Source: an alpha proteobacterium BAL199 | GTDB taxonomy: Bacteria > Pseudomonadota > Alphaproteobacteria > Thalassobaculales > Thalassobaculaceae | DNA: 39,358 nt | Direction of reading: 5' to 3' | Assembly: GCA_000171835.1 (NCBI GenBank) | Contig: ABHC01000035.1 | Coordinates: 1-39,358, forward strand | In this document: piece by piece, positions 1 to 39,358 of the stretch | How positions within the stretch are numbered: position 1 is the first letter of the stretch | Layout: every line of letters begins with the position of its first letter | Translations under genes and position numbers: made by a program | The notes under the pieces: model-generated | What the model was told of the DNA's origin: nothing | What the model saw: the letters and a program-made list of their open reading frames with translations, nothing else | Database searches by the model: none

Positions 1-28
1 ACCCCGATCTCCGAACAGCCGCGGCGCA

Positions 29-1366
29 TCAGCTCCGGCTGTAGCCCTCGATCTCATCCTCGGCCCAGGTCAGCACTGACTCCAGGGCTTCGCCCTGATT
101 GTACCGGACCACCATCTTGGTCTGGAGCGCCTGGTTGTAGATCTGGAAGGCGATGTTCGCCGGCGCCGGCGCGCCTGCAATCGACTTGGTCTGCTGCAGG
201 TACGGATCCGGGTAGTGGTACAGCGTGCCCTTCGGCGGCGCTTCATTGGCCCAGGTGTCGAACTTCGTCAGGTTGGCGAAGGATGGCAGGTCATAACCGC
301 CGCTGGCGGCCACCAGCTTGCCGACCGCATCCGGTTGCGACAGATGCACCAGCAGGCTCTTCGCAGCCGCTTTGTTGGTCCCGAACTCCCAGATGCCCCA
401 GAAGTAGGGCAGGAACGGACCGAACCGGCCGGCAGGACCTTTCGGCATGCCATGGGTCCAGCACTGTGCCGCGATCTCCGGAACGTCACGCTTGGCAACC
501 GCCCAAGCGCTCGGCGGATTGAAGATCATCGAGCCCTGACCGGACACCAAGTACTTGTTATTCGAGGCATCGTCCCAGGCGGCCGATTCCGGCGGCAGAA
601 CCTTGCCGAGCCGCTTCATGAACTCCATGCATTTGCGAACCTCGTCGGTCTTCACATGCACGCCGCCCTTCTCGTCGACCAGCACCGCGCCGAACGCGCT
701 GAAGAACGCACCGACAGAGTCCACCGAGTCGGAGGTCACACCGAGCCCGATGCCGAACGGATGGCCACCAGCGTGGCATTTCTCGGCAGCAGTGATGAAT
801 GTGTCCATGTCCCAGGAGTCCGACTTCGGCTCGGCGCCGGCCGGATACATCGCCTGGACGTCGATTCCGGCGAACTTCTTCATGTAGTCGATGCGCGAGC
901 ACGGACCCTTGAACTGGCTGCCGGTCGTCGCCGGAACGGCAATCCAGTGGCCGTCCTTGCGGCCGAGATACTTGACCGTGTCGTTGACGTCGCCGTTCTG
1001 TTTGATCAGTTCGCCCATGATGTCGTCGACGGGCTCAAGCGCCTTGGCCTTGTCGTTCGGCTGCCACGTCGGCAGGGCCAGAATGTCGTGACCGGAACGG
1101 GCCTGCATCTCAGCGGCAGCGGTCAGCAGGTTCTTCTGACCCTGTGACGTGATGTAGTCGATCTGAACTTCGACCTTGTTCTTCTCGCCCCATTCCTGGC
1201 AGAGCGCGGTCATCGTTCCATTGGATCCAGGGACCCAGTGATCCCAAAAACCAACAGACACCTTGCCCGCAGCATGGGCGCCGCGAACATAAGGCATGGC
1301 CAGCGCGGCGGTGGTAGCGGCCGTCGTTGCAAGCACCTGGCGACGGCTGAACGTACGTTTCGTCAT
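29..1366 (-). CDS. ABC transporter solute-binding protein, sugar type, Tat-exported
   Basis: This 445-residue protein resembles family 1 extracellular solute-binding proteins, which capture sugars or similar solutes in the periplasm for an ABC importer. The N-terminus has a twin-arginine signal (FSRRQVLAT) followed by an Ala-rich hydrophobic stretch and a likely cleavage site after AHA, so export is probably by Tat. The mature part starts with the beta strand VSVGFWDHWVPGSNG, typical of the fold. The start is supported by a strong GAGGAGGAAA ribosome site just upstream. Permease and ATPase partners are not visible; on this strand they would lie beyond the left edge. The ligand cannot be told from sequence alone. 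Confidence 0.85.
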   Translation of the reverse strand: MTKRTFSRRQVLATTAATTAALAMPYVRGAHAAGKVSVGFWDHWVPGSNGTMTALCQEWGEKNKVEVQIDYITSQGQKNLLTAAAEMQARSGHDILALPTWQPNDKAKALEPVDDIMGELIKQNGDVNDTVKYLGRKDGHWIAVPATTGSQFKGPCSRIDYMKKFAGIDVQAMYPAGAEPKSDSWDMDTFITAAEKCHAGGHPFGIGLGVTSDSVDSVGAFFSAFGAVLVDEKGGVHVKTDEVRKCMEFMKRLGKVLPPESAAWDDASNNKYLVSGQGSMIFNPPSAWAVAKRDVPEIAAQCWTHGMPKGPAGRFGPFLPYFWGIWEFGTNKAAAKSLLVHLSQPDAVGKLVAASGGYDLPSFANLTKFDTWANEAPPKGTLYHYPDPYLQQTKSIAGAPAPANIAFQIYNQALQTKMVVRYNQGEALESVLTWAEDEIEGYSRS

Positions 1367-1562
1367 GCGGTGTTTCCTCCTCTGAGCGACGCCGCTGTGT
1401 ACGGCGCTGGACCACGCCCTTGGCCGAAAACACCCCTTATGAGGCTGAAATCGGTGGGCTTTTCACGTTATGGCCTCTGATATGTTAGATACTTGCGCCC
1501 AGAGGGTCTATGGCGAAATTAACCTAGCTCACTGTTTTATTGAGGCGGCTCACAACACCCGA
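1367..1562. other. Intergenic region upstream of the solute-binding gene
   Basis: This 196-base gap lies between the start of the solute-binding gene and the end of the PLP enzyme gene, both on the minus strand. It is visibly richer in A+T (about 1470-1550) than the flanking genes, so it probably holds the promoter for the solute-binding operon. I see no confident -35/-10 pair, riboswitch or small gene in it. Confidence 0.4.
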
Positions 1563-2624
1563 TCACCAGACCTGCCCGCGCGCAGCGATGGCCAGATCGC
1601 CTTCGACCCGCGTGCCGCGCACCGCGACCACAGCGTCCATCATGTTGGACACCACGCAGCAATGGTTCGGCACGATCCGCACCCGGTCGCCGACCGAGAG
1701 CCCTATCGGCCCGTCGCACACCAGCCGGCCGTGCTCCTCCGACAACTGGTCAATCCGGATGTCCGGCCGTCCCAAAACATGCCCGTGGCCGTCCAGGCCC
1801 AACAGATCGGACGTCAGGACCTTGGTGCCGGCGTCGATGATCGCGCGCCCGGTGTCCGGCACCGAGACCACGGTGGCCAGAACGGTCAACGCGCAGTCAT
1901 CCCAGGTGCAGACCCCGCGCTCGACCAGCGAGCGGTCGTTGTAGACGTAGGTTCCGGTGCGGTACTCGGTGACCAGCGGTGCTTCATGCGCCCGCCACAT
2001 GTCCGGCGCACCCCCGCTGGTGATCCGCTCGACGGTCAACCCGGCGGCCTCGCAGAGTTCGATCGCCTCGCTCATGAAGCCTTGCACCGCGCCGGTGCTG
2101 CCAACCGGCGGATAGGTCATCAGTCCGCCGAAGCGCACCCCGTCGGTCCGGTCGATGATCGTCGCCAGATCCCGGGCTGCGGTCGGCGTCGCAACTCCGC
2201 AGCGATGGGCGCCGGTGTCGCACTCGACCAGCACGCTCAAGGGCTGCGAAGCACCGGCGAACTCCGTACCCAACCCGGCGACCACCGCCGCGCTGTCGGC
2301 CACGACCGACAACGTCACCCGACCGGCAAGCGCGTGCAGTCGCTGCAGTTTGGCCGAGCCGACCACGTTATAGGTCAGCAGCACATCGTCGACCCCGCCC
2401 TCGGCGATCATCGCCTCGGCCTCGGAGATTTTCTGGCAGGTGACACCGACCGCCCCGACCTTGATCTGCCGGCGCGCCAGCACCGGCAACTTGTGGGTCT
2501 TGATGTGCGGCCGATTCCGGAAGCCGTGCAGGTTGCAGTAGTCCTGGAACCGATCGATGTTGGCTTCTGCGACGTCGAGGTCGACCAGGACGGCGGGAGT
2601 GTCGATGTCGGCGAGCGCGGTCAT
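1563..2624 (-). CDS. D-threonine aldolase / D-serine dehydratase-like PLP enzyme
   Basis: This 353-residue protein is a fold-type III PLP enzyme (alanine racemase N-terminal barrel plus a DSD-like C-terminal domain). The PLP lysine is probably Lys42 in PHIKTHK. The C-terminal PNHCC motif holds the His-x-Cys metal site known in D-threonine aldolases and D-serine dehydratases. Enzymes of this family cleave D-3-hydroxy amino acids to glycine plus aldehyde, or deaminate D-serine. Which of these applies cannot be decided here. A GGAGGACCC ribosome site precedes ATG. It lies 52 bases downstream of the YeeZ-like gene on the same strand and may be co-transcribed, although a hairpin sits between them. 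Confidence 0.85.
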   Translation of the reverse strand: MTALADIDTPAVLVDLDVAEANIDRFQDYCNLHGFRNRPHIKTHKLPVLARRQIKVGAVGVTCQKISEAEAMIAEGGVDDVLLTYNVVGSAKLQRLHALAGRVTLSVVADSAAVVAGLGTEFAGASQPLSVLVECDTGAHRCGVATPTAARDLATIIDRTDGVRFGGLMTYPPVGSTGAVQGFMSEAIELCEAAGLTVERITSGGAPDMWRAHEAPLVTEYRTGTYVYNDRSLVERGVCTWDDCALTVLATVVSVPDTGRAIIDAGTKVLTSDLLGLDGHGHVLGRPDIRIDQLSEEHGRLVCDGPIGLSVGDRVRIVPNHCCVVSNMMDAVVAVRGTRVEGDLAIAARGQVW

Positions 2625-2639
2625 GGGTCCTCCAGGGAT

Positions 2640-2675
2640 GCCGGCCGAACGGCCAGGTTCACCCTGGCAGCCGGC
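2640..2675 (-). terminator. Hairpin between the YeeZ-like and PLP enzyme genes
   Basis: GCCAGG (2652-2657) pairs with CCTGGC (2663-2668) across a 5-base loop. Two GCCGGC blocks (2640-2645 and 2670-2675) can add an outer stem. There is no U-tract, so it may be a weak terminator or simply a structured spacer. Confidence 0.3.
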
Positions 2676-2676
2676 C

Positions 2677-3594
2677 TCACGTGTTCGAGGAACGATCGCG
2701 CTCCGCCATCAAAGCCGCAAGTCCCTCCCGATAGGTCGGATAGGTCAGGACCACTCCCAGTTCCTCCTTGATCCGCGTCGTGTCGAGCCGCTTGCACTCG
2801 GCGTAGAAGCTGCGGGCCATCAGCGACAGCTCGGCGGAGTCGAACGCAATCGGCTCGGGCGGGGCAACGCCGAGCAATTCGGCCGCGAAGCGGATCGGGT
2901 CGGCCGACGCGCAAGCCTCGTCGTCGGCGACGTTGTAGATCCCACCGTGCCGCGGACGGGCCATTCCTGCCAGCAGCACGCTGCCGATGTCGTCGACGTG
3001 GATCCGGTTGAACACCTGACCCGGCTTGTCGATGATCCGCGCGGTACCGGCCGCAAGCGCCTCCACCGGGTTGCGGCCGGGGCCCGGCCCGTAGATCCCA
3101 GCGATCCGGAACACCTGTACCGCCACGGCCGTGCCGTCGAACGCGGCGATCCAGGCCCGCTCCGCCGCCGCCCGCCGCTCGCCCCGGACCGATCCAGGCG
3201 ATGGTGCATCGTCTTCGCGCGCCCAGCCACCCTGCCGGTCGCCGTACACCGCCGGGGTGGACAGGTATCCCACCCACTGCAGCGTCGGGCAGGCCCGCAG
3301 TTCGGCCCGGTGTTGCACCAGCGGCGGCGCCCCGGCCTCGCCCGGCGGGATCGAATCGACGAGATGGGTGACCCCGGTGAACGACTCTCCGGCGATCGGC
3401 CCGGCACCGTCGAAGACGTGAATCTCCACTCCCTCCGCGGCCGCAAGATCGGCCGCCTTGCCGGCGTCGCGCACCGTGCCGGACACCCGCCAGCCCGCGG
3501 CTTTCAGCCGTCGGGCCAGCCGCAGAGCAGTATAGCCGAGGCCGAAGAACAACACGTGACCGGCAGGGGTGGTCGGTTCCGGCACAGCGGGCAT
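2677..3594 (-). CDS. YeeZ-like NAD(P)-binding epimerase/SDR family protein
   Basis: This 305-residue protein has an N-terminal Rossmann motif, LFFGLGYTALRLARRL (a GxGYxA variant of the nucleotide-binding loop), and the internal stretch YLSTPAVYGDRQGGW. Both are characteristic of the YeeZ-like branch of the extended SDR/epimerase superfamily. The substrate is unknown. The start has a GGAGGATC ribosome site. The cbiX gene runs divergently about 200 bases away. No membrane segment or signal peptide is visible. Confidence 0.75.
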   Translation of the reverse strand: MPAVPEPTTPAGHVLFFGLGYTALRLARRLKAAGWRVSGTVRDAGKAADLAAAEGVEIHVFDGAGPIAGESFTGVTHLVDSIPPGEAGAPPLVQHRAELRACPTLQWVGYLSTPAVYGDRQGGWAREDDAPSPGSVRGERRAAAERAWIAAFDGTAVAVQVFRIAGIYGPGPGRNPVEALAAGTARIIDKPGQVFNRIHVDDIGSVLLAGMARPRHGGIYNVADDEACASADPIRFAAELLGVAPPEPIAFDSAELSLMARSFYAECKRLDTTRIKEELGVVLTYPTYREGLAALMAERDRSSNT

Positions 3595-3790
3595 GGTTGC
3601 GATCCTCCAGCCTCGGGGTCTAGAAACACGGTAACGGCCCGGGACACGTTAGTCGTGACGGGCGCCCCGAGAGATGTCGAGGGGCCGGATAGATCGCAAG
3701 CGATATCCGCGACAACCAGTACCGGGTGATGCCGTCGGGTTTCCCGATCCGCATCCCACCGGCGCGTTGTCCGCGGTCGGAGGGATGGAA
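3595..3790. promoter_or_regulatory. Divergent intergenic region upstream of cbiX
   Basis: This 196-base region separates the divergent YeeZ-like and cbiX genes and must hold the promoter of the cobalamin operon. I looked for a cobalamin riboswitch (B12 box and flanking conserved helices) and did not recognise one. Short inverted repeats occur, such as ATCGC-AA-GCGAT near 3692-3703 and GCCCC...GGGGC near 3664-3685. None is diagnostic. Confidence 0.35.
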
Positions 3791-4879
3791 ATGAGCAAGC
3801 TCGGTGTGATGATTTGCGGCCATGGCAGCCGCGACCAGGACGCGGTCGACCAGTTCGGGGCGATCGCCCAGCGCCTGAAGGAACGGCTGGCCGGCCGATA
3901 CCCGGTCGACTACGGGTATCTTGAGTTCGCGACCCCAATCATCCGCAACGGCCTCGACGCGCTGCGCGCCGAGGGGGTGACCGACGTGCTGGCGGTTCCC
4001 GGCATGCTGTTCGCCGCCGGGCACGCCAAGAACGACATCCCATCGGTGCTGAACACCTACGCGGCGCAGAACCCCGGGATGTCGATCCGATACGGCCGCG
4101 AGCTCGGCATCGACACCCGGATGCTGCAGGCCGCCGGCGACCGGATCGACGAAGCGGTGGCCGCCGCCGGCGATCACATTTCGCGCGAGGACACCCTGCT
4201 GATGGTGGTCGGCCGCGGCGCCAGCGACCCCGACGCCAACTCCAACGTCGCCAAGGTCATGCGGCTGTTGTGGGAGGGCAAGGGCTTCGGTTGGGGCGAG
4301 ACCTGTTACTCCGGCGTCACTTTCCCGCTGGTCGAGCCGGGGCTGGAGCATGCCACCCGCCTCGGCTTCAAGCGCATCGTGGTGTTCCCGTACTTCCTCT
4401 TCACCGGTGTGCTGGTGCAGCGGATCTACGATCTGACCGACACGGTGGCGGCGCGCCATCCCGACATCGAGTTCGTCAAGGCGCCCTACCTGAACGACCA
4501 CGAGATGGTGCTGCGGACCTTCGAGGCGCGGATCGAGGAGGCGCTGGAAGGCACCGGCAACATGAATTGCCAGATGTGCAAGTACCGCGAGCAGGTGCTG
4601 GGCTTCGAGACCGAAGTCGGCCTGCCCCAGGAAAGTCATCACCACCACGTCGAGGGCATCAGCGGCGACGGACACCATCACCACGACCACGGCCACTCGC
4701 ATGACCACGGTCATGAGCACACGCACGATCACAGCCACGAGCATGGGCATGGGCATGGCCACTCGCACGGGCACGGGCACGACCACGGGCATCATCATCA
4801 CCCCTACCCGCACGCCAACCACAAGCTCGGGCCGAGCACCCTGAAGACCGGCTACCGGCTCGACAAGACGGGCAAGTGA
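3791..4879 (+). CDS. cbiX: Sirohydrochlorin cobaltochelatase CbiX, long form with Fe-S motif and His-rich tail
   Basis: CbiX inserts Co2+ into sirohydrochlorin, the entry step of the early-cobalt cobalamin route. This 362-residue protein has two chelatase-like halves. The first starts with GVMICGHGSRD (His11) and the second with LLMVVGRGASD. Near residue 258 is MNCQMCKYR, matching the MxCxxC Fe-S motif of long CbiX proteins. From about residue 282 to 337 there is a tail dominated by His alternating with Gly, Asp and Ser, which probably binds or stores metal. ATG at 3791 is preferred because GGAGGG (3779-3784) lies 6 bases upstream; ATG 3785 is the alternative. It is the first gene of the main cobalamin operon. 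Confidence 0.93.
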   Translation: MSKLGVMICGHGSRDQDAVDQFGAIAQRLKERLAGRYPVDYGYLEFATPIIRNGLDALRAEGVTDVLAVPGMLFAAGHAKNDIPSVLNTYAAQNPGMSIRYGRELGIDTRMLQAAGDRIDEAVAAAGDHISREDTLLMVVGRGASDPDANSNVAKVMRLLWEGKGFGWGETCYSGVTFPLVEPGLEHATRLGFKRIVVFPYFLFTGVLVQRIYDLTDTVAARHPDIEFVKAPYLNDHEMVLRTFEARIEEALEGTGNMNCQMCKYREQVLGFETEVGLPQESHHHHVEGISGDGHHHHDHGHSHDHGHEHTHDHSHEHGHGHGHSHGHGHDHGHHHHPYPHANHKLGPSTLKTGYRLDKTGK

Positions 4880-4887
4880 GGCCGTCC

Positions 4888-5514
4888 ATGGCGGCGCGTG
4901 ACTGGATCACCGATCCGGCCGAGATCACCCGGCGGTCTTTCGAGATCGTCCAGGCGGAGGCCGACCTGGGCCGGTTCGACCCAGCGGAACGGGAAGTCGC
5001 GACCCGACTGATCCACGCCTGCGGGATGGTCGAGATTGCGCCGGACCTGCGCTTCGCCACGGGGGCAGTGACCGCCGGGCAGGCCGCTCTCGCCGAGGGT
5101 GCGCCGATCCTGGTCGACGCCCGCATGGTCGAAGCCGGCATCACCCGGGCGCGACTGGCGGCCGACAACCAGGTGATCTGCACGCTCAACGACCCGCGCG
5201 TGCCGGAAATGGCGATCGAGGCAGGGCTTACCCGGTCGGCCGCCGCCGTCGACCTGTGGGTCCCGCACCTTGCGGATGCCGTCGTGGCGATCGGCAACGC
5301 CCCGACCGCGCTGTTCCGGCTGCTTGAGCTGCTGGCCGAGGGCGCGCCGCGCCCGGCGGTGATCCTGGGATTCCCGGTCGGGTTCGTCGGCGCGGCGGAG
5401 TCCAAGGCAGCACTGGCCGCAACCGACCTGCCGTACCTGACCCTGCTCGGCCGGCGCGGCGGCAGCGCCATGGCGTCGGCGGCCGTCAACGCATTGGCCC
5501 GCAAGGGAGTGTGA
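4888..5514 (+). CDS. cbiC: Precorrin-8X / cobalt-precorrin-8 methylmutase
   Basis: CbiC/CobH moves the methyl group from C11 to C12, giving (cobalt-)hydrogenobyrinic or cobyrinic acid. The 208-residue protein carries LIHACGMVEIAPDLRF with the catalytic His at residue 43, as in characterised CobH. The usual start is ATG 4888 with GTGAGG just upstream. A GTG at 4876 overlapping the cbiX stop (GTGA) is an alternative that would add four residues. It is tightly packed between cbiX and cbiET, so it is surely co-transcribed with them. Confidence 0.93.
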   Translation: MAARDWITDPAEITRRSFEIVQAEADLGRFDPAEREVATRLIHACGMVEIAPDLRFATGAVTAGQAALAEGAPILVDARMVEAGITRARLAADNQVICTLNDPRVPEMAIEAGLTRSAAAVDLWVPHLADAVVAIGNAPTALFRLLELLAEGAPRPAVILGFPVGFVGAAESKAALAATDLPYLTLLGRRGGSAMASAAVNALARKGV

Positions 5515-5516
5515 CG

Positions 5517-6749
5517 ATGAACAATCAGGCGTCCCCGTGGCTTTCGGTGATCGGCGTCGGCGAAGACGGGCTAGAGGCGCTGTCACCGGCCGCCCGCGCG
5601 CTGCTTGACCAGGCGGAAGTGCTGATCGGTGGCGACCGGCATCTGGCGATGCTGCCGCCCGACGACGCGCGGCGGCGGATTCCTTGGCCCTCGCCCCTGA
5701 GGGCCCTGGTCGAGACGATTGAGAACCTCAAGCCCAGCCGGGTCTGCGTGCTGGCCACCGGCGACCCGTTCTGCTTCGGCATCGGCACGACGCTGGCGCG
5801 CCGCCTGCCGTTCGAGGAGATGGTCGTGGTGCCGGCGGCATCGGCGCGAACCCTGGTGTGCGCCCGTCTCGGCTGGCCGGAGCACACCACGAGGCTGCTG
5901 ACCCTGCACGGCCGCCCGCTGGCGCTGCTGGAGCCGCATCTGCAGCCCGGTGCCCGGCTGATCCTGCTGTCGGAGAACGCCAGCACCCCGGCCGCCGTCG
6001 CCGCCCGCCTGGCCGAGCGCGGCTTTGGTGCAAGCACCATAACCGTGCTGGAACACATGGCCGGATCCGACGAGCGCCGGATCGACGGCGTTGCCGGTTC
6101 CTGGAGCCACCCGGACGGCGCCGACCTGAACACCATTGCCGTCACGGTCCGGGCCGGTCGCGACGCCCGGCCGCTCGCCACCATCCCCGGCCTGCCGGAC
6201 GATGCGTTCCGCCACGACGGCCAGATGACCAAGCGCGAGGTGCGGGCGATCACGCTCGCCGCCCTGGCGCCGCATCCGGGCCATTTGCTGTGGGATGTCG
6301 GCGCCGGCTGCGGTTCGATCGGCATCGAGTGGATGCGCGCCGATCCGCTGAACCGGGCGATCGCGGTCGAACCGAAGCCGCACCGCCGCGCGCTGATCGC
6401 CGCCAACGCCGAACGCCTCGGCACGCCCACCATGGCGATCATTGATGGCACCGCCCCCGATGCGCTTGCGGATCTGGAGGCGCCCGACGCGGTGTTCGTC
6501 GGCGGTGGCGCCTCGGCTCCCGGCATGATCGAGGCGTGTTGGACCGCCCTGCGCCCCGGCGGGCGGCTGGTTGCCAACACCGTGACCTTGGAAAGCGAGG
6601 CGGTCCTGCTGGCCCGGCACGCCGAACGCGGCGGCGAGATGGTGCGGATCTCGGTCGAGCGCGCCGAGCCGGTCGGCCCCTACCACGGCTGGCGGCCGCT
6701 GATGCCGGTCACCCAGTGGCGCCTCACCAAGCCTTACGGAGACGGCTGA
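5517..6749 (+). CDS. cobL: Bifunctional C5,15-methyltransferase/decarboxylase CbiET (CobL)
   Basis: This 410-residue fusion has an N-terminal CbiE tetrapyrrole methylase domain (starting WLSVIGVGEDGLEALSP) and a C-terminal CbiT class I methyltransferase domain with the SAM motif WDVGAGCGSIGIEWMR near residues 259-274. Together they methylate C5 and C15 and remove the C12 acetate carboxyl. Length matches CobL. ATG 5517 is favoured by AGGGAG at 5504-5509; GTG 5511, overlapping the cbiC stop, would add two residues. Its stop overlaps the next start by one base (TGATG). Confidence 0.94.
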   Translation: MNNQASPWLSVIGVGEDGLEALSPAARALLDQAEVLIGGDRHLAMLPPDDARRRIPWPSPLRALVETIENLKPSRVCVLATGDPFCFGIGTTLARRLPFEEMVVVPAASARTLVCARLGWPEHTTRLLTLHGRPLALLEPHLQPGARLILLSENASTPAAVAARLAERGFGASTITVLEHMAGSDERRIDGVAGSWSHPDGADLNTIAVTVRAGRDARPLATIPGLPDDAFRHDGQMTKREVRAITLAALAPHPGHLLWDVGAGCGSIGIEWMRADPLNRAIAVEPKPHRRALIAANAERLGTPTMAIIDGTAPDALADLEAPDAVFVGGGASAPGMIEACWTALRPGGRLVANTVTLESEAVLLARHAERGGEMVRISVERAEPVGPYHGWRPLMPVTQWRLTKPYGDG

Positions 6750-7453
6750 TGTCCGGCACGCTCTACGGTCTCGGCGTCGGCCCCGGCGACCCGGAACTGA
6801 TCACCCTGAAGGCGTTGCGGCTGCTGCAAAGCGTCGACCTGGTCGCCTATCCCGCGCTGGAGCATGGCGACAGCCTGGCCCGCGCCATCGTCGCCGAACA
6901 CCTGCCGGCCGGTGTCGAGGAGTACGCGATCCGCGTGCCGATGAAGGTCGAGCGGTTCCCGGCCCAGGAGGTCTATGACACCGCCGCCGAACGCCTCGGC
7001 GCCGCCCTCGATGCCGGCCAATCGGTCGCGGTGCTGTGCGAGGGCGATCCGTTCTTCTACGGCTCGTTCATGTATCTGTTCGGGCGGCTAGCCGAGCGCC
7101 ACCGGATCGAGGTGGTACCCGGCGTATCGTCGCTGACCGCCTGCGCCGCCCGGCTGGGCAGCCCGCTGGCAGCCCGCAACGACACCCTTGTGGTGCTGCC
7201 GGCCCCGCTTGACGACGCAGCCCTGTCGGCCCGGCTGGACGGCGTCGACGCGGCGGCAATCATCAAGGTCGGCCGGCATTTCCCGCGGGTCCGCGCGCTG
7301 ATCGACCGGCTCGGACTGACCGACCGGGCCCGATACGTGGAGCGCGCGACCATGCAGACTGAACGCATCCTGCCGCTCGACGCGGTCGAGGTCGACGGTG
7401 CGCCGTACTTCTCCACCATCCTGATCCACCGACGCGGCGAGGCCTGGTCGTGA
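6749..7453 (+). CDS. cobI: Precorrin-2 / cobalt-factor II C20-methyltransferase
   Basis: This 234-residue tetrapyrrole methylase (SAM-dependent, cytoplasmic) starts with YGLGVGPGDPELITLKALR, the CobI/CbiL form of the first conserved loop. It also has CEGDPFFYGSFMYLF and VVPGVSSLTACAARLG. It adds the C20 methyl group to precorrin-2 or cobalt-factor II. Because CbiX, CbiD and CbiG are encoded nearby, the cobalt-containing substrate is more likely, so CbiL is an equally fitting name. It overlaps cobL by one base and the next gene by four. Confidence 0.94.
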   Translation: MSGTLYGLGVGPGDPELITLKALRLLQSVDLVAYPALEHGDSLARAIVAEHLPAGVEEYAIRVPMKVERFPAQEVYDTAAERLGAALDAGQSVAVLCEGDPFFYGSFMYLFGRLAERHRIEVVPGVSSLTACAARLGSPLAARNDTLVVLPAPLDDAALSARLDGVDAAAIIKVGRHFPRVRALIDRLGLTDRARYVERATMQTERILPLDAVEVDGAPYFSTILIHRRGEAWS

Positions 7454-9249
7454 CCCTACCCATCACGCGCGCCGACGTGATCGCCGTCACCGCGTCCGGT
7501 CGTGCCACGGCGGTCAGTGTCGCCGCCGCCACCGACGGCCGTGTCGTCGACCCGGTCGCCGGGATCGCCGAGACCCTGCGGTCGGCGTTCCGCGCCGGAC
7601 GGCCGATCGTGCTGATCGGAGCCTCGGGGATCGCGATCCGGGCGCTGGCCCCGCTGATTGCCGACAAGGCGGACGAGCCGCCGGTGCTGGCGGTATCGGA
7701 AGATGGTTCCTCGGTGGTGCCGCTGCTCGGAGGCCATCGCGGCGCCAACGACCTCGCCCGGCGGATCGCTGACGCATTGGGCGGTACCCCCGCCATCACC
7801 ACCGCCAGCGACGTTCGCTTCGGCGTCGCCCTGGACGCCCCACCAGTCGGCTGGAAGCTCGCCAACCCGTCGCGCCACAAGGAGGTCGCCGCCGCCCTGC
7901 TGGCCGGTGCGTCGGCGCGGATCGATGGAGCCCTGCCCTGGCTCGACCACGCCAGCTTTCCGCGCGCCGAGGACGGTGCCGTGACCCTGGCCGCCACGAC
8001 CCGGCGCACCGAGGACCAGTCTGTTCGCCTCGTGTACCACCCGGCGACCCTCGCCCTGGGCGTCGGCTGCGAGCGCGGCTGCGACCCTGAAGAGCTGTGG
8101 AATCTGGTGCAGACAACCCTCGCCGACGCCGATCTGGCACCCGGCGCCATCGCCTGCGTCGTCTCCCTCGACCTGAAATCCGACGAAACCGCCGTCCACA
8201 CGGCCGCCACCCGGCTGGGCGTGCCCGCCCGATTCTTCGACGCCGCCCGGCTGGAGGCAGAGGCGCCGCGCCTCGCCACCCCGTCCGAGGTGGTGTTCCG
8301 CGAGGTCGGCTGCCACGGCGTGTCGGAGGGCGCGGCCCTGGCCGCCGCCGGATCGGATGCCGTCCTGATCGTGCCGAAGCGCCGATCCGAGCGCGCCACC
8401 TGCGCGGTAGCCGAGGCGCCGGCGCCGATCGACCCCGCCGCGGTCGGTCGCCCGCGCGGCACGCTGGCCATCGTCGGCACCGGGCCGGGCACCCCCGACT
8501 GGCGCACGCCGGAGGTCGACGCTCTGGTGGCCGCCGCCGACGATTTGGTCGGCTACGACCTGTACCTCGACCTGCTCGGCCCGATCGCCGACCGCAAGCA
8601 GCGCCACCCGTTCCCGCTCGGCGCCGAGGAGGACCGCGCCCGCGCTGCGCTCGACCTCGCCGCCACCGGCCGCAACGTCGCGCTGGTGTCGTCCGGCGAC
8701 CCCGGCATCTACGCGATGGCGACCCTGGTGTTCGAGCTGCTGGACCGCACCGACCGCGCCGACTGGGCCCGGGTCGCGGTCCAGGTCTCGCCCGGTATTT
8801 CCGCGCTGCAGGCCGCTGCCGCCCGGATCGGCGCCCCGCTCGGCCACGATTTCTGCACGATCTCGTTGTCCGACCTGCTGACCCCGTGGGCCGCGATCGA
8901 GGGCCGGATCAAGGCCGCTGCCGAAGGCGACTTCGTCGTCACGTTCTACAACCCGGTATCGCGCCGCCGCCGCACCCAGTTGCACGCCGCCAAGGCAACC
9001 CTGATCGCCCACCGTCCGGCCGACACGCCGGTGGTGCTGGCCCGCTCGCTGGGCCGGCCGGAGGAGACGGTCACCGTGACCACCCTCGCCGACCTCGACC
9101 CGGAAACCGTCGACATGCTGACGGTCGTGCTGGTCGGGTCCTCCACCACCCGGGCGGTGCCGCGCAGCGACGGCGGCTGCTGGGTCTACACGCCGCGCGG
9201 CTACGCCGGAAAGCCGGGCTCGGCCCTGCTCGAAAAGGACACCTCATGA
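7450..9249 (+). CDS. cbiG-cobJ: CbiG-CobJ fusion: cobalt-precorrin-5A hydrolase plus C17-methyltransferase
   Basis: This 599-residue fusion starts at GTG overlapping the cobI stop by 4 nt. Residues 1 to about 330 are CbiG-like, with the [15 protein letters not shown] loop near residues 93-107 and a CobE/CbiG C-terminal part ([10 protein letters not shown], then [13 protein letters not shown]). CbiG opens the ring-A acetate lactone and releases C20 as acetaldehyde. From residue 337 the CobJ/CbiH domain begins ([15 protein letters not shown]), with [17 protein letters not shown] and [15 protein letters not shown]. It methylates C17 with ring contraction. The fusion joins consecutive contraction-stage activities in one chain. 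Confidence 0.93.
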
Positions 9250-10016
9250 CCGTGCATTTCATCGGCGCCGGGCCGGGTGACCCGGATCTGCTGACCATCC
9301 GAGGCCGCGACCTGATCGCGCGCTGCCCGGTGTGCCTGTACGCCGGATCGCTGGTGCCGGCGGCGGTGGTGGCCCACGCCCCGGACGACGCCAGCGTTGT
9401 CGATACCGCGCCGCTGACCCTCGACGACATCATCGCCCTGATCGCCGACGCCCACGCCGCCGGACACGATGTGGCCCGCGTGCACTCCGGCGACCCCTCG
9501 ATCTACGGCGCCATCGCCGAGCAGATCCGCCGGTTGCGAGACCTGGGCATTCCCTACGACATCACCCCGGGCGTGCCGGCCTTCGCCGCCGCCGCCGCCG
9601 CCCTCGGCACCGAACTGACGGTGCCGGAGGTGGCGCAGACCATCATCCTGACCCGCACGGCGATGAAATCCTCGCCGATGCCCCAGGGCGAGGAGTTGGA
9701 GAACCTGGCGCGCACCAAGGCGACGCTCGCCATCCACCTGTCGATCCGCAACCTGCGCGAGGTGCGCCGGGTGTTGGAGCCGCACTACGGCGCCGACTGC
9801 CCGGTCGCCGTCGCCTACCGGGTCGGCTGGCCGGACCAGCAGATCCTGCGCGGCACCCTGTCCGGCATTTCGGCCCAGGTGCGCGCCGCCAAGATCACCC
9901 GCACCGCGTTGATCCTGATCGGCCCGGCGCTCGACGCCCACGGCTTTCGCGATTCCGCGCTTTACGACGGCGCCCACGCCCATATCCTGCGGCCAGTCCG
10001 GCGCTCCGCCGGCTGA
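9246..10016 (+). CDS. cobM: Precorrin-4 / cobalt-precorrin-4 C11-methyltransferase
   Basis: This 256-residue SAM-dependent tetrapyrrole methylase starts [20 protein letters not shown] and contains [24 protein letters not shown] and the CobM/CbiF stretch [18 protein letters not shown]. It methylates C11 after ring contraction. It is the last gene of the six-gene overlapping cobalamin operon, with its start overlapping the previous stop by 4 nt. The next gene (GNAT) follows after 16 bases and may be co-transcribed. Confidence 0.94.
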
Positions 10017-10032
10017 CAACCCTGGATACGCC

Positions 10033-10416
10033 ATGCCGACACGCAGGGGCCTGCTGCGCCGGGCGACCCACGCCGATCTGACCCGGCTGTTCGAGATCTG
10101 GACGACCGTTTCCGAACACCGGTTCCGCGACGACTGGACCCAGTTCACCGCGACTGCGGCACGGTTCCTGGCGCACGGCCGGGTCTGGGTGTGGTCGGAC
10201 GGCCGGGGCGTGCACGGCTTCGGCGCTGCCGACCCGGTGAGCGGCGAGGTCGAGGCGGTCTACGTCCACCCCGACGCCCAGGGCCGCGGCATCGGCCGGG
10301 CGCTGCTGCGGAAATGCTGCGACGACCTGTTGCGCCGCGGCCATCGCCACGCTTGGCTGCTGACCTCGCCGGGCACCAGGGCCGAGCGGATCTACCGCGA
10401 CAACGGCTGGCAGTAG
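10033..10416 (+). CDS. GNAT acetyltransferase, interrupted by an in-frame amber codon near its end
   Basis: This 127-residue GNAT-fold protein has the acetyl-CoA loop VHPDAQGRGIGRALLRKCC and the helix/strand end AERIYRDNGWQ. Right after the Gln codon comes TAG (10414-10416). The same frame then continues for 17 sense codons (AGQEPSGAVRLRKRLIA) to TGA at 10468-10470. That is the usual last beta strand of GNAT proteins (GWxxxGxxPSGxVRLRKRL). So a full-length version seems to have ended at 10470. The simplest reading is a recent nonsense mutation; suppression is possible. Loss of the last strand may not abolish folding. The acetyl acceptor is unknown. Confidence 0.8.
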   Translation: MPTRRGLLRRATHADLTRLFEIWTTVSEHRFRDDWTQFTATAARFLAHGRVWVWSDGRGVHGFGAADPVSGEVEAVYVHPDAQGRGIGRALLRKCCDDLLRRGHRHAWLLTSPGTRAERIYRDNGWQ

Positions 10417-10526
10417 GCCGGCCAGGAGCCGAGCGGCGCCGTCCGGCTGCGCAAACGGCTGATTGCGTGAGCCCGAACCCGCCGGGGTTTGCTAGAATAC
10501 CGCCATATCACACTGCGGAGTTTCCG

Positions 10527-11675
10527 ATGTTTCTGACCAACCAGGACATGGTCGAACTGGCCGAGTGGCGGCAGCAGTTGCACCGGATGCCGGAGCTGTC
10601 GGGCGCGGAAGTGGAGACCGCCCGCGCGGTCCAGGCGTTCCTGTCATCCACCGGTGCCGACCGGATCGTCACCGGGATCGGCGGACATGGGGTCGCCGCG
10701 GCCTATGAAGGGGCGGAACCCGGCCCGACCGTCCTGTTCCGCGCCGAGCTTGACGGACTGCCGATCGCCGAGATTTCCGACATCCCCCACCGCTCCGCCA
10801 TCGCCGGACGGGGACACATGTGCGGGCATGACGGGCACATGGCGACCCTGGCAGCGCTGGCCCGTGGCCTGGGGCGGCAGCGCCCGAAGCGCGGCCGTGC
10901 GGTACTGCTGTTCCAGCCGGCCGAGGAGGACGGTTCCGGTGCGGCCGCGGTCACCGCCGACCCGAAATTCCGCGAGATCGCACCGGACTTCGCGTTCGCG
11001 CTGCACAACCTGCCCGGCATCCCGCTCGGCCACACGGCCCTGGTCGACGGGCCGGTCAACTGCGCGTCGCGCGGCATGCGCGGCACCTTCACCGGCAAGA
11101 CCGCCCACGCCTCAATGCCGGAGACCGGTGTGTCGCCGATGAGCGCGGTGGCGGGCCTGATGCCGGCCCTGACCGCGCTCGGCAGCGGCGGCCCGATCGA
11201 CGATACCTTCGCCATGGTGACGGTGACCCACGCAAGGATGGGCGAGCCGGCCTTCGGGATCGCGCCGGCGCACGCGGAGGTCTGGGCGACGCTGCGGACC
11301 CTGACCGATGCCCGCATGGAGGCCCTGCGCGCCAGGGCCGAGCAGCTGGCCGAGTCGGCCGCCCGCGACTCCGGCCTGGTCGTCGAGATCGACTATCACG
11401 ACGTGTTCCGGCACTGCGAGAACGCACCAGAGGCGGTCGGCCACCTGCACCGCGCGCTCGAGGCCGAGGGCGTGCCCTGCGACCGCGGCTTCCCGCCGTT
11501 GCGGGCGTCGGAGGATTTCGGCCGGTTCGGCGATCACGCCCCGTCGGCGATGTTCTTCCTCGGCGCCGGCGAGAACCACCCCAGCCTGCACAACCCCGAC
11601 TACGACTTCCCAGACCACCTGATCGGCATCGGTGCCCGGGTGTTCATGCGCACCCTGCGTGACCTGCTGGGATAG
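10527..11675 (+). CDS. M20-family amidohydrolase (metal-dependent aminoacylase-like)
   Basis: This 382-residue protein is of the M20D amidohydrolase type (hippurate hydrolase/aminoacylase family). It has the metal-site motif MCGHDGHMATLAAL, the acidic PAEEDGSGA, ALHNLPGIPLG, and the C-terminal HNPDYDFPDH. Members hydrolyse N-acyl amino acids or similar amides in the cytoplasm. ATG 10527 follows GCGGAG at 10515-10520. It lies alone after the GNAT gene. It is more distant from the two tandem M20 genes at 17.7-20.1 kb than those are from each other. Substrate unknown. Confidence 0.88.
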   Translation: MFLTNQDMVELAEWRQQLHRMPELSGAEVETARAVQAFLSSTGADRIVTGIGGHGVAAAYEGAEPGPTVLFRAELDGLPIAEISDIPHRSAIAGRGHMCGHDGHMATLAALARGLGRQRPKRGRAVLLFQPAEEDGSGAAAVTADPKFREIAPDFAFALHNLPGIPLGHTALVDGPVNCASRGMRGTFTGKTAHASMPETGVSPMSAVAGLMPALTALGSGGPIDDTFAMVTVTHARMGEPAFGIAPAHAEVWATLRTLTDARMEALRARAEQLAESAARDSGLVVEIDYHDVFRHCENAPEAVGHLHRALEAEGVPCDRGFPPLRASEDFGRFGDHAPSAMFFLGAGENHPSLHNPDYDFPDHLIGIGARVFMRTLRDLLG

Positions 11676-11821
11676 TGGGGCGGCTGGAGCGGAACGACGG
11701 CTTTGGATGAGGAGCGACCAGTGCGGCCGTCGCTACCATGCCGCGTGACTCTCGATGTCGCAGGACCCTTTTGTCAGGTATTTTCCGCGACACTTGCGAG
11801 TTCGTCGGAGGGTAATCGGAA

Positions 11822-12352
11822 ATGGTCGTGCTGCAGACGATGACTCTAACGCTCAGTCCTTGCTGCCCAAGAGACCGCGCTGACTTCATCGACCTGGAGC
11901 TTGATCCAGAGGTTATGCATTTTCTGAACGGCGGCGCGGTTGACCATGAGAAGACCGACCCGAAGGACGTGACGTTCCTCATGCCCAGAGGAACAGAACC
12001 GCACGTTTGGACGGCCCGTCGAACAGTCAACGACGAGTTCGTCGGGTGGTTCTGTTTGTTTCCAGAGACCGAGACGACAGCCGAAATCGGGTATCGCCTG
12101 CGCCGGAAGGATTGGGGTCAGGGGCTGGCCACGGAAGGGGCTCTGGCTCTCGTCAACTGGGGTTTCAGAGCCGCTGGGTATGACAAGATCGTGGCTTGCA
12201 CACTGGCGGTGAACCAGGGATCGCGCCGCGTGATGGAGAAGATCGGCATGACCTATGCTCGTACAGTCTCCTTCAACTCCGACCCACTCCCGGGCATCGA
12301 GCACGGGGAAGTCTGGTACGAGTTGACGCGCTCAGAATGGACCGGCAACTGA
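11822..12352 (+). CDS. RimJ/RimL-type GNAT acetyltransferase
   Basis: This 176-residue GNAT protein has the Acetyltransf_3 pattern: an N-terminal beta strand (LTLSPCCPRDRADF), EIGYRLRRKDWGQGLATEGALALVNWGF as the acetyl-CoA loop region, and NQGSRRVMEKIGMTY. GGAGGG sits upstream of ATG. Its base composition is visibly less G+C-rich than the flanking cobalamin and M20 genes, which hints at separate acquisition. The upstream gap (11676-11821) has a 6-bp inverted repeat, TGTCGC...GCGACA, but no clear mobile-element feature. Substrate unknown. Confidence 0.82.
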   Translation: MVVLQTMTLTLSPCCPRDRADFIDLELDPEVMHFLNGGAVDHEKTDPKDVTFLMPRGTEPHVWTARRTVNDEFVGWFCLFPETETTAEIGYRLRRKDWGQGLATEGALALVNWGFRAAGYDKIVACTLAVNQGSRRVMEKIGMTYARTVSFNSDPLPGIEHGEVWYELTRSEWTGN

Positions 12353-12421
12353 GCGGCAAGTCCGCTCCGGGTCGGCATTCAGCCCCACCGACCGAGACCC
12401 CGCCCTACCGGGCATCGACCG

Positions 12422-12835
12422 CTAAATATCCGCGAAGATCTCCAGCAGGTTGCCGTCCGGGTCGCGGAAGAACAGGGTGCGGTGGCCGAACGCCTGGTCG
12501 GTCGGCGGTGACAGCAGGGCGACGCCGTGCTGCAGCAGTTCATGGGCACAGCGGTCGACGTCGACGACCGGAACCTTGAACGCCAGTTGAAGCGCCGCGC
12601 TGCCGGATGGAATCGGAGCGTCGGCCGCCGTCCGGCTCGGCGTGGCCAGCGCCAGGGTGTTGGCGCCGATCCGGTACTCGATCCAGCCCGGCGAGAGTTC
12701 ACGCAGCAGCGCAAAGCCGAGGATGTCCTCGTAGAAGCGGCGCATCGCCGCCATGTCGCGCACGAAGACCACCGTGTAGTCGATCGCCTGAATGGCCTGG
12801 AAGGCCGAACCGGAACGCGAGTCCCGCTCGTTCAT
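12422..12835 (-). CDS. VOC (glyoxalase/bleomycin resistance) family protein
   Basis: This 137-residue protein has two beta-alpha-beta-beta-beta units typical of the VOC superfamily. The first contains DYTVVFVRDMAAMRRFYED and the second ends in FFRDPDGNLLEIFAD, with the metal-ligand Glu. Members include dioxygenases, isomerases and antibiotic-binding proteins; the function here is unknown. ATG at 12835 has GATGAGG upstream. It follows cobK on the same strand after 32 bases and may be transcribed with it by position only. Confidence 0.8.
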   Translation of the reverse strand: MNERDSRSGSAFQAIQAIDYTVVFVRDMAAMRRFYEDILGFALLRELSPGWIEYRIGANTLALATPSRTAADAPIPSGSAALQLAFKVPVVDVDRCAHELLQHGVALLSPPTDQAFGHRTLFFRDPDGNLLEIFADI

Positions 12836-12867
12836 GACCGCCTCATCTCCAATCTCACTGCCCCGCC

Positions 12868-13623
12868 TCATCCAACGCCCAGTGCCGCCAGCCACGCCAG
12901 CGCCTCGGCCACCGTCGTCGCCACCGGTGGTTCGGGCGGCACTGGCCGGCGGATCATGACCACCGGCAGCCCGAGCGCGCGGGCCGCCGCCAGCTTGGCA
13001 CTCCCAGAGGCGCCACCGCTGTTTCGACACACGATTGCGGCAATGCTCTGACGCTCCAGCAACGCCCGCTCCGTCGCCGCGTCGAACGGGCCGCGGCCGA
13101 TGATCACCCGGCAGCCGGGCCACGGCGGATCGAAGGCGTCGACCGTGCGAACCAGGAAGCGCGTATCGGGAACCGCGGCAAAGTCCGTGATCCGCTGGCG
13201 GCCCAACGCCAGGAACACATCGGCCCCCTCGGCAAGCCGGAGCCTAGTGACAGCGGCCGCCGCTTCGGCCTCGTCCGCGACCTCGATCCAGCGATCACCG
13301 GCTTCGGCCACCCAGCCCGGCCGGACCAGCGCCAGACGTGCCATTCCGGCGGCCCGCGACGCCTGGGCGGCGTGCGCCGAGATCTGCCGGGCGAACGGGT
13401 GGCTAGCGTCGACCAGCGCCGCATAGCCTTCGGCCCGCAGATGCTCGGCCAGACCCTCCGGCCCGCCGAACCCGCCGACCCTGACGGTCCCGGCAATCGG
13501 CGCGGGATCGACCGTCCGGCCGGCCAGGGCGGTGACCGGCTCGAACGCGCCACCCCCCACCAGAGCCGCCGCCAGCAGCCGCGCCTCCTCGGTGCCGCCC
13601 AGGATCAACACCCGCTCAGCCAC
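12868..13623 (-). CDS. cobK: Precorrin-6A / cobalt-precorrin-6A reductase
   Basis: CobK/CbiJ reduces the C18-C19 double bond of the contracted macrocycle with NAD(P)H. The 251-residue protein starts VLILGGTEEARLLAAAL and contains ALVDASHPFARQISAHA and the C-terminal IVCRNSGGASGSAKLAAAR, all hallmark CobK/CbiJ stretches. It overlaps cbiD by 8 bases on the minus strand, so the two are translationally coupled. Given the early-cobalt gene set, the cobalt-containing substrate (CbiJ role) is more likely. Confidence 0.93.
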   Translation of the reverse strand: MAERVLILGGTEEARLLAAALVGGGAFEPVTALAGRTVDPAPIAGTVRVGGFGGPEGLAEHLRAEGYAALVDASHPFARQISAHAAQASRAAGMARLALVRPGWVAEAGDRWIEVADEAEAAAAVTRLRLAEGADVFLALGRQRITDFAAVPDTRFLVRTVDAFDPPWPGCRVIIGRGPFDAATERALLERQSIAAIVCRNSGGASGSAKLAAARALGLPVVMIRRPVPPEPPVATTVAEALAWLAALGVG

Positions 13624-14704
13624 CGGCTTCTCCGACCACCACGCCCTGCCGGTTCACCACCAGCACCTCGACCGCCACCGGAGCGCCGCGCAGCGCCTCG
13701 AGCGCCGTCGCTCGGGACAGCGCCGCCACCCGGTCGGCGATCGGCAGGCCCGCATCGGTGGCGCGCGCCAGCACCTCGGCGGCGGTGTTGGCGGTCCGCA
13801 TCGCCGCCACTAAGTCGGCATCGCCGCCGAGGTCGACAAGCCGATCGGCCAGCCAGTCGAGATCGACCTGACTGCGCCCGGAATGCAGGTCGAGATGGCC
13901 CTGCGCCAGCTTGGAGAATTTCCCGAACCCGCCGGCCAGCGTCAGGTTCGGCACCGGGTGGGCGCGCAGGTATTTCAGCAGGCCGCCGGCGAAGTCGCCC
14001 ATGTCCAGATACGCGATCTCCGGCAGGTCGTAGCGCTGCATGACCAGCGCCTCAGTGGTCGAGCCGGTGCAGCCGACCACCCGGTCGAGCCCGGCAGCGC
14101 GCGCCACGTCGATGCCGCGGTGGATCGAGTGGATCCACGACGCGCAGGAGAACGGCACCACGACGCCGGTGGTGCCGAGGATCGACAGCCCCCCGACGAT
14201 GCCGAGCCGCGGGTTCCAGGTCTTCGCCGCCAGCGCCTCGCCGCCGGGAATCGACACCTCGATCTCGACGTCGCCCGGATCGCCGTGGGCCGCCGCCACC
14301 TCGGCGACGATCTCGGTCATCATCCGGCGCGGCACCGGGTTGATCGCCGGCTGGCCCGGCGGGATCGGCAGGCCGGCCAGCGTGACCGTCCCGACCCCTT
14401 CGCCGGCCCGGAACGTCACGCCCGACCCGGCGGCCCCACGCCGCACCGTGGCGATGACCGTGGCACCGTGGGTGACGTCCGGATCGTCGCCGGCATCCTT
14501 GACGATCCCGGTCATCGCCCAGCCGTCGGCCAGTTGCTCGCGCGCCAGGGCGAACGCCGGCTCCTCGCCCTTCGGCAGCCGGATCGACACCGGATCGGGG
14601 AACGCGCCGCTCAACAACGCGGTGTACGCCGCCTTGGTCGCGGCGGTCGCACAAGCGCCAGTCGTCCAACCGCGCCGAAGCGGACCTTCCGGTTTACGGG
14701 CCAT
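13616..14704 (-). CDS. cbiD: Cobalt-precorrin-5B C1-methyltransferase CbiD
   Basis: CbiD methylates C1 in the anaerobic (early-cobalt) pathway, replacing CobF. The 362-residue protein starts with RRGWTTGACATAATKAAY, the CbiD signature, and contains VEIEVSIPGGEALAAKTWNPRLGI in pieces, GGLSILGTTGVVVPFS and LAGGFGKFSKLAQGHLDLHS. Length is normal. It is transcribed away from cobA across a 70-base divergent region. Its presence, together with CbiX and CbiG, is the strongest evidence that the pathway inserts cobalt early. Confidence 0.95.
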   Translation of the reverse strand: MARKPEGPLRRGWTTGACATAATKAAYTALLSGAFPDPVSIRLPKGEEPAFALAREQLADGWAMTGIVKDAGDDPDVTHGATVIATVRRGAAGSGVTFRAGEGVGTVTLAGLPIPPGQPAINPVPRRMMTEIVAEVAAAHGDPGDVEIEVSIPGGEALAAKTWNPRLGIVGGLSILGTTGVVVPFSCASWIHSIHRGIDVARAAGLDRVVGCTGSTTEALVMQRYDLPEIAYLDMGDFAGGLLKYLRAHPVPNLTLAGGFGKFSKLAQGHLDLHSGRSQVDLDWLADRLVDLGGDADLVAAMRTANTAAEVLARATDAGLPIADRVAALSRATALEALRGAPVAVEVLVVNRQGVVVGEAGG

Positions 14705-14774
14705 GACGGTTTTCTACCCCGTCCGGTCGTCCCGGGACTAGGCCCGCGACGCCGCACTCGGGTACGGTAGCGCC
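14705..14774. promoter_or_regulatory. Divergent cbiD / cobA promoter region
   Basis: These 70 bases must hold start signals for two divergent cobalamin transcription units. No B12-box or riboswitch helix is recognisable and there is too little room for a full one. The ribosome site for cobA is weak. Confidence 0.4.
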
Positions 14775-15614
14775 ATGAATCGCGCTCCCTACTCTCCACC
14801 GGACTTCCAGCCCGGCCATGTCTGGCTGTGCGGCGCCGGGCCCGGCGACCCCGGCCTGCTGACCCTGCACGCGCTGCACGCGCTGCAGAACGCCGATGTC
14901 GTGGTCTACGACGCCCTGGTCAGCGACGGCGTTCTCGGCCTCGCCCGGGCCGAGGCGACCCTGGAATACGCCGGCAAGCGCGGCGGCAAGCCGTCGCCAA
15001 AACAGGCCGACATCTCGCTGCGGCTGGTGCAGCTGGCACGCCAGGGACTGCGGGTGCTGCGGCTGAAGGGCGGCGACCCGTTCGTGTTCGGCCGCGGCGG
15101 CGAGGAGGCCTTGAGCCTGGTGGCTGCCGAGGTTCCGTTCCGCATCGTGCCGGGCGTGACCGCCGGGATCGGCGGCCTCGCCTATGCCGGAATCCCAGTC
15201 ACCCACCGCGACACCAACCACGCCGTCACCTTCATCACCGGCCACGACGCCACCGGCGACGTTGCCGGAGTCGATTGGGCCGCGCTCGCCAAGGGCGCGC
15301 CGGTGCTGGTCATCTATATGGCGATGAAGCATCTGGCGACCATCGCAGACCGGCTGATCGATGGCGGCAAGGCGGGCGATACCCCGGTGGCGATCGTCTC
15401 CAACGCCGCCCTGCCGGACCAGCGGGTGCTGGAGACCACCCTGGCCAAGGCGAGCGCCGACGCCGAGGCCGCCGGCATGGCGCCGCCCTGCGTGGTGGTG
15501 GTCGGCGCGGTCGCCCGGCTACGCGCCGGTCTCGACTGGCTTGGCGCCCTGACCGAAGGCCGCGTGCTGGAGGCCGATCCGCTCGGCCTCGGGCGGGAGC
15601 GGCGAACCGGGTGA
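14775..15614 (+). CDS. cobA: Uroporphyrinogen-III C-methyltransferase (SUMT)
   Basis: CobA adds methyl groups at C2 and C7 of uroporphyrinogen III, giving precorrin-2, the branch point to siroheme and cobalamin. The 279-residue protein has VWLCGAGPGDPGLLTLHAL, VVYDALVS, GKRGGKPSPKQADIS, RLKGGDPFVFGRGGEEAL and VVPGVTAGIGGLAYAGIPVTHR-like stretches, all SUMT hallmarks. It is the single-domain form without a fused CysG dehydrogenase/chelatase part, so precorrin-2 oxidation must be done by another protein. It overlaps cobB by 4 nt. Confidence 0.95.
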   Translation: MNRAPYSPPDFQPGHVWLCGAGPGDPGLLTLHALHALQNADVVVYDALVSDGVLGLARAEATLEYAGKRGGKPSPKQADISLRLVQLARQGLRVLRLKGGDPFVFGRGGEEALSLVAAEVPFRIVPGVTAGIGGLAYAGIPVTHRDTNHAVTFITGHDATGDVAGVDWAALAKGAPVLVIYMAMKHLATIADRLIDGGKAGDTPVAIVSNAALPDQRVLETTLAKASADAEAAGMAPPCVVVVGAVARLRAGLDWLGALTEGRVLEADPLGLGRERRTG

Positions 15615-16945
15615 CCTTGCAGTACCCAAGGCCGGCGTCCGGCCTCATCGTCGCGGCCCCATCCTCGGGCGCCGGCAAGACCACGGTCGCCACCGCCCTG
15701 ATGGCGGCGTTGACTCGGCACGGCCTGCGGGTGGCACCCGCCAAGGTCGGGCCGGACTACATCGACCCCCGATTCCACGAGGCCGCCACCGGACGGTCCT
15801 CGATGAACCTCGACGGCTGGGCGATGCGGCCGGACTGCCTGGACGGGCTGATTGCCGCTCGCGGCACCGATGCCGATCTGGTGGTGGCCGAGGGCGTGAT
15901 GGGGCTGTTCGACGGAGCACCGATGGCGGGCGCCGTTGACGACGGCTCGACGGCAGCGCTGGCCCGGCGCACCGGCTGGCCGGTTCTCTTGGTGCTCGAC
16001 GCCGCCCGGCAGGCCGGTTCGGTCGCCGCTCTGGTGCACGGCTTCCGCAGCTTCGATCCGGCGGTACCGGTGGCCGGGGTGATCCTGAACCGGATCGGCA
16101 GCGGCCGGCACGCCAACCTGCTGCGCCGTGCGCTCGCGCCACTGGGCCTGCCGGTGGTCGGCGCCATTCCACGGGACGCGGCGACCGACCGGCCGTCGCG
16201 CCATCTCGGCCTGGTGCAGGCCGGCGAAGACCCCGCCCTGGCCGACTGGCTCGACCGGATCGCCACCCTGGCCGAAACGCATGTCGATCTCGATGGAGTG
16301 CGGGCATTGGCCCGCCCGTCACGGATCGGCGGCGCCCCGGCGGCATCGCTGCCGCCGCTCGGCAATCGGATCGCGGTGGCGCGCGACGAAGCGTTCGCGT
16401 TCCTGTACCCGCATCTGCTGGACGGCTGGCGGACCGAAGGCGCTGAATTGACCTTCTTTTCACCGCTCGCCGATGAAGCACCCGATCCGGCTGCGGACGC
16501 GGTTTACCTGCCCGGCGGCTACCCGGAACTGCACGCAGGGCGACTCGCCGACGCCGAACGATTCCGTGCCGACCTGCACACTGCCGCCGATCGCGGTGCC
16601 TGGATCTACGGCGAGTGCGGCGGCTTCATGGCGCTCGGCGACGCCCTGGTGGATGCTGACGGCGCGAGCCACCGGATGGCCGGATTGCTGCCGCTGACCA
16701 CCCGGTTCGACGTCCGCCGCCTGCATCTCGGATACCGGCTGATCACGACCAGCGTCGAGACCCCGTTCGGCCCCACCGGCGTGCGGCTGCGCGGCCATGA
16801 GTTCCACTATTCAACCGTCGGAGCCGAGGGCGGTGCCGACCGCCTGTTCGAGGTTGAAGACGCCTCCGGAACCAGACTCGGCGCCCAGGGTCTGCGACGC
16901 GGGCGCGTCATCGGATCCTACATGCACCTGATCGACCGAGACTGA
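15611..16945 (+). CDS. cobB: Cobyrinic acid a,c-diamide synthase (CbiA/CobB)
   Basis: This 444-residue enzyme amidates the a and c acetate side chains using glutamine and ATP. It has an N-terminal P-loop-like SSGAGKTTVATALMAAL, KVGPDYIDPRFHEAATG and EGVMGLFDGA. The C-terminal class I glutamine amidotransferase-like domain contains YLPGGYPELHAGRLAD and the nucleophile Cys in IYGECGGFMALGDAL, then the conserved HEFHYS. GTG 15611 overlaps the cobA stop (GTGA), so the pair is coupled. Because cobalt is inserted early here, the substrate is probably cobyrinic acid, matching CbiA. Confidence 0.95.
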   Translation: MTLQYPRPASGLIVAAPSSGAGKTTVATALMAALTRHGLRVAPAKVGPDYIDPRFHEAATGRSSMNLDGWAMRPDCLDGLIAARGTDADLVVAEGVMGLFDGAPMAGAVDDGSTAALARRTGWPVLLVLDAARQAGSVAALVHGFRSFDPAVPVAGVILNRIGSGRHANLLRRALAPLGLPVVGAIPRDAATDRPSRHLGLVQAGEDPALADWLDRIATLAETHVDLDGVRALARPSRIGGAPAASLPPLGNRIAVARDEAFAFLYPHLLDGWRTEGAELTFFSPLADEAPDPAADAVYLPGGYPELHAGRLADAERFRADLHTAADRGAWIYGECGGFMALGDALVDADGASHRMAGLLPLTTRFDVRRLHLGYRLITTSVETPFGPTGVRLRGHEFHYSTVGAEGGADRLFEVEDASGTRLGAQGLRRGRVIGSYMHLIDRD

Positions 16946-17098
16946 TCGGGCATCAAGAACAAAACGGGAAAATTAACCAATATCACGAATGCGTGATCGT
17001 GAAAGGAACAGAACGCTAATATGCAAACGCGACCGCCGGGAGACCGACCGTGGCCAAGGTGCACTATGATGCCTCGATGCCCGTGACCGTGCCCTCAC
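16946..17098. other. A+T-rich convergent intergenic region with an inverted repeat
   Basis: This 153-base gap lies between the convergent cobB and GNAT genes. It contains ATCACG (16982-16987), a 4-base spacer and CGTGAT (16992-16997), a perfect inverted repeat in an A+T-rich stretch. No U-tract follows. It may be a weak terminator or a protein-binding site; I see no supported gene. Confidence 0.35.
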
Positions 17099-17653
17099 TC
17101 ATTTGCGGACCCATCCATTCGCCCGCCACTCGTCTGCCTCGATCGCGAATCCCTGGACCTTGAAGCCGTTGTAGTCGGTCTCCCCGGTCGATCGCAAACC
17201 GACCGCCTCCAGCACCCGGGCCGACGCACCGTTCTCCGGCAACACGAAGGCGACGATGCGGTCAAGGCCAACCCGTTCAAAGCCGAAACGCAGGGCCGCG
17301 GCAGCCGCCTCCCGCGCGAAGCCCTTTCCCCAGTATGGGCGAGCCAGCGCATACAGGACCTCGACGTCCGCCGTCCGATCCATGGCGGCCAATCCGGCCT
17401 GACCGACGAACGTGCCGGTCGCCGCCTCCTCGACCGCCCAAACGCCGAAGCCGCGCTTCCAGCCCTCGCGAAATGCGGCGATGCGCGTGTCGGCGATCTG
17501 CTCGGCGAAGGCGACCAGCGCCTCGCCACCGGGCAGGTAGCGCACGACGTCCGGGTCGCCGCGCAGCGCAGCGTAGGCGTCGCGATCGGTCGCCGAAAAG
17601 CCGCGCAGCGTCAGTCTGTCCGTTGTGATGCTCGGTATCCGGGGCTCACGCAT
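17099..17653 (-). CDS. RimJ/RimL-type GNAT acetyltransferase
   Basis: This 184-residue protein begins ITTDRLTLRGFSATDRDAYA, the typical first strand of Acetyltransf_3 proteins. It has LARPYWGKGFAREAAAAALRFGFE as the acetyl-CoA loop and NGASARVLEAVGL near the end. Members acetylate ribosomal proteins or small molecules; the target here is unknown. It faces away from the M20 pair, with about 84 bases between the divergent starts. Confidence 0.85.
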   Translation of the reverse strand: MREPRIPSITTDRLTLRGFSATDRDAYAALRGDPDVVRYLPGGEALVAFAEQIADTRIAAFREGWKRGFGVWAVEEAATGTFVGQAGLAAMDRTADVEVLYALARPYWGKGFAREAAAAALRFGFERVGLDRIVAFVLPENGASARVLEAVGLRSTGETDYNGFKVQGFAIEADEWRANGWVRK

Positions 17654-17737
17654 CAGCCATGCGGGGTCACGGGTTGCGGTCGGGCGTTACCCGCTCGATA
17701 CTCCGGCGTCTGTCCGTCCGCAACCCGGAGTTCCCCC

Positions 17738-18898
17738 ATGCCTATCGTCAATCGCATCGCCGAGTTCGCCCCGGAGATGACCGAGTGGCGGCGCGATCTG
17801 CACGCCCATCCGGAACTCGGCTTCCAGGAAAGCCGGACCAGCGACGTGGTCGCCGCCAAGCTGGCGGAGTGGGGCATCGAGGTGCATCGCGGGCTCGGCG
17901 GCACCGGCGTGGTCGGTGTGCTGACGGCCGGCACTGGCGGCCGCACGGTCGGCCTGCGCGCCGACATGGACGCCCTGCCGATCAAGGAGCGCACCGGCAA
18001 GCCGCACGCCTCGACCAATGACGGGGTGATGCACGCCTGCGGGCACGACGGGCACACCACCATGCTGCTGGGAGCCGCCAAATACCTGGCGGAGACCAAG
18101 AACTTCGACGGCACCATCCGCTTCATCTTCCAGCCGGCCGAGGAGGGCCTGGGGGGTGCGAAGCGCATGGTGGACGAAGGACTGTTCCAGCAGTTCCCGT
18201 GCGAGCGGGTCTACGGCATGCACAATATGCCGGGCATCCCGGTCGGCGAGTTCGCAGTGGTCGAGGGTCCGGTGATGGCCGCCGGCGACACCTTCGAGAT
18301 CCGTATCCAGGGTCGCGGCAGCCACGCCGCCATGCCGCACCAGGGCATCGACCCCGTGGTGGTCGGGTCTGCCGTGGTGATCGCCCTGCAGAGCATCGTC
18401 AGCCGCAACATCAAGGCGCAGGACGCGCTGGTGGTGTCGGTCACCGAGTTCCATGCCGGCGAGGCGTTCAACGTGATTCCCGACGACGTCGTCCTGCGCG
18501 GCACCTGCCGGACCCTCGACCCGGAAATCCACGCGTCGATGCCGGAGCGTTTCAAGCGCATCGTCGACGGGGTGTGCGCGACCTACGGCGCGACGTCGGA
18601 GATCGACTACCGTCAAGTGTTCCCGGTCACAATGAACGCCGCCGAGCCGACCAAGGTGGCAGCCGAGGCCGCCACGTCCGTCGCCGGACAGGAGCGGGTG
18701 GTCCGGAACCGGCGGCCGCTGATGGGTTCGGAGGATTTCGCCTACATGCTGAACGCGGTGCCCGGCTGCTACGTGTTCGCCGGCAACGGCGACACCGCGG
18801 CGGTCCACCACCCGGAGTACGACTTCAACGACGACTTGCTGACCCACGGCGCCAGCTATTGGTCGACCCTGGTCGAGCGCGAACTGAAGCGCGCCTGA
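17738..18898 (+). CDS. M20 amidohydrolase (hippurate hydrolase-like), first of a tandem pair
   Basis: This 386-residue M20D-type metal amidohydrolase has MHACGHDGHTTMLLGAAKYL (Cys and His ligands), FQPAEEGLGG, MHNMPGIPVG and the C-terminal HHPEYDFNDD. The dimerisation domain in the middle includes GSHAAMPHQGIDPV. It probably hydrolyses an N-acyl amino acid or similar amide in the cytoplasm. CGGAG precedes the ATG. It is clearly a paralog of the next gene, sharing long identical runs from the first residue (MPIVNRIAEFA). Confidence 0.9.
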   Translation: MPIVNRIAEFAPEMTEWRRDLHAHPELGFQESRTSDVVAAKLAEWGIEVHRGLGGTGVVGVLTAGTGGRTVGLRADMDALPIKERTGKPHASTNDGVMHACGHDGHTTMLLGAAKYLAETKNFDGTIRFIFQPAEEGLGGAKRMVDEGLFQQFPCERVYGMHNMPGIPVGEFAVVEGPVMAAGDTFEIRIQGRGSHAAMPHQGIDPVVVGSAVVIALQSIVSRNIKAQDALVVSVTEFHAGEAFNVIPDDVVLRGTCRTLDPEIHASMPERFKRIVDGVCATYGATSEIDYRQVFPVTMNAAEPTKVAAEAATSVAGQERVVRNRRPLMGSEDFAYMLNAVPGCYVFAGNGDTAAVHHPEYDFNDDLLTHGASYWSTLVERELKRA

Positions 18899-18935
18899 CA
18901 CCGGCCGACCTGCACACGCCCGAAAGGAGAGCATC

Positions 18936-20102
18936 ATGCCGATCGTCAACCGCATCGCCGAATTCGCCGACGAGATGACCGAGTGGCGGCACGACCTGCA
19001 CGCCCATCCGGAACTCGGATTCAAGGAGAACCGCACCAGCGACGTGGTCGCCGCCAAGCTGGCGGAATGGGGCATCGAGGTGCATCGCGGCATCGCCGAC
19101 ACCGGGCTGGTCGGCGTGCTGAAGTCCGGCACTGGCGGCGGCACCATCGGGCTGCGCGCCGACATGGATGCCCTGCCGATCCTGGAGCGCGGCGAGGGTC
19201 CGCGCGATCACCGCTCGACCAATGACGGGGTGATGCACGCCTGCGGCCACGACGGCCACACCACCATGCTGCTGGGGGCGGCCAAGTACCTGGCGGAGAC
19301 CAAGAACTTCGACGGCACCGTGCATTTCATCTTCCAGCCGGCCGAGGAAGGCCTCGGCGGCGGTGACAAGATGGTGAAGGAAGGCATGTTCGACCGCTTC
19401 CCCTGCGAGACGGTCTGGGGAATGCACAACATCCCCGGAATCCCGGTCGGCAGTTTCGCGGTCTCGCCGGGTCCGATGATGGCGGCGCGCGACAACTTCA
19501 TCATCACCGTCCAGGGCCGCGGCAGCCACGCCGCCATGCCGGACCAGGGCATCGACCCGGTGGTGGTGGGCGCGCATCTGGTGATGGCGCTGCAGACCAT
19601 CACCTCGCGCAACATCGAGGCCCAGGACGCGCTGGTGATCTCGGTCACCCAGTTCCACGCCGGCCACGCATTCAACGTGGTGCCCGACAGCATCGAGCTG
19701 CGCGGCACCTGCCGGGTGTTCGACCCGACGGTCCAGGCCAGCCTGCCGGAGCGGATCGAGCGGATCGTCAACGGCGTGTGCGCCACCTTCGGCGCCACCG
19801 GCACACTGGAATACCTCAAGGGCTATCCGGCCACCATCAACGACCCGGCGCAGGCCGAGGTCGCCGCCAAGGTCGCCGATGCCCTGGCCGGACCGGAGCG
19901 GGTCGACCGGGCACCGAAGCCGATGATGGGCGCAGAGGATTTTTCCTACATGCTGAACGTCCGTCCCGGTGCCTACGTCTGGGCCGGCAACGGCGACACC
20001 GCCGGCGTCCACCATCCGGACTACGACTTTAACGACGACCTGCTGCCGCACGGCGCCAGTTTCTGGGCTCGGCTCGTGGAGGACCGGCTGCCGCGGCGGT
20101 AA
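18936..20102 (+). CDS. M20 amidohydrolase (hippurate hydrolase-like), second of a tandem pair
   Basis: This 388-residue paralog of the gene before it has the same metal-site motifs (MHACGHDGHTT, PAEEGLGG, MHNIPGIPVG, HHPDYDFNDD). The alignment differs mainly by a two-residue longer loop near residue 86 (GEGPRDHR instead of TGKPHA), next to the metal site, which may alter substrate choice. A good AGGAG ribosome site lies upstream. The 37-base spacing from the first copy suggests one transcript. The pair arose by tandem duplication followed by clear divergence. Confidence 0.9.
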   Translation: MPIVNRIAEFADEMTEWRHDLHAHPELGFKENRTSDVVAAKLAEWGIEVHRGIADTGLVGVLKSGTGGGTIGLRADMDALPILERGEGPRDHRSTNDGVMHACGHDGHTTMLLGAAKYLAETKNFDGTVHFIFQPAEEGLGGGDKMVKEGMFDRFPCETVWGMHNIPGIPVGSFAVSPGPMMAARDNFIITVQGRGSHAAMPDQGIDPVVVGAHLVMALQTITSRNIEAQDALVISVTQFHAGHAFNVVPDSIELRGTCRVFDPTVQASLPERIERIVNGVCATFGATGTLEYLKGYPATINDPAQAEVAAKVADALAGPERVDRAPKPMMGAEDFSYMLNVRPGAYVWAGNGDTAGVHHPDYDFNDDLLPHGASFWARLVEDRLPRR

Positions 20103-20144
20103 CGCTCCTCCGACCGATGGCAGTACGTCTGCCGAGCATGCCGG

Positions 20145-20714
20145 TCAGGTCTTGCTGAGCGGGACACTCTCGAAGCTCAGCAGAATCACGTCGCACACCC
20201 CCGTCCCCCGAACGCTGTCGGTGAACGGCAGCAGCAGCCGGTGGTAGTTGCCGACCGAGTTGCGTTGCAGTTCGTAGGGCACGATCTTGAACACCGGCTC
20301 GCCGGATGCTTCGACCTGCTGATAGCCCTGAAGATAGATCCGGTTGAGATCGTCGGAAAACACACCGGGATCGCCGACACACAGGCCGGTCAGGTCCTTT
20401 CCGCGGACATCGGCGACCCGCGTGCCGTACAGGCGGAAGCGAAACCGCGGCCCGGGACGCTCAACCTGTACCACCGCCAGGTCACCAAGAAGATCGGGGA
20501 TGTCCAAAGCGTTGAACCGGCGATAGTCGGGCAACCCGTCGTCCGACAACGACAGCCAGTACTGCAGAAGACGGGCTTTCTTGACCGTCGACTCCTGCTG
20601 GACGCGCGACAGCAACGGTTGGTATCGGAGCGCGCGCGCCGACGCGGCAGCGGCAGACCCAATGCCCGCCTCCGATGCCGATAGTGTCTCGTCCCCCATT
20701 CCGGCCCCAAACAT
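20145..20714 (-). CDS. PAS_5-type PAS domain protein
   Basis: This 189-residue protein has the pattern of the short PAS_5-like family: LLQYWLSLSDDGLPDYRRFNALDIPDLL split over the first half, then the ligand-pocket-like RFRFRLYGTRVADVRGKDLTG, and the last strand YHRLLLPFTDSV. No kinase, cyclase or output domain is present. Such proteins are common in Rhodospirillales and are presumed sensors; the ligand is unknown. Start may be residue 6 (ATG 20699) because no clear ribosome site distinguishes the two. Two relatives occur in this window. Confidence 0.7.
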   Translation of the reverse strand: MFGAGMGDETLSASEAGIGSAAAASARALRYQPLLSRVQQESTVKKARLLQYWLSLSDDGLPDYRRFNALDIPDLLGDLAVVQVERPGPRFRFRLYGTRVADVRGKDLTGLCVGDPGVFSDDLNRIYLQGYQQVEASGEPVFKIVPYELQRNSVGNYHRLLLPFTDSVRGTGVCDVILLSFESVPLSKT

Positions 20715-20798
20715 TGGTGCAAGCGACTTGCCCCGTTCGCTTGCTATCCTAGCCGCTTGGCAATTACCCGAACGTTAACGAAAATTGCAGCTATACCG

Positions 20799-21171
20799 TC
20801 AGCTCACGCTCATGAAGCTTGCGACGTGTGTCTGAATACCGCGAACGATGATCTCGACGCCGATGGCGGTCACCACGAGGCCGAACAGTCGAGTAATGAT
20901 GTTGAGACCGATCGGCCCGAGAATGCGCGCGATCGGTACCGCCAGCAGATAGAGCACCCACATCACCGCCGCGACACCGATGATGGTCAGCGATACCGAC
21001 AGAGAGCCGCCGCTGTGGCTGTGCTGTGATTCCAGAATAACCGCCGTGAAACTGCCCGGACCGGCCATCAGCGGAATCCCGAGGGGAACCACGCCGACCT
21101 TGATTGCCTGCGCGTCGCCGTAGGTTGCGGTGGCGGTCGCGTCGTCCACCTCGCTGCGCAGCATGGTGAAG
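20799..21171 (-). pseudogene. MarC-family membrane protein, N-terminus removed by IS6 copy 1
   Basis: About 124 native residues remain, starting FTMLRSEVDD. They include IKVGVVPLGIPLMAGPGSF, the MarC signature near the fourth membrane segment, and two further hydrophobic segments ending in VVTAIGVEIIVRGIQTH. MarC proteins normally have about 200 residues and six membrane segments, so the first half is missing. The IS tip supplies an in-frame GTG-ACA-ACA-CCC before the fragment, but a half transporter is unlikely to work. The missing part is not in this window. Confidence 0.85.
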
Positions 21172-21987
21172 GGTGTTGTCACGTTAACGTGCCTGAGGTT
21201 GCGGGTTCAATGATCCGGGCGTAGGCGGTGTCGATGCAAACAGAGAAAATCAGCTACAAGCGCCACCGCTTTCCGCCTCAGATCATTTCTCATGTTGTCT
21301 GGCTCTACGCCCGGTTCAACTTGAGCCTGCGCGAGGTCGAGGAGCTTATGCTGGAACGTGGTGTGGACGTTTCGTATGAGACGATCCGGCGCTGGACCGT
21401 CAAGTTCGGTCCCCGGATCGCCCACGTTCTGCGGCGACGGCAGCCTCGCCCTGGTGATGTTTGGCATCTGGACGAAGTCGTCGTGAAGATCGCGGGCCGG
21501 TCATACTGGCTGTGGCGCGCCGTCGACCAACACGGTGTCGTTCTTGAGGAAATCTTACAATCGAAGCGAGACAAGCGCGCTGCAAAGCGGCTTTTGATCA
21601 AGCTGATGAAACGTTGGGGCTTCGTGCCCAAAAGGATCATTACGGACAAACTGCGCTCATATGGGGCCGCCAAGCGCGAGGTCGCGCCTGGCCTTGATCA
21701 TTGGTCACACAAGGGGCTCAATAACCGCGCCGAGAACAGCCACTTGCCCTTCCGAAAACGAGAGCGGGTGATGCAAGGCTTCCGATCACCGGGTGGATTA
21801 CAACGCTTCGTGTCTATGCAATCCGCAACCCGCAATCGTTACTCTGTCCCAGCCCGCCGTCGTTCCGCCCTCACCATTCGCTACCATCGGCTCGAAGCGT
21901 TCGAAGCTTGGAAATCCGCGGCACATGCCGCTTGATCAACGACCGGCATGCCAACTTGCTAACTCGACGAGTTAACGTGACAACACC
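21172..21987 (+). mobile_element. IS6-family insertion sequence, copy 1 (816 bp)
   Basis: The element is bounded by perfect 17-bp inverted repeats, GGTGTTGTCACGTTAAC, at 21172-21188 and 21971-21987. It encodes one transposase. The 8 bases on the left (TGGTGAAG) and right (CCGGCGTC) differ, so there is no target duplication. The left neighbour is a broken marC and the right neighbour a gene fragment unrelated to it. This fits replicon fusion, deletion or recombination between copies rather than a simple insertion. Confidence 0.95.
21234..21935 (+). CDS. IS6-family transposase, copy 1
   Basis: This 233-residue DDE transposase has the IS6/IS26-type layout: N-terminal helix-turn-helix (LSLREVEELMLERGVDVSYETIRRW in pieces), first catalytic Asp in VWHLDEVVVKI, second in RIITDKLRSYG, and Glu in NRAENSHLPFRKRERVMQGF. 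ATG 21234 lies 62 bases from the IS tip; a GTG two codons earlier is an alternative. The protein is identical in all complete copies here. Confidence 0.95.
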   Translation: MQTEKISYKRHRFPPQIISHVVWLYARFNLSLREVEELMLERGVDVSYETIRRWTVKFGPRIAHVLRRRQPRPGDVWHLDEVVVKIAGRSYWLWRAVDQHGVVLEEILQSKRDKRAAKRLLIKLMKRWGFVPKRIITDKLRSYGAAKREVAPGLDHWSHKGLNNRAENSHLPFRKRERVMQGFRSPGGLQRFVSMQSATRNRYSVPARRRSALTIRYHRLEAFEAWKSAAHAA

Positions 21988-22511
21988 CCGGCGTCAGTTC
22001 GATGACCAACCACGCGGCGTTCGCCCACGCCGATGCGCCGTTGTTCCTGTTCCACCTGCTCGAGTTCTGCGGCGTGCCGTTCGACATCGACATCGCCGGG
22101 CTGAACGACCGCTGGGCCGATCCGCAGAACATCGACTCCTGGTGCCAGATGGTGGTCAAGCACACCGAGGACTCCATCGACATCCTGACCGAATGTCCGG
22201 AGACCGGGATCTGGCGGATGGAGGCCGATGGTTCGGTGCACTACAACCGGTTCGACTATCACCGCCGTGCGGTCGAGAGCGAAGCGGAAGCCTTCTTCCT
22301 GCGGATCCAGCGTCCGGGCGACTACCGCTACGAGGGCGCCGACCTCGGCATCCTGGTGACCCGTGGCCGGGCCATGGACAACAAGTTCCAGCTCACCGAC
22401 CGCTCAAGGCAATGGATCGATGGCATCCGCTCCCACTTCAAGGGGCGGCCGCTGGCGGCAGCGGCCCCGGTGCCGGCCCAGTTGGAGAACCATCAGTTCA
22501 AGATCCTTTGA
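21988..22511 (+). pseudogene. C-terminal gene fragment, possibly of an ATP-grasp ligase
   Basis: The frame is open from the IS border (PGVSSMTNHAAFAHADAP) to TGA at 22511, about 174 residues. It may be the tail of a larger protein. The opening resembles the end of ATP-grasp domains, where a metal-binding Asn-rich strand is followed by a helix; this match is only suggestive. The rest (FDIDIAGLNDRWADPQNIDS, RPGDYRYEGADLGILVTRG) is not a family I can name. ATG 22002 could act as a start if the fragment were an intact small gene. It precedes the C45 hydrolase gene. Confidence 0.45.
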
Positions 22512-22541
22512 GCGATACCCGCGGATAGCTGGGTTGCGGAT

Positions 22542-22567
22542 ACAGGCGTGGCGGCAGCCACGCCTGT
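22542..22567 (+). terminator. Perfect 11-bp hairpin after the truncated gene
   Basis: ACAGGCGTGGC (22542-22552) pairs fully with GCCACGCCTGT (22557-22567) across the loop GGCA. It starts 30 bases after the TGA at 22511 and ends 36 bases before the C45 start. There is no U-run, so it is terminator-like by stem only, or may act in mRNA stability. Confidence 0.55.
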
Positions 22568-22603
22568 GCTGCATGGTGCCGCGATGATATGGTATCCGGC
22601 GCC

Positions 22604-23578
22604 ATGAACCTGACCTTTACCGCCCTCAACGACCATACCGGCCGCCGCTGGCAGGGCCTGTTCGAGCGCTTGTGGCCGGCGTATCGGAGCTGGTACCTGC
22701 AGGATGGCGTCGAAGCGCGACCAAGCTACTTCGAATGCCGACAGGCCCTGCGCACGCACATGCCAGAACTGGTTCCGGTGTGGGAGCGGCTGGTCGATCT
22801 GGCCGGCGGCGGCGACCTGCCGGCGCGGTTGCTCAGCCTCTATGACCCCCCCGCCTATCTTACCGGTTGCTCACAGGCGGTGTGGTCGGGAGCGGACCCC
22901 CTGCTGGTCCGGAACTACGACTACAGTTCACGCGCCTTCGACGCGGTCGTGCTCCGGTCCAGTTGGACCGACAAGGCGATCATGGGTACCTGCGACTGCC
23001 TGATTGGATTGGTCGACGGCATCAATGAAGCCGGGCTGGCCGTGTCGCTGACCTTCGGCGGACGGCGGGTGGTTGGCCAGGGCTTCGGCGTGCCGATCAT
23101 CCTGCGCTACGTGCTGGAAACCTGCGAAACCGTCGAGCAGGCGGGAAAGGTGCTGGCGCGCCTGCCGACGCACATGGCCTACAACGTCACCGTCCTGGAC
23201 GCCAACCGCAAGTGGCTGACGGTCTACCTGTCGCCGGACCGCCCGCCGGTGATGACCCACGCCGCGGTGGCGACCAATCACCAGGAACGGGTCGAATGGA
23301 TCAGCCACGCGCGCCAGACCGCGACGGTTGAGCGCGAACGCTACCTGCTCACCCGGCTGGCGCTGCATGAAGAATCGGAGACCCGGTTCATCTCCGCGTT
23401 CCTTCGACCGCCTCTGTACTCGCTGGCGTTCGAGCGCGGGTTCGGAACACTGTACACCGCCGCCATGTGGCCGCGCCGGCGCGAGATGGCCTATCGCTGG
23501 CCCTCGGCCGAGTGGCGCCTGAACCTGGATGCGTTCCAGGAAAGCTCGATGGCAGTGACCTATCCAGAGGCCGCCTGA
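22604..23578 (+). CDS. C45-family Ntn-hydrolase / acyltransferase-like protein
   Basis: This 324-residue protein resembles the C45 autoproteolytic family (acyl-CoA:6-APA acyltransferase and predicted choloylglycine hydrolases). The likely nucleophile is Cys89 in YLTGCSQAVW, which would become N-terminal after self-cleavage at Gly-Cys. Next come DPLLVRNYDYSSRAFDAV, MGTCDCLIGLVDGINEAGLA and MAYNVTVLDANRKWLTVYLS, all typical strands of the Ntn core. Substrate is unknown: amide or acyl transfer are both possible. ATG 22589 is an alternative start; neither has a good ribosome site. The gene converges on the DapA-like gene. Confidence 0.8.
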   Translation: MNLTFTALNDHTGRRWQGLFERLWPAYRSWYLQDGVEARPSYFECRQALRTHMPELVPVWERLVDLAGGGDLPARLLSLYDPPAYLTGCSQAVWSGADPLLVRNYDYSSRAFDAVVLRSSWTDKAIMGTCDCLIGLVDGINEAGLAVSLTFGGRRVVGQGFGVPIILRYVLETCETVEQAGKVLARLPTHMAYNVTVLDANRKWLTVYLSPDRPPVMTHAAVATNHQERVEWISHARQTATVERERYLLTRLALHEESETRFISAFLRPPLYSLAFERGFGTLYTAAMWPRRREMAYRWPSAEWRLNLDAFQESSMAVTYPEAA

Positions 23579-23591
23579 CCCCGGTCAGGCG
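23572..23591. terminator. Bidirectional hairpin holding both convergent stop codons
   Basis: CGCCTGACC (23572-23580) and GGTCAGGCG (23583-23591) form a near-perfect stem with a short C-rich loop. The plus-strand TGA of the C45 gene (23576-23578) is in the left arm, and the minus-strand TGA of the DapA-like gene (23585-23587) is in the right arm. It probably terminates both convergent transcripts. Confidence 0.6.
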
Positions 23592-24547
23592 ACCTTGGCG
23601 TACACCGTTCCACCGGTAAGCCCTGCCGCCTCCATCGCGCGACCAATCTTGGCGATCTCCGCCTCCGACAGCTTCATCAGCGGCGGCCGGACATGGGCCG
23701 CCTTCATCCGCCCCAGATGCACCAGCGCCTCTTTCATGCGGTTGTGCATATCGAGGAACGGCGGGTCATAGAACGCGCCGGTGGTCGGGTAGATCCGGTC
23801 CGCGATCGACCGGGCCGCGGCAAGGTCGCCGTTCTGCACCGCGCGGAACAGGGCTACCTGCAGCGCGGCGATGACGCTGCCCGCGCCCGACAGCAAGCCG
23901 TCGCAACCCAGCACCAGCGATGACAGCAACCAGGACGAGTGGGTCGACAGCACCGAGATCCGGCGAGGCAGTGCATGCAGTTCGCGGATCTGGCGTTCGT
24001 GCTGCTTGGTGTCGTTGCACCAATCCTTGATGGCAACGACGGTGTCGATCTCTTGGCAGATCCGGATCAGGGTCTCGACTGGATAGCCAAGCCCGGTAGC
24101 CAGCGGATACTGGAACACGATAATCGGCAGATCGCAGGCCTCGCGGATCGTGCGGAAATGCCCTAGCGCCATCTCCGGGCGCATCGAACCGCCAGACGCA
24201 AAGGTTGCCGATGGGAACACCAGCAGTGCGCTCGCCCCACCACTCTCGGCGCGACGGGCGATGTCGGCGGCGAGGTGCGATCCGTCCGAATACACGCCGT
24301 GGACCACCGGCAGGCGGCCACCGACCTCCTCCATGGTCATCGCCAGCACCCGCTCCTGCTCGGCGATCGTGCAGGTCGCGACCTCGCTGGCATGGGCGTT
24401 CACCGTGACCGCGGTGATGCCCTCGACCGCTGCGACGTCGCGCAGATGAGCGCGGTATCCGGCCTCGTCGATCGACAGGTCGGCGTGGAACGGCAGCAGG
24501 CAGGCGGGGATCACCCCTTTCGGCTGAAACCTCAACGCAGCGGCCAT
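23585..24547 (-). CDS. DapA-like aldolase (DHDPS/NAL superfamily)
   Basis: This 320-residue (beta/alpha)8-barrel protein belongs to the dihydrodipicolinate synthase/N-acetylneuraminate lyase superfamily. The Schiff-base Lys is in VVAIKDWCNDT and the Tyr in IIVFQYPLATGLG. The usual GTTGE-type loop is replaced by TVNAHASEVATC, so it is not a standard DapA and probably acts on another 2-keto acid or aldehyde. ATG 24547 follows GGGAGGAC. It faces the C45 gene and shares a hairpin with it; upstream is an IS630 insertion. Confidence 0.85.
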   Translation of the reverse strand: MAAALRFQPKGVIPACLLPFHADLSIDEAGYRAHLRDVAAVEGITAVTVNAHASEVATCTIAEQERVLAMTMEEVGGRLPVVHGVYSDGSHLAADIARRAESGGASALLVFPSATFASGGSMRPEMALGHFRTIREACDLPIIVFQYPLATGLGYPVETLIRICQEIDTVVAIKDWCNDTKQHERQIRELHALPRRISVLSTHSSWLLSSLVLGCDGLLSGAGSVIAALQVALFRAVQNGDLAAARSIADRIYPTTGAFYDPPFLDMHNRMKEALVHLGRMKAAHVRPPLMKLSEAEIAKIGRAMEAAGLTGGTVYAKVA

Positions 24548-24626
24548 GGTGTCCTCCCAGTGTGGCACTTATTCAGGCCAGCTTATGCCTTCGATGCCCA
24601 GCAATGAAGTGCACGAAACCGCACTA

Positions 24627-25775
24627 GTGGATAAAATCCGACATTAGAATCCCGCTCAGGATTCCCGCGGGTTCGGTGGCGTGCGAGTCTGGGGCATGCG
24701 CACCGGGATCAGCTTCACCGTCAGTACCGCCGATCGCGCCCGCCTGGAGGCGATCGTGGCGGACCGCAACAGCCCGCAAAAGCACGTCTGGCGCTGCCGG
24801 ATCGTGCTGCTCACCGCCGCGGGCCTGGGCACCAACGCGATCATGCGCGAGGCCGGGGTCGCCAAGACGGCGGTCTGGCGCTGGCAGGAGCGCTTCGCCG
24901 CCGAAGGCGTGGACGGGCTGCTGCGGGACAAGACGCGCCCGTCGCGGATCCCGCCGCTGGACCCCTCGGTGGCCGAGCGCGTCGTCGCCCTGACCCTGAC
25001 CGATCCGCCCGGCGAGACGACCCACTGGACCGCCGCAACGATGGCGGCACAGACCGGCATCTCGGTTAGTTCGGTGCAGCGGATCTGGCGTGCTCACGGT
25101 TTGGCCCCGCATCGGATCCGGCAGTTCAAGCTCTCGAACGACCCGGAGTTCGTGACCAAGCTGCGCGACGTGGTCGGGCTCTATGTCGACCCGCCGGCCC
25201 ACGCCATCGTGCTCAGCGTCGACGAGAAGAGCCAGATCCAGGCGCTCGACCGCACCCAGCCCGGCCTGCCGCTGAAGAAGGGCCGCGCCGGCACCATGAC
25301 CCACGACTACAAGCGCCATGGCACCACCACCTTGTTCGCTGCCCTCAACGTGCTCGACGGCACCGTCATCGGCCGCAACATGCAGCGTCACCGCCACCAG
25401 GAGTTCATCCGCTTCCTCAACCACATCGAGGCCCAGGTTCCGGCCGGCAAGGTGATCCACGCCGTCCTCGACAACTACGCCGCCCACAAGCACCCCAAGG
25501 TCCGCGCCTGGCTGCACCGCCATCCCCGCTGGACCTTCCACTTCGTGCCGACCTCATGTTCCTGGCTCAACGCCGTCGAAGGCTTCTTCGCCAGGCTCGC
25601 CAAGCGCCGCCTCAAGCGCGGCGTCTTCCGCTCTGTCGCCGACCTCCAGGCCGCCATCAACCGCTTCCTCGACGAGCACAACGCCTCAGATCCGAAGCCC
25701 TTCAACTGGACAGCCGATCCCGACAAAATCATCGCCGCCGTCAGGCGTGGGCACCAAGTGTTGGATTCTATCCAC
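24627..25775 (+). mobile_element. IS630-family insertion sequence with TA target duplication (1149 bp)
   Basis: The ends are inverted repeats: GTGGATAAAATCCGACA on the left and, read inward from the right, GTGGATAGAATCCAACA (15 of 17 bases equal). TA lies directly outside both ends (24625-24626 and 25776-25777), as IS630/Tc1 elements duplicate TA. The full target is CTAG. The insertion separates the DapA-like gene from the antiporter fragment and falls in the antiporter stop codon. Confidence 0.92.
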
Positions 25776-25778
25776 TAG
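24696..25778 (+). CDS. IS630-family transposase
   Basis: This 360-residue transposase has an N-terminal helix-turn-helix (GLGTNAIMREAGVAKTAVWRW in pieces) and a DDE domain: IVLSVDEKSQIQALDRTQPG, HAVLDNYAAHKHPKV and SWLNAVEGFFARLAKR. All three acidic residues are in place, so it looks functional. GTG 24681 is an alternative start. Its stop TAG (25776-25778) is made from the duplicated target TA plus the first base of flanking DNA, so the coding frame runs to the very end of the element. Confidence 0.93.
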   Translation: MRTGISFTVSTADRARLEAIVADRNSPQKHVWRCRIVLLTAAGLGTNAIMREAGVAKTAVWRWQERFAAEGVDGLLRDKTRPSRIPPLDPSVAERVVALTLTDPPGETTHWTAATMAAQTGISVSSVQRIWRAHGLAPHRIRQFKLSNDPEFVTKLRDVVGLYVDPPAHAIVLSVDEKSQIQALDRTQPGLPLKKGRAGTMTHDYKRHGTTTLFAALNVLDGTVIGRNMQRHRHQEFIRFLNHIEAQVPAGKVIHAVLDNYAAHKHPKVRAWLHRHPRWTFHFVPTSCSWLNAVEGFFARLAKRRLKRGVFRSVADLQAAINRFLDEHNASDPKPFNWTADPDKIIAAVRRGHQVLDSIH

Positions 25779-26702
25779 GTTGCTTCCGGTTTGTCCGAAC
25801 CATCACCGCTCCAGTCGAGTTCCTCGGGAACCGACTTCCGGAAGCCCTCGCCGAGTTGACGGTCGGCGGCGTCGCGGATCGTGCGTTCCAGCGCGGGGTC
25901 GTTCTTCGCCAGTCGCTTGAAGTCGCGCCGGGACAGGATCAGCAACCGGCAGAAGCTGCGGGCGACGATCTCGGTGGACCGCCTGCGGGTCGGGGCGATC
26001 AGCGCCAATTCCCCAAAGAACTGGCCGTTCGACAGCAGAACTTCGTGCTCCAGGCCGGTGACTTCCAGCACCCCCGACGCGATGAAGTACATGGCGTTTC
26101 CACGTTCGCCCACCGCCGCTATCACCTCATCCGGCAATGCCAGACGTCCCCGGAGGCAGCGCTCGATCGCGGCGGACTGGCGCCCGTCCAACGCCGCGAA
26201 CAGCGGAACCTTACCCAGCAGGTCGGTCGGGGTCAGCCCAAGGTCAACCGGCGGCGGTGTCGCCAGCCCGCGCATGCGATGATCAAGTTCGCGATCCAGC
26301 GAGCGGTGCAGGTCGGTACCGATGATACCCTCGTCGAACAGCCGTCGGTACTGCGTACGCTCGCGCCGCACACCGGCCCGCATCAGCAGGATCGACTCCA
26401 TCGCGCGGGTGTAGCCTGGATACTGCAGCCGGATGACGTCGATCTCGTCGTGCAGCATCTCCAGGCGCTTACCGACAAACTCGACCACGTTGCGTGTGGC
26501 GTCATCGCCGATCATCGGGCCGATCACCTCGCGGGCGAACGTCGCCAGATCGCGCACCACCGTCTCGGATTCCAGCAGCATGGTCATCCGACGCTCCAGC
26601 ATGACCCGCAGCAGCCGGTCGGCGAGCCGCAACCGGTGCAGCCAGACGGCAACCCGGAACAGCATCGGGAAGCGCAGATTGGCCTCGACCATGTCTTCAT
26701 AG
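25775..26702 (-). pseudogene. cNMP-binding Na+/H+ antiporter, C-terminal part only
   Basis: About 308 native residues remain. A long helical region (VRDLATFAREVIGPMIGDD, EIDVIRLQYPGYTRAMESIL) is followed by a cyclic-nucleotide-binding domain: LLGKVPLFAALD, then GNAMYFIASGVLEV, GQFFGELALIAPTRRRSTEI and CRLLILSRRDFKRL. This is the cytoplasmic tail of Na+/H+ antiporters with a cNMP domain. The membrane transport domain is missing, cut by IS6 copy 2. An IS-derived GTG or the internal ATG (MVEANLRF) could still start translation of the soluble tail. Confidence 0.83.
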
Positions 26703-27518
26703 GGTGTTGTCACGTTAACTCGTCGAGTTAGCAAGTTGGCATGCCGGTCGTTGATCAAGCGGCATGTGCCGCGGATTTCCAAGCTTCGAACGCTTCGAGC
26801 CGATGGTAGCGAATGGTGAGGGCGGAACGACGGCGGGCTGGGACAGAGTAACGATTGCGGGTTGCGGATTGCATAGACACGAAGCGTTGTAATCCACCCG
26901 GTGATCGGAAGCCTTGCATCACCCGCTCTCGTTTTCGGAAGGGCAAGTGGCTGTTCTCGGCGCGGTTATTGAGCCCCTTGTGTGACCAATGATCAAGGCC
27001 AGGCGCGACCTCGCGCTTGGCGGCCCCATATGAGCGCAGTTTGTCCGTAATGATCCTTTTGGGCACGAAGCCCCAACGTTTCATCAGCTTGATCAAAAGC
27101 CGCTTTGCAGCGCGCTTGTCTCGCTTCGATTGTAAGATTTCCTCAAGAACGACACCGTGTTGGTCGACGGCGCGCCACAGCCAGTATGACCGGCCCGCGA
27201 TCTTCACGACGACTTCGTCCAGATGCCAAACATCACCAGGGCGAGGCTGCCGTCGCCGCAGAACGTGGGCGATCCGGGGACCGAACTTGACGGTCCAGCG
27301 CCGGATCGTCTCATACGAAACGTCCACACCACGTTCCAGCATAAGCTCCTCGACCTCGCGCAGGCTCAAGTTGAACCGGGCGTAGAGCCAGACAACATGA
27401 GAAATGATCTGAGGCGGAAAGCGGTGGCGCTTGTAGCTGATTTTCTCTGTTTGCATCGACACCGCCTACGCCCGGATCATTGAACCCGCAACCTCAGGCA
27501 CGTTAACGTGACAACACC
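26703..27518 (-). mobile_element. IS6-family insertion sequence, copy 2 (816 bp, inverted)
   Basis: It is the same element as copy 1 in the opposite direction, with the same 17-bp terminal repeats at 26703-26719 and 27502-27518. Left flank CTTCATAG and right flank CACCATAC do not match, so there is no target duplication. It joins two broken genes, the antiporter tail and a PAS protein lacking its C-terminus, which were never one gene. Confidence 0.95.
26755..27456 (-). CDS. IS6-family transposase, copy 2
   Basis: Identical in protein sequence to copy 1, with all DDE residues (HLDE, ITDK, AENSH) intact. It reads toward the antiporter fragment. Confidence 0.95.
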   Translation of the reverse strand: MQTEKISYKRHRFPPQIISHVVWLYARFNLSLREVEELMLERGVDVSYETIRRWTVKFGPRIAHVLRRRQPRPGDVWHLDEVVVKIAGRSYWLWRAVDQHGVVLEEILQSKRDKRAAKRLLIKLMKRWGFVPKRIITDKLRSYGAAKREVAPGLDHWSHKGLNNRAENSHLPFRKRERVMQGFRSPGGLQRFVSMQSATRNRYSVPARRRSALTIRYHRLEAFEAWKSAAHAA

Positions 27519-27879
27519 CACCATACCGATATGTCGGAACCCCGGTCGTGGCGGTTTCGATCCGGTTGATGCAGCCGTAAGTCTGGTGAAAGTTCTCGAA
27601 AACCTCATCGAGATACGAGCCGGTGAAATCGTTGCCGAACGCCTCGACCATCGCCGTTCCCATCAGGTGGATCTTGAACCGAAATGGATCACGCTCGACG
27701 TCGGTCAGGACGAGATGCCTCAGCACCTTGGGAATATCCAGCGGATCGAAATCCTGTCGTCCTGGAAGATGTTTTCCGGGGTGGATCTTTATCCAGTAGC
27801 GGACAAGCTCACACAAAGCGTGATCTTGCGCGGATGCCACGATGTCATGCGCCCGCGCCAGGCCGGGGTTCTCCACCAT
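27519..27879 (-). pseudogene. PAS_5-type PAS protein, C-terminus removed by IS6 copy 2
   Basis: About 120 native residues remain. They show the same family layout as the intact relatives at 20.1 and 30.3 kb: LCELVRYWIKIHPGKHLPGR, FDPLDIPKVLRHLVLTDVE and FRFKIHLMGTAMVEAFGNDF, followed by TGSYLDEVF. The frame runs into the IS and ends after adding CCHVNVPEVAGSMIRA from its left end. The last PAS strands are missing, so the product is probably not functional. Confidence 0.75.
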
Positions 27880-28087
27880 TCAGTTCCCACTCCGAGTCGG
27901 CCTGCCCCGCTGGCTCCACAGAAGCGTCGCTACAACCACTTCCGACCATATCCGGTACTCGCCGGCAGCACCGCAAGCCTCTCGACACGCCCGCTAGGCG
28001 CCCCACATGGTTCAAGGAACAACACGACGCGTCCGTCTGGGGTATCCTTTCCGGCAGTTGCCGCATTAAGCGGCCCGGAGGTACCTC
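27880..28087. other. Divergent intergenic region, PAS fragment / msrA
   Basis: These 208 bases separate the PAS fragment (minus) and msrA (plus). They must hold the msrA promoter. I see no convincing gene, riboswitch or repeat. Confidence 0.3.
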
Positions 28088-28723
28088 ATGTTCCGATGGC
28101 TGTTTGGAGGCAAGCCCATGACCCCGTCATCCTTTCCCGATCCCGCGATCGATTTGCCGGCGGGCGCGTACGGTGAACGCACCGTCGTATTGGGAGGCGG
28201 CTGCTTCTGGTGCACCGAGGCGGTCTTCAAGGAACTGAGCGGTGTGCTGTCGGTCCGGCCGGGCTACGCCGGCGGCACGGCCGAGACCGCCGACTACCGG
28301 ACGGTCTGCAGCGGCACCACCGGGCACGCCGAAGTGATCGGGGTGACCTACGACCCGAGCAGGATCAGCCTCGGCGCCCTGCTGAAGGTGTTCTTCTCGG
28401 TCGCACACGACCCGACCCAGCTCAACCGGCAGGGCAACGATCGCGGGTCGCAGTACCGTTCAGCGGTGTTCTACGCCGATGCCGACGAGAAACGGGTGGC
28501 CGAGGCCTACATCGCCCAAATCGACGCCGCAGGGGTGTTCGATGCGCCGATCGTCACCACGGTCGAGCCGCTGGACGCGTTCTACGAGGCCGAGGAGTAT
28601 CACTTCGACTACGCTGCCCGGAATCCATCGCAGCCGTACATCACCCACGTCTCCGCCCCGAAGGTGGAAAAGCTGCGCCGCGCCTATCCGGAGCGGCTGA
28701 AGTCCGAGAAAGCCGGCGCCTGA
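28088..28723 (+). CDS. msrA: Peptide methionine (S)-S-oxide reductase MsrA
   Basis: MsrA repairs the S form of methionine sulfoxide. The 211-residue protein has the active-site [18 protein letters not shown], then [44 protein letters not shown] split over the middle, and [15 protein letters not shown]. Two starts have good ribosome sites: ATG 28088 (GGAGG at 28077-28081) and ATG 28118 (GGAGG at 28106-28110). The first is chosen because it keeps the short leader MFRWLFGGK often seen in bacterial MsrA. msrB follows 18 bases downstream. Confidence 0.95.
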
Positions 28724-28741
28724 GCGCCAGGGAGATCCGCC

Positions 28742-29239
28742 ATGACCGATACCGCCGCCACCAAGCGACCAGACGTCTCTGCCGCAGGATACAGCCTGCA
28801 GCCGCCAAGCAAGGATCAGATGAGCAGCCTGACCGCGGGACTGGACCCTGAGGAGATCCGCGTATTGTTGCACCACGGCACCGAGCGGCCGTTCTGCGGC
28901 ACCCTGCTCGACAACAAGAAGGCCGGCACCTATGTCTGCCGGCTGTGCGGGCTGCCGCTGTTCTCGTCGCAGCACAAGTTCGAGTCCGGCAGCGGGTGGC
29001 CGAGCTTTTTCCAGCCGTTCGACAACGACCATGTCACCAACCTGCGGGACTCCAGCCACGGTATGGTGCGCATCGAGAACCGCTGTGCGCGGTGCGACGG
29101 GCATCTCGGTCATGTGTTCCCGGACGGCCCGCCGCCGACCGGCGCACGCTATTGCCTGAACTCCGCGTCGATGGAGTTCGTCGACGCCGGCACGCCGCTG
29201 CCCGACCGGCTCGACCGCGGCGACCCGACGGGTCATTGA
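28742..29239 (+). CDS. msrB: Peptide methionine (R)-S-oxide reductase MsrB
   Basis: MsrB repairs the R form of methionine sulfoxide, complementing MsrA. The 165-residue protein has two zinc CxxC pairs ([11 protein letters not shown] and [18 protein letters not shown]) and the catalytic Cys in [11 protein letters not shown], as well as [12 protein letters not shown]. It has no signal peptide, so it is cytoplasmic. It is in an operon with msrA. Some dyad symmetry (GGCCAG 29259-29264 with CTGGCC 29279-29284) follows the stop and may form a weak terminator. Confidence 0.95.
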
Positions 29240-29334
29240 AACCTGCAGGCGACCGATGGGCCAGGCCGGAACCGCGGTCTGGCCACCGCGTTGAAGGAGG
29301 AGCCAATACTCCCCCGAACGCGTGAAGGACGTCC

Positions 29335-30123
29335 ATGTCAGTCCACCCGATGTTGTCGAGCTTCGTTCCTTCCCGCCGCCTCACGGCCGCCCTTGTCTTA
29401 TGCTGCACGGTCGCAGCCTGCACCAACGCGCCGGTTACCGGACGCCAGCAGTTGATCCTGCTGCCCGAGAGCCAGGCACAGCAGATGGGCGTGGAGGCCT
29501 ATCAGCAGATCAAGTCGGAGAAGGGCGTCTCCAACGATCCGCGGTACACCGGACCGGTCCAGGAGATCGGCCGGCGGGTCGCCGCCGTCAGCGACCAGCC
29601 CGGTTTGGCATGGGAGTTCACGGTCTTCGAAGACGAGGAACCGAACGCGTTTGCGCTGCCCGGCGGCAAGGTCGGCGTCAACACCGGTTTGTTCAAGGTC
29701 GCCAAGACCAAGGACCAATTGGCCGCCGTGATGGCCCACGAAGTCGGCCACGCCATCGCCCGGCACAGCGCCGAGCGGGTATCACGCCAAGCCCTGGTCC
29801 AGGCCGGCCAGCAAGCGATCGGCGCGCAGTATCCCGGCATGGCCCAGGTCCTGGCCCAGGCATCGACCCTGGGCCTGGTCCTGCCGTTCACCCGGTCACA
29901 GGAATCCGAAGCCGACCACATCGGCCTGATGCTGATGGCCCGCGCCGGCTATGACCCGCGCGCCGCGGTCGATTTATGGCGTAATTTTGAGGCGGCTGGT
30001 GGCTCACGGCCGCCGGAGTTCATGTCGACCCACCCAGCCCCTGGATCTCGGATCGACAATTTGAACGCGATCATGCCGCAAGCATTGGAAGAGTATCAGC
30101 GCAGTCCGTACCGCCAGGGCTAA
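29335..30123 (+). CDS. M48-family metalloprotease lipoprotein
   Basis: This 262-residue protein has a signal sequence ending in the lipobox VAAC (Cys29), so it is likely an envelope lipoprotein. The zinc site HEVGH starts near residue 135 in MAHEVGHAIARHSAERVS, and the third ligand Glu is in SQESEADHIGLMLMARAGYD. This is the layout of single-domain M48C proteases (LoiP/YcaL-like) involved in outer-membrane protein quality control. It follows msrA/msrB, which also act in damage repair, but the 95-base gap suggests its own promoter. Confidence 0.9.
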   Translation: MSVHPMLSSFVPSRRLTAALVLCCTVAACTNAPVTGRQQLILLPESQAQQMGVEAYQQIKSEKGVSNDPRYTGPVQEIGRRVAAVSDQPGLAWEFTVFEDEEPNAFALPGGKVGVNTGLFKVAKTKDQLAAVMAHEVGHAIARHSAERVSRQALVQAGQQAIGAQYPGMAQVLAQASTLGLVLPFTRSQESEADHIGLMLMARAGYDPRAAVDLWRNFEAAGGSRPPEFMSTHPAPGSRIDNLNAIMPQALEEYQRSPYRQG

Positions 30124-30251
30124 CACCCAGTTGCCTGAGCTGCATACTCCCGTACTACTACCATCGCGAGCCTAATTCGTCGTTAAGTTCGCCTTAATGG
30201 GATTGCGTTATGACGGTCCCGATTCGGGCACTGTGACGTAAAGGTTTCGCG

Positions 30252-30863
30252 ATGGCATCCGCAGCGACTGACCCACTCGACAAGGTCGACGGCATCGAGA
30301 TGGCGCCGATGCTACCGGCGGCGGACTGTCCAAGGCCGGACGCCCGGACTCTGATGGTGTGGTGGGACAACCTGGGGTGTGCAGAAGGTGATCTTCCCGA
30401 TTGGCGGAACATCGACCCGATCTCGCTGCTGCCGTGGATGGGGTGGATCTGCCTGTACGACTTGATCGACGGCGGACGGGACGTTCGCTACCGATTGGTC
30501 GGCACCCGGATCGCCGAACAGGCCGGCGTCGACCTCACGGGCCGCTTCGTGTCGCAAGGTGTGTATGCATCGACTCCGGGCGTCCTGCTCGAGCATTTTC
30601 GTCGTCTTGGACAGCGGGCTGTACCCACATGGACCAAGCGCGTGATGGAAACCCAGCATGGGTTTACGATTACCCATGATCGGATCTGGTTGCCGTTCCG
30701 GCGAAACAGTGATTCTGTCGTGCTGTGGTTGCTATACGTCTGTAAGCTTGAGTCCGAAGCCGACAGGTTGGATGTGGCGCGGCTTTCCGGCATGTCACGA
30801 CGCCATACTGGCACCGGGCTGGTGCCGGTCAGTCTGAATCCACCGTCGCGGCTGCGGGTGTGA
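30252..30863 (+). CDS. PAS_5-type PAS domain protein
   Basis: This 203-residue protein has the same family layout as its relatives: LMVWWDNLGCAEGDLPDWRN, IDPISLLPWMGWICLYDLID, VRYRLVGTRIAEQAGVDLTG and a final strand (IWLPFRRNSDSVVLWLLYVC). No output domain is attached. The upstream 128-base gap has an inverted repeat, TTAAG-ttcgc-CTTAA, near 30183-30197. A small STAS-like gene follows 39 bases downstream in the same direction, so the two may work together. Confidence 0.72.
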   Translation: MASAATDPLDKVDGIEMAPMLPAADCPRPDARTLMVWWDNLGCAEGDLPDWRNIDPISLLPWMGWICLYDLIDGGRDVRYRLVGTRIAEQAGVDLTGRFVSQGVYASTPGVLLEHFRRLGQRAVPTWTKRVMETQHGFTITHDRIWLPFRRNSDSVVLWLLYVCKLESEADRLDVARLSGMSRRHTGTGLVPVSLNPPSRLRV

Positions 30864-30902
30864 CCCGGACCGGCGACGGCCCATCATCGGGAAGGATGAC
30901 CG

Positions 30903-31349
30903 GTGAGCGATCCCGGGCAAGGCCGCTTTGAAGTCGAGTACACACCAACGGACGACCTGTTGCGGCTCCAGTTCGGTGGCCGCCTGACGCTGGACCTGAT
31001 GAACCGTGGACAGGATACCGCCAACGGCCTGACGGCCGTCACGGCTCAGACCCGCGTTCTCATTGTCTGCGTCGATGTCGAGCTCGACGAGATCGACATC
31101 CACACTCTGACCGACCATCAGGCATACAAAGCCTCCAAGCGGTATCCGACGCATCGGACAGCCCTGGTCGTCGGAGACAAACCGGGGCATCGAGCGCTTG
31201 CCGAACTGTGGGCCGTGACCCGGGATGGTGGCAAGGCCGGCGGTGCCGGTGTGTTCTCGAACGAGGTCTCGGCCACCGAATGGCTGTTGTCAGGGCACTA
31301 CGCCGAGCATCCACACAAGTTCGTTAACGAAAACATCATTCCTCTGTAA
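30903..31349 (+). CDS. Small STAS/SpoIIAA-like protein (tentative)
   Basis: This 148-residue protein starts at GTG with AGGA upstream. It has alternating strands and helices (LLRLQFGGRLTLD, TRVLIVCVDVELDEID, HRTALVVGDKPGHRALAELW) and ends in VFSNEVSATEWLLSG. The end resembles SpoIIAA-like (STAS-fold) proteins, where a final Phe-x-x-x-x-x-A-x-x-WL helix is common. This is a pattern match only. It follows a PAS_5 gene closely, suggesting a small signalling pair. Confidence 0.5.
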   Translation: MSDPGQGRFEVEYTPTDDLLRLQFGGRLTLDLMNRGQDTANGLTAVTAQTRVLIVCVDVELDEIDIHTLTDHQAYKASKRYPTHRTALVVGDKPGHRALAELWAVTRDGGKAGGAGVFSNEVSATEWLLSGHYAEHPHKFVNENIIPL

Positions 31350-31460
31350 TTTCGGTGTCGCACACGGCAAGCTATGTGCCGACGTCGGATCGCGCGGCTG
31401 TGCCTATGGGGGGCGGGGCCCGCCCTCCGTACCGTCCGTCACTGAATGAGGGTTGCGATC

Positions 31461-32591
31461 ATGATGAAAATCACCCGTCGTACCGTACTCCGGGGCTCGG
31501 CAGCCGTGGCCGCCTCGGCACTCGCGGCACCGGTGGTCCTGCGCGCTCACGACGCGCTGGCCTCGTCCGGCACAGTCAACGTGTTCGCCTGGGGCGACTA
31601 TGTTCAGCCGAACATGGTTGAAAAGTTCCAAAAGGACTCCGGCATTACCGTCAACCTGTCGACCTTCGGCTCGAACGACGAAGCCGTGCAGAAGCTGCGA
31701 GCCGCCGGCGGCAAGGGCTTCGACGTGATCTTCCCGTCGGTCACCAACGGTCCGCAATACTACCCGGACGACCTGCTGCAGCCGCTCGACGAGAGCAAGG
31801 TGAAGATGGACCGGATCATCCCATCGATGGTCCGTGATTCCGTGCAGTTGGGCGCCACCTACCGCGGCAAGCGCATGCTGCTGCCGTTCGACTGGGGCAC
31901 CGAGGCGATGACCTTCGACTCCAGCGTCTTCAAACTCAGCGATGACGACATCTCGTTCGGCACCATGTGGACCCCGGAAGCCAAAGGCAAGGCGGCGTTC
32001 CGCCAGAAGTCGGTGCTGGTGGGCACCGCCATCTACCTGGACGCCACCGGCGAGGTGAAGTCGAACCGTGGCCTCGACCTGTACAAGTCCGAAGAGGACA
32101 TGCGCCGGGTGTTCGACGCGGTGACCAAGTACATTGTCGCCCGCAAGGGCAACATCGCCGCGTTCTGGAACAACGCCACCGAGGCGACCAACGCCTTCAA
32201 ACAGGCCGGAGCGGCCGTTGGCCAGACCTGGGATACCACCGGCCTCCTGCTGAACCGCGAGGATGCCAAGTGGAAGTACCGGATGCCGAAAGAAGGCGGC
32301 ATCACCTGGATGGACTCCATCGGCATTCCGACCGGTGCGGCCAACCTTGAGCAGGCCTACGCCTTCATCAACGGCATGTTCGACCCGATGATGGCCGGCA
32401 TGTTCTCCAAGAACACCGGCTACAACTCGGCCGCCGTCGGCGCCGCGGCGCACGCCGGTGACGAGTACGCCAAGCAGTTCAACGAGGTCTACAACGAGAA
32501 GACCTTGGCGAACCTCTGGTGGTGGCAGGCCGACACGCCCTGGTTCGCGACCGTGCGCCAGGAATACGTCGACCGGATCACCAACGCCTGA
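31461..32591 (+). CDS. PotD-like polyamine ABC transporter solute-binding protein, Tat-exported
   Basis: This 376-residue protein has a twin-arginine signal (ITRRTVLRGSAAVAASALAA) and a mature N-terminus, GTVNVFAWGDYVQPNMVEKF, typical of spermidine/putrescine-binding proteins. FDVIFPSVTNG and LPFDWGTEAMTFD support this. ATG 31461 is chosen because GAGGG lies 8 bases upstream. No permease or ATPase follows: the stop is 3 bases before IS6 copy 3, so the rest of the operon was probably cut off. It may be a transport orphan. Confidence 0.88.
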   Translation: MMKITRRTVLRGSAAVAASALAAPVVLRAHDALASSGTVNVFAWGDYVQPNMVEKFQKDSGITVNLSTFGSNDEAVQKLRAAGGKGFDVIFPSVTNGPQYYPDDLLQPLDESKVKMDRIIPSMVRDSVQLGATYRGKRMLLPFDWGTEAMTFDSSVFKLSDDDISFGTMWTPEAKGKAAFRQKSVLVGTAIYLDATGEVKSNRGLDLYKSEEDMRRVFDAVTKYIVARKGNIAAFWNNATEATNAFKQAGAAVGQTWDTTGLLLNREDAKWKYRMPKEGGITWMDSIGIPTGAANLEQAYAFINGMFDPMMAGMFSKNTGYNSAAVGAAAHAGDEYAKQFNEVYNEKTLANLWWWQADTPWFATVRQEYVDRITNA

Positions 32592-32594
32592 CGG

Positions 32595-33410
32595 GGTGTT
32601 GTCACGTTAACGTGCCTGAGGTTGCGGGTTCAATGATCCGGGCGTAGGCGGTGTCGATGCAAACAGAGAAAATCAGCTACAAGCGCCACCGCTTTCCGCC
32701 TCAGATCATTTCTCATGTTGTCTGGCTCTACGCCCGGTTCAACTTGAGCCTGCGCGAGGTCGAGGAGCTTATGCTGGAACGTGGTGTGGACGTTTCGTAT
32801 GAGACGATCCGGCGCTGGACCGTCAAGTTCGGTCCCCGGATCGCCCACGTTCTGCGGCGACGGCAGCCTCGCCCTGGTGATGTTTGGCATCTGGACGAAG
32901 TCGTCGTGAAGATCGCGGGCCGGTCATACTGGCTGTGGCGCGCCGTCGACCAACACGGTGTCGTTCTTGAGGAAATCTTACAATCGAAGCGAGACAAGCG
33001 CGCTGCAAAGCGGCTTTTGATCAAGCTGATGAAACGTTGGGGCTTCGTGCCCAAAAGGATCATTACGGACAAACTGCGCTCATATGGGGCCGCCAAGCGC
33101 GAGGTCGCGCCTGGCCTTGATCATTGGTCACACAAGGGGCTCAATAACCGCGCCGAGAACAGCCACTTGCCCTTCCGAAAACGAGAGCGGGTGATGCAAG
33201 GCTTCCGATCACCGGGTGGATTACAACGCTTCGTGTCTATGCAATCCGCAACCCGCAATCGTTACTCTGTCCCAGCCCGCCGTCGTTCCGCCCTCACCAT
33301 TCGCTACCATCGGCTCGAAGCGTTCGAAGCTTGGAAATCCGCGGCACATGCCGCTTGATCAACGACCGGCATGCCAACTTGCTAACTCGACGAGTTAACG
33401 TGACAACACC
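32595..33410 (+). mobile_element. IS6-family insertion sequence, copy 3 (816 bp)
   Basis: It has the same ends and length as copy 1, in the same direction. Flanks CCTGACGG (left) and CTCCGGAT (right) differ, so there is no target duplication. It joins the complete potD-like gene to a TRAP permease gene lacking its 5' part. Confidence 0.95.
32657..33358 (+). CDS. IS6-family transposase, copy 3
   Basis: Identical in protein sequence to copies 1 and 2, with an intact DDE triad. Confidence 0.95.
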   Translation: MQTEKISYKRHRFPPQIISHVVWLYARFNLSLREVEELMLERGVDVSYETIRRWTVKFGPRIAHVLRRRQPRPGDVWHLDEVVVKIAGRSYWLWRAVDQHGVVLEEILQSKRDKRAAKRLLIKLMKRWGFVPKRIITDKLRSYGAAKREVAPGLDHWSHKGLNNRAENSHLPFRKRERVMQGFRSPGGLQRFVSMQSATRNRYSVPARRRSALTIRYHRLEAFEAWKSAAHAA

Positions 33411-34389
33411 CTCCGGATACACCCCGCTGTACGCCGGTACTGTTGGGTTGGCGTTGACGGTGCTGCTGATTCTGGGCGGGTCGGTCGCGCTCGGGTTCTC
33501 GTCGACGGCGCTGCGCACGGTGTTTTGGTTGTGCCTGGGCATCGTGGCCAGCGCGTTCCTGCAATGGGGCATGCTGGTTATCGTCACGGCGGTGGCGTTG
33601 CTGATCCTGTGGAACGCACTCTCCAAGGGCGGGCGCGCCACCCTGGCACTGTGCCGTGACAGCTTGGCAGACGGCGCCAAGACCGCCCTGCCGGTCGGCG
33701 TCGCCTGCGCGATCGTCGGCATCATCATCGGCACCATGACCCTGACCGGTGCCGCCAACACCTTCGGCCAGTACATCGTCTCAGTCGGCGACAAGAGCCT
33801 ATTCCTGTCGCTGCTGCTGACGATGGTGACCTGCCTGGTGCTCGGCATGGGCATCCCGACAATCCCGAACTACATCATCACCTCGTCCATCGCCGGCCCC
33901 GCGCTGCTGAAGCTCGGCGTGCCGCTGATGGTGTCGCACATGTTCGTGTTCTACTTCGGCATCCTGGCCGACCTGACGCCGCCGGTGGCGCTGGCCTGTT
34001 TCGCGGCGGCGCCGATCGCGCGGGCCAGCGGTCTGAAGATCTCGTTCGAAGCCATAAAGGTAGCGACCGCCGGGTTCGTGATCCCGTTCATGGCGGTCTA
34101 CACGCCGGCCCTGATGCTGCAGGACGGTGGGCCGCTGTCGGAAGCGTTCGGCTACCCGGTCGCAGTCGCCTACATCGTCTTCAAGACCACGCTCGCCATC
34201 GGGCTGTGGGGAGCAGCGGTGATCGGGTTCCTGCGGATCCGCATGCTGGTCTGGGAGCGAGTGGTGGCGACCCTGGCGGCGTTCTGCCTGATCGCGGCGC
34301 TGCCGATCACCGACGAGATCGGCTTCGCGCTCGCCGCGCTGTCGATCGCCGGACACTGGTGGCGGAGCCGGCCGGTGGCAGTCGCCTAA
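33411..34389 (+). pseudogene. TRAP transporter fused permease, C-terminal part only
   Basis: About 325 native residues remain, with many hydrophobic helices. The stretch LGMGIPTIPNYIITSSIAGP and the following MFVFYFGILADLTPPVALAC are hallmarks of 4TM/12TM fused TRAP permeases (DctM-like large subunit). These are secondary transporters for carboxylates or related solutes, working with a periplasmic binding protein. The N-terminal half is missing, cut by IS6 copy 3. The IS tip reads in frame into the fragment. Its TAA overlaps the convergent stop of the next gene. Confidence 0.87.
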
Positions 34390-35366
34390 GCCGGCGGATG
34401 GTCGGCGAGGTACTGCCGCACGATCGTGTCGAAGTCAGGGTCCGGCTGTAGAGGCGGGTTCAGGTTCACGGTCGTGACGAACTCGGTCGGCCAGCCGTCG
34501 ACCACCGCCTGAATGGCCGCAACCGGATCGATGCCCACCCGGCCGGCCGCTTCCGGTCTGGCAACCCGGCCGAGTGCCGCGACCATATCGTCGACGGACA
34601 CCGTCAGGCCGGGTTGGTTGACCGCCCTGCTGCTGCCGAACACCGACGCGGGGACGTCGTGCAGCCGAACCAGGTTCCGCGCAATCTGCTGGACCGAAGC
34701 GACGGGAAACCGGGTGGCGCCCGATACCGGCGACACCGCCGGTCGACCGGACAGCGGTTCACGGACTAGCGACGCGAGCCGGTCCGACACCGCCTGGGTC
34801 GGCCCCCCCGGCCGGATCAGCACGATCGGCAGGCGCAGGGCGCGCCCGTCCACGAAGCCGTGGCGGCTGTAGTCGTTGATCAGCAACTCGGTGACCGACT
34901 TGGCGGTCCCGTAGGAAGTCTGCGGGGTCTGCACCTGATTGTCGGAGACCCGGTCCGGTAGCTCGCCTCCGAACACGGCGATTGAGCTGGCATAGACGAA
35001 ACGAGTCCCGGACTTCAGCCGACGACAGGCTTCCAGCAGCCGCAACGGCAGGTGCAGGTTGACCGCCCAGCCCGTGTCCAGATCGGTCTCGGCATCGATC
35101 GTCAGGGTGGCAGCCAAGTGAAACAGGCTGTCGACACCATCGCCCATCACCCGGGCCAGGAAGCTATCGTCGCGCAGATCGCCGGTGAGCGCCGCAACCT
35201 CCACTTGTTCGCTACACAGACCGTCGAACGGGGCACGGTCGACCAGGATCAGTTCGGTAACCGCAGATGGCGTGCCGCCGGGACCCGCGAGCGTCCCGCG
35301 CTCCAGCAGGACCCTGGTGAGGTGGCGGCCGATGAATCCTCCCGCCCCAGTAACCAGCACACGCAT
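34386..35366 (-). CDS. NAD-dependent epimerase/dehydratase, DenD-like (D-erythronate dehydrogenase family)
   Basis: This 326-residue extended SDR protein has the NAD motif VLVTGAGGFIGRHLTRVLLE, VYASSIAVFGGELPD and the catalytic YxxxK in YGTAKSVTELLINDYSRHG, followed by LRLPIVLIRPG. This combination is typical of DenD, which oxidises D-erythronate in four-carbon sugar-acid breakdown. No denD partner genes are next to it, so the substrate is a guess. ATG 35366 follows GGAGGTTGCG. The stop overlaps the TRAP fragment stop on the opposite strand (34386-34389). Confidence 0.78.
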   Translation of the reverse strand: MRVLVTGAGGFIGRHLTRVLLERGTLAGPGGTPSAVTELILVDRAPFDGLCSEQVEVAALTGDLRDDSFLARVMGDGVDSLFHLAATLTIDAETDLDTGWAVNLHLPLRLLEACRRLKSGTRFVYASSIAVFGGELPDRVSDNQVQTPQTSYGTAKSVTELLINDYSRHGFVDGRALRLPIVLIRPGGPTQAVSDRLASLVREPLSGRPAVSPVSGATRFPVASVQQIARNLVRLHDVPASVFGSSRAVNQPGLTVSVDDMVAALGRVARPEAAGRVGIDPVAAIQAVVDGWPTEFVTTVNLNPPLQPDPDFDTIVRQYLADHPPA

Positions 35367-35491
35367 CGCAACCTCCGGAATCCTCGCTCCGGCTTCTGGC
35401 ACACGCGCCCGAGCGCTTGCAACCGGCGGCTGCGCGTCGATTGCACATATGCGATACCGTTCCGCATCGACACTTGCCGACGGACCGAGCC

Positions 35492-37120
35492 ATGACCGAC
35501 CAGCCCAGCATCGGTGCCGATACCGTGCCGTCGCCGAACGATTGCGTTCTGCGCTGCCTGCTGGACCGGCAGGCCCGCGCCAACCCGGAACGGACGTTCG
35601 TACGGTTCTGGCGCGGCGAAGCCTGGAGCTACGCGCAAACGCTCGACCGCGTCCGGCGCCGCGCGACGGCGCTCAGGGACGCCGGCGTCCGGCAGGGCAA
35701 CCACGTTCTGTGCTGGATGGGCAACGGCCCCGACCTGCTGGTCACCTGGTTCGCCATCAACTACCTCGGCGCGGTCTACGTGCCGATCAACACCGCCGCC
35801 AAGGGCCGCCCCCTGGCCCACATCCTGAACAACGCCGACGCCCGGCTGATGATCGCGCACTCGGCACTGGTCGAACGGTTGGCCGATGTGGAGCGAGGCG
35901 CCCTACAAGCTGTGCTGATGACAGGGCAGATCGCCGCCCCCGCCCCAGCAATCGACGGCCTGACGATCGGCCGGATGTCGGATCCGGCCGAGGTCCGCGA
36001 CGACGCGCTGCTGCTGGAACAACCGATCGAGCCGTGGGACACCCAGGCAATCATGTACACTTCCGGAACCACCGGGAACGCCAAGGGCGTGCTGTTCTCC
36101 TATGTCCAGCACTACACCATGGGGCCGGAGGCGATGGAGGCGATCGGCGCCGAGGACTGTTGCCTGATCGCGGGGCCGATCTTCCACTGCGGCAGCACGC
36201 TGTACGTCTACGCCATGCTGGCCAAGGGCGGGACCATGGCGGTGATCCCGGAGTTCCGAACGGCCGATTTCTGGCCGGCGGTACGCGAGACTGGCAGCAC
36301 GGTGGTCCTGCTGCTCGGCGTGATGGCCAGCTTCCTGCTGAAGGCACCCGAAAGCGACACGGACCGGGCGCACACGCTGCGGAAGGTCTACATCGTGCCG
36401 TTCGGTGAGGACGCCCAGGCGTTCCGGGACCGCTTCAGCATCGATCTGTACACCGTCTACAACATGACCGAGATTTCCAGCCCGCTGATCGCCGGTCCGG
36501 GGATCAGCGAGGCGGGACTGGCTGGAACGCCACGCGCACCGTTCGAACTGCGCGTCGTCGATGCCAACGACATGGCAGTTCCGGTGGGCACGGTCGGCGA
36601 ACTGGTGGTCCGCTCACACCGGCCGTGGGCGCTGTTCAGCGGATACTACAAGAATCCGGACGCGACCGTGGCGGCGACCCGGAACGGCTGGTTCCACACC
36701 GGCGATGCCTTCCGGATCGACGAGTCCGGCCGGTTCTTCTTCGTCGACCGCCTGAAGGACGTGATCCGTCGGCGCGGCGAGAACATCTCGTCGTTCGAAC
36801 TTGAGGCTGAGATCACCGCCCACCCGAAGATCAAGGAAGCGGTGGCCGTTGCGGTGCCGAGCGCCGTCAGCGAGGATGAAGTTCTGGCGGTGGTCACCCC
36901 ACTGGACGGACAAACGCTGGATCCGGCCGAGTTGATCGAGTTCCTGGCCGGGCGCATCGCCCACTACATGGTCCCCCGCTACATCCGGATCGTCCCGGAG
37001 CTACCGAAGACCGCGAGCGGCAAGCTGCAGAAGCACGTGCTGCGCTCCGACGGTGTGACGGCGGACACCTGGGACCGGGACGCTGCCGGCATTCGGATGA
37101 AGCGCGAAGCCTTGAGCTGA
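35492..37120 (+). CDS. AMP-forming acyl-CoA ligase (CaiC/fatty-acid ligase-like)
   Basis: This 542-residue ANL-superfamily enzyme activates a carboxylic acid with ATP and joins it to CoA. It has the P-loop YTSGTTGNAKGVLFSY, the A5 motif YNMTEISSP, the A7 motif WFHTGDAFRID and the catalytic Lys near the C-terminus in LPKTASGKLQK. The sequence looks most like crotonobetaine/carnitine-CoA ligase and related enzymes, but the acid cannot be read from sequence. It stands divergent to the DenD-like gene and may be the first gene of a run with the next two. Confidence 0.88.
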   Translation: MTDQPSIGADTVPSPNDCVLRCLLDRQARANPERTFVRFWRGEAWSYAQTLDRVRRRATALRDAGVRQGNHVLCWMGNGPDLLVTWFAINYLGAVYVPINTAAKGRPLAHILNNADARLMIAHSALVERLADVERGALQAVLMTGQIAAPAPAIDGLTIGRMSDPAEVRDDALLLEQPIEPWDTQAIMYTSGTTGNAKGVLFSYVQHYTMGPEAMEAIGAEDCCLIAGPIFHCGSTLYVYAMLAKGGTMAVIPEFRTADFWPAVRETGSTVVLLLGVMASFLLKAPESDTDRAHTLRKVYIVPFGEDAQAFRDRFSIDLYTVYNMTEISSPLIAGPGISEAGLAGTPRAPFELRVVDANDMAVPVGTVGELVVRSHRPWALFSGYYKNPDATVAATRNGWFHTGDAFRIDESGRFFFVDRLKDVIRRRGENISSFELEAEITAHPKIKEAVAVAVPSAVSEDEVLAVVTPLDGQTLDPAELIEFLAGRIAHYMVPRYIRIVPELPKTASGKLQKHVLRSDGVTADTWDRDAAGIRMKREALS

Positions 37121-37167
37121 ACCGGATGTTAAGGTCCGACGAGACCCGGACTATGGAAGCAGATTGA

Positions 37168-37893
37168 ATGAGCGCGCTCTTCAAGGAACTCGACTACCGC
37201 GAAACACCGATCGGCGCGCTGAGCCTGCGGCGGCGGCGCGAACTCTCGCTCGGAGTCGACGTTTTCGAGATCAAGCTGGGTGACGAATTCCTCATGTCCA
37301 GCCTGTTCACCGCATCGGAAATCGAGCTGGCCAAGCTGGGCTTGGCGGAGCTGTCGGAAGCCGGACTCGAGGTCGTGGTCGGTGGCCTCGGCCTTGGCTA
37401 CACCGCGCAAGCCGTGCTTGAGCACGCCCCGGTCGGCGCCCTGCTGGTGGTCGACGCGCTCGAAGCGGTCATCGACTGGCACCGCGACGGGCTGCTGCCG
37501 CTCGGGGCCGAACTGACCGCCGACCCGCGGTGCCGCTTCGTGCACGGCGATTTCTTCGCGCTGGCCACCTCCGGTGACGGGTTCGATCCCGACGCACCAA
37601 GCCGCCGGTTCGATGCCATCCTGGTCGACATCGACCACTCCCCGGAATTCCTGCTCGACGCCCGGAACGCTGCCTTCTACCAGCCCGAAGGCCTGCGCAA
37701 GCTGGCGGCCCATCTGAAGCCTGGAGGGGTCTTCGGACTGTGGTCGAACGACCGACCCGACGACACCTTCACCGCGCGGCTCGCTGCGATCTTTGCCGAG
37801 GCGCGGGCCGAGCCGGTGACGTTTCACAACCCGCTGCAGAACCGGGAGTTCACGCAGACTGTCTATCTTGCGCGAACGCCGCGCGGCGGATGA
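37168..37893 (+). CDS. Spermidine synthase-like methyltransferase-fold protein
   Basis: This 241-residue protein has a Rossmann-like core, LEVVVGGLGLGYTAQAVLEH, then LLVVDALEAVIDWHRDGLLP and FDAILVDIDHSPEFLL, the pattern of polyamine aminopropyltransferases. The N-terminal beta domain of true spermidine synthases is short or altered, so aminopropyl transfer is not certain. Its stop overlaps the start of the next gene (ATGA), so the two are coupled. No polyamine genes adjoin it. Confidence 0.72.
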   Translation: MSALFKELDYRETPIGALSLRRRRELSLGVDVFEIKLGDEFLMSSLFTASEIELAKLGLAELSEAGLEVVVGGLGLGYTAQAVLEHAPVGALLVVDALEAVIDWHRDGLLPLGAELTADPRCRFVHGDFFALATSGDGFDPDAPSRRFDAILVDIDHSPEFLLDARNAAFYQPEGLRKLAAHLKPGGVFGLWSNDRPDDTFTARLAAIFAEARAEPVTFHNPLQNREFTQTVYLARTPRGG

Positions 37894-38558
37894 CGACCGT
37901 CGGCTCCAACAGAGTTACCACGCCGACACACTGCCCGGTCTGCCGATCAACCGGGCCGGCTCCCTTCCAGACCGTCTCCGGATGCGACTACTGGCGATGC
38001 ACGGCCTGCGAAGCGACATTCCTCGATCCATGCCACTGGCCAGTTCGGGCGGACGAGCACGCCCACTATCGCAATCACGAGAACGACCCTGACGATCCGC
38101 GTTACCGGAAATTCCTGTCGGCACTGGTTGATCCGCTGCTGGCCCGGCTCGGACCCGGCTTGAGCGGCCTCGACTACGGCTGCGGGTCGGGGTCGGCGGC
38201 GGCGGCGATGCTGCGCGAGGCCGGCCACGAGGTAGCGCTGTACGACCCCTGCTTTCACCCGAACCGAGCGACACTCGACCAGTCCTACGACTTCATCACC
38301 TGCACTGAGGTGGCGGAGCACTTCCACCATCCAGCCGACGAGTTCGACCGGTTCGATCGCATGCTTCGACCCGGCGGCTGGTTGGCGATAATGACCTGCT
38401 TCCAGACCGACGACGGCCAGTTCGAACGATGGCACTATCGCCGGGACCCGACCCATGTCGTGTTCTACCGCGAGGCGACTCTGCAGACGGTGGCCTCCCA
38501 GCACAGCTGGAGTTGCGACATTCCGATCAAGGATGTCGCCCTGATGCGGAAGCCGTGA
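37890..38558 (+). CDS. Class I SAM methyltransferase with N-terminal zinc-ribbon
   Basis: This 222-residue protein starts with a Cys4 zinc-ribbon-like part, THCPVCRS...YWRCTACEATF. A methyltransferase domain follows: LSGLDYGCGSGSAAAAMLRE is the SAM loop, YDFITCTEVAEHF the Asp/Glu strand and MLRPGGWLAIMT the later strand. The combination is common in Methyltransf_23-type proteins. Substrate unknown. It overlaps the spermidine synthase-like gene by 4 nt. Confidence 0.82.
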   Translation: MTTVGSNRVTTPTHCPVCRSTGPAPFQTVSGCDYWRCTACEATFLDPCHWPVRADEHAHYRNHENDPDDPRYRKFLSALVDPLLARLGPGLSGLDYGCGSGSAAAAMLREAGHEVALYDPCFHPNRATLDQSYDFITCTEVAEHFHHPADEFDRFDRMLRPGGWLAIMTCFQTDDGQFERWHYRRDPTHVVFYREATLQTVASQHSWSCDIPIKDVALMRKP

Positions 38559-38695
38559 AAGAGCTTCCGGAGGGCAGGAACACATGATCACAATAGTTTG
38601 TGCGCCGTGCCGCAGAAGAATCTGCAAAGCCGGTCAGTAAATGTTAATCATGTTCCGATAGTCTGGTTCTACAGAACGGTAGGATCCGCACGCCC
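38559..38695. promoter_or_regulatory. Intergenic region upstream of the GH114-like gene
   Basis: These 137 bases are richer in A+T than their flanks and probably hold a promoter. GTTCT (38666-38670), AC, AGAAC (38673-38677) is a short perfect inverted repeat about 20 bases before the ATG, a possible operator. No binding protein can be assigned. Confidence 0.3.
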
Positions 38696-38987
38696 ATGAT
38701 CACTCGACGCAGCTTCCTGAACACCTCCTTGGCAACCGCGGCGCTGTCGACGGCCCGTACGGTGCCGGCAACGGCTCAAGCGGCCGCCTCTCTCAAGTGG
38801 GCGGTCTACTACTCCAATGACCTGCCGGCGAGCGCGTTCGAAGACTACGATCTTCTGATCTTCGACCATGAGGCTCATCCGGACCTGACGCCGCTGAAGG
38901 ACGCCCGCAAGCAGGTGTTCGGCTACATCAGCCTCGGTGAGGTCGCGCAAGACCGTCCCTACTACGCAGACATCAAGGCGCTTGGCG
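38696..38987 (+). pseudogene. GH114/PelA-N-like exported protein, cut by IS6 copy 4
   Basis: About 97 native residues remain. A twin-arginine signal (ITRRSFLNTSLATAALS) is followed by LKWAVYYSNDLPASAFEDYD, LLIFDHEAHPDL and KQVFGYISLGEVAQDRPYY. The last stretch is the first half of a GH114-like TIM barrel, the family of endo-alpha-1,4-polygalactosaminidases. Most of the barrel is missing. The frame runs into the IS and ends after CCHVNVPEVAGSMIRA, as in the PAS fragment at 27.5 kb. Confidence 0.72.
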
Positions 38988-39358
38988 GGTGTTGTCACGT
39001 TAACGTGCCTGAGGTTGCGGGTTCAATGATCCGGGCGTAGGCGGTGTCGATGCAAACAGAGAAAATCAGCTACAAGCGCCACCGCTTTCCGCCTCAGATC
39101 ATTTCTCATGTTGTCTGGCTCTACGCCCGGTTCAACTTGAGCCTGCGCGAGGTCGAGGAGCTTATGCTGGAACGTGGTGTGGACGTTTCGTATGAGACGA
39201 TCCGGCGCTGGACCGTCAAGTTCGGTCCCCGGATCGCCCACGTTCTGCGGCGACGGCAGCCTCGCCCTGGTGATGTTTGGCATCTGGACGAAGTCGTCGT
39301 GAAGATCGCGGGCCGGTCATACTGGCTGTGGCGCGCCGTCGACCAACACGGTGTCGTT
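38988..39358 (+). mobile_element. IS6-family insertion sequence, copy 4 (left part, window end)
   Basis: The left 371 bases of the same 816-bp element are present, starting with GGTGTTGTCACGTTAAC. Left flank is GCTTGGCG. The right end and its flank are outside the window, so a target duplication cannot be tested. Confidence 0.95.
39050..39358 (+). CDS. IS6-family transposase, copy 4 (partial at window end)
   Basis: The first 103 residues match the other copies exactly and include the first catalytic Asp (VWHLDEVVVKI). It is incomplete only because the window stops here. Confidence 0.93.
   Translation, partial: MQTEKISYKRHRFPPQIISHVVWLYARFNLSLREVEELMLERGVDVSYETIRRWTVKFGPRIAHVLRRRQPRPGDVWHLDEVVVKIAGRSYWLWRAVDQHGVV

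What the first reader, a model, noticed from the sequence alone, without database searches (positions are those of the whole stretch)
21172..39358. Four identical IS6 copies, none of the three complete ones with a target duplication
The 8-base flanks of copies 1-3 are all different from each other, and no left flank matches any right flank in the window in either orientation. IS6-family elements normally leave 8-bp duplications, so these are products of later rearrangement (deletion, inversion, cointegrate resolution by recombination), or the contig was joined wrongly across identical repeats. Each segment between copies has its own broken genes at its ends, which is what repeated IS6-mediated reshuffling would give.
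Basis: partly seen in the sequence, partly recalled or inferred. Interest (0 to 1): 0.75.

Follow-up and report, generated by a model that had tools for sequence, protein, structure and literature searches.

The report
Genome shuffled by a jumping gene
A marine bacterium carries some fifty copies of one small jumping gene, and the short repeats that jumps leave behind are in many cases found split between different copies, as expected if the element has been copying itself by flipping and deleting pieces of its host's chromosome.

Summary
The element is an 816-bp IS6-family IS. The 6.10-Mb draft genome shows 49 left and 46 right ends, all exact. Of 45 elements with both ends, 0 have an 8-bp duplication of their own. 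In 15 cases the duplication is split: the left 8-mer of one copy equals the right 8-mer of another, against about 0.12 expected; no match exceeds 8 bp. Window copy 3 is one: its left flank pairs with a copy on contig C60, and in relatives the two flanking regions adjoin. A four-copy chain on C61 shows an inversion bounded by inverted copies, and a mapping predicted beforehand was confirmed. One site is exact to the base in a relative. In three cases unpaired flanks border 0.5-2 kb of the relatives missing at that place. This is the expected signature of IS6 intramolecular replicative transposition, at chromosome scale. Misassembly could mimic the split pairs but does not explain the 34 left and 31 right unpaired flanks. 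Reads were not available. The mechanism is known; the extent is unusual.

The parts
21172..21987 (+). IS copy 1 (K08), complete, 816 bp; transposase ORF 21228-21935
   Evidence: NF033587 IS6 transposase 211.7 bits, cutoff 125
26703..27518 (-). IS copy 2 (K09), complete; transposase ORF 26755-27462
32595..33410 (+). IS copy 3 (K10), complete; left 8-mer CCTGACGG = right 8-mer of copy K29 at C60:44137-44952
38988..39358 (+). IS copy 4 (K11), first 371 bp, cut by the contig end
32587..32594 (+). half of the split 8-bp target duplication (CCTGACGG); the other half adjoins K29 on C60
   Evidence: adjacency of both flanking regions in relatives
20799..21170 (-). MarC-family gene, C-terminal part, cut by copy 1
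25775..26701 (-). cyclic-nucleotide-binding-domain protein, N-terminal end apparently cut by copy 2
27519..27879 (-). PAS_5/MopJ-like gene, C-terminal part cut off by copy 2
31446..32591 (+). complete solute-binding-protein gene; in relatives followed directly by the region now right of K29 on C60
33412..34389 (+). TRAP transporter fused permease, C-terminal part; its edge at the IS lies at G001:C2:589709
38696..38986 (+). GH114-like gene, N-terminal part, cut by copy 4 (Pfam match below its cutoff)

Best explanation
An IS6-family element, not found in matching form in the two same-genus genomes searched, multiplied within this chromosome mainly by intramolecular replicative (copy-in) transposition. 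In each event both ends of one copy attack a target on the same molecule with an 8-bp stagger. In one orientation the DNA between is inverted and a second copy appears, so each copy carries one old flank and one of the two target repeats. In the other orientation the DNA between is lost as a circle and the copy is left with an unpaired flank. The missing duplications are therefore split between copies or lost with deleted DNA. Shown: the split pairs, their adjacency in relatives at the sites examined, one inverted segment between inverted copies, and intervals missing beside unpaired flanks. Inferred: the order of events, loss as circles, and that the assembly joins are real.
For: 15 exact 8-bp left/right matches between different copies out of 2254 comparisons; nulls from shifted flanks average 0.13 and 0.12, maximum 2; overlap lengths 5:4, 6:1, 7:2, 8:15, none longer. 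Same-contig pairs: 4, all in opposite orientation, p 0.0017 against random pairing of ends. K10.L/K29.R: in L110 the first ends at 11144 and the second starts at 11153; in L112 and L140 they lie within about 85 bp. K16.L ends at G002:C10:84483 and K15.R starts at 84476, an exact 8-bp overlap at 90-94% identity. K38-K39: segment C61:199028-201241 inverted against G001:C9:25182-27390, likewise in G002. Prediction written, issued in the same turn as and before its answer was seen: K33.L maps to G001:C9 below 25182 and K33.R to C1 above 356169; found at 24593-25071 and from 356241. K25.L/K45.R: their outer parts end and start 139 bp apart in G002:C10. Deletions: K26.L/K21.R border a 1.9-kb interval in both relatives that has no match in this genome. 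Simulation with 2 deletions per inversion gives 16.1 links and 19.6/6.6/2.5/0.8 open chains of 1/2/3/4 copies; one search shows 21 unlinked copies with both ends (25 with partial entries), 6, 2 and 1, plus one closed loop. Control: window 1-19400, without this IS, is largely collinear with G001:C9 and G002:C4.
Against: No reads, so no join is verified. Only 6 of the 15 links were looked at in relatives, chosen by which regions had been fetched: K15/K16 base-exact; K10/K29, K33/K40 and K33/K38 to within about 110 bases; K38/K39 only to a 300-bp G001 interval in which about 1.3 kb of our flank has no counterpart; K25/K45 with about 3 kb of our sequence between the matching parts that G002 lacks there. 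The simulation was fitted, not predicted, and gives no closed loop at these ratios, whereas K30 with K48/K49 forms one. In other orientation classes two unexplained 8-mer matches occurred (K16/K42, K32/K28). A synteny break at window 10.5-12.9 kb has no IS copy. The searches for missing DNA had no positive control (one search says so), and the 0.5-kb interval was not searched for.
Confidence: 0.8

Rival explanations
1. Misassembly: ordinary insertions, each with its own duplication, whose right flanks were swapped by the assembler across identical 816-bp repeats.
For: Produces the same split pairs. The genome is a 69-contig draft and at least two contig ends lie in the IS (C35 end, C61 start). 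Flipping the 372-bp C46 segment, or swapping K30 with K48/K49, would give copies with their own duplications.
Against: It predicts a partner for nearly every left flank; 34 of 49 left and 31 of 46 right have none (two of the 34 left flanks, K35 and K48, and one right flank, K46, lie inside another IS copy). Same-contig pairs are all in opposite orientation and more frequent than random. It does not explain the intervals missing beside unpaired flanks. In 11 records of complete plasmids, 0 copies had a duplication of their own, though several share one site.
Confidence: 0.12
2. Homologous recombination, or IS6 targeted conservative exchange, between existing copies with duplications swapped their flanks.
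For: Gives split pairs without new target cuts. The K30 with K48/K49 closed loop is just what it predicts. Targeted exchange is described for IS26 in the review passages seen (PMC7986276).
Against: Exchange alone preserves both halves, so all chains should close; only one does. Reaching 15 links by loss alone would need on the order of 140 original insertions (my estimate, 46 squared over 15) and many deletions between copies, while the three missing intervals seen are 0.5-2 kb.
Confidence: 0.2
3. For the unpaired flanks: the IS was captured into double-strand breaks during rearrangement, without target duplication, as proposed by Ngan et al. 2024.
For: Also gives copies without duplications beside deletions (PMC11708052; abstract and passages).
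Against: The 15 exact 8-bp split duplications show normal staggered cutting by this element; adjacent deletion explains the rest without a new mechanism. The two cannot be told apart at the unpaired flanks with these data.
Confidence: 0.08

Closest known systems
IS6 family (IS26 and relatives), intramolecular replicative transposition (PMC7986276, passages seen)
   Same: IS6 transposase, 816 bp, GG tips, 8-bp target repeats, inversion with one old and one target flank per copy, adjacent deletion with unpaired flanks.
   Different: Seen here across a marine bacterial genome with about fifty copies and none with its own duplication; cases in the passages seen concern mostly plasmids and resistance regions.
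IS26-mediated inversions in SGI1 of Proteus mirabilis (PMC6769106, passages seen)
   Same: Inverted region flanked by 8-bp inverted repeats attributed to IS26; other IS26 copies there without duplications.
   Different: One genomic island with few copies; here 15 split pairs and chains of up to four copies.
IS26 local activity in Klebsiella pneumoniae (PMC5001619, passages seen)
   Same: Local transposition with a balance of inversion and deletion outcomes; [quoted passage not shown]
   Different: Events found in reads of one culture; here fixed events read from an assembly.
IS150 movements with adjacent deletion and no duplication in the LTEE (PMC11708052, abstract and passages seen)
   Same: IS movement with deletion leaves no duplication.
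   Different: IS3 family; the passages seen do not mention split duplications.

Membership tests
IS6 insertion sequence family | IS6-type transposase | tested here: met
   NF033587 211.7 bits, cutoff 125; PF13610 113.1 bits, cutoff 27
IS6 insertion sequence family | Length about 789-880 bp, inverted terminal repeats with GG tips | tested here: met
   816 bp; perfect 17-bp inverted repeats starting GG; range and GG tips from PMC7986276 passages
IS6 insertion sequence family | 8-bp direct target repeats around a copy (generally made on insertion) | tested here: not met
   0 of 45 copies in this genome, 0 of 11 plasmid relatives. The 8-bp repeat itself is present in split form in 15 cases, so the cut is the family's; what is missing is the two halves around one copy. 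Family status rests on the transposase and ends
IS6 insertion sequence family | DDE triad | tested here: inconclusive
   Candidate residues D82, D140, E169 read off the sequence (motif positions); not aligned to a characterised transposase
IS6 insertion sequence family | Cointegrate formation | not testable with these tools
   Needs an experiment
Intramolecular replicative inversion | Segment inverted against relatives, bounded by inverted copies, each with one half of one 8-bp target | tested here: met
   K38/K39 on C61; the target lies in a 300-bp G001 interval where about 1.3 kb of our flank does not align
Intramolecular replicative inversion | Both target halves adjacent, overlapping 8 bp, in a relative without the IS | tested here: met
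   K15/K16 exact at G002:C10:84476-84483. K10/K29, K33/K38, K33/K40 adjacent to within about 110 bases, not base-exact. 9 of 15 links not examined
Intramolecular replicative deletion | Unpaired flank, neighbouring interval present in relatives and absent here | tested here: inconclusive
   K26.L/K21.R 1.9 kb, no match here; K44.L/K07.R 2.0 kb in G001, only 65-73% matches here; K39.L/K20.R about 0.5 kb, not searched for. The two flanks of each case now sit on different copies, and the searches lack a positive control

The most novel reading that the evidence does not exclude
This IS6 lineage multiplies almost only within one molecule, so it can hardly gain a copy without inverting or deleting chromosome: the whole recent expansion is written as a readable chain of split 8-bp tags from which the order of inversions could be reconstructed.
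Probability: 0.35. Interest if true: 0.6.

Novelty: new member of a known kind. Interest (0 to 1): 0.45.

Why it matters
It shows that missing target duplications need not mean decay or breakage: searching the whole genome for the other half of each 8-mer recovers many of the events. The genome is a natural test bed for inversion versus deletion outcomes of an IS6 element at chromosome scale, outside resistance plasmids, and bears on the current discussion of IS copies without duplications.

Tried and rejected
Rfam (gathering threshold) and tRNA scans of the window found nothing. A PDB sequence search with the transposase found nothing at E 0.001. A deletion reading for copy 1 (K08.L with K05.R, G001:C9:308783 and 307923) was not adopted: the last 560 bp or so of K08.L do not align to G001, and in G002 the spacing fits no deletion. 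The other halves of the MarC, PAS_5, cNMP and GH114-like genes were not traced (one search compared only the halves present). Literature searches. No listing showed a genome-wide network of split duplications of an IS6 element, but for most papers only titles and abstract starts were seen; passages were seen of PMC7986276, PMC11708052, PMC12016528, PMC5001619 and PMC6769106. He et al. 2015 on IS26 (recalled) is not held.

Full report
Element. The window has four copies of an 816-bp IS6-family element with perfect 17-bp terminal inverted repeats starting GG. The transposase matches NF033587 at 211.7 bits against a cutoff of 125. The window is contig C35 of a 6,102,701-base draft in 69 contigs; the fourth copy is cut by the contig end. 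A DNA search listed 40 full-length matches, all shown as 100%, and one 36-base piece, but scored only 40 of 108 candidates. End patterns with up to 2 mismatches allowed gave 49 left and 46 right ends, all with 0 mismatches. These make 50 entries, of which 45 have both ends: 42 of 816 bp and 3 interrupted ones of 2100-2397 bp.

Relatives. The two same-genus genomes returned are G001 and G002. G001 has no match to the IS and G002 only a 116-base piece at 73%, with 12 candidates scored in each. In the plasmid collection the ten listed DNA matches are full-length or nearly so at 90-91%, in marine Rhodobacterales such as Sulfitobacter; two unlisted records fall in the 95-99% band. That suggests, but does not show, acquisition from such a pool.

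Duplications are split. 0 of 45 copies have their own 8-bp duplication; the closest two have 3 mismatches. But 15 of 2254 left-right comparisons match exactly between different copies. Two nulls from the same flanks, shifted, average 0.13 and 0.12 with a maximum of 2, and overlap lengths stop at exactly 8. Chains: K39-K38-K33-K40 (all on C61), K04-K12-K22, K18-K43-K34, six single pairs including K29-K10 (window copy 3), and one closed loop, K30 with the tandem K48/K49. Other orientation classes gave three matches: K35/K48, which share a junction inside an IS, and two without explanation (K16/K42, K32/K28).

Comparison with relatives. Left of window copy 3 lies a complete solute-binding-protein gene. 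In L110 its flank ends at 11144 and the flank right of K29 on C60 begins at 11153. The C60 region follows the same gene in 18 of the 48 relatives' loci visible in the listing, which was cut off. K16.L ends at G002:C10:84483 and K15.R starts at 84476: an exact 8-bp overlap. On C61 the segment between K38 and K39 is inverted against both relatives. From the links I predicted that K33's flanks would map below G001:C9:25182 and above C1:356169; they mapped to 24593-25071 and from 356241 (prediction, issued in the same turn, before the answer was seen). K25.L and K45.R do not align next to the IS, but their outer parts lie 139 bp apart in G002:C10; about 3 kb of our sequence between them is not there in G002. 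In all, 6 of 15 links were looked at, chosen by which regions had been fetched; one is base-exact.

Unpaired flanks. K26.L and K21.R border a 1.9-kb interval in both relatives that gave no match here. K44.L and K07.R border 2.0 kb in G001, of which only 65-73% matches occur here. K39.L and K20.R border about 0.5 kb in both relatives; this interval was not searched for. Right of window copy 3, the TRAP permease part begins at G001:C2:589709; the 9.7 kb before it in G001 have only 67-83% scattered matches here. These searches had no positive control.

Window context. Window 1-19400, without this IS, is largely collinear with G001:C9 and, from 1563 on, with G002:C4, apart from 10.5-12.9 kb and a G001-only stretch. 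Beyond copy 1 the segments map to G001 C1, C11 and C2, plus C8 for the AMP-binding gene, so the place in G001 changes from segment to segment, although parts of them have no match.

Model. The review passages state that intramolecular replicative transposition gives deletion or inversion, with flanks distributed as seen here. A toy simulation growing one founder to 46 copies gives 23 links at one deletion per inversion and 16 at two. It was fitted, ignores lethality and recombination, and yields no closed loop at those ratios; the K30 loop probably needs exchange between copies or a founder with its own duplication.

Independent hint. Of 11 plasmid loci fetched from the 12 listed protein hits (10 intact at both ends, one diverged at its right end), none has its own duplication. 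Five (L182, L185-L188) share the left 8-mer GAAGAAGA beside a DsbD-domain gene but have five different right flanks, as repeated one-sided deletion or rearrangement would give. These were best hits, not a random or independent sample.

Verdict. The finding is real and mostly explained by a known mechanism; the scale is what is unusual. Misassembly stays open until reads are checked.

Noticed in passing
G000 C61:160441-161982 and C69:153994-155535 (L092, L101): Two tandem structures: a 726-bp left part of the IS followed directly by a complete IS, with the same internal junction at both places; possibly transposition of an IS into an IS, with the tandem then spread as a unit.
   Followed up: partly
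G000 C69:69587-70438 (L100): A complete IS abutted by the first 36 bp of another copy in inverted orientation.
   Followed up: no
window 24624-25778: A second, unrelated IS (IS630-like by its DDE_3 and HTH matches; the name is recalled), 92% identical to G002:C12:56422-57575.
   Followed up: no
window 34386-37120: Epimerase and AMP-binding genes lie between the TRAP permease part and two methyltransferases that are neighbours in G001:C2; the AMP-binding gene maps to G001:C8. No copy of this IS lies at the junction.
   Followed up: no
window 10500-12900: About 2.4 kb not collinear with the relatives, parts mapping elsewhere in them, with no copy of this IS.
   Followed up: no
window 17738-20102: Two tandem ORFs with direct repeats 75-88% alike; M20-type amidohydrolases by recall, not scanned.
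   Followed up: no
plasmid loci L182, L185, L186, L187, L188: Same left 8-mer beside a DsbD-domain gene and five different right flanks around a 91% identical IS in Sulfitobacter and Tritonibacter plasmids.
   Followed up: partly
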